In this document: positions 1-29,867 of the stretch, piece by piece
Position numbering within the stretch: position 1 is the stretch's first letter
Layout of the letters: each line of letters opens with the position of its first letter
Origin: a virus
Direction: 5' to 3' (one strand)
DNA length: 29,867 bases
IMG/VR virus record: IMGVR_UViG_3300045931_000522
Location: 1 to 29,867 of that record
The notes under the pieces: generated by a model
Databases searched by the model: none
The model's input: the letters and a program-made list of their open reading frames with translations, nothing else
What the model was told of the DNA's origin: nothing
Translations under genes and position numbers: made by a program

Positions 1-211
1 CGTGAGTAATCTCTGGATGGGCCTGACGATACGCACGATTATAGGCCAGAATCGCTGCCTTATGGCGTTGCTTAAAGCGTTTGCGCGTTTCCTTGATCTG
101 TGCGGCATTCTTTTGACGCGAGGCAGCATCACGGGCATGGCAGAGTTCAGGATGTGCTTGACGAAAGGCTTTTTGCTGCGCACGTCGAGCCGCAGGGTCT
201 TTGTATGGCAT
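1..211 (-). CDS. HNH homing endonuclease, N-terminal part (runs off window)
   Basis: Leftward gene starting at an ATG (209-211), with GGAGGA seven bases upstream; the frame stays open to the window edge, so only about 70 residues are visible. It begins MPYKDP and is rich in Arg/Lys with repeated 'QAHPE' blocks, matching the start of the complete HNH protein at 18694-19254. The catalytic HNH core is outside the window, so the family call rests on that N-terminal likeness and on a shared 52-base structured leader. Such free-standing HNH enzymes nick or cut a site in a related phage and spread by repair. The neighbouring rightward tail-fibre gene starts 132 bases away and has an unusually AT-rich 5' end. 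Confidence 0.75.
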   Translation of the reverse strand, partial: MPYKDPAARRAQQKAFRQAHPELCHARDAASRQKNAAQIKETRKRFKQRHKAAILAYNRAYRQAHPEITH

Positions 212-244
212 GGGTCCATCCTCCGTCGATGGGTCCGGTTGTGT

Positions 245-296
245 GTGAGGCAACGCGCCGGAAACGCGCTTATCGGGTTGCAATCCCTAGCCTCAC
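245..296 (-). promoter_or_regulatory. Structured 5' leader of the HNH gene (copy 1)
   Basis: Seen on the minus strand just upstream of the HNH start. An outer 7-bp stem pairs 245-251 (GTGAGGC) with 290-296 (GCCTCAC). Inside are a hairpin (253-257 with 265-269, including one G-U) and a small GGG/CCC hairpin (275-277 with 285-287). A second copy at 19291-19341 before another HNH gene has outer arms GTGTGGC/GCCACAC. That is a compensatory change in both arms, which supports a folded RNA. Function unknown; it could stabilise the mRNA or regulate translation. Confidence 0.7.
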
Positions 297-303
297 GGCT
301 GCA

Positions 304-320
304 AGTATACTCTAAGTATA
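304..320 (-). promoter_or_regulatory. Candidate -10 boxes for the leftward HNH gene
   Basis: Two TATACT hexamers read on the minus strand (315-320, preceded by GG, and 304-309), within a direct repeat of AAGTATAC. They lie just upstream of the structured leader, as in the other HNH cassettes here. No good -35 is visible. The TATAC sequences could also serve the rightward tail-fibre gene. Confidence 0.4.
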
Positions 321-342
321 CCCTATGACTGGATAAACTACC

Positions 343-1407
343 ATGGCTCTTCCAAAATTCTATAAAGTTTGCCAAGATCAAAACGGAAATATAGTACCAC
401 AAGTACTATGTAGCGTCTTTAACCATGGCACAGCCGTGCTGGCGTCTCTCTACAACGATGACGCGGGGACCGTGCCCCTCAGCAATCCCATGACCAGCGA
501 TGCGCAGTACGGCTCGTTCAAGTTCTACGTGAATCCCGGCCATTATGATCTCACGTTCACCAAGCCGGGTTACACCTTTGAGCCGATCGACGATATGCAG
601 GTGCCGGCCGATACCGTGACGCTGGGCACCATGGCGACGCAGAACGCCAATGCGGTGGCGATTACGGGGGGCACGATTGCGCTGCTGGCGGCGGCTGGTG
701 GGGCCGTTCGGGTGGACGATGCGGGGGCCAGTGCGCAGGTGGCATTGCGCAGTCTCGTCACTGTCGGCGCGAGTAAATATAACGTGTTGGCTGACGGGAC
801 GGCGCAAAACACCTTTATTGGCAACGTCGGCCTGGGCACTTTCACCCCGAGCTACCCGCTCGATGTGACCGGCCAGGCGCGCATCACGGGGACGCTGGGG
901 ATTGGGACGGCGCCGAGTGCCAGTTATCACCTCTACATGGTGCGCAATAAAGCCAGCGTGCATGGCCTCGTCTTTCAGCCGACTGGCAGCGATGCGGGGA
1001 CGAATGAGGTCATGTTCCTCAACGTTGCTGGGACGATTGTTGGCAGCATTCAGAGCACCGCCGCCGCGACAAGCTTCAACACCTCATCCGATGCCCGCCT
1101 CAAACACGCCATCGCCCCGCTCAGCGGCTCGCTCGCCGTGCTCGCCGCGCTGCGTCCCGTGGCGTTCAGATGGAACGCGGATGACAGCGTGGGGCATGGC
1201 TTCCTCGCGCATGAATTACAGGCGACGATTCCCGAGGCTGTCAGTGGCCTGCCAGACGAGGTCAACCCCGATGGCTCGGTGAAACCACAACAGGTGGATC
1301 ACTCGCGCTTAGTGCCGTGGCTCACGGCGGTCTGTCAGGAGCTGGCGCAGCAGGTGCAGGTGCTGACGCAGCGGGTGAGTACGTTGGAAGAACAACTCGG
1401 TCTCTAG
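343..1407 (+). CDS. Tail fibre/spike with C-terminal S74 intramolecular chaperone
   Basis: A 354-residue structural protein, probably the host-recognition fibre. Residues 1-90 form an N-terminal beta domain ('NPGHYDLTFTKPGYTFEP') of the kind that attaches fibres to the tail. Residues 90-240 are Ala/Gly/Thr-rich repeat-like shaft. Residues about 245-354 match the peptidase S74 chaperone: the SSDARLK motif gives the expected Ser249 and Lys254 for self-cleavage, followed by the usual 'GFLAHELQ' segment and a coiled-coil tail. Known S74 domains trimerise, help the fibre fold, then cut themselves off before the serine. The Shine-Dalgarno is weak. The first about 90 bases are markedly AT-rich compared with the rest, suggesting recent replacement of the 5' end next to the HNH gene. 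Confidence 0.85.
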   Translation: MALPKFYKVCQDQNGNIVPQVLCSVFNHGTAVLASLYNDDAGTVPLSNPMTSDAQYGSFKFYVNPGHYDLTFTKPGYTFEPIDDMQVPADTVTLGTMATQNANAVAITGGTIALLAAAGGAVRVDDAGASAQVALRSLVTVGASKYNVLADGTAQNTFIGNVGLGTFTPSYPLDVTGQARITGTLGIGTAPSASYHLYMVRNKASVHGLVFQPTGSDAGTNEVMFLNVAGTIVGSIQSTAAATSFNTSSDARLKHAIAPLSGSLAVLAALRPVAFRWNADDSVGHGFLAHELQATIPEAVSGLPDEVNPDGSVKPQQVDHSRLVPWLTAVCQELAQQVQVLTQRVSTLEEQLGL

Positions 1408-1418
1408 GAGGCACGACC

Positions 1419-1706
1419 ATGCCGCTCTCCACGTTGGAACATGATACCTTGAGCAAGAGCTTTGCGATCTCCAAGCAACTGCTGGCCGACATCCAACCGA
1501 AGCTCGCCAGCCTGAACGAGATCTACAACGCCGCGGGCACCGGCGTCGGCTCGACCTTGACCCAGGCGGAACTCGATGAACTGCCCGAACTGAGCGGGTT
1601 GCAGAAGACCACGGTGGATGATGCCCTGTTTGCCATGAGTGGGATACTGACAAGCCTGACCAATGCGCAGGCGGCGCTGAACCAGATGGCAGCCCGCTTC
1701 CTCTAG
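1419..1706 (+). CDS. Small phage protein of unknown function
   Basis: A 95-residue protein. The start at 1419 is chosen because TAGGAGG lies just upstream, after the tail-fibre stop; a longer in-frame reading would overlap the fibre gene. It is largely helical and acidic-to-neutral, with no membrane segment or cysteines. It sits between the tail fibre and a membrane protein and is probably co-transcribed with both. I do not recognise a family. It may be a tail accessory protein or a lysis-cassette partner, but nothing in the sequence decides this. Confidence 0.7.
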   Translation: MPLSTLEHDTLSKSFAISKQLLADIQPKLASLNEIYNAAGTGVGSTLTQAELDELPELSGLQKTTVDDALFAMSGILTSLTNAQAALNQMAARFL

Positions 1707-1723
1707 CACGAAAGGCGGGCACC

Positions 1724-1963
1724 ATGGCCCTCCCCGGCCCCGAGTCCGCCCGCGGCTGGCTTGGCGTGCTCTACCCCCTGATGGAGCGCGGGGGCGGCGT
1801 GCTGGCGCTGGCTTTCTTACTGATCGGTGGAAGCATCGTGTGGTTTTTGATTGGGGCGCTTGAAAGGTCTGTGGTCAGAAATCATCAGTTGGTCGAGCGT
1901 TTGCAGGGCTGCATGAAAGAACAGGTGGAACTGGTGCTCCGATTGCGGGAGCACCAGCAGTAA
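1724..1963 (+). CDS. Small one-helix membrane protein, possible holin
   Basis: A 79-residue protein with one clear hydrophobic segment at about residues 25-46 ('VLALAFLLIGGSIVWFLIGA'), followed by a charged helix with heptad-like leucines. Its position after the tail fibre, its small size and the one-helix plus amphipathic tail are compatible with a holin or spanin-like lysis protein. No endolysin is visible next to it, so the lysis role is only a guess. The start follows the previous gene by 17 bases. The last codons also encode a perfect 10-bp hairpin. Confidence 0.6.
   Translation: MALPGPESARGWLGVLYPLMERGGGVLALAFLLIGGSIVWFLIGALERSVVRNHQLVERLQGCMKEQVELVLRLREHQQ
1931..1957. terminator. Hairpin between convergent genes, possible terminator
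   Basis: A perfect 10-bp stem (1931-1940 with 1948-1957, arms CTGGTGCTCC and GGAGCACCAG) with a 7-base loop. It overlaps the end of the membrane-protein gene, next to the end of the convergent regulator gene. There is no U-run on either side, so it is not a classical intrinsic terminator. Its place between converging genes is the main argument. Confidence 0.4.
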
Positions 1964-1965
1964 GC

Positions 1966-2244
1966 CTACAGTTGCCCCGCAAAAACTTCCATTGCTTGCT
2001 CTAAGCGGCGAAGATAGGCGAGGTTACGCTTGCTCGCCTTGTCCGACAAACGGTAGCGGTGCCCAGGGAACACCTCGACTTGATCGCAAATGCCCATGCC
2101 AACGAGCCGATGGGTGTGGAGACTGGCATTGCGTAGCGACATACCTAGTGCAGCAGAAATCTCTTTGTTCGTCTGCCATGTGTTCAACGTTTTCAGGTGA
2201 TGATAGACCCTGACTTGATTGATGCTGACTTCTAGTTGCTCCAT
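1966..2244 (-). CDS. Winged-helix DNA-binding regulator
   Basis: A 92-residue protein with a winged-helix fold signature. A helix-turn-helix spans roughly residues 15-50 ('TNKEISAALGMSLRNASLHT'), then a wing with 'VFPGHRYRLS'. The start at 2244 has GGAGG immediately upstream. It is probably a transcription factor acting on the short region between it and the small rightward reading frame at 2359, where an inverted repeat (TGTGCTA/TAGCACA) lies. It converges with the tail-fibre genes. No ligand-binding domain is present. The exact target is inferred. Confidence 0.7.
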   Translation of the reverse strand: MEQLEVSINQVRVYHHLKTLNTWQTNKEISAALGMSLRNASLHTHRLVGMGICDQVEVFPGHRYRLSDKASKRNLAYLRRLEQAMEVFAGQL

Positions 2245-2258
2245 TGTTCCTCCATGTA

Positions 2259-2290
2259 TGTGCTAACCAAAGATAACCAATGCTAGCACA
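2259..2290. promoter_or_regulatory. Candidate operator upstream of the winged-helix gene
   Basis: Inverted repeat TGTGCTA (2259-2265) and TAGCACA (2284-2290), overlapping the palindrome TGCTAGCA and two direct copies of TAACCAA. This AT-rich spacer is the only upstream region of the winged-helix gene, so autoregulation is plausible but unproven. Confidence 0.45.
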
Positions 2291-2309
2291 TGCTAAGAGG
2301 ATATGTCAA

Positions 2310-2636
2310 TCATGTCAAGTGTTTTGTGCACGGCGAGCGCACGCCATAAGGAGCGCCGATGCCTCCCTCTCGCACAGAAATCCTGTTTACGCTCGCGCTG
2401 ATCTTGCTGCTGGCCGTGGCCCTGACCATCGTCCTGCGGCCCACACGACAGACCACGACGGTCTTGTACGCGTCGCCTACGGGCGCAGGGTCCTCCTGCG
2501 CCGTGCGTATCGCCACAATAAGCGGGGATGGCTGGCGTGTGTCATACTGCGCCCCGCTGAAATTCTTATACCAGCAATCCGTGCAGATGTCGTCCGTGCC
2601 GTGGGCCGTGAGCCCGCAAATGGTGCAGTCAATCAT
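2310..2636 (-). CDS. Small zinc-ribbon protein with a chimeric C-terminus
   Basis: Starts at ATG 2634-2636, overlapping the stop of the upstream beta-helix gene as ATGA, so translation is probably coupled. The first about 45 residues carry CTIC and CTDCW, giving a CxxC/CxxC zinc-binding pattern like the small protein at 11020-11280. The rest of the 108-residue frame reads antisense through an inverted fragment of the beta-helix gene (2359-2505) and looks like read-through rather than native sequence. Function unknown; such tiny zinc ribbons are common in phage early operons. Confidence 0.55.
   Translation of the reverse strand: MIDCTICGLTAHGTDDICTDCWYKNFSGAQYDTRQPSPLIVAIRTAQEDPAPVGDAYKTVVVCRVGRRTMVRATASSKISASVNRISVREGGIGAPYGVRSPCTKHLT
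2359..2505 (+). pseudogene. Inverted N-terminal fragment of the beta-helix gene
   Basis: On the plus strand, a start with AAGGAG upstream opens a frame whose first about 48 residues match the N-terminus of the leftward beta-helix protein at 2633-4075. Both have a hydrophobic anchor, then LRPT, then a 'LYASPTG' block and a cysteine. After about 2505 the frame (open to 2805) only reads antisense through the zinc-ribbon gene and the 3' end of the beta-helix gene. The fragment is diverged at codon level, so the duplication is not recent. It could still express a short membrane peptide. Confidence 0.6.
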
Positions 2637-4075
2637 CGCGTGCCCTCCTGTGGCTGGCAGGTCAGCGTCACGGCTCCAGGCACACTGGGTACCGTACCAG
2701 TACACGTCATCGCCCCTGGCTGTGGCGGCTGCGGCGGGACAGGCTGGCGGTCACTGCGGCAGTGGTCTGGGATCACCCCCAGCAGGCTTTCGACAACGCC
2801 AGTGACACTGACCTCTGGCGCCCCGCTGGCGATCCGTGCCTGACGGATTCTGTGTTCCATTGGCCATGGCCAATTCGGCTTATTCGTCAGCACGCCCGCT
2901 TCTACCTGGTAACACAGCCCCGGGAGGGCGGTATACACATTGGCCCCGCCCATCGCCTCGGCCAGCGAGCGTCCCTCCCTGAACCCTGGCATCGTCCACC
3001 CTGAGCCCTCCTGGTTGACGCTCGGCGTGCTTGAGACGCCCACGCAGCGCTCGCACACGTTGTCTTGCTCCGGCGTGAGCGAGCCGCTACTGCTGCGAAA
3101 CAGAAACGGCTTGACGGTCGTATGGTCACTGCCGACCAGGGCGACGACATCGCGGAACGTCATCTGTGAACCACAGTCTGCCGTCGCGAGTTGCCCCAGA
3201 CGCGCGCCCGCGCCGTTTGACAGATAGAACAGGCTCCCGAGGAGCGTGAGATTGGCGCGCATGTCCGTCTCCTGGCAGCCGTAGAACATGCGAAAGATGC
3301 CCTCGGCATCGCCCACCGTGCCCGTTTCGCGCCATGTCCCGATGACGTTTTCCCAGATCTGCCCCCGCGAGCGATAGCCACCCTGATACACGTTGTTCGG
3401 CTTACTCACGCCCTCCGGGTGGTCGTTCCATTCCCCCCAGCAGCGGCGGCAGCCACTCCCCTGCATGTCCTGGTTCGGCGCTTGCGACTGGCTGAACTCG
3501 AACAGCTTGCGCATGTTCGTGCCCCAGGCGGCACAGTCGATGCACACCTGGTCGATGCCCGGGCCACTCATACTGATGCCCAGGCTGTCGGCCTCGCCAC
3601 TGGTGCCCTCGTAGGCGATCACCCGCACGAAGCGCACATGGTTGGCGCGGGAGCGGAAGATCGCTTCTGTGCCATTGGTGCCGTTTACGCCCTCCACGCG
3701 CCACCAGTCGTTGCCGGTTTGCAGGAACACGGCGAAGCCCGTATGCTCCGCGTCTATAGTTACCTGGCCGTCGTTGAGCGCTTTGACCGTGATGGGCTTG
3801 TCGGCGGTGCCAGCCAGGGTATCTGGCGGGTCTATGGCTCCCCCTTGCGAGCGCTTATACGTGCCATCGCGCAAGAGGAGCGTCGCCCCTGGCTGCATGC
3901 GCGGCCAGGCGTCCGCCACCCGGCAGGGCGCGGTCTCGCTGCACGCGGTACCTGTGCCCGTGGGCGAGGCATACAAGACCAGGGGCGCGGTGCGGGGCGT
4001 GGGCCGCAGGAGCAGCGTGGCGAGCACGACGAGGACGAGCAGGGCGAGCAGGGCAGTGTGGGTGCGGGTTAGCAT
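2633..4075 (-). CDS. Membrane-anchored or secreted beta-helix protein
   Basis: A 480-residue protein. Residues about 7-24 are a hydrophobic signal or anchor. The next part, 'LYASPTGTG...', followed by 'LLLRDGTYK' and 'KPITVKAL', is the typical opening of right-handed parallel beta-helix proteins (pectate-lyase-like fold). Many cysteines (for example CIDC, CRRC, CERC) suggest disulphides outside the cytoplasm. The C-terminus is Pro/Gln-rich, then ends with a short Cys-containing tail. The start at 4075 overlaps the methyltransferase stop and has GGAG upstream. Such folds bind or cleave polysaccharides, but no catalytic triad can be assigned. Its place in an early leftward operon, rather than in the tail module, suggests a host-surface or auxiliary role. 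Confidence 0.75.
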   Translation of the reverse strand: MLTRTHTALLALLVLVVLATLLLRPTPRTAPLVLYASPTGTGTACSETAPCRVADAWPRMQPGATLLLRDGTYKRSQGGAIDPPDTLAGTADKPITVKALNDGQVTIDAEHTGFAVFLQTGNDWWRVEGVNGTNGTEAIFRSRANHVRFVRVIAYEGTSGEADSLGISMSGPGIDQVCIDCAAWGTNMRKLFEFSQSQAPNQDMQGSGCRRCWGEWNDHPEGVSKPNNVYQGGYRSRGQIWENVIGTWRETGTVGDAEGIFRMFYGCQETDMRANLTLLGSLFYLSNGAGARLGQLATADCGSQMTFRDVVALVGSDHTTVKPFLFRSSSGSLTPEQDNVCERCVGVSSTPSVNQEGSGWTMPGFREGRSLAEAMGGANVYTALPGLCYQVEAGVLTNKPNWPWPMEHRIRQARIASGAPEVSVTGVVESLLGVIPDHCRSDRQPVPPQPPQPGAMTCTGTVPSVPGAVTLTCQPQEGTR

Positions 4076-4665
4076 AGGGGCATCTCCAGGTGCGAGCGCA
4101 GTTGGTATCCAAGCCAGGCCGTATACGCCGGCGGAATAGACTGCCGTGCTTCCGTCTTATTCATCCACTGACAGCCCATCGCGTCGGCATAGGCCCGTTC
4201 GCCTTTGTGCATGAAGGGGAGCAACCCCCGGTGCTGACAGGGTGGCAACAGGGCAAAGAGGGGCAGCGACAGCATAAACCAGCGGTGGCGCTGCACCCGC
4301 AGCCCGAACTGCGAACCACAGAGTTGCACGTCGCAGCGCATCGGTGCTCCTGGCACATTCTCAATGACCCAGGGGACGCCGGTGTCATCAAGGAGCGCCC
4401 TGGTGGCAGGGAGCAGGTCCGGGTGTGTCTGCGGGGTGCCACGCCAGCGCGTGACGTTCGCATAGCGCTGGCAGGGGGGGCTGGCGTGGATACAATCGTA
4501 CTTCCTCCCATGCTGTGCCAGGTAGGCCAGGGCATCAGCCTGGACGAATGCATGCCCGGGATAGCGCGGTTGGGGCAGATGGTCGATGCCGGTCACGACG
4601 AACCCTGCCTGCATGTAGCCTGCGGCTGCCCCACCTGCCCCTGCAAAAAGATCAAGCAACTGCAT
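4069..4665 (-). CDS. Small DNA cytosine-C5 methyltransferase
   Basis: A 198-residue protein with the ordered motifs of C5-cytosine methyltransferases. Motif I is DLFAGAGG near the N-terminus, motif IV is SPPC (catalytic cysteine), motif VI is ENVPGA, motif VIII is QRHRWF, and a motif X-like segment near the end reads 'IPPAYTAWLGYQL'. It is much shorter than usual bacterial enzymes (300-400 residues), with a reduced target-recognition region, as in other compact phage enzymes. It probably methylates phage DNA to resist restriction. AAGGAG lies six bases before the start. No partner restriction enzyme is adjacent. Confidence 0.9.
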   Translation of the reverse strand: MQLLDLFAGAGGAAAGYMQAGFVVTGIDHLPQPRYPGHAFVQADALAYLAQHGRKYDCIHASPPCQRYANVTRWRGTPQTHPDLLPATRALLDDTGVPWVIENVPGAPMRCDVQLCGSQFGLRVQRHRWFMLSLPLFALLPPCQHRGLLPFMHKGERAYADAMGCQWMNKTEARQSIPPAYTAWLGYQLRSHLEMPLC

Positions 4666-4765
4666 GGGGTCTCCTTATGCACGCGGTTCTCCTCTCGCTC
4701 CTCGTGCCTCGGTATGCTACCATACCCCCCGCTGCGCCTCGTCGGCGTGGCAGCCAGTGCATCGA

Positions 4766-4796
4766 CCCGCCTGGTGTCCGGCATGCGCCAGGCGGG
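4766..4796. other. Intercistronic GC-rich hairpin in the leftward operon
   Basis: A perfect 9-bp stem: CCCGCCTGG (4766-4774) with CCAGGCGGG (4788-4796), 13-base loop. It lies in the 138-base gap between the small gene ending at 4804 and the methyltransferase start at 4665. No U-run follows on either strand, so it is more likely an mRNA-stability or partial-termination element than a full terminator. Confidence 0.5.
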
Positions 4797-4803
4797 GGGG
4801 GGC

Positions 4804-5070
4804 TCAGGCTTTCTGCCGATGGCGGGCTGTTTCCTCTATCAGCCACGCACTTACCTCTGTCAAGCAGGCCTCTTCCCACACGGTGTTGGACCTGGTAAAG
4901 AGCGCGTACTTCCGCCAGCGGGCGTACCAGCGGATTTCTGCGAGCACCAGGCCGTCGTGCGTGACCACCTCAAAAATATCAGTCTTGCGTCTTGCAGGGC
5001 GCTGCGTGCGCATAACCTGGCACCAGCGGTCCTTATAGGCAACCTGGCCGGGCGTGGAGGTATCAGGCAT
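4804..5070 (-). CDS. Small phage protein with TPGQ-AY motif
   Basis: An 88-residue protein. The start at 5070 is chosen for GAGGAGG six bases upstream; it overlaps the end of the next upstream gene by 8 bases. It starts MPDTSTPGQVAYKDRW, sharing the T-P-G-Q-x-A-Y-x-x-x-W pattern with the neighbour at 5063-5239. It then has a mixed basic region with 'LAEIRWYARWRKYALFTR'. No known domain recognised. Part of the compact leftward operon; the motif suggests two related partners, but the function is unknown. Confidence 0.65.
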   Translation of the reverse strand: MPDTSTPGQVAYKDRWCQVMRTQRPARRKTDIFEVVTHDGLVLAEIRWYARWRKYALFTRSNTVWEEACLTEVSAWLIEETARHRQKA

Positions 5071-5239
5071 CGGCGTCCTCCTCATGCATCGCCAGCACGG
5101 CCTGCGCGGCAGCCTCCCAGGCCTCGACCTGGAGGGCGGTGATCCCCCCGTAGGGCGTCTGCAACTCGCCATAGCGCGGGGCCAGCACACGCCAAAAGGC
5201 CTCGTAAGCCAGCTGGCCAGGGGTGAGTGGGTTAGGCAT
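5063..5239 (-). CDS. 58-residue protein with TPGQ-AY motif
   Basis: Starts at ATG 5237-5239 with AGGAGG eight bases upstream and ends at 5063 inside the next gene's start region. The protein begins MPNPLTPGQLAYEAFW, paralogous at its N-terminus to the downstream protein at 4804-5070, and ends with an acidic tail (HEEDADA). It is small, helical and without cysteines. The overlaps at both ends and the good ribosome-binding site argue that it is a real gene. Function unknown. Confidence 0.65.
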   Translation of the reverse strand: MPNPLTPGQLAYEAFWRVLAPRYGELQTPYGGITALQVEAWEAAAQAVLAMHEEDADA

Positions 5240-5417
5240 CGTCGGTCCCTCCTATGCCGGCGCTGTGCACCAGCAGATCGATACTTGCATCCAGCGACAG
5301 GAGCACGCACGTCAGGGCCGTCCAGGTGTCGCTGCACGGCTCCTGCGCATCGCGGACGTGGGCCAGGGCATTGCCCACGTCGCAGAGTTGGTGAAAGAGG
5401 CAGAGCGCGGTGCTCAT
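5232..5417 (-). CDS. 61-residue hypothetical protein
   Basis: Starts at ATG 5415-5417 (MSTALCLFHQ) with CTGGAG upstream. It overlaps the end of the SWIM-finger gene by 4 bases (ATGA-type coupling) and the next gene by 8 bases. The sequence is helical with four cysteines, none in an obvious zinc pattern. It belongs to the compact leftward operon 2310-6673. No family recognised. Confidence 0.6.
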   Translation of the reverse strand: MSTALCLFHQLCDVGNALAHVRDAQEPCSDTWTALTCVLLSLDASIDLLVHSAGIGGTDDA

Positions 5418-6673
5418 CGTTGCTCCAGGGCGGCGAGGATATCGGTGTACCGATCCGGGTGCAAGGCGTAGCCGGTCTCCTGTGTGATCCACGCCTCGAC
5501 CGCCTCACGGGTCCGCACCTCGGGGGCCAGGACCTGCACCCTGGTCCAGATGCGCTGGCGCAAGGCCTGACTCGTGGTGGTGGGCTTCGCCGGCATGGGC
5601 TGCGCCGGCTCCTCTGGCATCTCATCCAGATCTTGCGTGAACGCCTCGCTCAACGCCCCGGTCCGCAGCACCGCATCAATCGTGGCGGACTTCTGGGCCA
5701 TCTTCACCGCCTTGTTAATGTCGCCATTATCCTGACTCACCCGACGGGCACCGCGCCCTTCACCCACCATTTCGCCGCTCCGCGTGAGCAGGTGGCAGAC
5801 GTAACAGAGGGTGCCCTCGGGCTTGCCGAGCATCGTCCAGGTGGCGTCATCCTGGGTAAAGGTCGCGTGTAACTGAAAGAGACCGAGGAACTTCTCACTG
5901 CCGGCTTTGCTGAGCGTGGGCCTGGTCTCACGGCCGCCGATCTTGAGTGAATAGTAATCGGTGCCCTCCTGGAGCTGCGTCTGGAGAAAGCGTTTCACGA
6001 CCTGGCGTTGCTCGGCCCAGGCCCGCATCGAGAGTTCGAGCGTGCGGGCATCGAGGGAGGGCAGCAGCACCGGGCCAGGCAGCGGACGCGGGGCCGGCGG
6101 GACCACTGGCGCGTCCAGGACGGCCACAGGGGCGTGCTCGTCATCGGGCTCAGGGATGGACGGGTCTGCGGGCATACGGGTCTCCTTGGGGGTGATGCGG
6201 GCGGCTAACCGTTCGTCCACGGTCACGGGCGGTAAGGGCAACGGCAGCGTCTCGTCATCGACGGGGTGGGCCGCGTCGTAGGCCTCGTCGATGAGCAGGT
6301 CGGCGGCGTCGCCCTCATCCGGGTGGCTGGCGCGGGCCTGTTCAGCCATGGTCCGCGCTAATTTCACGGCCACGGCATGCACACACCAGTGCGTCTGGCC
6401 CTTCTGGCTCTGCGGACACGTACAGTGAAAGCCCGTGATGTCGTAGGGCTTCGTCGAACCGTGCACGGTGGCGGTGCGCTCGTCGTGGAGCTGCACGCGG
6501 GACAAGCGCACCAGCTCCCCAGCCCGCACCAACCGCGCCGGGGCTTTCTCGCCGGCGTGCCAGTAGGGGGCACATTCCAGGCGCGTCATGGCCTGGGCCA
6601 GGGCCACGGTAAAGTGATCGCCGTACAGATCGTCCACGTCCTTGTCTACTCCGTTGGTGACTGGTAAGATCAC
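5414..6673 (-). CDS. SWIM-type zinc finger protein with conserved phage DNA-metabolism-like domain
   Basis: A 419-residue protein, first gene of the leftward operon. It starts at GTG 6671-6673 with AAGGAG seven bases upstream. Residues 84-99 form a SWIM finger (CTC, then WCVH), a motif known to bind nucleic acid or protein. After a Pro-rich linker (about 165-215), residues about 225-370 include 'GTDYYSLKIGGRETRPTLSK', 'VGEGRGARR', 'NKAVKMAQKSATIDAVLR' and 'FTQDLDE'. I recall this pattern from phage and plasmid proteins found near recombination or replication genes, but I cannot name a function with confidence. The first-gene position and the promoter at 6768-6797 suggest early expression. Confidence 0.7.
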   Translation of the reverse strand: MILPVTNGVDKDVDDLYGDHFTVALAQAMTRLECAPYWHAGEKAPARLVRAGELVRLSRVQLHDERTATVHGSTKPYDITGFHCTCPQSQKGQTHWCVHAVAVKLARTMAEQARASHPDEGDAADLLIDEAYDAAHPVDDETLPLPLPPVTVDERLAARITPKETRMPADPSIPEPDDEHAPVAVLDAPVVPPAPRPLPGPVLLPSLDARTLELSMRAWAEQRQVVKRFLQTQLQEGTDYYSLKIGGRETRPTLSKAGSEKFLGLFQLHATFTQDDATWTMLGKPEGTLCYVCHLLTRSGEMVGEGRGARRVSQDNGDINKAVKMAQKSATIDAVLRTGALSEAFTQDLDEMPEEPAQPMPAKPTTTSQALRQRIWTRVQVLAPEVRTREAVEAWITQETGYALHPDRYTDILAALEQR

Positions 6674-6767
6674 GTCTATTCTCCTTGAGGGTCTCTTGAG
6701 GGAATCGGGCAGGCCAGCGAAACCGTGGTGGGGAGCGCTGGCCTGTCGTGTTTGGACATCATCCTTT

Positions 6768-6799
6768 ATTGTACATTATTACAGTTGTATAAAACAACT
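6768..6799 (-). promoter_or_regulatory. Leftward promoter and operator of the 2310-6673 operon
   Basis: On the minus strand: -35 TTGTTT (6792-6797), 18-base spacer, -10 TACAAT (6768-6773), about 95 bases before the GTG start of the SWIM gene. An inverted repeat AGTTGT/ACAACT (6783-6788, 6794-6799) overlaps it. The 10-mer AGTTGTATAA (6783-6792) recurs in inverted orientation at 9991-10000 before the helicase gene, suggesting one repressor for both. Confidence 0.6.
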
Positions 6800-6809
6800 A
6801 TTTATCACC

Positions 6810-7844
6810 TTACAACTCTTGCCGTTGCTTCTGGATGTCGAGGAACCGAGCTGCTTCACGGACGCAGGCCGTGATGTCCTGTCGCAGCTCGTCCCCACTG
6901 AACCGGATAATGTGCCAGCCCAGTGCCTCGATCTCTCGTTGTCGTTGGCGATCCCGCGTAAAGGCGTTCCGGTCGCTATGGTAGGTATAGCCGTCCAGTT
7001 CGATGCCGACCTGGTACCGCGGGAAGGCAAAGTCGATGCGATAGGCACCATTTTTGATCGGCTGCTGGGACACCAGGGGATAGAGCAGGTGCAGACTCTG
7101 ACTGCGCCATTCTTCGGCAAACATGGCCTCGAGTGGCGAATCAAAGGTCTCGGGAAAGACATCCCAGCCTAACTCGGCAATGACCTCTTTCAAGGCGGCC
7201 ACAGGACCCTCCTCGCAGACCTGCGCCTCACAGGCAAAATAGGGAAACCAGAGTTCGTAGAGCGAATCGAAGACCACCTCATCTGGCTCTTCAGTGGCCA
7301 GTTCAGGCCGTTCCATCTGCGTCCAAAAATCGCCGCGGGCAAAGCGGACGGCGACACGCTTGCCTAACGCTTTCGCGTACCCGAGTTCGAAGAGCGTTCC
7401 ATAGCAATCCGGCCGATCAATCCAGGCGAATATCAGGTCTGCCTGCGCGATCGCTTGCAAGCATAACCGCGTCACGCGCTGCCGCGTCGTCGGGCGATCG
7501 CCGCCATGGGATGCCCCAGGCATCTCCCCAGGACACACCCCATGGACGTAGGCCAGCGGGCCGCCATGTCCGCCCCACGTATCGCTGAGATCGGTAAAAA
7601 ATGGCCCGACATAATGGAAGCGATCAAACACCGCGCGTGGAAGCATGGGCCAGGCCGTATGTCTGGTCAGCCACTCCTGCATCCACGGGGCATAGGCCAT
7701 CCCTTCGAGTCCGGCAACGATGTCGAGGCGCCAGTCATGGACGCCCTTATTCAAGCACGGGCGTATCTTGCCTGCGAGATATATACTGAGGCCAACACTG
7801 TCCATAGAACTATCCTGCTGTGCTGTGCTAGACTTACGGGGCAT
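6810..7844 (-). CDS. Deoxyribosyltransferase-like domain fused to VSR/DUF559-like nuclease
   Basis: A 344-residue protein. The start at 7844 (MPRKSS) has AGGAGG ten bases upstream; an upstream in-frame start would run into the repeat array and is rejected. Residues about 20-170 look like the nucleoside 2-deoxyribosyltransferase/DUF4406 fold: YLAG (22-25), then DLIFAWIDRPDCYG and GTLFELGYAKALGK with a candidate catalytic Glu153. Residues about 235-340 match very-short-patch-repair/DUF559-type PD-(D/E)XK nucleases: Asp271, then the IELDG motif (Glu282, Asp284) with a following His289 and 'LGWHIIRFSGDEL'. Known families: the first cleaves or swaps N-glycosidic bonds, the second nicks DNA. The combination suggests base-targeting or nucleotide-triggered DNA damage, possibly defence or inter-phage competition. 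Its GC looks lower than that of its neighbours. Confidence 0.75.
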   Translation of the reverse strand: MPRKSSTAQQDSSMDSVGLSIYLAGKIRPCLNKGVHDWRLDIVAGLEGMAYAPWMQEWLTRHTAWPMLPRAVFDRFHYVGPFFTDLSDTWGGHGGPLAYVHGVCPGEMPGASHGGDRPTTRQRVTRLCLQAIAQADLIFAWIDRPDCYGTLFELGYAKALGKRVAVRFARGDFWTQMERPELATEEPDEVVFDSLYELWFPYFACEAQVCEEGPVAALKEVIAELGWDVFPETFDSPLEAMFAEEWRSQSLHLLYPLVSQQPIKNGAYRIDFAFPRYQVGIELDGYTYHSDRNAFTRDRQRQREIEALGWHIIRFSGDELRQDITACVREAARFLDIQKQRQEL

Positions 7845-7878
7845 AGTCGGGTAACCTCCTGTTATCCCTATGTGTTCT

Positions 7879-7933
7879 GGCGAGAGGTGTTGGTTGGCGC
7901 CGGCCCTCTCGCCGTCCTCTTCGGTCCACATAA
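7879..7933 (-). promoter_or_regulatory. 5' hairpin leader of the fusion nuclease gene
   Basis: Perfect 9-bp stem: 7879-7887 (GGCGAGAGG) with 7905-7913 (CCTCTCGCC). Read on the minus strand it lies 24 bases before the AGGAGG and after a weak -10 candidate, TTATGT (7928-7933). The same GGCGAGAGG arm is in the hairpin before the HNH gene at 13950-14546, so the two leaders appear related. Confidence 0.6.
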
Positions 7934-7957
7934 CCAAGGATGCCACGCGCGTGTATG

Positions 7958-8137
7958 TGGCAATGTTGGCAATGTGGCAATCTTCACTAACGACGTAGAC
8001 TTCAAAAAATCGAGTTGGCAATCTTCACTAACGACGTAGACTTTTTGGTGGCACCCTTGGCACCCTTCATGTCCTTGCTGAAGATTGCCAACATTGCCAA
8101 CATTGCCAAGTCTGCCAACCTTGCCACCATTGCCAAC
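7958..8137. repeat. Iteron array, candidate replication origin
   Basis: Six tandem 9-base units of ATTGCCAAC type at exact 9-base spacing (8084-8137). Facing them in inverse orientation are TGGCAATGT units at 7958 and 7967, TGGCAATCT at 7975 and 8016, and two TGGCACCCT units (8049, 8058). A 28-base direct repeat (7975-8002 and 8016-8043) carries TGGCAATCTTC, and its inverse GAAGATTGCCA is at 8080-8090. The array directly abuts the primase-helicase gene. Dense repeats of a TTGGCA core beside a replication gene are the usual sign of an initiator-binding origin. No separate AT-rich melting region is obvious beyond the run at 8003-8010. Confidence 0.65.
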
Positions 8138-9930
8138 TACTCATCGTCCTCCTCTTCCATCCCTGGATAGCGGTCCCATGGTTCAAATTGTGGCAACCGC
8201 CAATACCAGAGATTTTTCTCTCGATCTTTACTGCTGAGAACGCCGAGTGCCGCTTTGGCGCGATTGAGCGTCCGCTCGGGAATGCCCAGCGCCTCGGCGG
8301 CCGCGGTGACCACCGTTGCCGGGTGCGGCCCATCCCGCAAATAGTCCTTGAGCCATTGCATCGCATTCTGACGCTGATGCTGGCGCTTGTTCGGCTGGAT
8401 GGCCGCCAGGCTATCCGCGTCGAGTTCGCAGACGCCGCACCACCGAAAGACATCATCGAGCAACTGAAACGTTTGGGATTTGCCAAACGGCGCGAGGGAG
8501 TTCTTGCTCTGGGCGATGACCCTGATGGTGGGATCATCAGGCGATTCGCCCAGCGCCAGGACCGAGCGGGCCGTGGCCGTGAAGTCGATACTGCCCTGGC
8601 CGCGGTACATGGCCTTGCCGCCCCCGCTCTTATTCCAGTGGCGGATGACCACCATGGCGCAGTGCTGGCGTTCGGCCACGAGCCCGAGCTGCCGCATGAG
8701 GGGCCGCACTTCATTGGCGCGGTGCATGTCCACCTCGGCGCCGAGGAAGGCGGAGAGCGGGTCCAGGATCACCAGGCGTGCCTTAAAATCCCGGACGGCC
8801 TCTTCCAGTAAGGTGAGATTCGCCATGGAGAACGGATGCATCTCCTGCTCATCGGCGGTCCAGCCCAGCACCGCCTTGATATGCTGCAGATCCGCGCCCA
8901 TCTTGGCGGCCCGGGGCACTAAGGTATCCCCATAGCCGTCCTCCGCCGTGATATAGAGGGTGGTAGCCGGATCACGCAGCCCGCCCATGATCTGCCCATT
9001 GGAGGCTGGTAAGCCGGTGCCGAGCGAGAGGGCTGTGGCAATAGCGAGCAGGAGGTAGGTCTTCCCTAAGCCTGGATCGCCCTCAAGAATGGTGAGCTTC
9101 CCGGTGGGAATATACGGATGCCAGAGCCAGTCGATGTGCTCGATCGGAATATCCGCAAAGGCCACGACCACCATGTGCGGGGCGGTGAGCACTGGCTTGG
9201 CATGGGCCGTGAAGGCAATCAGTTCCTCCTTCGTGTGCCCTGCAGCAAACCAGTCGGTGACATCGCCGCGCTCGGGCAATCCAGGCAGCTCGACACGGTG
9301 TAAGCGCTGCACGTACCCTGCCAGGCGCGTGGCAACCAGGTCCGCATGGTGGCGGCCGGCGGCATCGTTATCCGGCAGCAGAATGACGAGCGCATTCTTG
9401 AGGGCTACCGAGTAACTATCGTCCCACTTGCCGGCGCCCATGGGATTGGAGGTCGCGACGAAGCCATGCCGCCGCAGCGTCTCGACATCCTTTTCCCCTT
9501 CCACAAGATACACGGGCATACTGGCACTAATCGCCTTGAGGACTTCCGGCAAGCGATAGAGGACAGGCGTAATACCCTTCAGATCGTGAATCCACTTTCC
9601 AGGATGGACGGGATCGGGCCGGCGTTGAAAAAACCTCTTCTGGGCGCCAGCCGCACGCACGGCCTGAAACAACAGATGGCCACTGGCGTCATGGTAGGTG
9701 TAGAGAGCTTGGTACTGGGCCTCTCGCGGTGTCCGGTCGAGGTGGAGGGCATCAAAGAGGACTTTGCGATCACACCCGGCAAAACAATGAAAACAAATCT
9801 GGCCGTCCTCTTCCCACAGGTGTAACGACGTATCCGACTCGCCCTGATGCACCGGACACTTGGCCCGCCAGCCCCCTTTATCGGTATGCGCACCCTCACA
9901 TTGCTGGGCAATTTGGGCGAGGCTTGGCAT
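8137..9930 (-). CDS. Primase-helicase: CHC2 zinc finger, TOPRIM and RepA-type ATPase
   Basis: A 597-residue replication protein. Residues about 25-53 form a CHC2-type zinc finger (CPVH, then CFHCFAGC). Residues about 138-230 are a TOPRIM domain with VEGEKD (Glu144) and PDNDAAG (Asp187/Asp189). Residues about 275-470 are a RecA-fold helicase with Walker A GDPGLGKT (284-291), Walker B RLVILD (385-390) and 'VIRHWNKSG'. The C-terminus (about 525-580) looks like a winged helix ('GIPERTLNRAKAALGV') that may bind DNA. AAGGA precedes the start by nine bases. It probably acts at the iterons that abut its 3' end. Fused primase-helicases of this type are typical of phages and satellite elements. Confidence 0.92.
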   Translation of the reverse strand: MPSLAQIAQQCEGAHTDKGGWRAKCPVHQGESDTSLHLWEEDGQICFHCFAGCDRKVLFDALHLDRTPREAQYQALYTYHDASGHLLFQAVRAAGAQKRFFQRRPDPVHPGKWIHDLKGITPVLYRLPEVLKAISASMPVYLVEGEKDVETLRRHGFVATSNPMGAGKWDDSYSVALKNALVILLPDNDAAGRHHADLVATRLAGYVQRLHRVELPGLPERGDVTDWFAAGHTKEELIAFTAHAKPVLTAPHMVVVAFADIPIEHIDWLWHPYIPTGKLTILEGDPGLGKTYLLLAIATALSLGTGLPASNGQIMGGLRDPATTLYITAEDGYGDTLVPRAAKMGADLQHIKAVLGWTADEQEMHPFSMANLTLLEEAVRDFKARLVILDPLSAFLGAEVDMHRANEVRPLMRQLGLVAERQHCAMVVIRHWNKSGGGKAMYRGQGSIDFTATARSVLALGESPDDPTIRVIAQSKNSLAPFGKSQTFQLLDDVFRWCGVCELDADSLAAIQPNKRQHQRQNAMQWLKDYLRDGPHPATVVTAAAEALGIPERTLNRAKAALGVLSSKDREKNLWYWRLPQFEPWDRYPGMEEEDDE

Positions 9931-9952
9931 GAATCATTCCTTCATGGTAAAA

Positions 9953-10018
9953 TACAACTGTTCATAATTTTTGTGGATACAACAGAATCATTATACAACT
10001 TTTTTGGTTGCAATAAAA
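9953..10018. promoter_or_regulatory. Divergent promoter region with repeated operator-like sites
   Basis: AT-rich gap between the leftward helicase gene and the rightward ribbon-helix-helix gene. Leftward: -10 TATAAT (9990-9995), 17-base spacer, -35 TTTTAT (10013-10018). Rightward: possible TTGTGG (9971-9976), 17 bases, TACAAC (9994-9999). Three TACAAC cores (9953, 9978, 9994) run in the same direction, and the 10-mer TTATACAACT matches the site at 6783-6792 in inverse. The small regulator starting at 10044 is the likely binder. Confidence 0.6.
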
Positions 10019-10043
10019 GTGTACGCATGAAGGAGAGCCATGC

Positions 10044-10259
10044 ATGGGCCGCCCACGAACGGACAAGAAATATGAACATCTCACGGTGCGCTTTCCTGAA
10101 GGCATGCTGGATATTCTTCGTGCGCATGGGTCCACCTATCACATGAGCCTCAATGCCGAAATTCTCTCGGCTGTCGAGGAACGTGTGGCCGCCATCGAGA
10201 AAGCCCAGCGTGCCCGTGACGCCGGCAAAGCACGGCGCACGGTCCTGAGCACCGTCTAG
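10044..10259 (+). CDS. Arc-like ribbon-helix-helix regulator
   Basis: A 71-residue protein. After a basic N-terminus (MGRPRTDKKYE) comes the short beta strand 'HLTVRF' and two helices 'EGMLDILRAHGSTY' and 'SLNAEILSAVEERVAAIEKA', the pattern of Arc/MetJ-type dimers that insert a beta ribbon in the major groove. AAGGAG lies eight bases before the ATG. It is divergent from the primase-helicase gene and probably represses that promoter and its own through the TACAAC-type repeats. The C-terminal tail is basic. It could alternatively be a DNA-partition-like accessory factor, but no ParA is visible. Confidence 0.85.
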   Translation: MGRPRTDKKYEHLTVRFPEGMLDILRAHGSTYHMSLNAEILSAVEERVAAIEKAQRARDAGKARRTVLSTV

Positions 10260-10326
10260 CCTACGGCCTGGTGTCGCCCGCACGGACCCTCCTGCGCAGC
10301 GCGCATGCCCGCCGCACGACGACCGG

Positions 10327-10473
10327 CTAGCGCCCCAGCGGCAACGCCTGCATCAGGGCCAGCACACAGAGTAAGATCACACTCGCCCAGAGCGGCGTGC
10401 GCTCGGGATACGCCACACTACCAGCCGCCAGCAGGAGCGCGAGCACGGCTAAAATCGCCTGCACGGTCATCAT
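10327..10473 (-). CDS. 48-residue two-helix membrane protein
   Basis: Starts at ATG 10471-10473, overlapping the stop of the VRR-NUC gene as ATGA, and ends at 10327. The peptide begins MMTVQAILAVLALLLAAG and has a second hydrophobic stretch 'ASVILLCVLALMQAL', with a short loop containing YPERTP between. Two membrane helices in 48 residues fit a small inner-membrane protein such as a holin-like or superinfection-exclusion peptide. Translational coupling to the nuclease gene supports expression. Function unknown. Confidence 0.65.
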   Translation of the reverse strand: MMTVQAILAVLALLLAAGSVAYPERTPLWASVILLCVLALMQALPLGR

Positions 10474-10862
10474 TGCAGCACCTCCCGTATCCGCTCGATG
10501 TCTTCAGGCTTCCACAAGTAGGCCCGCGTCTGCGTCACATGACTCAGCGTCGCCAGCCACACCTCCTGCTCAATCGTGAGCGGGGCGTCCACCTTCAGTT
10601 CCGCCCAGATGACCTGGCCTGGGCATCCGTTCCGGGGCAGGCGGGCCAGCGTGAGATCGGGATAGCCTGGCCCGGGGGATTTGCGGCTGTCGTGGGGGTG
10701 AAAGACGTGCCACCCGCGTGCCTTCGCCAGCCGGATGACCGCGCCCATCAACTGTTTCTCCGTCACGGCAGGGGCCTCTGGTGGTGTGAGCACCCCGGCC
10801 CGCTGGGCGAGCGCATGGCATTGCTCGCAGAGCACCAGGCCGGTACAGCGGCAGCCGCGCAT
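10470..10862 (-). CDS. VRR-NUC domain nuclease
   Basis: A 130-residue protein. The start at 10862 overlaps the upstream stop as TGATG; an upstream GTG would use the Shine-Dalgarno as codons and is rejected. The N-terminus has several cysteines (CRC, CEQC) that may bind metal. Residues about 40-125 are a PD-(D/E)XK core of the VRR-NUC type: 'GWHVFHPHDSRKSPGPGYPD' ends with the catalytic Asp, and 'VIWAELKVD' supplies Glu and Lys. 'EQEVWLATL' follows as usual. Family members act as structure-specific nucleases, for example on Holliday junctions or flaps, in phage replication and recombination. It is in a small leftward operon with overlapping neighbours. Confidence 0.85.
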   Translation of the reverse strand: MRGCRCTGLVLCEQCHALAQRAGVLTPPEAPAVTEKQLMGAVIRLAKARGWHVFHPHDSRKSPGPGYPDLTLARLPRNGCPGQVIWAELKVDAPLTIEQEVWLATLSHVTQTRAYLWKPEDIERIREVLQ

Positions 10863-11026
10863 CAGGCTTTCCCCTCCCACACGTCATCGAGATAGGCCAG
10901 GTCAGCAGGGCTGGCGTGGCTGGACCCATACGGCCGCCAGGCGCCAACCCAGCGCGACAGCCAGTAGGCGTGCCAGAGGTAGCGCAGATGCCGCATCCCC
11001 CAGACGCGGGGCAGGGGGGTCAGCAT
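10862..11026 (-). CDS. 54-residue aromatic-rich hypothetical protein
   Basis: Starts at ATG 11024-11026 (MLTPLPRVWG), right after GAGGAGGAG and overlapping the end of the zinc-ribbon gene; it ends overlapping the VRR-NUC start. The sequence has many Trp, Tyr and Arg residues ('RYLWHAYWLSRWVGAWRPYG') and an acidic end. It has no clear membrane helix and no known domain. The overlaps and ribosome-binding site support a real gene; function unknown. Confidence 0.6.
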   Translation of the reverse strand: MLTPLPRVWGMRHLRYLWHAYWLSRWVGAWRPYGSSHASPADLAYLDDVWEGKA

Positions 11027-11280
11027 GGCTCCTCCTCCCGCACGACCGGCGTACACGCCCCCGTGCCGAGCACGGCCTGCTTGTGGATCCGGTACCTGAC
11101 CAATGCCTGCACGTCCCGCGCCGACAGCACCAGGGGCGTCTCGGGGGCCAGGTGTTCCCGGCGCTCCCGCGTCGCCCCGGCCATGGACGTGTCCCAGCAG
11201 TCATGACAGAGATCGGGATGTGTGGTGTGACAGTGATACTGGTGAGGGAGTGGGTCCCCACAAATACTGCATACGCGCAT
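11020..11280 (-). CDS. Small zinc-ribbon protein
   Basis: An 86-residue protein. The start at 11280 has AAAGGA nine bases upstream. It begins MRVCSICGDPL and continues with His/Cys residues to 'DLCHDCWDT', giving a CxxC and CxxC zinc ribbon with extra histidines between. The middle is Arg/Glu-rich, followed by a helix 'SARDVQALVRYRIHKQ'. It resembles the small protein at 2310-2636 in the finger (ICG, then CxDCW). It is the first gene of the short leftward operon 10327-11280. It could be a transcription or recombination accessory; no specific function can be assigned. Confidence 0.7.
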   Translation of the reverse strand: MRVCSICGDPLPHQYHCHTTHPDLCHDCWDTSMAGATRERREHLAPETPLVLSARDVQALVRYRIHKQAVLGTGACTPVVREEEPC

Positions 11281-11449
11281 GGTCCACGTTCCTTTCTGCA
11301 ACCCAGGCGCAACCAGAAAATATGGAATGACAGGAAACCCTATTCTTCCAATGAGTTACGCGACAATATATGCAATCTGCCCGTTTTCAGGCCAGCACGC
11401 AGAGCCCGCCGGCACGGGCCTGGGCCGTCCACCGGACGGCCAGGGCGAG

Positions 11450-11683
11450 TCAGGAGGCTTTGGATCCGGTGTGGGGTGGCGTGGTCTGGGGCGGGCGCAG
11501 ATCGAGGAGGAGCGCTTCGGGGACGCCGAGGGCCTGGGCCAGGCGCGGGATCATCGGGAGCGGCGGGTGCTGGCGTCCGCATTCCCAATGCGAAATCGCC
11601 GCCCGCGTACAGCCGACCCGCACGGCGACCTCCGCTTGCGACCAGCCTAGGCGCTGCCGGATCTCACGTAAGCACAGGTGCAT
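11450..11683 (-). CDS. XRE-family repressor-like protein
   Basis: A 77-residue protein; start chosen at ATG 11681-11683 after a GAGGAGGAGG run. Residues about 5-58 are a classical HTH_3 domain: 'LREIRQRLGWSQAEVAVRVG' then 'TRAAISHWECGR' and 'IPRLAQALGVPEALLL'. The tail is Pro/Thr-rich. It is divergent from a second XRE gene at 11941 across a 257-base region with GATAC/GTATC repeats, a layout like CI/Cro switches. A leftward promoter (11729-11756) is positioned for it. No C-terminal peptidase domain exists, so it is not a LexA-type repressor. Confidence 0.85.
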   Translation of the reverse strand: MHLCLREIRQRLGWSQAEVAVRVGCTRAAISHWECGRQHPPLPMIPRLAQALGVPEALLLDLRPPQTTPPHTGSKAS

Positions 11684-11728
11684 ACCTCCTCCTCTCCGCT
11701 CACGGGGATGATATGTAGGGTATCGCGT

Positions 11729-11756
11729 ATTGTACACCTTTATCGCCCCTACACAA
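11729..11756 (-). promoter_or_regulatory. Leftward promoter of the XRE gene at 11450-11683
   Basis: On the minus strand: -35 TTGTGT (11751-11756), 16-base spacer, -10 TACAAT (11729-11734). It is 46 bases before the ATG. It is bracketed by GTAGGG (11715-11720) and CCCTAC (11747-11752), an inverted repeat that may be an operator. Confidence 0.6.
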
Positions 11757-11818
11757 TCCCACCGCGCCCAAAAAATGCCCAGAAAACAGGGCACTGCCCC
11801 GCTTTCTAGGCACCATAA

Positions 11819-11834
11819 GGATACATAACGTATC
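11819..11834. promoter_or_regulatory. Palindromic operator candidate between the XRE genes
   Basis: GATAC (11820-11824) and GTATC (11830-11834) form a perfect inverted repeat with a 5-base spacer. Further GTATC/GATAC half-sites are at 11719-11723 and 11897-11901, flanking the space between the two divergent XRE genes. Which XRE protein binds is unknown. Confidence 0.5.
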
Positions 11835-11940
11835 GAGAGATTTGTGGTAAAGACTCCTTGTGGAATGATTTATCTGTACGGTAGACTCTCCTGTGTGATA
11901 CGGTGCATATCATGTTGTCGCGAGGAGAGGAGCGGGCACG

Positions 11941-12369
11941 GTGGCGGGGCGTGGGCGCAAAGAGGGGACACCGGTGGAGTCATGGAGCAAGATTTTTGGG
12001 GCGCAGGTGCGCCTCAAGCGGGTGCAGATGGGCTTTCACACGCAGCAGGCGCTGGCGGAGCATCTCGGGTTTGCGACGCACGGCACGATCTCGCAGATTG
12101 AGATGGGCAACGTCGTGGCGAATTTCGATGTGGCGTGTCAGCTGGCGTCGTTTCTGGGCATTTCCCTCGATGCCATTGTGGGGACGGGGGCGGCGCCGGC
12201 GGGGGCGCGCCAGGAGTGGTATGCGGACATGTTTATGATGCGGCTGCCCGGGAAGGTCCACGAGCTCTGGAGTCGGGAGGCGCAGCAAGAGATCATCACG
12301 CGGACGGTCGAAGCGATGGGACGGGCGATGCGGGAGACGATGGGCGGCCCGGACGCGGGGCGGGGGTGA
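11941..12369 (+). CDS. XRE-family DNA-binding protein (second of divergent pair)
   Basis: A 142-residue protein starting with GTG at 11941, after an AGGAG-rich leader. Residues about 20-78 form an HTH_3 domain: 'QVRLKRVQMGFHTQQALAEH', 'THGTISQIEMGNV' and 'ACQLASFLGISLDAIVG'. Residues 90-142 are a helical region with many Met, Glu and Arg that may dimerise. It faces the XRE gene at 11450-11683 across GATAC/GTATC repeats, so the pair could be a genetic switch. With no integrase in the window, a lysogeny role is only inferred. Confidence 0.8.
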   Translation: MAGRGRKEGTPVESWSKIFGAQVRLKRVQMGFHTQQALAEHLGFATHGTISQIEMGNVVANFDVACQLASFLGISLDAIVGTGAAPAGARQEWYADMFMMRLPGKVHELWSREAQQEIITRTVEAMGRAMRETMGGPDAGRG

Positions 12370-12376
12370 GCCGCCC
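12342..12376. terminator. GC-rich hairpin between convergent genes
   Basis: GGGCGGC (12342-12348) pairs with GCCGCCC (12370-12376) at the end of the rightward XRE gene, just before the end of the leftward gene at 12386. No U-run follows. The location favours a role in transcript ending, but the evidence is weak. Confidence 0.3.
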
Positions 12377-12385
12377 CGGGGGTGG

Positions 12386-12745
12386 TTAGCGCAGCAGGGT
12401 CCGCAGTCGGACGTGCAGGGGCCGCTGTCGCAGAGCTGTGAGGATCGCGGCCGTTTTCTCCTGCACGGCCGCCTCGTGGAGTTGCCGAGCTCTCCACAAC
12501 TCAATATTCTGCTCACGCAGCAAGGCGTCGCGCGCCTCACGCTCGGCCGTCCAGCGTTCCGTGTCGCGGAGCATCATGCGCACAAAGGTGGTGGCGAACC
12601 AGAGCATCACGCCGCCGAACAGGCCGGCGCTGGCCCGAGGAGACAGCCATGCCGACGTGTGCGGCGTCAGGCCCAGGGCATAGGCTAGCATGCCCAGGAC
12701 AAAGACCACCAGAAACAGGAGAATGGGAGCAAGGACGAGCAGCAT
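12386..12745 (-). CDS. Membrane protein with cytoplasmic coiled coil
   Basis: A 119-residue protein; AAAGGAG lies six bases before the start. There are two hydrophobic helices at about residues 3-26 and 39-56, then a charged alpha-helical region with heptad-like leucines ('LLREQNIELWRARQLHEAAV') and a basic end. The design suggests an inner-membrane hairpin with a cytoplasmic coiled coil. It is last in the leftward group 12386-13873. No family recognised; possible roles include superinfection exclusion or lysis timing, without direct support. Confidence 0.6.
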   Translation of the reverse strand: MLLVLAPILLFLVVFVLGMLAYALGLTPHTSAWLSPRASAGLFGGVMLWFATTFVRMMLRDTERWTAEREARDALLREQNIELWRARQLHEAAVQEKTAAILTALRQRPLHVRLRTLLR

Positions 12746-12756
12746 CGGATCTCCTT

Positions 12757-13122
12757 TCAGGCCAGGTGGACCTCAATCACGACACTCTCAGTGCCACAGG
12801 TAAAGACCAGCGTGGCGGGCTGCGCGTCAGCCATGCTGCGCAGGACCTGGCGACTGGCGACGCCCATGGCCGTCCAGAGAAACATCTGCACGTCCTCCTG
12901 GCCGCTGGCATAGAGCAGATGCCCATCGACGTACACGGCATAGATCGGTGGGCGGCTGTCACCACTCGCCTGTTTCCCTCGGACCCGCAGGAGGGCCTGC
13001 TGGAGCGTCTCACGCCTGGTGTCCGGCAGGGAGCACCAGAGGGCGCACCCCCCACCGATCAGCAGGGCCAGCAGGATGCAGAGAAAGAAGAGCGGTAAGA
13101 TGATCTCGAGCATGAGGCTCAT
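12757..13122 (-). CDS. One-helix membrane protein of unknown function
   Basis: A 121-residue protein. The start at 13122 overlaps the upstream stop as ATGA. It begins MSLMLEIILPLFFLCILLAL, a strong N-terminal membrane helix, followed by a predicted extracytoplasmic or cytoplasmic beta-rich domain ('IYAVYVDGHLLYASGQ', 'LVFTCGTESVVIEVHLA'). Translation is probably coupled to the preceding gene. No domain recognised. The short gap to the next membrane protein gene suggests that the two membrane proteins act together. Confidence 0.6.
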   Translation of the reverse strand: MSLMLEIILPLFFLCILLALLIGGGCALWCSLPDTRRETLQQALLRVRGKQASGDSRPPIYAVYVDGHLLYASGQEDVQMFLWTAMGVASRQVLRSMADAQPATLVFTCGTESVVIEVHLA

Positions 13123-13553
13123 GTGATTGGTCCCTCCCAGCGCGCCTGCCGCTCCCAGGACCACTCCGCGCGCATCGGCCGCCCTTCGCGCTGCGCTGCC
13201 TCGAACTCATCGTGCACCTCACTCCAGCGCCGGGACTTCTCGCGCTTCTCGGCTTCTTCCTGGCAGTACGTGTCGTATTCCGTGGTACAGATGCGCGCAA
13301 TCCTGAGCAGGGCCTGGCCCGCCTCCATCCACTCCTGATTCACGGGCGCTGCGGCGCGCAGCTTGTCGAGGGCCTCGCCACAGATGCCGGCGATGACGCG
13401 GTACAGGTCCATCGCACGGTCGGTGCCATCGAGCAGGCCGAGACGACTGTGGCGGACCTGGGACAGGTTGAGGGCCATCTGTTTGGCCCGCTGCACGAGC
13501 ATCGAGAGTTCAGACAACGGGTCGTGATGTGGGGTAAGATTGCTGTCAGCCAT
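13119..13553 (-). CDS. Helical hypothetical protein
   Basis: A 144-residue protein. The start at 13553 (MADSNL) has AGAGGAG upstream. The sequence is almost entirely helical, with a long charged C-terminal helix rich in Glu, Arg and Trp ('EEAEKREKSRRWSEVHDEFE'). The middle contains three cysteines without zinc spacing. No family recognised. It is preceded by a strong hairpin (13588-13622) and overlaps the membrane protein gene downstream. Confidence 0.6.
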   Translation of the reverse strand: MADSNLTPHHDPLSELSMLVQRAKQMALNLSQVRHSRLGLLDGTDRAMDLYRVIAGICGEALDKLRAAAPVNQEWMEAGQALLRIARICTTEYDTYCQEEAEKREKSRRWSEVHDEFEAAQREGRPMRAEWSWERQARWEGPIT

Positions 13554-13587
13554 AGCGGCGTCTCCTCTGCAGACGGTGGTGTGGTGA

Positions 13588-13622
13588 GGGCCAGGGCGTG
13601 TGTGGGACACATGCCCTGGCCC
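13588..13622. other. Strong intercistronic hairpin
   Basis: GGGCCAGGGC (13588-13597) pairs perfectly with GCCCTGGCCC (13613-13622); the loop can extend the stem through GTGTG/ACACAT pairs. It sits in the gap between the genes ending at 13670 and starting at 13553. No U-run on either strand. Probable mRNA processing or stability element of the leftward transcript. Confidence 0.5.
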
Positions 13623-13669
13623 GGCAATGATACTGCGGAGCGAGGCGGGTGTCTAAGGGGACAAAAAGG

Positions 13670-13873
13670 TTAACGGCCGTTCTCTTTGCCGCGCACCAGG
13701 TGCTCGCCAAGCTGCTGCAGGGCGATTTTCGTTTCTTCCGCGATCACCGTCATGTCCACGATGGCGGAGCGAATGTCTTCGATCGCGGCGCCGATGCGTT
13801 CATTGACCCGGTCCTGGTGGGTCATCACCGCGCTCAGTCGCCGGAGTAAGCGTTCGACATCGGATGGTTCCAT
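13670..13873 (-). CDS. Small coiled-coil protein
   Basis: A 67-residue protein. The start at 13873 has AAGGAG six bases upstream. The sequence (from MEPSDVERLL) is one long amphipathic helix with heptad spacing of Leu, Ile and Val, so it is likely a coiled-coil oligomer. It is directly downstream of the displaced 3' end of a SWIM gene at 13915-13971, so the original operon order was SWIM gene then this gene. Function unknown. Confidence 0.6.
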   Translation of the reverse strand: MEPSDVERLLRRLSAVMTHQDRVNERIGAAIEDIRSAIVDMTVIAEETKIALQQLGEHLVRGKENGR

Positions 13874-13914
13874 CGGGGCTCCTTCGTGGGGGAGGCGCGC
13901 TCCCCGGTGGGTGG

Positions 13915-13971
13915 TTACTGGTAGCGGGGCTGGTACGTCGTGCCCAGCTTCACGGTGAGCATGGCGGCAAT
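13915..13971 (-). pseudogene. Displaced 3' end of a SWIM-finger gene
   Basis: In the minus-strand frame ending with TAA at 13915-13917, about 19 residues (reading ...[17 protein letters not shown]) align with the last 19 residues of the SWIM protein at 14622-15026 (...AVWLTIKLGATYKPSYN), with about ten identities and no gap. The fragment has no start of its own and overlaps the HNH stop. It is best explained as the original gene end, separated from its body by the HNH insertion. Confidence 0.7.
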
Positions 13972-14546
13972 GGCTCTTCCTCGGGCAGATGTGTCCAGGT
14001 GCGACGCTCGATGATGTGGTCAATCGTGCTCTTATGCACGCCAAATTGTGCGGCGATTGTTGTGCGACGTTTATCGTATTGGTAGATGCGGCGGATTTCT
14101 TGCACTTGATCATCTGTAAGTTTGGCGCTGGCGTGTCGCTCTCCGCGTACCTGATATTCAGGATGTGTCGCTCGAAGTTGCTTGTGTATCTCTGAGCCAA
14201 GATAGCCGAGATGTCCTTTGGCTTTGGCATCCTGCACATTGTCATTCGGGGTGCCAGCCCATAGATGGTGAGGATTGACGCAGGTTTTGACATCACAACG
14301 ATGACAGACATACAGGCCAGGCAACAGTTCACCATAGGTCATGATATAGATAAAACGATGTGCACGAATGCCCTGACGGTGTATATGAAAATTGCCATAT
14401 CCGGATGAGAGGCTGGCTTGCCAGAGCCAACAACAGGCTGTGCAGGTGGCCCCATGGCCACAACGCGACACCTTGCTCCAGAAGTGCGCGAGCAGTTTCG
14501 TGGTATCGGAGAGGTCGAGTTTCCGTCTAGAATAGGTGCCAGCCAT
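13950..14546 (-). CDS. HNH homing endonuclease inserted in a SWIM gene
   Basis: A 198-residue protein. The start at 14546 (MAGTYS) is preferred for AAAGGA ten bases upstream. It carries the HNH_3 pattern: [14 protein letters not shown], then [15 protein letters not shown], then '[20 protein letters not shown]' with the catalytic His region, and [11 protein letters not shown]-terminal NUMOD-type helix-turn-helix follows (about 140-185, '[19 protein letters not shown]'), which binds the target. The gene carries its own -10 box and hairpin upstream. Its 3' end overlaps the displaced SWIM-gene end. Same family as the gene at 27704-28330. Confidence 0.88.
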
Positions 14547-14581
14547 GGCCGCGTATCCTTTCATACGGGGTGATGGTCAGC

Positions 14582-14630
14582 AGGGCGAGGGGATTGCCGT
14601 CCTCTCGCCTTGCGTTATTCCCTAATTATA
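14582..14630 (-). promoter_or_regulatory. Promoter -10 and 5' hairpin of the HNH cassette
   Basis: On the minus strand TATAAT (14625-14630), inside the end of the SWIM gene, is followed 13 bases later by a 12-bp hairpin (14582-14593 with 14600-14611, two G-U pairs) with loop CGGCAA. One arm contains GGCGAGAGG, identical to the arm before the fusion nuclease gene at 6810-7844. Transcripts would start with this hairpin near their 5' end. Confidence 0.6.
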
Positions 14631-15026
14631 CGATGGTTTATAGGTGGCACCAAGCTTGATCGTCAGCCATACAGCCCATACGTGTTTGCAAGGACCAGCC
14701 TGGTACGTGGCGGCTTTGCAGTCACACGTCCAAGGGCCTCGTGTCACCAGATGCGCGAGTTCTGTATCACTCTGGCTTGCGACGAGCCATGTCCCGTCCG
14801 TCAGGGGCCACACGTCCCTGGCCTGGACGAGCGTGGCGGCCCTGGCGATGCGCGTGGCGGCCTCGGGCAGGGCCGTGACCGCCTGCCCCACCTGCGTGGC
14901 CAGCGCCGTCACCAGCGCCCGCTCACGGTCCTCGGCGGCCTGGATGTTCGCCGCTTCGATCGTGGCGTACCAGGACTGGCTGCCGTTTTTCTCTTGCTTT
15001 GTGCCGGTCGTGTGTCCAAACTTCAT
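14622..15026 (-). CDS. SWIM-type zinc finger protein
   Basis: A 134-residue protein. The start at 15026 has AGAGGAG nine bases upstream. Residues 101-115 are a SWIM finger (CDC, then CKH) in 'WTCDCKAATYQAGPCKHVWA'. A helical region with many Ala and Arg (20-75) precedes it. It is transcribed leftward from the divergent promoter at 15118-15146. Its last codons (14622-14690) are probably not original: a related 3' end lies at 13915-13971 beyond the HNH gene. The SWIM motif binds DNA or protein; a link with the larger SWIM protein at 5414-6673 is possible. Confidence 0.75.
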   Translation of the reverse strand: MKFGHTTGTKQEKNGSQSWYATIEAANIQAAEDRERALVTALATQVGQAVTALPEAATRIARAATLVQARDVWPLTDGTWLVASQSDTELAHLVTRGPWTCDCKAATYQAGPCKHVWAVWLTIKLGATYKPSYN

Positions 15027-15117
15027 CTGCCTGACTCCTCTAAGGGTCTCGGGTGGGTGTGGCGCTGGCTCTCTTCGCGGGGTCGTCAGCGCCATGCTGT
15101 CTACGTCCTACACTCTA

Positions 15118-15183
15118 AATATACAACCCTCCTTGAACGTTGTCAAATCATTCTTTGACAAATATCAAAGAAAAGTGTAAGAT
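15118..15183. promoter_or_regulatory. Symmetric divergent promoters sharing one operator
   Basis: Rightward: TTGACA (15155-15160), 17 bases, TAAGAT (15178-15183). Leftward: TTGACA (minus strand, 15141-15146), 17 bases, TATATT (15118-15123). The two -35 boxes are the arms of an 8-bp inverted repeat, TTGTCAAA (15140-15147) and TTTGACAA (15154-15161), with a 6-base spacer. One dimer bound here would block both promoters. The XRE protein encoded from 15203 is the likely binder. Confidence 0.85.
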
Positions 15184-15202
15184 ATATTCAAGGAGGTTGA
15201 AT

Positions 15203-15418
15203 ATGCAGCCTATTGGTGATCGTATACGTATCGAACGAGAACGCTACGGCATGAGCCAGGCCGAGCTTGCCAGGCGGATCGAGATTAGCAAGACGGCGAT
15301 GAATGATATTGAACGAGGGAGAACCGCGAACCCTGGCGTGCTGCATGTGGTGGCGATTGCAGACACCTTGCATCTGAGTGTCGATACCTTGCTTGGTCGG
15401 GAGGTCTCCCATGTATAG
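15203..15418 (+). CDS. XRE-family repressor
   Basis: A 71-residue protein. The start at 15203 has AAGGAGG six bases upstream. Nearly the whole protein is an HTH_3 domain: 'IGDRIRIERERYGMSQAELA', 'ISKTAMNDIERGR' and 'VVAIADTLHLSVDTLLG'. It is the first gene after a consensus promoter whose -35 lies in an inverted repeat, so it probably represses itself and the leftward genes. Its stop overlaps the next gene's ATG, coupling its level to that of the GIY-YIG-like protein. Confidence 0.9.
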   Translation: MQPIGDRIRIERERYGMSQAELARRIEISKTAMNDIERGRTANPGVLHVVAIADTLHLSVDTLLGREVSHV

Positions 15419-15980
15419 CGGTGGAACGATCTATGCCATTGCGGCAGAGGGGACAACGCTCGTCAAGATTGGGTCAACGACCACAGCCGTTGACAAGCGG
15501 CTAAAGAGTCTACAAACAGGGCAGCCATTCCCCTTGTCTGTCCTCGCTGCTATCCCTGTCGATGGCGACGTGCTACGCATTGAACGGCAAGTGCATGCCT
15601 TTCTGGCCGAGGAACGGCGACGAGGAGAGTGGTTTGACATTGCCCTCGATGGTGAGTCACTTGCTGCCCTGGTCGTGCGTGCTGTGCAATTCGTGCAGCA
15701 GCAACTGGAGGAGGAACATCCGCCCCACAATCGACCATGGCCCAAGTGGCTCGGGAACCAACTCCGCAAAGCCCGTATTGATAAATCGCTGAGTCAGCAA
15801 GAGTTATCCGCCCGTACTGGCTTAAGCCAGAAGCATCTCAGTGCCCTGGAATGTGATCAGATGATGCCCAAGTGGCCCACGATGGTAAAATTGGCCTTAG
15901 AGTTGGATATTGACTTGAACGCCCTGGCCTGGGCATGGTCTCGCTTGCCAGCGGAGGATGCGGCGGTGCCCCATGCCTGA
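15411..15980 (+). CDS. GIY-YIG-like (MUG113/T5orf172) domain fused to XRE helix-turn-helix
   Basis: A 189-residue protein. The start at 15411 overlaps the previous stop. Residues about 5-85 match the MUG113/T5orf172 branch of GIY-YIG nucleases: 'IYAIAAEGTTLVKIGSTT', 'RLKSLQTGQPFPLSVLAAIP' and 'ERQVHAFLAEERRRGEWFDI'. Residues about 115-180 are a second XRE-type HTH ('LRKARIDKSLSQQELSARTG'). Known proteins of this kind are nuclease-like domains of uncertain activity, often found in phages and fused to DNA-binding modules. The fusion suggests a site-directed DNA nicking or regulatory enzyme. Translational coupling to the small repressor is notable. Confidence 0.85.
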   Translation: MYSGGTIYAIAAEGTTLVKIGSTTTAVDKRLKSLQTGQPFPLSVLAAIPVDGDVLRIERQVHAFLAEERRRGEWFDIALDGESLAALVVRAVQFVQQQLEEEHPPHNRPWPKWLGNQLRKARIDKSLSQQELSARTGLSQKHLSALECDQMMPKWPTMVKLALELDIDLNALAWAWSRLPAEDAAVPHA

Positions 15981-16266
15981 CGACTTCACCCCCGATGATG
16001 CCCTGGACGCCGTGGCCCACCTGGCCCGTTCCCTTGACCGCGTGGCCACCAGTAGCGCGCGCGCGGCGGGGGCCAGTGAACAGACGCTCGTCGTCGTGAC
16101 CGACCTGGCCCGGACCCTCCGTCGGACCCTGCCGCTTGCCTGGCTGTGTACAGCCATCGCGCTCTTCACGCTCGCCTTCGTCGCCTGGTCCACGGTGCAG
16201 CTCGTGCGCGAAGGCCGCGTGCACCACGAGCGCATGCAGCGGGACCACCAGGTGCAGCAACGCTAG
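15973..16266 (+). CDS. One-helix membrane protein
   Basis: A 97-residue protein overlapping the stop of the GIY-YIG-HTH gene by 8 bases. An acidic N-terminus is followed by a helical region with Ser/Ala and one membrane helix (about 57-77, 'LPLAWLCTAIALFTLAFVAW'), then a basic, Gln-rich cytoplasmic tail. It is the third gene of the 15203-16266 operon. Its function is unknown; linkage with a repressor and nuclease suggests an accessory or defence-like role, but this is inference. Confidence 0.65.
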   Translation: MPDDFTPDDALDAVAHLARSLDRVATSSARAAGASEQTLVVVTDLARTLRRTLPLAWLCTAIALFTLAFVAWSTVQLVREGRVHHERMQRDHQVQQR

Positions 16267-16275
16267 CGCGCGGGC

Positions 16276-16304
16276 TTGACACGGCGCCCGCCCCGCCGTA
16301 CGCT
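16276..16304 (+). promoter_or_regulatory. Promoter before the packaging and structural operon
   Basis: TTGACA (16276-16281), 17-base GC-rich spacer, TACGCT (16299-16304). It lies right after the membrane-protein stop and points to the small terminase. The -10 matches the consensus at T1, A2 and T6. No other strong promoter was seen for the structural genes downstream, apart from the one before the HNH gene at 24960. Confidence 0.55.
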
Positions 16305-16397
16305 GCGGCGCACACGCACACCGCGGAGAGGGGCGCGCGCTCCGGAGCCCAACATTTCTATTTGACCTCCACGCTTTTGTCATTTATCCTCTTGCGC

Positions 16398-16460
16398 AGC
16401 AGTAGTCTAGCGAGTGGTCGCGCCACGCCTGCGACCCCTTGAGAGGCTACTGCTTTTTTT
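16398..16460 (+). terminator. Intrinsic terminator-like structure in the leader
   Basis: AGCAGTAG (16398-16405) pairs with CTACTGCT (16447-16454), followed by a run of seven T (16454-16460). Between the arms is a second hairpin GGTCGC/GCGACC. It ends the 15203-16266 operon, or attenuates transcription from the promoter at 16276. The arm 16447-16449 is also part of the alternative hairpin at 16441-16473. Confidence 0.65.
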
Positions 16461-16473
16461 GCCTTAGCCTCTC
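16441..16473 (+). promoter_or_regulatory. Alternative hairpin overlapping the terminator
   Basis: GAGAGGCTA (16441-16449) pairs perfectly with TAGCCTCTC (16465-16473), 9 bp, with the T-run in the loop. It shares bases 16447-16449 with the terminator stem, so the two cannot form together. Further GGCTAGCC repeats follow to 16484. This may be a regulatory leader or a packaging site near the small terminase; nothing here separates the two. Confidence 0.45.
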
Positions 16474-16570
16474 CTCGGCTAGCCTACCTGCACCTTCCTT
16501 TCAAGGGGAATCGTTAGATCCTGCTCGCGCCGCCGGTCTCCACATGCCGGCGGTGTCGGGGGACGCGCGC

Positions 16571-17158
16571 ATGCCGCTCAACGACAACCAGCGCACCTTC
16601 ATCGCCCGCTACCGCGCCACCACGCCGCGTAACGCCACGCGCGCCTACGAAGCGGTGTACAAAGCCCGCGGCGAGGCGGCCCGCAAGAATGCCTCCGAGT
16701 ACCTGACAAAACCCGACATCCGTGCCGAGATCGACCGACTGGACGCGGAGGACCTGCGCGACCTCGGGATCACCGCGGCCGCGGTGCTGCGCGAGATCGC
16801 CCGCCTGGGCTTCAGCGACGTGCGCCAGCTCTACGACGACACGGGGGCCCTCAAAGCACCACACGCGCTGGACGACGACGTGGCTGCAGCGGTGAGTAGC
16901 GTCGAGGTGGTCAGTTACGTCAACGAGGACAGCGGCGAGCCCCTCCTCACCCGCACGCACAAAATCCGCCTCTGGAACAAGGAAGGGAGCCTCACCCTGC
17001 TGGCCAAACACTTGAAGCTCATCTCTGACAAGGTGGAACTCGGCGCGGAGACCCTCGCCCAACTCGCCCGGCTGCTGGACCGCCTGCCCGACACCGCCCT
17101 GCACGAGCTGGTGACGCCGAACGGAGAGGCCGCACCCTTACCGCACCGGGAGCGCTAA
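16571..17158 (+). CDS. terS: Terminase small subunit
   Basis: A 195-residue protein; I choose ATG 16571 because GGGGGA lies just upstream (an in-frame ATG at 16543 is possible). The N-terminal part 'LNDNQRTFIARYRATTPRNA...' and 'RAYEAVYKARGEAARKNASE...' is the Terminase_2 helix-turn-helix region that recognises the packaging site. 'FSDVRQLYDDTGALK' and the conserved mid-domain follow, then a Glu/Leu-rich oligomerisation helix at the end. It is directly before the large subunit with a 1-base gap. It binds phage DNA and presents it to the motor. Confidence 0.88.
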   Translation: MPLNDNQRTFIARYRATTPRNATRAYEAVYKARGEAARKNASEYLTKPDIRAEIDRLDAEDLRDLGITAAAVLREIARLGFSDVRQLYDDTGALKAPHALDDDVAAAVSSVEVVSYVNEDSGEPLLTRTHKIRLWNKEGSLTLLAKHLKLISDKVELGAETLAQLARLLDRLPDTALHELVTPNGEAAPLPHRER

Positions 17159-17159
17159 C

Positions 17160-18713
17160 ATGGCCACCCTGCCCTTTCCCGTCACCCCCGGCGTGCAGCG
17201 CCTCGCCCGCGTCATGCTCGAGCGCCGCCAGGCCGCTGACCGCCTGCGGCAGTTCCAGCCGCTGCCCAAACAACTGCCCTTCATCCGCGCCGTCCTCACC
17301 GACGCGGCGCCGTGGGAGCACTGGTACTGCGCGGCGAATCGCGCCGGCAAGAGTGCCGCCGGGGCCTACTGCGGGGCCACGCTGGCGCGCTTCGGGCCGG
17401 ACGATCCCCGGCCGGCCATCGGTCCGTCCGCCGTGGTCTATGACCGCGCGACGTCCGGGTGGGTGGTGGGCCCCGATTTCCCGACCCTGCGTGACGTGCT
17501 CATGCCGACCTATTTTGACAACGGCTATCTCTCGCCCACGCAGGACATCGGCCCGTTCATCCCGGCGAGTGAGATTGCGCATTGGAGCTGGGACAGCCAG
17601 GTGCTCAAGCTGAAAAATGGGTCGCTCCTGGGCTTTAAGTCGAACGAACAGGACACCGTGAAATTCGCCGCCGCCGGGAAGGATTGGGTGCACTTCGACG
17701 AAGAGCCCAAGCGCACCGGGTATGAGGAAGTGACGCTGCGCGTCGCGGGTGGGCGCCACCTGCGCATCTTCGGCACGGCCACGCTGTTGCCGCCGGAAGG
17801 CGTTGTGGGCGGTATTAGCTGGATTTATGACGACATCATCCAGCCGTGGCAAGCGCGCCAGCGGACCGATGTCGCGGTGTACGGCGCGTCCATCTACGAT
17901 AACCCCTACATCCTGCCCGAAGAGATTGCGCGGCTCGAAGCCCGCTACCCGGTGGGCTCGCTGCAACGGCGCATCCGGCTGGAAGGCGAGTGGCTGCCGG
18001 GGATGACGGGCGTGCCGGTGTACGGCTCCTTTGAACGTGAAGTCCATGTGAAACGACAGCCCGCGTTATCCCCGAATCGGCCCTTATTATTCGCCCTGGA
18101 CTTCAATGTTGATCCGTTTGTGGGCATTGTGGGACAACAGGACCGCACACGTTTCTCCATCGTGCGAGAGTTCGTCTTAGAGCCTGGCTCTATTCCGCAG
18201 ATGGTAGAGGCTTTCCGCAGTGCCTATCCAAGTCATGCACACGAAATATGGCTCTACGGCGACGCCACAGGTGGCGCGCGGCATGTGCAGGAAGGCAAAA
18301 GTGATTGGCGGGTGGTGTTAGAGTACTTCAAAACCTATCCGAGTCCCATTAAGTTGCGTATACCCGACGCCAATCCGCCGGTGCATGCGCGCATTAACGC
18401 CGTCAATATGGCGCTGATGGACGAATTTGGGGCGTCGCGGTTGTATATTGACCCTGCCTGTGTCGAACTCATTGCTGATCTTGAACGGGTTATTAGTGAT
18501 GGCCGTGGTGGCATTCTGAAGAGCTACAGCCAACGCGACCCCTACAGTAAACGTACGCATTTATCGGACGCACTGGGGTACCTCATCGCCCACGCCGCGC
18601 CGGTGGGATCGGCCTCGCTTGCCGGCGTCCGGCGGCGCCAACAGATCCCACGTCCCGCATATGGCAATCAGGTTCCAGGGAGGACCTCACAGGCTATCGC
18701 GCATCGCAGGTAA
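17160..18713 (+). CDS. terL: Terminase large subunit
   Basis: A 517-residue packaging motor. The ATPase has Walker A CAANRAGKS (57-65) and Walker B with Asp180-Glu181 in 'DWVHFDEEP'. The C-terminal RNase-H-like nuclease has acidic residues at Asp314 ('FALDFNVDP'), Asp368 ('LYGDATGG') and Asp470 ('HLSDALGYL'). It cuts concatemers and pumps DNA through the portal at 19568-21679. The stretch from about 18040 to 18590 is less GC-rich, with more TTA/TTG-type codons than the first half, suggesting replacement next to the HNH gene whose end overlaps this gene by 20 bases. Confidence 0.95.
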   Translation: MATLPFPVTPGVQRLARVMLERRQAADRLRQFQPLPKQLPFIRAVLTDAAPWEHWYCAANRAGKSAAGAYCGATLARFGPDDPRPAIGPSAVVYDRATSGWVVGPDFPTLRDVLMPTYFDNGYLSPTQDIGPFIPASEIAHWSWDSQVLKLKNGSLLGFKSNEQDTVKFAAAGKDWVHFDEEPKRTGYEEVTLRVAGGRHLRIFGTATLLPPEGVVGGISWIYDDIIQPWQARQRTDVAVYGASIYDNPYILPEEIARLEARYPVGSLQRRIRLEGEWLPGMTGVPVYGSFEREVHVKRQPALSPNRPLLFALDFNVDPFVGIVGQQDRTRFSIVREFVLEPGSIPQMVEAFRSAYPSHAHEIWLYGDATGGARHVQEGKSDWRVVLEYFKTYPSPIKLRIPDANPPVHARINAVNMALMDEFGASRLYIDPACVELIADLERVISDGRGGILKSYSQRDPYSKRTHLSDALGYLIAHAAPVGSASLAGVRRRQQIPRPAYGNQVPGRTSQAIAHRR

Positions 18714-19254
18714 GGAGCCATGGTTGCACAGGGCCTGGAATGGGCCGAACCCATTTCTTGCGGTTGCATGAGTGGCAGGAAGCTACGACGTTCCAGAGGG
18801 TGTGGTTGCCACCATCGATAATCGGTGTGATGTGGTCAATGCACAGGATGTGGGTGCCGTGATGACACTCTGCACATTCCGGCTTGTAGTACGGACAATA
18901 GGCGCAGACCCCATGGGCCATGGTGAGAACAAACACGCGTTGGCGTGCGGTAAAATCCCGCCGAGTAACGCGTTTATGGCGTGCACGACGTTGTTGTTGC
19001 GCATTGCGAGCGGCTTCAGGGTGGCGTTTTGCCGAGGCTTTTTTGATGGCTTTCCGCTCGGGGGTTGTATTCAAGACAAGGATGTCATCGCGGTTGGCGT
19101 AGTAGTACGTCAGGCCCCGCTGGCGGCGATCCGCCAGGTGGCGTACGTAATTACGGCGATTGGATGCTTTGGTAGCTTCAGGATGAGCGGCACGCCATTG
19201 TCTCGCATAGCGGCGGCCGCGCGCACGACGCTTCTCAGGGTCTTTGTACGGCAT
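18694..19254 (-). CDS. HNH homing endonuclease between terminase and portal
   Basis: A 186-residue protein. The start at 19254 has GGAGGT eight bases upstream. It begins MPYKDPEKRR like the partial gene at 1-211, with a long basic N-terminal region that may bind DNA. The HNH core is near the end: CAYC and CAEC zinc-binding pairs, 'LCIDHITPIIDGGNHTLWN' with the DH pair, and 'SCHSCNRKKW'. It is antisense to the packaging genes and overlaps the terL end. It has a structured leader with a compensatory change relative to copy 1 (245-296) and its own TATAAT upstream. Confidence 0.9.
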   Translation of the reverse strand: MPYKDPEKRRARGRRYARQWRAAHPEATKASNRRNYVRHLADRRQRGLTYYYANRDDILVLNTTPERKAIKKASAKRHPEAARNAQQQRRARHKRVTRRDFTARQRVFVLTMAHGVCAYCPYYKPECAECHHGTHILCIDHITPIIDGGNHTLWNVVASCHSCNRKKWVRPIPGPVQPWLLTCDAR

Positions 19255-19290
19255 GAGGACCAACCTCCGGTTGTTGGTTCCGGTTTGGGT

Positions 19291-19341
19291 GTGTGGCAAC
19301 GCGCCGGAAACGCGCTTTCGGGGTCGACTCCCTAGCCACAC
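19291..19341 (-). promoter_or_regulatory. Structured 5' leader of the HNH gene (copy 2)
   Basis: Outer stem GTGTGGC (19291-19297) with GCCACAC (19335-19341); inner hairpin CGCG/CGCG (19300-19303 and 19311-19314) and a GGG/CCC hairpin. It has the same layout as 245-296, with the inner 19 bases identical and the outer arm changed in both strands (T-A to A-T). A TATAAT on the minus strand (19375-19380) lies 33 bases upstream and could start the transcript. Confidence 0.7.
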
Positions 19342-19397
19342 GCCGTGAGTGTAGCACACGGCTGTGTATGTGTAATTATACCAAATTGGCGTAGGTA

Positions 19398-19583
19398 ATG
19401 GCACAACTTCCTGATCACGACTCGTGTAAAAAGTGCGGCGATGACCTCTTCGGCTTCGTGCGAGCGATCGGCGTGTGCGGCAGGTGTATGCAAATGCCAC
19501 CACTGCCCACGTCCGTGCCCAGGCCGACGTATACCCTGTACACCCCCAGGGCCGTGAAGGAGCGCGTGTGGCAGAGACCCTAG
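19398..19583 (+). CDS. Small CxxC protein before the portal gene
   Basis: A 61-residue frame with CKKCGDD and CGRC, giving a two-pair zinc ribbon, and a Pro/Thr-rich tail. It overlaps the portal start by 16 bases. The Shine-Dalgarno is poor (GTAGGTA). It may be a genuine small zinc protein like those at 2310 and 11020. The alternative is that the region is only the portal leader. Confidence 0.45.
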   Translation: MAQLPDHDSCKKCGDDLFGFVRAIGVCGRCMQMPPLPTSVPRPTYTLYTPRAVKERVWQRP

Positions 19584-21679
19584 CGATGGCGGCCATGGGC
19601 GATCCAGGCCTCGACGTCGCGCCTGCGATGCCGATGCTGGAGGAGGACCTCCCCCTGGAGGAGGAGCCGCTCCTCACGGATGCCCAGGTGCTGCGGGCGG
19701 TCAGGGCCTACAAGGACGAAGCAAGGCAGGCCAGAGAGACCCGTATCAGAAGAAACGAACAAAATTGGTTGGCGTACTACGGCGAGAGTGACTACTCCAG
19801 TAAACTCCCCGGCCAATCCCGCCAGGTCGTGCCCAAAGTCTCCGAAGCCGTCGAATCGTTAGCGGCGTTTGTGAAGCGTTCGTTGACCGAATTTGGCTCG
19901 TGGTTCTCGGTGAAAGTCCCGACCGCCTCCCCCATCCCCGAGACGGTCGTGCAAAAGGCGATTCAGGTGGTCCTGGACCAGCAGCAGCAACTCGATGAAG
20001 CCCGCCTGAATTTCCCCACGCTCATGTCCGATGCCATGAAGGTGGGCAGCCTCGGCTCGCTGATGATCTTCAAGGTGAGTCACTACCCGTACCTGAAGCG
20101 GCGCTTTGTGGCCGAGCGCGGGATGCCGCTCCCGCCGGTCCCTGGCCTGCCACCCGTCCCCCCGCCTCCCGAGCAGCTCGTGCCCATCGAGCAGCCCATG
20201 TCCGCCGTGGTGATCGACCTCATCCCGCCGGAAGACTACTACCCCGACCCCTCTGGCCGAGGCCTGTACGTCATTCACACGGTCGAGCGCGACCTGGAGG
20301 AAGTGCAGACGATGGCCGACCAGGGCGCCTATGATCCGGAGGTCGTCGCCCAGATCGCCAGCGATTTCCAGGAGCAGGAGTTCCAGAGCTTTCGCGCCTG
20401 GTCGCGCAACCAGGACCAGAGCAGTCCGCCCGCCTTCCGTAAGAAGGTGGTGCTTGATGAGTGCTGGGCGACGTTTCTGGACGACACCGGCCGGGCCGTG
20501 CTGCGCAACGCCGTAGCGACCATTGCCAATGATCACTACGTCATCCGCAAGCCCGTCCCCAATCCGTACTGGCACCAGCAATCGCCCTTCGTCGCCGCGC
20601 CGCTCATTCGCATTCCCTTCAGCGAGTGGCACAAGGCCGTACAGGACAATGCCGTGGCGCTCAACAACGCGCAGAACGAACTCCTGAACCTGATTATCGA
20701 CGGCGGCTACGAGGCGGTCTGGGGCGTGCGGCAGCTCCATCTCGACTGGCTGGAGGACCCGACCCAGGTGCAGGACGGCATCGCCCCTGGGGATACGCTC
20801 CTCTTGCGCCAGGAGGTGCCGGCGAACGCCAAAGTGCTGGAGCGCGTCACCACCGGCGGCGTGCCGCAGGATGCGCTGGCGGTGTACAACATCCTCGACC
20901 GCGAGTATAACGCGGCCGCCATGGTCAATGATGTGAAGATGGGCATGCTCCCCGAGAAGGCCGTGAAAGCCACCGAGATCGTCGCCTCTGAGCAGCACCA
21001 GGCCAGCACGTTCGATGGCATCGTGAAGGACATCGAGGACACCCTCATCGAGCCGCTGCTGTGGAAAATCTGGCTGACCGTGCTGCAATTCCTCGATGAT
21101 TTCAGCGCCAGCGAGGTGATTGCGGCGATTGGCGAGCGCTGGGCCTACGTCCTCTCGTCCATGTCGCCGGCGCAGCGCTACGCGACGTTCGCGGGGGTGT
21201 GTCAGTTCCAGGCCAGCGGCTTGAGCGCGACGCTCGCCCGGGGCAAGGACCTGCAAAAACTGCTGGCGTTCGTCGATGTGGGCATGCGCTCGCCGTTTTT
21301 GGCGCAGACGTTCCTCGAGAACTACAGCGCCAAGAAGTATCTCGATCGCATCCTCCAGACGATGAACCTGGACCCGGAGAGCTTAGAGCTGTCGCCCGAG
21401 GAAAAGGTGAAGCAGATGTCCCAGATGGCGCAGCAGCAGGCCATGGGCCAGCAGGCGCAACCAGGGGGTGGTCCGGAGCAACCCGGCGAGGGCATCCCTG
21501 GCGTCGGCCCCGGCACGCCCCAGGGGGGCAGGAGCATCCAGGGCAGCCCCATGCCCCCCGAGGGACGCGGGGCGCCAGGCCAGGGGCCAGGGCCCGCCGG
21601 ACCGCCAGGGGGCCAGCCGAGTGTGCCGATGCAACCGCAGCCGGCGGCGCCACAGCAACCACCAGTTTTTCGAGGCTAG
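19568..21679 (+). CDS. Portal protein (large, podovirus-like)
   Basis: About 703 residues. I choose GTG 19568 because AAGGAG lies five bases upstream; earlier in-frame starts have no ribosome-binding site. The N-terminus has 'RRNEQNWLAYYGESDY', then 'VVPKVSEAVESLAAFVKRS', and a wing and stem region with 'NNAQNELLNLIIDGGYEAVW' and 'NAAAMVNDVKMGMLPEKAVK' followed by 'TEIVASEQHQAS', matching the large-portal family of short-tailed phages. The last about 70 residues are Gly/Pro/Gln-rich with many P-G-x and G-P-x units, a collagen-like flexible tail. It forms the dodecamer through which terminase packages DNA. Confidence 0.88.
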   Translation: MAETLAMAAMGDPGLDVAPAMPMLEEDLPLEEEPLLTDAQVLRAVRAYKDEARQARETRIRRNEQNWLAYYGESDYSSKLPGQSRQVVPKVSEAVESLAAFVKRSLTEFGSWFSVKVPTASPIPETVVQKAIQVVLDQQQQLDEARLNFPTLMSDAMKVGSLGSLMIFKVSHYPYLKRRFVAERGMPLPPVPGLPPVPPPPEQLVPIEQPMSAVVIDLIPPEDYYPDPSGRGLYVIHTVERDLEEVQTMADQGAYDPEVVAQIASDFQEQEFQSFRAWSRNQDQSSPPAFRKKVVLDECWATFLDDTGRAVLRNAVATIANDHYVIRKPVPNPYWHQQSPFVAAPLIRIPFSEWHKAVQDNAVALNNAQNELLNLIIDGGYEAVWGVRQLHLDWLEDPTQVQDGIAPGDTLLLRQEVPANAKVLERVTTGGVPQDALAVYNILDREYNAAAMVNDVKMGMLPEKAVKATEIVASEQHQASTFDGIVKDIEDTLIEPLLWKIWLTVLQFLDDFSASEVIAAIGERWAYVLSSMSPAQRYATFAGVCQFQASGLSATLARGKDLQKLLAFVDVGMRSPFLAQTFLENYSAKKYLDRILQTMNLDPESLELSPEEKVKQMSQMAQQQAMGQQAQPGGGPEQPGEGIPGVGPGTPQGGRSIQGSPMPPEGRGAPGQGPGPAGPPGGQPSVPMQPQPAAPQQPPVFRG

Positions 21680-21687
21680 GAGGCCGT

Positions 21688-22044
21688 ATGGCAGAGAAGC
21701 CAGCCGTGGTCATGATCGTCAGCGGCAGGGGAGGTGTCCCCACGATCCCTGAGCCGATGCAGGGAAAGCCCGGGCTCCACGATTGCGCAGGAGAGTGCAC
21801 GGGGGCCATGTATGGCTACCTGGGCACGACGATGACGCCTTCGGCCATCCGCGAGGGCCATAACCCTGGCAAGTCGAAGAGCCAGAAGAAGCTCGATGCG
21901 GCGATGTCGGAGGTGATGCACAACACGCCGTCCACTGTGATGCGGGCGGACGTGTCCCCTGAGCGCAAGCAGAAGATGAAGGTCGCGATTGCCTATAGTA
22001 AGGCACGGCAGGCAGGCGCGAGGCTTCCACGTAAAGGCAAGTAA
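21688..22044 (+). CDS. Hypothetical protein with basic C-terminal 'SKAR' segment
   Basis: A 118-residue protein starting at 21688 with TAGGAGG upstream, directly after the portal. It has two cysteines near the N-terminal third and a basic C-terminal half ending 'VAIAYSKARQAGARLPRKGK', resembling small phage DUF6496-type proteins. A head-related role is inferred from position only. The next gene starts right after its stop. Confidence 0.65.
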   Translation: MAEKPAVVMIVSGRGGVPTIPEPMQGKPGLHDCAGECTGAMYGYLGTTMTPSAIREGHNPGKSKSQKKLDAAMSEVMHNTPSTVMRADVSPERKQKMKVAIAYSKARQAGARLPRKGK

Positions 22045-22296
22045 ATGCGCGAGCTAGAAGAACGCTTTCAGGCCTGGTGCCAATGGCAAATTGGCAACTG
22101 TATGCGCGGGGAGCAGATTGTGGACAGCGCCAAGAAATACGAGTTTCTCGTGAAGTCCATTCACGGCAACCTCGAACTCATCGGGATGCTCATTGCCGAG
22201 GTGCAGAAGCTGAACCGACGCTCTACCGAGGGCTTCGAGCGTATTGACCTGCCTGGAGGGCGGTCCATCCGGGGGGAGGTGCGCCGTGACGGATGA
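22045..22296 (+). CDS. Small helical protein
   Basis: An 83-residue protein beginning MRELEERFQAWCQWQIGN; the ATG follows the previous stop directly. It is mainly alpha-helical with two cysteines and a basic C-terminus, and overlaps the next start by 11 bases. It is part of the portal-to-scaffold gene string. No domain recognised. Confidence 0.6.
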   Translation: MRELEERFQAWCQWQIGNCMRGEQIVDSAKKYEFLVKSIHGNLELIGMLIAEVQKLNRRSTEGFERIDLPGGRSIRGEVRRDG

Positions 22297-22579
22297 GTCC
22301 CGCCGGCTGGCGCCGCCGGTGCCGTGGGAGGGGGAAGGGACCGTGCTGCGGCTCCGCGACCTGGCGTGTGCGACCTGGCCGGCCGGGACGCGCTATGAAG
22401 TCCTGAGCTCGATCCCTGGGGACTTTGGGCGGGAGCGGGTCGTGGCCTGGGTGGAGACGGCGCGGGCGGAGACGCCCCTCCAGCCGTATGTGCCAGGGCA
22501 GTTCCAGGTCGATGTGCCGCGCGCGTGTGTCGTGCGATGCCGGGAACTGGTGCCTGGGGAGGGGGCGCGCGGTGGGTGA
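22286..22579 (+). CDS. Hypothetical beta-rich protein
   Basis: A 97-residue protein starting with GTG 22286 after GGAGG six bases upstream. The N-terminus is Pro-rich ('RLAPPVPWEGEG') and the rest has alternating hydrophobic and charged residues consistent with beta structure ('GTRYEVLSSIPGDFGRERVV'). It overlaps the upstream gene's stop. No family recognised. Confidence 0.55.
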   Translation: MTDESRRLAPPVPWEGEGTVLRLRDLACATWPAGTRYEVLSSIPGDFGRERVVAWVETARAETPLQPYVPGQFQVDVPRACVVRCRELVPGEGARGG

Positions 22580-22643
22580 ACTCGTCGTGCTGGCGGCGGT
22601 GGTCCTGGTGGGCACGGTGCTGTGCTGGGTCTGGTGGAGTTAG
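22572..22643 (+). CDS. 23-residue membrane peptide
   Basis: Starts at GTG 22572, overlapping the end of the previous gene, with GGGGAGGGGG upstream. It encodes a peptide that is nearly all one hydrophobic helix (LVVLAAVVLVGTVLCWVWW, then Ser) and ends at 22643. The next gene begins 4 bases later. Small single-helix peptides can be lysis or exclusion factors. The tight packing argues for a real gene, but size makes this uncertain. Confidence 0.45.
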   Translation: MGELVVLAAVVLVGTVLCWVWWS

Positions 22644-22646
22644 CGT

Positions 22647-22829
22647 ATGGCTGAGGACGTGTCGGTCGCCAAGGTGCTGGACGGGGCCCAGGGCTGCACG
22701 GTGGTGCTGGTGCTGGGGTGGGACGCCCAGGGCGGCCTGTACGCCGCGACCTCGACCGCAGACAGTGGCGTCGTATGGGACCTGATCCACACGTTTACGA
22801 CGTACATCGAGAGTGGACGGTATGGCTGA
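22647..22829 (+). CDS. 60-residue hypothetical protein
   Basis: Starts at ATG 22647 with GGTGGAG upstream and overlaps the next gene by 8 bases. The sequence begins MAEDVSVAKV and alternates hydrophobic and polar residues ('GCTVVLVLGWDAQGGLYAAT'), suggesting a small beta sheet with a C-terminal helix. No membrane helix and no known family. Part of the structural operon. Confidence 0.55.
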   Translation: MAEDVSVAKVLDGAQGCTVVLVLGWDAQGGLYAATSTADSGVVWDLIHTFTTYIESGRYG

Positions 22830-23067
22830 CGCGCTGCCCCCCATCCCGGTGCATCGCCTGGAGCCGTACGTGTCGGCCCGCATCCAGGGGATTCTCGACC
22901 GCTTGATCCCGCGCTACTGGGCGCACGAGGTGACGACGCAGGAACTCTACGGCGCCATTGGGGCGATTGCCGAATTGCACGCCTTGCTGGCCGATGTGCA
23001 GCGCCAGCAGCGCCAGAGCGAGCAGGGACCGCGCGATAGTCACGGGATTACGTACGAAAGGAGGTAG
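22822..23067 (+). CDS. Small helical protein before the scaffold gene
   Basis: An 81-residue protein starting at ATG 22822 (MADALPPIPV) inside the end of the previous gene. It is helical, with a Gln/Arg-rich C-terminal segment. The next gene begins after a strong AAAGGAGG. Its place just upstream of scaffold and capsid suggests a head-assembly factor, which is inference. Confidence 0.6.
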   Translation: MADALPPIPVHRLEPYVSARIQGILDRLIPRYWAHEVTTQELYGAIGAIAELHALLADVQRQQRQSEQGPRDSHGITYERR

Positions 23068-23069
23068 CT

Positions 23070-23852
23070 GTGGCTGAGTACCAACCGCCACCGGAGGTGG
23101 ACGCCCCGGCAGAGATCGACTTTCAGGAGGAGGTCACGCCTCCCGCAGCCCCCGTGCGTCCACGGCGCGGCTCCCGGGAGTATCCCACGCCCCCGCCTCC
23201 CCCCCGGGAGCGTATCAGTGTGGGCGAGCGGGAATACGAGGTCGACCCCGGCGTGGCGGCCTACGTCAAGCAGATGGAGCAGGCCTACGGGCGCTTAGAG
23301 CAGATCGAGCGGCATGCGCAGGACCAGGCGGCCTGGCGCGAGGGCGTGCAGCGGGCCGTGGTGGGCGAGCAGCCCGCGCCGCAGGATGAACTCGAGACGC
23401 TGTGGTTCTCGAATCCCAAAGAAGCCGCGCGGCGCCTCACCGAGCAGGTCACGAGCCAGGTGGAGTCCCGCTATCAGGCGCGGGAGTCGATGCAGGCCTT
23501 CTGGGGCACGTTCGAGGGCGAGTATCCCGAACTGGTCCCGCAACGCAAGCTCGTGCAGTACCTGCTGGCGACCGAGCCGGGCTTAGGGACGCTCCCGAAC
23601 TCGCCGGACGGCCGCGCGCAGCTCGCCAAAGCGGCGCGGGAGTGGAGCCTCAGCGCCATGCAGGGGGCGAGGCAGAGCGGCACGGTCCCCGCCCGCCAGT
23701 CGGTGCCGCCGGTGGAGACGGGGACGCGGCGCCGCAGTGCGCCAGCGCCCCGGCAGGAGCCGGCGCAGCCGCAGTCGATGACGGAGTTTCGGCGGCAGCG
23801 CCGGGACCAGCGCCGCCAGCATCAGCTCCGCCTGGTGCAGGGCGGGAATTAG
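23070..23852 (+). CDS. Scaffold-like protein
   Basis: A 260-residue protein starting with GTG 23070 after AAAGGAGG. It has an acidic, Pro-rich N-terminus, a central helical region (about 65-205) with coiled-coil character, and a strongly basic C-terminus ('RRQRRDQRRQHQLRLVQGG') of the sort that binds the capsid. Position just before the major capsid gene, size and composition all fit a phage scaffolding protein. No protease motif is seen. Confidence 0.75.
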   Translation: MAEYQPPPEVDAPAEIDFQEEVTPPAAPVRPRRGSREYPTPPPPPRERISVGEREYEVDPGVAAYVKQMEQAYGRLEQIERHAQDQAAWREGVQRAVVGEQPAPQDELETLWFSNPKEAARRLTEQVTSQVESRYQARESMQAFWGTFEGEYPELVPQRKLVQYLLATEPGLGTLPNSPDGRAQLAKAAREWSLSAMQGARQSGTVPARQSVPPVETGTRRRSAPAPRQEPAQPQSMTEFRRQRRDQRRQHQLRLVQGGN

Positions 23853-23885
23853 CGTCACGTATGTGACTAGAAAGGTGAGGGCTAC

Positions 23886-24845
23886 ATGGCCGAAAACACG
23901 TGGACCGGTTCGGTCGTTGATGGGGTATTAAAAAATCACTTCATCTCGCAACAGATCATGTACGCCTCGGTGGCCGAGTCGAAGTTTGACATGTTCGCCA
24001 CGGAAGTGGACGATTACGGCCTGCACGATGGCGAGAGCGCCACGCTGACGCGCATCTCCAACATTACGGAGCCGCTCGACGGCACGCTCATTGAGACGCA
24101 GCGTATTCCGGAAGACGATTTTCGCATTGGCGCCGTGCAGGTGCCGGTGCGCGAAATGGGCCGCGCCATTCCGTATACGGAGTTGCTGCGCGACTTCGCC
24201 CACTTCAACCTGGACAACGCCATCCAGCGCAAGTTGCGCCAGCAGATGACGCTCATTCTCGACACGATGTACGCGAAGGCCTGCAAGGCGAGCTTACTGC
24301 GCTATGCCCCCACCGGCACGACCGCCACGCCCACGTCCTCCTTCACGACCACGGGGACGTTTGGCGCCGTGGCCTCGCGCTCGCTGATGGTGTACGACCT
24401 GGAGGAGCTGGCGACGATCCTCTACGACACGTACCAGGCGGAGCCGTATGAGGGGGATGACTATATCGGTATATTCAGATTTAGAAGTCTTATGACTGTG
24501 AGGCGTGATCCTGCCTGGCAAATTTGGCATCAATATACTGATCCGCAAGCCAAGTATAACGGCGAGACGGGACGCATCGAGAGCATCCGCTTGATCGAGA
24601 CGAACCACGCGCAAGCCCTGGCCTACGTGGGCACGGGCAACGTGCTCGGGGAAGGCGTGGTGTTTGGCGCGGACGCGTACTGCATGGCTGAGAGCGTGAC
24701 GCCAGAACTGCGGGCAGGGATCCCACAGGACTATGGCAGGTCAAGAGGAATTGCGTGGTACGGTCAGGTGGGCGCTAAGCTTGTGTGGAGCGCAGACAGC
24801 AGCAATCCCGGAGAAAGTAACCTGGTGTACATCGGTTCTCAATGA
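23886..24845 (+). CDS. Major capsid protein
   Basis: A 319-residue protein following the scaffold gene by 33 bases. The order 'KNHFISQQIMYASVAESKFD', 'RAIPYTELLRDFAHFNLDNA' and 'YAKACKASLLRYAPTG', with a C-terminal beta-rich domain ending 'NLVYIGSQ', resembles HK97-fold capsids of the N4gp56-like type. Two stretches, about 24460-24560 and 24715-24845, are clearly more AT-rich than the rest of the gene, suggesting replacement near the HNH gene that follows. It forms the icosahedral shell. Confidence 0.85.
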   Translation: MAENTWTGSVVDGVLKNHFISQQIMYASVAESKFDMFATEVDDYGLHDGESATLTRISNITEPLDGTLIETQRIPEDDFRIGAVQVPVREMGRAIPYTELLRDFAHFNLDNAIQRKLRQQMTLILDTMYAKACKASLLRYAPTGTTATPTSSFTTTGTFGAVASRSLMVYDLEELATILYDTYQAEPYEGDDYIGIFRFRSLMTVRRDPAWQIWHQYTDPQAKYNGETGRIESIRLIETNHAQALAYVGTGNVLGEGVVFGADAYCMAESVTPELRAGIPQDYGRSRGIAWYGQVGAKLVWSADSSNPGESNLVYIGSQ

Positions 24846-24931
24846 ACTAGTACACTATTAATAATAAGCATACAGGCAGATTTATTTGTCAAATTGGTAT
24901 GTATTCATGGTGTGTAGACTCCTGTGCATGG

Positions 24932-24937
24932 TATAAT
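24932..24937 (+). promoter_or_regulatory. -10 box of the HNH gene at 24960
   Basis: TATAAT (24932-24937), preceded by GG, 22 bases before the ATG, with GAAAGGAGG in between. No good -35 is visible. It lies in an AT-rich gap of about 114 bases after the capsid gene. This HNH gene has no clear hairpin leader, unlike the leftward ones. Confidence 0.5.
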
Positions 24938-24959
24938 TTTATCATGAAAGGAGGGCCAT

Positions 24960-25907
24960 ATGCCCCATGATACAACATGTCCGATTTGTGGTACAGCCAT
25001 GCGTGTTCCTGATCGTACTACACGTGATCAGGCGCATTATTGTTCACGGGCGTGTGCCAATAAGGCACGGCGCAAACATATCCCGCTCGAAGGGACGTGT
25101 AAAGTGTGTGGCGCTGTCTTTGTCTACGTGGAAAATCCTGCATTGCCCGGTCGCGGCCAGTATTGTAGTCGTGCCTGTGCCAATGAGGGCCAACGGGTGC
25201 ATCGTACTGCATTGTGTGTGCACTGTGGCACCACGTTTCCCCTGTTGTACAAAACGCCGCCAAAGCCCGGCAGTGGGCAATATTGTTCGATGACCTGTGC
25301 GAGGGCTGCACGGACGGAGAAAGTACGGGTGGATCGTATCTGCCTCGTCTGTGAGCAACCATTCTGGGTCTACGAAAGTCAGTTGCGCCGGGAAGGGCCT
25401 GGGCAAAAAGGTGTCTTTTGCTCGCGCGCATGTGCGGTAAAAGGCCGCCAGAAGAACACCTATAACAATACCACGCGCCGGCGGACGGCGACGTATCAGT
25501 ATCATCGCCGTGGGTATGTTATGGCCTATGCCCCAGATCATCCAAGTGTGCAGGAACGGATCAAGCGTGGTAGTCGGCATTACTATGTGATGGAGCACCG
25601 GCTTGTAATGGAACAGGCCCTCGGACGATATTTGCATCCCTGGGAGAATGTGCATCACAAGAATGGCGTGCGCCATGATAATCGTCTGGAGAATCTCGAA
25701 GTGTGGGTGAAAGCGCAACCTGCAGGGCAGACGAATGAGTATCTCGATTATGTGCTCATCCTCTTGCGGCAATTGCGAGAGGCAGGGATACGCCCGGAGG
25801 GATGGCCAGGCACGCAAGCTCCAGGGCCGTTTGTTGTCGCCATACCCGCACCTGTCCATCCTGAGCAACTCGGCTTTCTGCTGCCCCAACCGGAGGGCAC
25901 GCACTAG
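24960..25907 (+). CDS. HNH homing endonuclease with four zinc knuckles
   Basis: A 315-residue protein starting at ATG 24960 with AAAGGAGG upstream. The N-terminal about 160 residues are four copies of a zinc-finger unit: CxxC, about 15-25 residues, then C-S-x-x-C (Cys7/10 and the CSRAC, CSRAC, CSMTC and CSRAC pairs). A basic linker follows. The HNH core is at about 200-260: '[20 protein letters not shown]', then [21 protein letters not shown] with the catalytic His. The zinc array probably binds a long DNA target. Its position between capsid and the next structural gene fits intronless homing. Confidence 0.9.
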
Positions 25908-25917
25908 GAGTATGCCT

Positions 25918-26334
25918 ATGGGCTATGCCACTGGAACGTTTACGCAACCCGTGATTGCCGCTGCGGACCTCAGCGCTACGGGTGACAAGGCCACCTGGAC
26001 CCCTACTGGTCTGCCGGCCACGCTGCGCCGCCTGGCGGTCATCGTCACGACTGCAGTGACCACGCCGGCGGCCGTCGTCTCGCTCGATCTGCGCCCCACC
26101 GCTGGCAGTAACACCGGGCGCGTCACGGGCGGCGTCGGGACCCTTACCGTGCCAGCGAGCAGCCCGCTCGGGCGCGTCGTCTACAAAGCCCTGAACAGTA
26201 CGCTCCTCCCTGGCCAGGAGGTCGTCGTCAACGTCACGGTTGCCGCTGGCGCGGGCGTGGTCGATGTGCGTCTGGACCTGGTGCCGGTCTCCGACACGCC
26301 CCTCAACAACCCGCGCATGGTCGCCAGCGCGTAG
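25918..26334 (+). CDS. Head decoration-like protein, first of a paralogous pair
   Basis: A 138-residue protein. The start at 25918 is preferred: an ATG at 25912 is too close to TAGGAG (25905-25910). It has repeated Ala/Thr/Val beta strands ('LRRLAVIVTTAVTTPAAVVS', 'DLRPTAGSNTGRVTGGVGTL') and ends MVASA. The next gene, 26349-26768, has the same layout and the same ending, so the pair arose by duplication. A small beta-rich protein after the capsid gene suggests a decoration or cement protein. Confidence 0.7.
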   Translation: MGYATGTFTQPVIAAADLSATGDKATWTPTGLPATLRRLAVIVTTAVTTPAAVVSLDLRPTAGSNTGRVTGGVGTLTVPASSPLGRVVYKALNSTLLPGQEVVVNVTVAAGAGVVDVRLDLVPVSDTPLNNPRMVASA

Positions 26335-26348
26335 AAAGGACGGATGCC

Positions 26349-26768
26349 TTGAGCTATTCGCACACCATGCACGACACGCTCATTGCCTCGGCGGTGGCCT
26401 TGACGCCGACGGGTGCCAAGGGCACCTGGCCGGTCACCGGGCTCGCCAAAACCATTCGGCGGCTCTCGGCCGTGGTCACCACCGCGACGACGGCCGCCGA
26501 CCCGTGTATCCTGTCGTTCGATCTCCGCGTCACGGCCGGGAGTGATACCGGCCGCGTCACGGCGGGCGTCGGCACGCTCACGCTTCCCGGCGGCACGGTG
26601 GCCGGGACCGTCGTGTATAAAAACGTCAATGTGACCGTGCGTCCAGGCCAGGAAGTGGTGCTGACGGCGACGGATGCCACAGCGGCAGGCGTCGCCACGG
26701 TGGGGATGACCGTCGAGGAAGCCTGGGAAACACCCGCGAATGTGGCGGCGATGGTCGCCAGCGCCTAG
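26349..26768 (+). CDS. Head decoration-like protein, second of the pair
   Basis: A 139-residue protein. I take TTG 26349 as the start, with AAAGGA eight bases upstream; an ATG at 26367 is possible. It is paralogous to 25918-26334, with 'RRLSAVVTTATTAADPCILS', 'DLRVTAGSDTGRVTAGVGTL' and a PGQEV motif, and ends MVASA. Probable decoration or fibre-base protein, paired with its neighbour. The exact role is unknown. Confidence 0.7.
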   Translation: MSYSHTMHDTLIASAVALTPTGAKGTWPVTGLAKTIRRLSAVVTTATTAADPCILSFDLRVTAGSDTGRVTAGVGTLTLPGGTVAGTVVYKNVNVTVRPGQEVVLTATDATAAGVATVGMTVEEAWETPANVAAMVASA

Positions 26769-26776
26769 GAGGTTGT

Positions 26777-27139
26777 ATGGCCGAGGAAGCCCCTGCCGCC
26801 CTCGCCCCCGAGGAAGAGGCGGCTGCGATGCTGTACAGTGTGTACCGCCTTCAGGTGGGCGGGGTGAACGAAGCCGGGCTTGGCATGCCAGCCTGGGCGG
26901 ACCTCTCTATCCCCTTGCACAACGCCTGGATGGCTGTGGCGGAGGCGGCCAGTGGTGGTGCGCCCCCTGTGCAAGCGCCAGCCCCATCCGCCGGGCTGTG
27001 GACGCAGGAGGACCTGGAGCAATTGACCGTCAGCGACTTGCGCGAACTGGCCACGACGGGGGGCGTCAGCGTGGCGTCGAGTGCGACCAAGCAGCAGCTC
27101 ATTGATGCGCTCCTGGCCAGCCAGGCGGCCTCACCGTGA
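26777..27139 (+). CDS. Hypothetical protein with SAP/Rho-N-like C-terminus
   Basis: A 120-residue protein with TAGGAGG upstream. The N-terminus is acidic and Ala-rich; a Pro/Ala linker follows. The last 40 residues ('DLEQLTVSDLRELATTGGVS' and 'ATKQQLIDALLAS') look like a SAP or Rho-N helix-extension-helix fold that binds nucleic acid. Its stop overlaps the next start (GTGA). A role near head completion is inferred from position. Confidence 0.65.
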   Translation: MAEEAPAALAPEEEAAAMLYSVYRLQVGGVNEAGLGMPAWADLSIPLHNAWMAVAEAASGGAPPVQAPAPSAGLWTQEDLEQLTVSDLRELATTGGVSVASSATKQQLIDALLASQAASP

Positions 27140-27696
27140 GCGCGCCGGCGTTCTCTCTGCGGGTCCACGTCTACGAAGACAACCGCCAGGACGGGACGCG
27201 CACGCTGGTGGCCTATACGCCGTTCCTGCGCCTCGGGGCCCCGTCAGGCAGTGGGCATGCCGGGGAGGTGTGTTACCTCCAGCACGGCTATGTCTATGGC
27301 GAAGGGGGTGATCCCTACGACGTGGAGGACCTGCCGGACTGGTTCGGGGCGGCCCTGGCCGCGCTGACGCCGCAGGCGCGGGTGGATGTGGGGTTTACCG
27401 CAGATCGGGTGCAGTGGTACACCGGTGGGGACGGTCCAAACGACGTGTGGCCGTCGTCAGGGGAGGCGGCAGCGCCGGTGCCCGTGCTGCCGTCGTCACC
27501 GACGTTCCCGCCGGGCTTCAAGCCTGACCAGTGGGTGCTGGGATTTCTCTGTTCGCGCCAGCACGACTACGCGGACACGGGGCGGAGCCGCTACAACAAA
27601 CAGATGAAGTGTGTGGACTGTGAGGCGCTGCGGAAGCACGTCAAGCCGAAACAGGCCAAGGCTCCAGAGGCCAAACACCTCATGGCGACGACGTAA
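27136..27696 (+). CDS. Hypothetical structural-region protein
   Basis: A 186-residue protein starting with GTG 27136, overlapping the previous stop. The first half is beta-rich, with Tyr/Gly ('GEVCYLQHGYVYGEGGDPY'); a Pro-rich linker (about 105-135) follows, then a C-terminal part with Cys/His residues ('FLCSRQHDY', 'KCVDCEALRK') that may bind metal. No family recognised. It converges with the HNH gene that ends 8 bases away. Confidence 0.6.
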   Translation: MSAPAFSLRVHVYEDNRQDGTRTLVAYTPFLRLGAPSGSGHAGEVCYLQHGYVYGEGGDPYDVEDLPDWFGAALAALTPQARVDVGFTADRVQWYTGGDGPNDVWPSSGEAAAPVPVLPSSPTFPPGFKPDQWVLGFLCSRQHDYADTGRSRYNKQMKCVDCEALRKHVKPKQAKAPEAKHLMATT

Positions 27697-27703
27697 CGGG
27701 GCG

Positions 27704-28330
27704 TCAGTTGTCAGGGACATGTCGCCAGGTCTTGCGGTGGATGATGGAGGAAATGGCGCTATGCGATACGCCGAACATGTCGCCAATGGCTTGTTGACTC
27801 AAGGTCCCATTGCGCTGTAGATGACGGATTTCCCTGACCTGCTCCGCAGTCAGTTTGGCGAATGTGGTCTTTTCTCCGCGAGGGACTCTTTCAGGATGAA
27901 GGCGAGCGCCACTCTTTGCACCACGGGGGATACGTTCTGGGCGCGTATGCACCCAATGACGGCCTTTGCGCACCATGTCTTGCATATTGTCGGTGCGTGT
28001 GCCAAGGAACAGGTGGACAGGGCGGACACACGCTGGTGTATCGCAGCGGTGGAGCACCCACAATCCATCAGGAATAGGGCCAAAGGTCAGTTCATAGGCG
28101 AGGCGATGGACCAGGATGGCTTTCGAGTCAACAGTTATGGTGCCATAGCCAGCCGTACTGTGCGAGCCCATCCACAGCCAGCAGGTGTCTGTAATCTTGA
28201 CCCGCGCCCACAAGCGTTCGACAAGGCTCATATGTTTGAGCCTGGCAAAGTGGGAAAGTTTCCACGCCCGACCCGGCGCGCATACCTCTTGGCAACCGCA
28301 GGAACACCATCTATCTTTGTTCTCAGCCAT
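27704..28330 (-). CDS. HNH homing endonuclease with C-terminal HTH
   Basis: A 208-residue protein. The start at 28330 has GAGGT nine bases upstream. The N-terminus has a Cys cluster (CSCGCQEVC) that may bind zinc. The HNH_3 core has 'CWLWMGSHSTAGYGTI', 'LVHRLAYELTFGPIPDGLWV' and 'LHRCDTPACVRPVHLFLGT', then DNMQDMVRKG. The last about 60 residues are a NUMOD-type HTH ('QQAIGDMFGVSHSAISSIIH'). Same family as the HNH gene at 13950-14546. It is antisense to the structural genes and has its own -10 box (28418-28423) and 14-bp hairpin upstream. Confidence 0.9.
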   Translation of the reverse strand: MAENKDRWCSCGCQEVCAPGRAWKLSHFARLKHMSLVERLWARVKITDTCWLWMGSHSTAGYGTITVDSKAILVHRLAYELTFGPIPDGLWVLHRCDTPACVRPVHLFLGTRTDNMQDMVRKGRHWVHTRPERIPRGAKSGARLHPERVPRGEKTTFAKLTAEQVREIRHLQRNGTLSQQAIGDMFGVSHSAISSIIHRKTWRHVPDN

Positions 28331-28365
28331 GACATCTGCACCTCGTATGCAGCATGGAGTGGTCA

Positions 28366-28423
28366 GAGCCCTGGTGGTGTATCAGCACTGCCAGGGCTCG
28401 TTTGTGTAGATGGATAAATTGTA
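28366..28423 (-). promoter_or_regulatory. -10 box and 5' hairpin of the HNH gene
   Basis: A stem of about 14 bp starts from GAGCCCTGG (28366-28374) with CCAGGGCTC (28391-28399) and extends inward with G-U pairs to a 6-base loop (28380-28385). On the minus strand TACAAT (28418-28423), preceded by GG, is 18 bases upstream. The layout -10, hairpin, Shine-Dalgarno, ATG matches the other leftward HNH cassettes. Confidence 0.6.
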
Positions 28424-28455
28424 CCATTGATGCGCTCTAGAGTACAGGAGTAGCT

Positions 28456-28695
28456 GTGTCGATTGCGAACATGCCCGCAAACGCAAGAAGTCAGGTGCTC
28501 CACGACGTGCTGCAGCAGCGACTCCAGGTGCTGCAGACTGAGCAGCAAGCCGACCTCACGCGCGCGCAGACCTTAGAGGCACAGCGCCAGCAGCTTGTGG
28601 AGGCGTGCCTGCGTCGGGCTGGGGCCATCGCCGAGCTTGAGGCCCTGTGTCAGCCGATTGTCGCGACAAAAGTGGAGGAGGACGGCCGTGGCTGA
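28456..28695 (+). CDS. Small coiled-coil protein
   Basis: A 79-residue protein starting with GTG 28456 after AGGAG. It is a single long helix with heptad leucines and many Gln ('LHDVLQQRLQVLQTEQQADL'), so a coiled coil, ending with an acidic tail. It overlaps the next gene by 8 bases. The first about 60 bases are somewhat AT-richer than the following codons. Possibly a head-completion or tail-attachment factor. Confidence 0.6.
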   Translation: MSIANMPANARSQVLHDVLQQRLQVLQTEQQADLTRAQTLEAQRQQLVEACLRRAGAIAELEALCQPIVATKVEEDGRG

Positions 28696-29867
28696 CACCA
28701 TAGGCGTTGCCACCGACACCATCATCGCCCGCAGTCCCATCGTCACGCCTGGCCCTGTCAGTTGCGAACTCTGGCGCACCCTCATGTACCGCATGGGGGA
28801 AAACCCGGATACGTCGCAGTGGGGTCCCGCGGCCCTGCACTACCTGAACCGGGCCTATTGGTCGTTCTGTCGCGGCGGTGGGGAGTTTGAGGAAGGCGCG
28901 CACGAGGACTGGCCCTGGCTGCGCAAAGTCCCCCCCGGCGTGATCATCCTCGAACCGGAGCGCTCGACGCTGGCGGATGGCTCGACGGCGGGCGTGGTGC
29001 GGGGCTCGCAGACCGTTGGCCTGAGTGTGCCGCCGGACGTCTCGTGTCTCGGCTGGCAATTCCGCGTCGTCGATCACCAGGGCTCAGACATCTTCCGCGT
29101 CATCAACCATGCGCCGGGCCATGCGACGCTCATCCTCGATGCGCCGTATACGGGCCACACCACCACGACCGCCCGCTACTGGCTCCGGCAGTTCGACTAT
29201 CCCCTGGCGGCTGATGTGCTCCACCTCATCGAACCCCTGCACACGGATCGCCTGGCCGACGATGCCGAGGTCCCGTACACGATCCGCCTCACCAGTGACG
29301 TCGGCCTCAGCGAGCAGTGGCCCAAGGATGACTGGTCGAGCGGCGTGCCGACGCAGTGTGCGCTCATTGGCGTGCAACTCTGCCCGGATGTGCTCGCGAC
29401 CCCCCTGGCTCCTGCGGGGGTCGGCACCCAGCTCCTGCGGTTCAACCGCTGTCCCAACGTCACCACCGGCCCGCTCCGCGTGGAGTATCCCTACACGTTC
29501 CTCCCCCCGCCGCTGACGCAGATGACCGGCGTGTGTGACGAGGTGCCGGTGCTGCCGCCCCCGCTGCGCTGGTCGCTGGTGGACCTGGCGCTGTACTTCG
29601 CCATGCTGGACCGCAACGACACGCGGGCCGATGGGTATGTCATCTTAGGGAAGGGCGGGATTCGGACCGCGCAACGGCAGCAGCGGCATCAGATGGCGGT
29701 AACGGGCCAAGGGGTCGGCCGGTTGCGGCTGCGTCGTGGGGCCTGGGGACACCGCCGACCGCTTGTCATGGCGCCAGCACCGGCGGGAGCGGGTCCTGCG
29801 GGACCCCCAGGCCCGCAGGGCCTGCCAGGGCAGACCGGACCGCCAGGGCAGACCGGACAGGCGGAGC
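28688..29867 (+). CDS. Head-tail adaptor-like protein with collagen-like C-terminus (runs off window)
   Basis: Starts with GTG 28688, overlapping the previous stop, and the frame stays open to 29867 (393 codons). The N-terminal part ('CELWRTLMYRMGENPDTSQW', then 'ALHYLNRAYWSFCRGG') fits adaptor proteins that join portal to tail in short-tailed phages. The middle is beta-rich and helical. The last about 25 residues seen are G-x-y repeats ('GPAGPPGPQGLPGQTGPPGQ'), like collagen. The portal also ends in such repeats. The end of the gene is outside the window. Confidence 0.65.
   Translation, partial: MADTIGVATDTIIARSPIVTPGPVSCELWRTLMYRMGENPDTSQWGPAALHYLNRAYWSFCRGGGEFEEGAHEDWPWLRKVPPGVIILEPERSTLADGSTAGVVRGSQTVGLSVPPDVSCLGWQFRVVDHQGSDIFRVINHAPGHATLILDAPYTGHTTTTARYWLRQFDYPLAADVLHLIEPLHTDRLADDAEVPYTIRLTSDVGLSEQWPKDDWSSGVPTQCALIGVQLCPDVLATPLAPAGVGTQLLRFNRCPNVTTGPLRVEYPYTFLPPPLTQMTGVCDEVPVLPPPLRWSLVDLALYFAMLDRNDTRADGYVILGKGGIRTAQRQQRHQMAVTGQGVGRLRLRRGAWGHRRPLVMAPAPAGAGPAGPPGPQGLPGQTGPPGQTGQAE

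Follow-up and report, generated by a model that had tools for sequence, protein, structure and literature searches.

Two of the five HNH genes in the window, the whole 29,867-nucleotide stretch of virus record IMGVR_UViG_3300045931_000522 that was analysed, are preceded by homologous leaders (positions 209-296 and 19253-19341, both on the minus strand; leaders 1 and 3). We consider it somewhat better than an even chance that these are cis-acting 5′ leaders related to int-alpA, in which the loop of helix P3 works as an anti-Shine-Dalgarno (anti-SD) translational switch. Their structure, family membership and 5′-UTR position are well supported. From 5′ to 3′, each is composed of a three-way junction, a linker, an SD-like strand, a hairpin whose loop holds the SD, and the AUG (Table 1).

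Table 1. Positions of the leaders, hairpins and HNH genes in the window
Feature	Position	Strand	Evidence or remark
Leader 1 -10-like box TATACT	304-309	-	ends 7 nt before P1; position enriched in relatives
Leader 1 junction	245-296	-	fold, R1/R2 matches, covariation
Leader 1 P1	290-296/245-251	-	
Leader 1 P2	285-287/275-277, loop AUUGCAA 278-284	-	
Leader 1 P3	265-270/252-257, loop UUUCCGG 258-264	-	
Leader 1 SD-like strand CCGGA	234-238	-	complementary to P3 loop
Leader 1 P4 hairpin CCATC/GATGG, SD GACGGAG in loop	216-232	-	fold, covariation
HNH gene 1	2-211, ATG at 211	-	truncated by window end
Leader 3 -10-like box TACACT	19348-19353	-	weak, 4/6 letters of TATAAT; ends 6 nt before P1
Leader 3 upstream promoter-like site, perfect TATAAT and -35-like box	19375-19380	-	
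Leader 3 junction	19291-19341	-	fold, R1/R2 matches, covariation
Leader 3 P1	19335-19341/19291-19297	-	
Leader 3 P2 loop AGUCGAC	19323-19329	-	
Leader 3 P3 loop UUUCCGG	19304-19310	-	
Leader 3 SD-like strand CCGGAA	19278-19283	-	
Leader 3 P4 hairpin CCAAC/GTTGG, SD CCGGAG in loop	19260-19277	-	sequence; helix 4 covariation
HNH gene 3	18694-19254	-	PF01844
Hairpin before HNH gene 2	14582-14611	-	real; outside leader 1/3 family (fold, R1/R2)
Hairpin before HNH gene 4	28366-28399	-	real; outside leader 1/3 family; terminator-like on + strand
Fifth HNH gene	24960-25907	+	missed in the preliminary description

The preliminary description had placed four hairpins, with -10-like boxes and SD-ATG starts, before minus-strand HNH genes, and all of these were found in the sequence where it had put them. 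The compensatory outer pair distinguishing the hairpins at 245-296 (GTGAGGC/GCCTCAC) and 19291-19341 (GTGTGGC/GCCACAC) was confirmed. The idea of one shared cassette holds for these two, which are related, but not for the hairpins before genes 2 and 4, which are unrelated to them: at E ≤ 1, the covariance models R1 and R2 matched only the former two within the window, which rules out a single family for all four. The reported spacing of 15-33 bases between -10 box and hairpin was measured from upstream boxes, and the two homologous leaders have nearer ones. The single 5′ hairpin is real, but three features had been overlooked: a further hairpin whose loop contains the SD, the three-way junction, and its pseudoknot partner. 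Only 0 to 7 of 200 shuffles of each hairpin were equally stable; the background is GC-rich, however, and 5.5-14 % of 52-nt minus-strand segments fold at least as stably as the four hairpins, so stability was rejected as standalone evidence.

The leader family comprises 60 matches (58 distinct) in 54 records picked as carriers, fetched with patterns derived from leaders 1 and 3 and the Rfam consensus, one of which contained the SD-like strand. Across the 60 matches, in an alignment that was itself fitted to the structure, 93.9 % of the helix cells were paired, compared with 34-41 % when the helices were slid. All 21 helix pairs changed on both sides (419 such cells), and in each of the four helices the covariation follows the pairing register of the RNA, G-U pairs included. 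A DNA-level element, either an operator or a nuclease recognition site, could be read into P2 and its loop, which are near-palindromic as DNA and close to the promoter; the RNA-register covariation and the relation of loop, strand and SD described below, which is sensible in RNA only, make it extremely improbable. The SD hairpin was scored in 20 of 22 members (stems averaged 5.05 bp, compared with 3.16; 0 of 200 shuffles), some of the stems chosen (L271, L273, L239) not being the SD hairpin. In the tests on 22 members the start of leader 1 was taken at an ATG inside P4, which gave it the wrong strand and left it counted as having no SD hairpin.

R2 at E ≤ 1 matched 0 of 72 loci fetched with an overly loose pattern (negative set), and 1 match was obtained across 289 genomes with strict filters. 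Six pattern matches in genome contigs (L104-L109) appeared to be chance by eye, and R2 matches none of them. A sequence search of leader 1 against phages gave nothing beyond four 22-nt matches at E 4.

The preliminary description had held that finding no further copies before endonuclease genes in a covariance search would speak against it; many such copies were found. Its view that HNH genes are preceded by a 5′-proximal RNA element that moves as a promoter-leader unit was borne out, and blastn of the window against stretches of a second phage gave matches of about 108-138 bp, extending from the promoter through the first codons. The leader is not tied to HNH genes. Nucleases account for 20 of the 41 downstream genes tested, and such leaders also precede genes of the GIY-YIG, TnpB and antirepressor types as well as unknown ones.

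On sequence grounds, the family of leaders 1 and 3 is a divergent sister of int-alpA (RF02996). The two leaders score 21.9 and 24.8 bits, respectively, below the Rfam gathering score of 35.8, and neither was matched when the whole window was scanned with RF02996 at E ≤ 1. Linking relatives (L222, L205, L254, L255, L243 and L262) exceed 35.8 and also match R1. In one set of leader-bearing loci 10 of 16 exceed the cut-off; in another, 3 exceed it and 7 fall below. The P1/P2/P3 junction with its CUAG...CGA core is common to int-alpA and the leaders, the alignment and helices place the three-stem structure of the RF02996 model in the window leaders, and R2, built from phage leaders, recovers E. 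coli int-alpA copies. The int-alpA model has 71 positions and stops before the SD hairpin. The RF02996 profile search gave no match in 3 genomes or 14 controls. The element was reportedly first described by Weinberg et al. in 2017; our literature search, which did not reach that description, found no functional study of int-alpA.

An SD and ORF start directly follow the leader in 52 of the 58 distinct leaders, compared with 15.7 % at random places, a control which, like the shuffles, takes no account of relatedness. Two of the six leaders scored without a start (L243 and L322) do have one, missed by the word list or limits. This position argues for cis rather than trans action. Rfam types int-alpA as an sRNA, and the leaders could accordingly be read as trans-acting sRNAs with an incidental downstream ORF; the conserved SD hairpin, the covariation of P4 and the ORF starts directly downstream render this very unlikely. 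A strong -10 box lies 4-8 nt upstream of P1 in 20 of the 58 leaders, against 0.77 boxes per offset elsewhere, and the transcript probably begins near the base of P1. A +1 at P1 is not certain, since 38 of the 58 have no strong box where one would be expected, and in leader 3 a site some 33 nt farther upstream looks more like a promoter.

Two segments are complementary to the P3 loop and covary with it: the SD-like strand and the true SD. Among 22 members, one per P3 loop, loops scored 14.2 with their own SD-like strand and 9.2 with the strands of other members, and 12.8 against 10.0 with the SD. In 11 new members the corresponding values were 14.5 against 9.3 for the strand and 14.4 against 10.2 for the SD. 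The new set was drawn from 21 matches, of which four were dropped for lack of P3, three for lack of an ATG and one for a repeated loop; two of the remaining 13 were not new, L261 repeating a first-set leader and L265 one of L254. In each of the four tests 0 of 20,000 permutations reached the own value, although relatedness still inflates these tests. Both complementarities, like the helices, the 5′-UTR position and the P2 palindromes, are supported by the sequences.

Duplex energies were predicted for 33 members, with better-chosen gene starts than in the 22-member tests. Pairing with the strand averaged -7.3 kcal/mol and pairing with the SD -8.0 kcal/mol, the latter mean being lowered by L274 and L242, and the stronger predicted partner was the SD in 19 members and the strand in 14. 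The strand is a weak partner in some members (L270, L284, L273), and some pairing with an SD is to be expected of every anti-SD-like loop (permuted mean -5.45 kcal/mol). The strand and the SD region share at least four letters in 28 of the 33.

The shape of the leader suggests a built-in switch over the ribosome start. The RNA would fold into P1, P2 and P3 around the conserved junction, with the P3 loop as an internal anti-SD. Pairing of this loop with the SD-like strand just after P1 would form a pseudoknot that leaves the true SD free and allows translation; if the P3 loop instead paired with the true SD, which lies in the loop of P4, translation would be blocked. Because the predicted energies of the two states are similar, a modest signal could shift the equilibrium between them. 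We infer the switching itself, its on-state and direction, and a trigger. The plain protective hairpin of the preliminary description seems too simple, as the conserved junction letters, the pseudoknot partner and the loop-SD covariation favour control of translation. A passive 5′ cap or insulator, whose fold protects the mRNA and displays the SD in a loop wherever it lands, without switching, would agree with P1 near the likely 5′ end and with the portable promoter-leader unit; it is nonetheless unlikely, needing neither the loop-SD covariation nor the repeated SD-like strand nor the P2 palindromes. With the P3 loop as a translational switch, int-alpA, catalogued without function, would gain a likely job as a 5′ leader controlling translation. 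The genes so controlled, nuclease genes in many cases, would be those of mobile elements such as phages and islands, and the switch could explain how mobile genes remain portable yet restrained.

In riboswitches of the SAM-II and preQ1 type, a pseudoknot near the SD controls translation. By analogy, leaders 1 and 3 would resemble them in this respect, but they have two competing partners and no known ligand, and serve phage and mobile genes. According to PMC3014915, T4-type homing endonuclease mRNAs (I-TevI, mobE, segB) sequester the SD and/or AUG in a helix. As with leaders 1 and 3, these appear to be selfish nuclease genes with RNA structure around their translation start. What the leaders add is a junction at the 5′ end, a pseudoknot and another strand resembling the SD. 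The SD of the leaders lies mainly in the P4 loop and not wholly in a stem. The tisB mRNA, according to PMC7708055, has a 5′ pseudoknot, a structured SD and a standby site about 100 nt from the ribosome binding site; the leaders are compact (about 90 nt in all) and their P3 loop also matches the SD. A standby site or enhancer of this kind, at which 30S/S1 would be held by the 5′ pseudoknot and the single-stranded linker while the SD hairpin is still closed, is rather improbable: it has in its favour the architecture shared with tisB and the often A/U-rich linkers, but the tisB site is about 100 nt upstream and the P3 loop-SD covariation is not needed for it.

Of 10 distinct 7-nt P2 loop sequences, 7 are self-complementary; this count is biased by one fetch pattern that fixed the loop as UUGCAA, and it was therefore also made with that loop left out. 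Virus record G292 carries four leaders with four different palindromes (UUGCAA, UUCGAA, UCAUGA and CGAUCG). Such loops may let two copies of one leader kiss. A new class of switch, in which the leader self-dimerises through the P2 loop and so shifts the P3 loop between SD-like strand and SD, is an inferred and doubtful extension. Each gene would then sense the abundance of its own transcript, and the four leaders of G292 would dimerise separately. Such self-recognition, if it occurs, would be a rare natural case among mRNA leaders.

HNH genes 2 and 4 may have a leader type of their own. A symR match at 14541-14616 on the plus strand (42.2 bits, cut-off 61) was treated as chance. Neither leader junction is among the predicted intrinsic terminators (GC hairpin and U run); plus-strand predictions include the P4 hairpin of leader 1 (211-237) and the hairpin before gene 4, in scans that exceed shuffles modestly. 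HEARO/OMEGA RNA accompanies IscB-type HNH nucleases; no HEARO match was obtained in the window at E ≤ 1, and the window HNH proteins match PF01844 or HNH_3 and are not IscB-type. Bases 1-24900 of the window had no near match among named phages. Phage relatives of HNH gene 4 exist among the matches listed by the search, and HNH gene 1 is complete in locus L034 (203 aa, PF01844). The fifth HNH gene has a TATAAT followed by its ATG 22 nt on, without a leader of the leader 1/3 type.

All four hairpins that the preliminary description placed before leftward HNH genes were found in the window, and each folds better than most of its own shuffles. As 5.5-14% of the 52-nt windows on the minus strand fold at least as well, hairpin stability by itself is little evidence. 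The compensatory change between leaders 1 and 3, the 5′ RNA leaders of HNH genes 1 and 3, was confirmed (88% identity over 40 nt). The proposed single shared cassette held for these two; the hairpins before HNH genes 2 and 4 matched neither R1 nor R2, the covariance models of the leader family. Nor is a hairpin a rule for HNH genes, since the fifth, the only rightward one, has only 22 nt between TATAAT and ATG.

The first search pattern, 19 bases taken from leader 3, matched the sister contig of the window and also a second phage, represented by five near-identical contigs. Blastn matches between the window and this phage span 108-138 bp, from the promoter to the first codons, and the outer stem again differs in sequence with pairing kept. 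The family was enlarged using looser patterns, descriptor scans, R1 and R2; the model search detected two members, in L047 and L090, within loci that had been retrieved by protein. The final search gave 60 matches, with 54 records selected as carriers of a copy and 58 distinct rows. Both-side changes occur in 21/21 pairs, and 93.9% of cells are paired against 34-41% in slid controls, a wide margin, in an alignment fitted to the proposed structure and thus biased in favour of pairing.

Coordinates of leader elements, hairpins and associated genes
Feature	Sequence	Positions	Strand	Remarks
Leader 1 junction, HNH gene 1	window	245-296	-	
Hairpin before HNH gene 2	window	14582-14611	-	
Leader 3 junction, HNH gene 3	window	19291-19341	-	
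Fifth HNH gene	window	24960-25907	+	HNH_3 and FCS-type zinc-finger match; own TATAAT close to ATG; without hairpin leader
Hairpin before HNH gene 4	window	28366-28399	-	
Leader	L047	3283-3369		model match, E 9.5e-10; also present in L026
Leader	L090	1587-1670		model match, E 5.6e-6
TnpB gene with same leader	L250 (viral contig)	8090-9371	-	OrfB_IS605 with Cas12f1-like TNB domain

From 5′ to 3′, the leader consists of a -10 box, P1, UA, P2 (3-4 bp), a GA-rich joint, P3, P1′, a linker, a strand resembling the Shine-Dalgarno sequence (SD), the P4 hairpin, whose loop contains the SD, and AUG. P1 probably lies at or near the transcript 5′ end, because a box with at least 5/6 letters of TATAAT stands 4-8 nt before it in 20/58 leaders, against 0.77 boxes per offset elsewhere. 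In leader 3 the box at this position is weak, and a better promoter-like site lies farther upstream. P4 is 93.5% paired, with both-side changes in 5/5 pairs; a separate scan found the SD hairpin in 20/22 members (mean stem 5.05 bp, 3.16 in shuffles).

The P3 loop matches its own downstream strand, and its own SD, better than those of other members, both in 22 members and in 11 new ones. No permutation reached the own value in any of the four tests (0/20000 each), where keeping one member per P3 loop removed relatedness only partly. In 33 members, the mean duplex energy of the P3 loop is -8.05 kcal/mol with its own SD and -5.45 kcal/mol with the SDs of other members. Predicted duplexes with the two partners are similar (means of -7.3 for the strand and -8.0 kcal/mol for the SD), the SD being stronger in 19 members and the strand in 14. 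Strand and SD region have at least four letters in common in 28/33 members, and the same word stands at both sites in L256 (UCGUAGG) and L247 (UGAAAGG). A two-state switch would require such complementarity to two partners.

The leader is best supported as a cis-acting translational control element. Comparison among members shows the helices, the pseudoknot partner, the loop-SD complementarity and the position; a switch, with its direction and trigger, and dimerisation are inferred. The closest precedents are ribosome-binding-site structures of T4-type homing endonucleases (PMC3014915) and the tisB pseudoknot leader (PMC7708055).

A perfectly self-complementary hexamer occurs in 7/10 distinct 7-nt P2 loops. 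Without UUGCAA, which one search pattern imposed, the count is 6/9; composition-preserving shuffles gave 0.79, and none of the 20000 exceeded 5. Another six distinct loops, not 7 nt long (E. coli-type, L311, L090), are not perfect palindromes, though two of them, CGGCCA and AGGCCA, have a palindromic centre. The window holds two leader copies, and one 35-kb virus record (G292; loci L266, L322) holds four, whose self-complementary P2 loops all differ. The natural reading is that P2 loops may form kissing dimers.

As the preliminary description had anticipated, the covariance search found copies before endonuclease genes. We compared 41 downstream proteins, two of them from the window, with Pfam and/or PHROGs. 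Nucleases account for 20 (HNH types, endonuclease VII, GIY-YIG, TnpB), and L090 is the only one of these loci that was retrieved by searching with a nuclease protein. The remaining 21, some of them truncated at locus ends, include AntA, Rha, KilA-N, a resolvase, a helicase, a Mu F-like protein, an HTH_36 protein, island proteins (phrog_7144) and unknowns.

The family is related to int-alpA (RF02996), typed as sRNA in Rfam. Eight loci exceed its cut-off (L222, L231, L205, L251, L255, L243, L254, L262), as do five island or phage copies; other leader-bearing loci in two of the same scans missed it (7 in one, 6 in the other). R2, built from phage leaders, recovers E. coli and Klebsiella phage copies (rough E-values: L238, 1.1e-5; L240, 2.2e-5; L239, 0.0015). 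Because leaders 1 and 3 score 21.9 and 24.8 bits, below the cut-off of 35.8, and neither was listed as RF02996 in an Rfam scan of the whole window, we call them a divergent sister branch of int-alpA, not curated members. An SD and ORF start directly follow the leader in 52/58 distinct copies, compared with 15.7% of positions chosen at random within these loci. The CDS that comes next begins 24-32 nt past the end of the BLAST match in three E. coli or Klebsiella phage records. The int-alpA islands L238 and L296 also have C4 antisense RNA matches (two and one, respectively) and isrK matches; in L238 these fall within the Icd-like genes.

The window is the 29,867-base sequence of a virus record. 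It is identical to L002 and L025, two stretches fetched from the 37,062-base contig IMGVR_UViG_3300045944_000553; another stretch of that contig, L034, contains the complete HNH gene 1 (203 aa, PF01844). Tail, portal and major head genes were the structural genes identified, all in rightward orientation. The region 14541-14616 (+), antisense to the beginning of HNH gene 2, matches Rfam symR below cut-off (42.2 bits, cut-off 61) and is probably a pair of stable hairpins, not a SymR. An exact 28-nt direct repeat (7975-8043, spacing 41) lies near the start of ORF 6810-8021, part of it recurring inverted at 8071-8092. Opposed promoter-like sites (15118-15183) stand upstream of a single ORF with T5orf172/MUG113 and HTH domains at 15378-15980 (+).

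Follow-up and report, generated by a model that had tools for sequence, protein, structure and literature searches.

MilB, BcmB and BlsM are N-glycosidases of CMP and hydroxymethyl-CMP. MilB carries a substrate-gate motif, F-L-(G/A)-(G/A)-P-F-(R/K), and its role in antibiotic biosynthesis is linked to ThyA-type genes (PMC4081090). DNPH1 (RCL), a 2'-deoxynucleoside 5'-phosphate N-hydrolase, is a small single-domain sanitiser of the nucleotide pool whose catalytic triad consists of Y24, D80 and the nucleophile E104 (PMC10603095). In AbiJ-NTD1 proteins, a nucleoside deoxyribosyltransferase (NDT)-like domain is the proposed DNA-acting effector; its partner there is an Abi helical domain rather than a nuclease, and the context is host defence (PMC3710099). 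A survey of 21,191 viral proteomes found viral DrHyd domains only of the ADP-ribosyl-cyclase type, and reported phage fusions of SLOG, not of NDT-like domains, to HNH nucleases (PMC9503650). PMC6083498 lists six homing-endonuclease families, four of which are represented among the nucleases considered below: HNH, GIY-YIG, PD-(D/E)XK and EDxHD.

Here we analyze a gene of an uncultivated virus whose product joins an NDT-like domain to a predicted nuclease. The gene lies in a 29.9-kb record (29,867 nucleotides; hereafter the window) that also encodes a terminase, a head-tail adaptor and a major head protein; the best match of the terminase to known phages is 28% identical. Like the SLOG-HNH phage fusions and the DrHyd effectors, the protein attaches a Rossmannoid domain of the TIR-DrHyd-SLOG kind to a phage nuclease, but the domain is NDT-like and not SLOG. 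The original prediction knew of no described system with such a pairing, and in those parts of the open-licence literature that were covered we likewise found no description of an NDT domain paired with an HNH, GIY-YIG, homing endonuclease or other nuclease domain. The components are known; their combination, and its recurrence, appear undescribed.

The fused gene and its two predicted domains

The gene (6810–7844, minus strand) encodes 344 amino acids in one frame, open from 7844 to 6810, and its ATG start lies 10 nt past an AGGAGG ribosome-binding site that can be read directly from the sequence (7855–7860, minus strand). As predicted, this single frame holds both domains, PF05014 and MTES_1575/DUF559, each above its Pfam cut-off, and YLAGK (residues 22–26), GTLFELGYAKALGK with Glu153, and Asp271, Glu282, Asp284 and His289 are all at the residues that had been named. 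The leader contains a hairpin with a 9-bp stem (7879–7913, minus strand; arms GGCGAGAGG / CCTCTCGCC). It had been said to match that of an HNH gene (13950–14564), which holds for the stem, a near-copy of which precedes the HNH gene at 14584–14609, but not for the loop, which differs between the two hairpins. These are the sole two stems of that kind within the window. Hairpins with perfect arms are found at 28366–28399, preceding the HNH gene at 27704–28330, and at 6710–6745, between the fusion gene and a SWIM-like gene (5414–6673).

The two-domain fusion is real. Since the same NDT-like plus DUF559/MTES_1575 fusion recurs in at least ten other records, from phage contigs, Streptomyces genomes and a Streptomyces plasmid, neither a sequencing error nor an assembly that fused two genes can account for it; the homologues are fused too. 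Full-length fused homologues, which include proteins from a Streptomyces canus plasmid, Streptomyces prunicolor and several viral contigs, share 36–40% identity with the window protein and, together with the Pfam scores and the fold, rule out a chance domain match. A scan of genome contigs with the single window sequence gave no match, and an alignment-based scan led to S. prunicolor, one of 3 among 394 Streptomyces genomes with a fused relative.

The N-terminal domain (residues 19–205; 7230–7790, minus strand) was assigned from PF05014 and PF15891, from HMM comparison with the PDB and from an AF2 model. PF05014 (Nuc_deoxyrib_tr) reached 31.3 bits (E 2.5e-7), above its cut-off of 28.8, and all seven of the first homologues match both PF05014 and PF15891. 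A profile built from 34 relatives placed BcmB (5.6e-7), MilB (9.5e-6) and BlsM at the head of the PDB matches, with deoxyribosyltransferases and DNPH1 after them. Modelled in isolation with AF2, the domain reached a pTM of 0.77, and in Foldseek DNPH1, at the top, MilB/BcmB and deoxyribosyltransferases made up nearly all of its best 36 matches; full-domain TM-scores to DNPH1 and MilB were modest, at about 0.4–0.57. Thus, the NDT-like reading of the original prediction stands at the level of the superfamily, while a classical nucleoside deoxyribosyltransferase salvage enzyme is, by the HMM and Foldseek rankings, less likely than a monophosphate hydrolase nearer to MilB/BcmB and DNPH1. The GTPase EngA, the top PDB match of the full-length model, is a Rossmann-like artefact that arises when both domains are aligned together (rmsd 17 Å) and fades once the N-terminal domain alone is used. 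No full-length viral fold match was recognized in BFVD, where the matches were mainly to nuclease domains.

The predicted active site can be traced through the family. The GTxxEiG motif, shared with MilB and BcmB along with the fold, aligns Glu153 (codon 7386–7388, minus strand) with MilB Glu103 and marks it as the predicted nucleophile; it stands at the start of the helix after strand 3, as in the superfamily, with Tyr22 (codon 7779–7781, minus strand) after strand 1, and Asp136 (codon 7437–7439, minus strand). A weak alignment (E-value 0.39, residues 2–97) of human DNPH1 with a relative that lacks the insert described below, L034, puts the Tyr, Asp and Glu of the family onto Tyr24, Asp80 and Glu104 of DNPH1. 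Among 39 family members Tyr22, Arg39 and Glu153 are invariant, so that the catalytic acid proposed originally is present throughout; Lys26 is kept in 38 (one Arg), and the Asp136 position is D in 32, E in 6 and Q in 1. A conserved Trp corresponds to residue 199 in the longer alignments, and a shortened alignment (A10) shifts the register to residue 174. As judged from sequence and model, the N-terminal half thus belongs to the NDT/nucleotide N-glycosidase superfamily, and its predicted active site of Tyr22, Asp136 and Glu153 is intact.

On the substrate side the domain departs from its relatives. Its phosphate-side motif is YLAGKI...DWR, in place of the phosphate/base-gate motif of MilB and of the YFCGSI of DNPH1, and we therefore did not file the protein as an orthologue of either; given this difference, the substrate may be something other than a nucleoside monophosphate. 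The phage domain also has an extra HG-rich insert (residues 87–116; 7497–7586, minus strand; AF2 pLDDT below 50) with a degenerate HG...HG motif, in which His93 and His101 are kept in 37 and 38 of the 39 members. Many relatives conserve a metal-site-like CDHGCxHGxxxHG motif in this insert.

The C-terminal half (residues 235–344; 6813–7142, minus strand) is predicted to be a nuclease of the homing-endonuclease type (EDxHD/Vsr-like) that retains its acidic residues. PF18741 (MTES_1575) scored 51.7 bits against a cut-off of 38.2 (E 9.6e-14) and PF04480 (DUF559) 38.3 against 20.6. The meaningful Foldseek match was the catalytic domain of I-Bth0305I (3r3p; TM(target) 0.81), which refines the PD-(D/E)XK core of the VSR/DUF559 type proposed originally to the EDxHD fold. 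The window domain shares with I-Bth0305I, DUF559/MTES_1575 and Vsr the D, E-x-D, H and D residues, and a motif check showed Asp271, Glu282, Asp284, His289 and Asp298 to be retained in ten fused proteins. Unlike I-Bth0305I, it is joined to a glycosidase-like domain, and it is called homing-type from its fold and residues.

One glycosidase-like domain with varying nucleases

We searched viral contigs with motifs lying inside the glycosidase domain, removed repeats and added the homologues found earlier, which gave 42 distinct proteins. A nuclease is fused to 35 of them, at either end: an HNH domain in 19 (17 N-terminal, 2 C-terminal), a C-terminal EDxHD-type domain in 11, a GIY-YIG (MUG113/T5orf172) domain in 3 (2 N-terminal, 1 C-terminal) and the PD-(D/E)XK protein phrog_21138, which matches phage Holliday-junction-resolvase and endonuclease families, in 2. 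The remaining seven (L005, L006, L013, L039, L040, L045 and L048) consist of the glycosidase domain alone. Partner domains were confirmed by Pfam and PHROGs in representatives and assigned to the other members through sequence similarity to these.

A tree of the glycosidase domain, poorly resolved with 17 of its 39 inner branches open, contains at least 14 changes of architecture label; a single ancestral EDxHD fusion is compatible with it (p-AU 0.129, not rejected). Pairwise comparisons point to exchange more directly. The glycosidase domains of L036 and L038 are 64% identical, and their N-terminal nucleases are unrelated, one being PD-(D/E)XK and the other HNH; conversely, L036 and L034 share a PD-(D/E)XK module at 63% identity, and only 25% in the glycosidase domain. 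The HNH domain of L028 is matched at 65% identity in Synechococcus phage S-H1, and the match stops short of the glycosidase. From these identities we infer that both modules travel. In L034 (859–1785) the glycosidase is nested in the phrog_21138 protein, with the tail AARSARFEFGE after it, and in L036 (341–1501) it follows a complete phrog_21138 protein, with AARSARFEHGE before it; the same nuclease has thus two different insertion points. Taken together, the sequence comparisons indicate that it is the glycosidase domain that stays constant in this family, with an interchangeable nuclease (HNH, GIY-YIG, EDxHD, another PD-(D/E)XK, or none). The suggested link of the gene to mobile endonucleases is supported.

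With four members as tblastn queries, the glycosidase domain was found in none of 50,697 annotated phage records; for L028, the matches listed covered at most the C-terminal part with the HNH domain. The domain has therefore so far been hidden in uncultivated phages.

Surroundings of the gene

In the window, the fusion gene comes after a Toprim plus AAA_25 primase-helicase gene on the same strand (8137–9930, minus; AAA_25 3.2e-29, phrog_239 1.5e-34). A phrog_239-type primase/helicase is held by 20 of 38 records of the family and, in 17 of these 20, is no more than 2.5 kb away from the glycosidase gene. On contigs of at least 14 kb, the two were this close in 12 of 15 cases against 3.4 expected, and none of 20,000 random placements reached 12. 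Most of the stand-alone members, read from their sequences, likewise adjoin primase or helicase genes. The 135 same-strand neighbours classified by Pfam and PHROG are mainly primases, DnaB-type/AAA_25 helicases, Sak4/RecT annealing proteins, SSB and ERCC4-family nucleases; none of the best 25 neighbour families is a capsid, tail or terminase family. Neither in the window nor among these 135 neighbour proteins, mainly of replication and recombination, was there an adjacent defence or signal-producing partner gene. Judged by gene order, the glycosidase-fusion gene is part of the replication module of the phage, next to the primase/helicase.

The Streptomyces chromosomal copies do not stand beside a primase of the window type. 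The copy on the S. canus plasmid (L003, 3508–5469) is some 5 kb away from a Gp37/Gp68 plus TcmP pair, with an HNH and a NUDIX gene close by.

Unlike the MilB gene, the phage family shows no linkage to ThyA-type genes: PF00303 was found in 0 of 38 records, many of them fragments, with the positive controls detected. On this ground we rejected a connection with bases made by ThyA, hydroxymethylated ones included. Elsewhere in the window, the gene at 4069–4665 (minus strand) encodes a C5-cytosine methyltransferase-like protein of 198 aa, with PF00145 over its first 24 residues and phrog_363 at 8e-34, and is possibly a short or split methyltransferase gene.

Two further features of the window deserve mention. 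The repeat-rich segment 7958–8110, between the primase-helicase and the fusion gene, holds a 28-bp direct repeat, TGGCAATCTTCACTAACGACGTAGACTT, at 7975–8002 and 8016–8043, and inverted TTGCCAACATTGCC units; it could be an operator or a replication origin. The density of homing-type nucleases in these 30 kb is striking: four HNH genes (13950–14564, 18694–19239, 24960–25907 and 27704–28330) and a T5orf172/MUG113 GIY-YIG plus HTH gene (15378–15980).

Possible functions of the pairing

We lean towards the reading that the gene, a member of the phage replication module, encodes a nucleotide N-glycosidase, predicted to be active, onto which homing-type nucleases have been grafted repeatedly. By analogy with DNPH1 and MilB, the glycosidase would act during phage replication and cleave the base–sugar bond of a (deoxy)nucleoside 5'-monophosphate; Glu153 would attack C1', so that the base is released and a covalent sugar-phosphate intermediate is left on Glu153, as in DNPH1. 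With less assurance, we propose the repeated grafting itself, onto a conserved phage glycosidase gene, so that the homing-type nucleases would make specific DNA breaks by which the locus spreads or co-infecting phages are harmed, while the glycosidase would ensure that the fusion gene still serves its phage. There is no need for both activities to work in sequence on one substrate. At the window locus itself we found neither a homing event nor an insertion site, nor any allele lacking the nuclease. The original prediction had the protein sense or alter nucleotides and then cut DNA, as in defence, for which there is so far no support: the neighbours are replication genes, and a tight two-step mechanism is disfavoured because the nuclease partner is swappable among four families or missing. 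That the glycosidase and whichever nuclease is tethered to it form one machine, which would take over or destroy nucleic acid in replication and has recruited four unrelated folds, is possible but doubtful.

We consider it unlikely that the protein is a weapon with two steps or warheads, whose nuclease would cut host or competitor DNA and whose glycosidase would strip bases from, or degrade, the resulting nucleotides or damaged ends, with the host starved or repair and recycling blocked. Such a weapon would agree with the DNA-cutting domain in 35 of the 42 members, with no other kind of partner found, with the joint conservation of both predicted active sites, and with the proposal that NDT-like domains of Abi proteins act as toxins that remove DNA bases (PMC3710099). 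However, stand-alone glycosidase members persist beside replication genes, defence and toxin genes are not the neighbours, and the varying nuclease type and attachment end argue against fixed channelling. A single binding domain combined with one of many possible nucleases is also the pattern of a sensor with its effectors, and SLOG-HNH phage fusions have been proposed as ADP-ribose sensors (PMC9503650); yet a nuclease switched on by a nucleotide signal bound to the NDT-like domain, as with SLOG/TIR relatives or SAVED, is quite unlikely here, as a pure sensor would not need the Glu153 and Tyr22 that are invariant in 39 of 39 members, no signal-making gene is adjacent, and the nucleases sit at either end. 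The catalytic domains of homing endonucleases are usually paired with DNA-binding modules; Pfam detected no NUMOD or similar DNA-recognition domain in the window protein, and the NDT-like domain could serve as that part. The partners do come from four of the six classical homing-endonuclease families (PMC6083498), but seven copies stand alone without a nuclease and the conserved residues are catalytic rather than basic and DNA-binding, so that an NDT-like domain turned recognition arm, in place of the usual NUMOD-type modules, seems slightly less likely again. Least probable, and by a long way from being likely, is an NAD-consuming effector of the sort proposed for DrHyd/TIR proteins, with the nuclease as a second warhead: the domain is of the same TIR-DrHyd-SLOG clade, but the closest structures act on nucleoside monophosphates, the surveyed viral DrHyd domains are only of the ADP-ribosyl-cyclase type (PMC9503650), and no defence context is seen here.

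A nucleotide N-glycosidase domain that repeatedly acquires four unrelated homing-endonuclease-type nucleases is a pattern for which we found no description. It offers a testable case of homing nucleases becoming domesticated by, or hitchhiking on, a useful gene. The glycosidase family itself may point to new nucleotide or DNA-base chemistry in phage replication, and is a possible source of N-glycosidases with new specificity.

Follow-up and report, generated by a model that had tools for sequence, protein, structure and literature searches.

Some phage HNH homing endonucleases very probably move as part of a composite element, in which the HNH gene is joined to a short hairpin spacer and a recoded version of the target gene's 3' end. 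The gene end, the spacer and the HNH gene are seen directly together inside the invaded gene, whose frame is complete, and in the case of a DNA polymerase gene (polA) the native end is found stranded behind them. The arrangement came to light at a SWIM-domain gene in the window, that is, the whole 29,867-nt stretch of an IMG/VR virus record (IMGVR_UViG_3300045931_000522) to which all coordinates refer unless another contig is named. Read along the minus strand, the SWIM gene (15026-14622) is followed by the spacer, the HNH gene, a fragment and a further gene, with these features:

14781-15026, minus strand: 5' part of the SWIM gene, codons 1-82, an ORF of native-like composition (GC3 74/82)
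14622-14780, minus strand: 3' part of the SWIM gene, codons 83-134 and stop, which holds the SWIM finger and probably arrived with the HNH element (GC3 27/52)
14565-14621, minus strand: 57-nt spacer with a hairpin (predicted fold), from the SWIM stop to the HNH start
13950-14564, minus strand: HNH endonuclease gene, 204 codons (HNH_3 PF13392, E 1.3e-7; PHROG endonuclease families, E to 2.5e-22)
14235-14366, minus strand: HNH_3 domain, residues 67-110 of the HNH protein (profile match to PF13392)
13972-13985, minus strand: approximate junction between element and native DNA, placed by eye from HNH alignments A1 and A2 and the start of SWIM homology
13915-13974, minus strand: orphan SWIM 3' end, probably native, 19 codons and stop, recognized by tail alignment (GC3 17/17 over the aligned codons)
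13670-13873, minus strand: next gene, 67 aa

The first-pass annotation had placed the HNH gene between two SWIM ends and had described the fragment as followed by an undisturbed Shine-Dalgarno sequence and the next gene, and both statements hold: the orphan lies beyond the HNH gene, and the SD-like AAGGAG and the start at 13873 are intact. The same annotation gave the fragment as a 19-residue tail at 13915-13971 with about ten identities; the identities stand, and the coordinates need correction, as that interval holds 18 residues and a stop and 19 residues require 13915-13974.

Residues 93-119 of the SWIM protein match SWIM PF04434 (E 3.7e-6), and its in-place tail is of the type ..LTIKLGATYKPSYN. 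The orphan aligns without gaps to the end of this protein (AVWLTIKLGATYKPSYN and stop), with 10/17 residues and, at the nucleotide level, 27/51 nt identical, and both sequences finish at a stop codon; the two tails differ at 16/17 codons, nine of the differences being synonymous and seven not. When the last 30 residues of each of 41 window ORFs were sought within 2 kb downstream, SWIM came out on top with a score of 56 (mean 29.7, sd 6.5; the ORFs were hand-chosen and two, 25919 and 28500, had out-of-frame coordinates), and none of 5000 shuffles of the target region reached that score, the best being 44. The resemblance is therefore beyond chance. The pattern [VI]KLG[AT]TYxPxY matched one contig in the viral collection, at the two SWIM tails; this contig, of 37 kb, is identical to the window phage across their overlap, and because the pattern was built from both tails the single match shows rarity rather than homology.

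The HNH domain scores above the PF13392 cut-off, and the HNH proteins align in A1 and A2. The start of the gene may be an internal ATG at 14546, chosen by eye, which follows an SD-like AAAGGA. Aligned HNH proteins mostly finish near ...TWRH, the last 8 codons of the window ORF (PLPPCSP and stop) enter the SWIM remnant out of frame, and SWIM-end homology starts about where HNH-specific sequence stops. The region 14545-14621 has a predicted fold of -26.4 kcal/mol (z -2.28; 5/200 shuffles equally good). On the plus strand, antisense to the start of the HNH gene, 14541-14616 gives a sub-threshold Rfam match to the symR antitoxin RNA (42.2 bits against a cut-off of 61, E 3.1e-6), which mostly reflects the structural similarity of two hairpins and may be due to chance.

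Which of the two SWIM ends is native can be judged from composition. GC3 falls from 74/82 in the first codons of the SWIM gene to 27/52 in the last (Fisher p 9e-7), with a change point at codon 82 (range 74-86), 144-180 nt before the stop, that none of 2000 shuffles equalled; a plausible composition boundary is thus 14768-14804. The HNH gene, with GC3 of 109/205, resembles the last part of the SWIM gene. Over the aligned codons the in-place end has 8/17 and the orphan 17/17 (Fisher p 0.0009), the latter resembling the phage. Zinc-binding genes are not low in GC3 in the window, GC3 being 46/61 in the 61-codon gene at 19398 and 39/50 in the part of the 5414 gene that resembles SWIM. Given the GC3 mosaic, the HNH-like in-place end, the phage-like orphan and the point at which homology starts, the orphan is probably the native SWIM end, and it was probably the HNH gene that brought the in-place end. 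This direction of replacement is read for a short remnant from composition and from analogy with polA, and it agrees with the earlier proposal that the HNH gene landed near the SWIM 3' end and brought a substitute end: the GC3 mosaic fits, and polA shows the same directly.

No HNH-free SWIM relative emerged when viral and genome collections were scanned with the protein, when phages and plasmids were searched by tblastn, or with two degenerate patterns, the searches returning only the identical 37-kb contig; the remaining matches of one pattern, CKHx8KLGxTY (1 viral and 5 genomic), proved spurious on translation. No SWIM relative turned up in 18 records of terminase relatives, which are fragments, so that an empty answer shows little, and tblastn found no SWIM gene in one contig whose terminase is 80% identical and which reaches the SWIM region (L006).

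The polA case provides the comparison of relatives with and without the HNH gene. In locus L120 the invaded gene encodes a family-A DNA polymerase (PHROG 17, E 5e-99), and the order is the polA end AKIGSTWDQCK and stop, 63 nt, the HNH gene and the remnant AKVGDSWDQAK and stop, the last overlapping the start of the next gene as TAATG. Among the best 80 of 194 polA relatives found, 79 reach the gene end (one is partial), and of these 72 have no such HNH gene and 7 are carriers, L124 being the contig of L120 itself. All 72 HNH-free relatives have a single polA that leads directly into the next gene, the match to which starts 3-48 nt behind polA, and L125 and L127-L136 (HNH-free, 91-93% identical) end in AKVGDSWDQAK, stop and TAATG, the same as the L120 remnant. 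The carriers L144-L146 are 99.8% identical to HNH-free L164 over -1200 to -180 of the polA end and 63% over the last 150 nt, whereas their remnant and next gene beyond the HNH gene match L164 at 74/75 positions. For L124, L126 and L143, the remnant agrees with the nearest HNH-free relative, as selected by a script, at 72, 71 and 72 of 75 positions. In all these comparisons, that with L164 included, the 75 positions start at the 11-nt motif used to find the remnant, so that 11 match by construction on the carrier side. Each remnant therefore belongs to its own lineage, and at polA it is the stranded end, not the in-place end, that matches element-free relatives. Such a stranded second end is present in 6/7 carriers, L148 being the one without it.

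The divergence of the carriers' last 150 nt (62-71% identity) is outside the range of 102 HNH-free pairs with 88-98.5% upstream identity, which average 92% with a minimum of 77%; L148 (84.7%) and L144-L146 (99.8%) fall outside this upstream band. In the last 50 codons the synonymous and nonsynonymous differences number 18 and 11 for L124/L125, 15 and 18 for L143/L150, and 19 and 17 for L144/L164, so that, with 11-18 nonsynonymous codons, the carried polA end is not merely synonymously recoded. The motif GCTAAGGTCGG occurs at -33 in 69/72 HNH-free polA genes, the remaining three reading GCTAACGTCGG; it occurs in 0/7 carriers' polA and instead stands at the HNH/remnant junction in 6/7, at a constant 555 nt from where the polA coding sequence ends. 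The HNH frame of L120/L124, L126, L143 and L144 continues in frame into the stranded polA end, and the HNH proteins thus bear a polymerase C-terminal tail (AKVGDSWDQAK, AKVGDSWDQAE, AKVGLSWDQAK and AKVGLSWDQAK, respectively).

In each of the 7 carriers the mismatch change point that marks the left boundary falls at -144 or -145 against most of the five nearest HNH-free relatives. This is directly after the polymerase's conserved HDE codons, a catalytic motif. Together with the 555 nt to the junction, this boundary defines a 700-nt unit in L124, L126, L143 and L144. The exceptions are a boundary of -128 against L125 and L127, and L148, for which comparison with L158 and L159 leaves it unsure (-307 to -142). 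Over -150 to -90, HNH-free L125 is 83% identical to carrier L124 and 55% to HNH-free L128, which means that a portion of this segment can be present where the HNH gene is not; the carrier-type segment in the polA of L125 and L127 is perhaps the trace of a lost element or of recombination.

In the polA core tree the carriers are scattered, with 5 changes, at least 4 of which are forced by well supported branches, and the AU test rejects their forming a single clade (p 6e-116). When the tree is built from the last 145 nt, it places 7/7 carriers on one side of a branch (SH-aLRT 91; 0/500 label shuffles), and is the weaker result, being a quick tree of 145 columns with long branches (L143, L144). 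The tails of the carriers are just 66-72% identical between lineages. L124 and L126 have tails 97% identical, spacers identical at 63/63 positions and HNH genes 96.5% identical in nucleotides, against 86% for the polA core, as expected of recent joint transfer.

The spacers of the polA elements also contain predicted hairpins, with z scores of -3.7, -4.2, -1.3 and -2.5 compared with -2.3 in the window, and among the polA spacers one pair change is compensatory and several outer pairs are broken. It is a guess that these hairpins limit HNH expression. The 63-nt spacers of L148 (4349-4411) and L124 (1682-1744) are identical at 59/63 positions and the HNH proteins behind them only about 38%, so that retention or exchange of the spacer does not depend on the enzyme.

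These observations have to be weighed against other explanations. One is that an ordinary free-standing HNH gene inserted downstream and that its flank was co-converted from a diverged donor, with nothing specialised involved, which we consider possible, though somewhat unlikely. Flank co-conversion is established for T4 homing endonucleases (PMC2988022), and it would suit both the closeness of tail, spacer and HNH gene in L124/L126 relative to the polA core and the fact that HNH-free L125 and L127 have some of the carried segment. By itself, however, co-conversion leaves the stranded native end and the change of motif in 7/7 carriers unexplained, and the same left boundary (-144/-145) and the same 555 nt between polA end and junction motif recur across lineages. 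The two explanations are not mutually exclusive; they differ on whether the carried end belongs to a defined element.

It is improbable that the orphan is what is left of a decayed tandem SWIM paralogue, with the downstream copy having lost all but its last codons and the HNH gene having landed between the two. Tails that differ at 16/17 codons could come from diverged paralogues, and the collections searched gave no HNH-free SWIM relative with which to compare them; but fragment homology begins about where HNH-specific sequence ends, the GC3 change lies inside the intact SWIM gene and not between genes, and 72/72 HNH-free polA relatives have one polA directly before the next gene. Very unlikely is a group I or group II intron that carries the HNH gene and is spliced out, with the orphan tail as an exon: phage group I introns are known to harbour HNH endonucleases, in a DNA polymerase gene as well (PMC3428280), but in the window and five polA loci no Rfam family reached its gathering score, the two junction regions gave no intron family at E values up to 10, Rfam showed no catalytic group I intron core around the HNH ORF, an in-frame homologous end with its own stop already precedes the HNH gene, and in polA the recoding sets in about 110 nt ahead of the junction position. 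Judged from sequence, the HNH gene does not appear to lie inside an intron, given the Rfam result and the complete gene end before it, and the insertion would be intron-free, as had been suggested.

The composite element, which we prefer, would work as follows. The HNH protein would nick or cut an uninvaded gene at its native 3' end, and repair would copy the element from an invaded relative, pairing at the conserved upstream stretch of the gene. Because the left junction is inside the gene, the carried recoded 3' end completes the gene in place and its full frame is kept, as is seen in the sequences. The native 3' end would be left downstream of the HNH gene, where it is found at polA and where composition suggests it at SWIM. 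Since the carried end is recoded and without target-like sequence, as observed for polA, the element's enzyme should spare the gene once it has been invaded.

The arrangement is not general among HNH genes. A survey covered 90 HNH loci, made up of 75 of 80 collected loci, 12 phage loci and the 3 window HNH genes; L049, L054, L073, L092 and L097 were left out as too near a contig end, the 80 were the best 80 of at least 483 with near-copies kept in, and remnants under about 10 residues escape the method. A first score (any frame, 90 HNH against 278 control ORFs) was uninformative, with low-complexity matches equally high in controls. A second, limited to gene tails, gave p ≤ 0.004 in 6/226 HNH tests versus 1/649 control tests, and 19/226 versus 32/649 at 0.05. 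By eye, three of the six top cases look real, namely SWIM (as L044, the identical contig), polA (L120) and a site at 27704, and the other three (L046, L082 and L114) look like chance.

At the 27704 site, an upstream gene (27136-27696, plus strand) is followed by an antisense HNH gene (27704-28330, minus strand) and an orphan tail (28455-28541, plus strand). The upstream gene ends CVDCEALRKHVK... and the orphan tail reads CVDCEHARKRKKSGAPRRAAAATPGAAD and stop, a resemblance equalled in 4/5000 shuffles. GC3 is 9/28 in the orphan versus 24/30 in the in-place copy, and contig L009 has a gene of the 27136 type without an HNH gene (8738-9277), which matches the in-place copy at 29/36 nt and the orphan at 21/36. 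Here it is the orphan, not the in-place copy, that looks foreign.

The first-pass annotation had also proposed looking for the same replaced end at other HNH insertions, and the outcome is mixed: polA has it, the 27704-28330 gene has a duplicated tail with the foreign-looking copy in the orphan position, and 18694-19335 and 24960-25907 show no clear remnant. The tail-like match past HNH gene 18694-19335, third of the 41 in the second-tail test, is not a remnant: it sits in a 61-codon gene, and L010 has the same gene directly behind the terminase, without an HNH gene. The HNH gene stands between the terminase and the 61-codon gene; at the corresponding place in L010 (989-1178) the terminase runs straight into the small gene. 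L009 is without HNH gene 24960-25907, yet one of its short ORFs (7872-7922, LLLLPHPEGTH and stop) has, by eye, nearly the last codons of that gene; either it is a deletion remnant or the HNH ORF took its end from the host. The Kayfunavirus HNH gene between genes 15 and 16 (T7-like; annotated 7.7C in CR44b) encodes a related protein (alignment A1) and, as at the polA site, is present or absent among close relatives, but it is a clean insertion between genes in which the end of gene 15 is not replaced (3 carriers versus 2 non-carriers). The gene-15 end beside the HNH gene is not unusually diverged, and the idea that HNH genes replace gene ends as a general rule is therefore rejected.

The usual view is that free-standing homing endonucleases survive by landing between genes or hiding in introns and inteins, and carrying a spare ending would be a further way for an endonuclease to live inside a gene. 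The chances are about even that homing elements which swap gene ends form a distinct class in phages. Such elements would be discrete units (about 700 nt in polA) of recoded end, structured spacer and HNH gene that move between lineages into the same gene site, restoring the gene and protecting it by recoding. If so, each such element must evolve together with one target gene. Carried ends would explain odd orphan gene ends beside HNH genes, and genes such as the DNA polymerase would become chimeric, which is a trap for phylogeny. The natural pairs with and without the element are suited to tests of homing, of immunity by recoding and of element boundaries.

Overall, the literature searched, which lay mostly outside subscription journals, gave no example of a carried gene end in a phage, and the accessible parts of two studies of phage HNH or homing endonucleases (PMC12724721, PMC10448857) describe none. 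The free-standing endonucleases of T4-like phages (Mob, Seg) resemble the loci described here in that they do not lie inside an intron and co-convert their flanks, and the polA site also in being present or absent between relatives. According to the available part of PMC2988022, however, they occupy intergenic positions and cleave hundreds to thousands of bp away, or interrupt the host gene (Aeh1 nrdA, T4 gene 60), and no replacement 3' end accompanied by a stranded native one is described for them there. At T4 gene 39/60, where the enzyme is MobA (PMC2988022), the invaded gene is likewise altered, by the insertion and a 50-nt bypass insert, in a way thought to protect it against the enzyme; in the portion of PMC5009743 available, however, protection comes from the 50-nt insert that ribosomes skip and from the split gene, and no gene end is replaced.

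The closest known systems are those of fungal mitochondria, where, in the available text of two studies, endonuclease ORFs occur with a foreign C-terminus and the native one stranded behind (PMC3630166; PMC4019555). Examples are Allomyces macrogynus atp6 and Glomus sp. atp6, atp9, cox2 and nad3 (PMC3630166), and both studies cite Paquin et al. 1994 for mitochondrial mobile ORFs. Like these, the phage loci have an endonuclease ORF near the 3' end of a gene, an in-frame C-terminus that is foreign (probably so at SWIM) and a stranded native C-terminus (again probably so at SWIM), which at polA is closer to relatives: an endonuclease ORF behind an in-frame gene end is present in the window and at the polA loci, and a second, diverged copy of the gene end lies beyond it in the window and in 6/7 polA carriers. 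The mitochondrial ORFs encode LAGLIDADG or GIY-YIG enzymes, whereas the phage elements have HNH_3, a hairpin spacer and, for polA, a constant junction distance. The arrangement described here is a phage variant of one already documented in fungal mitochondria.
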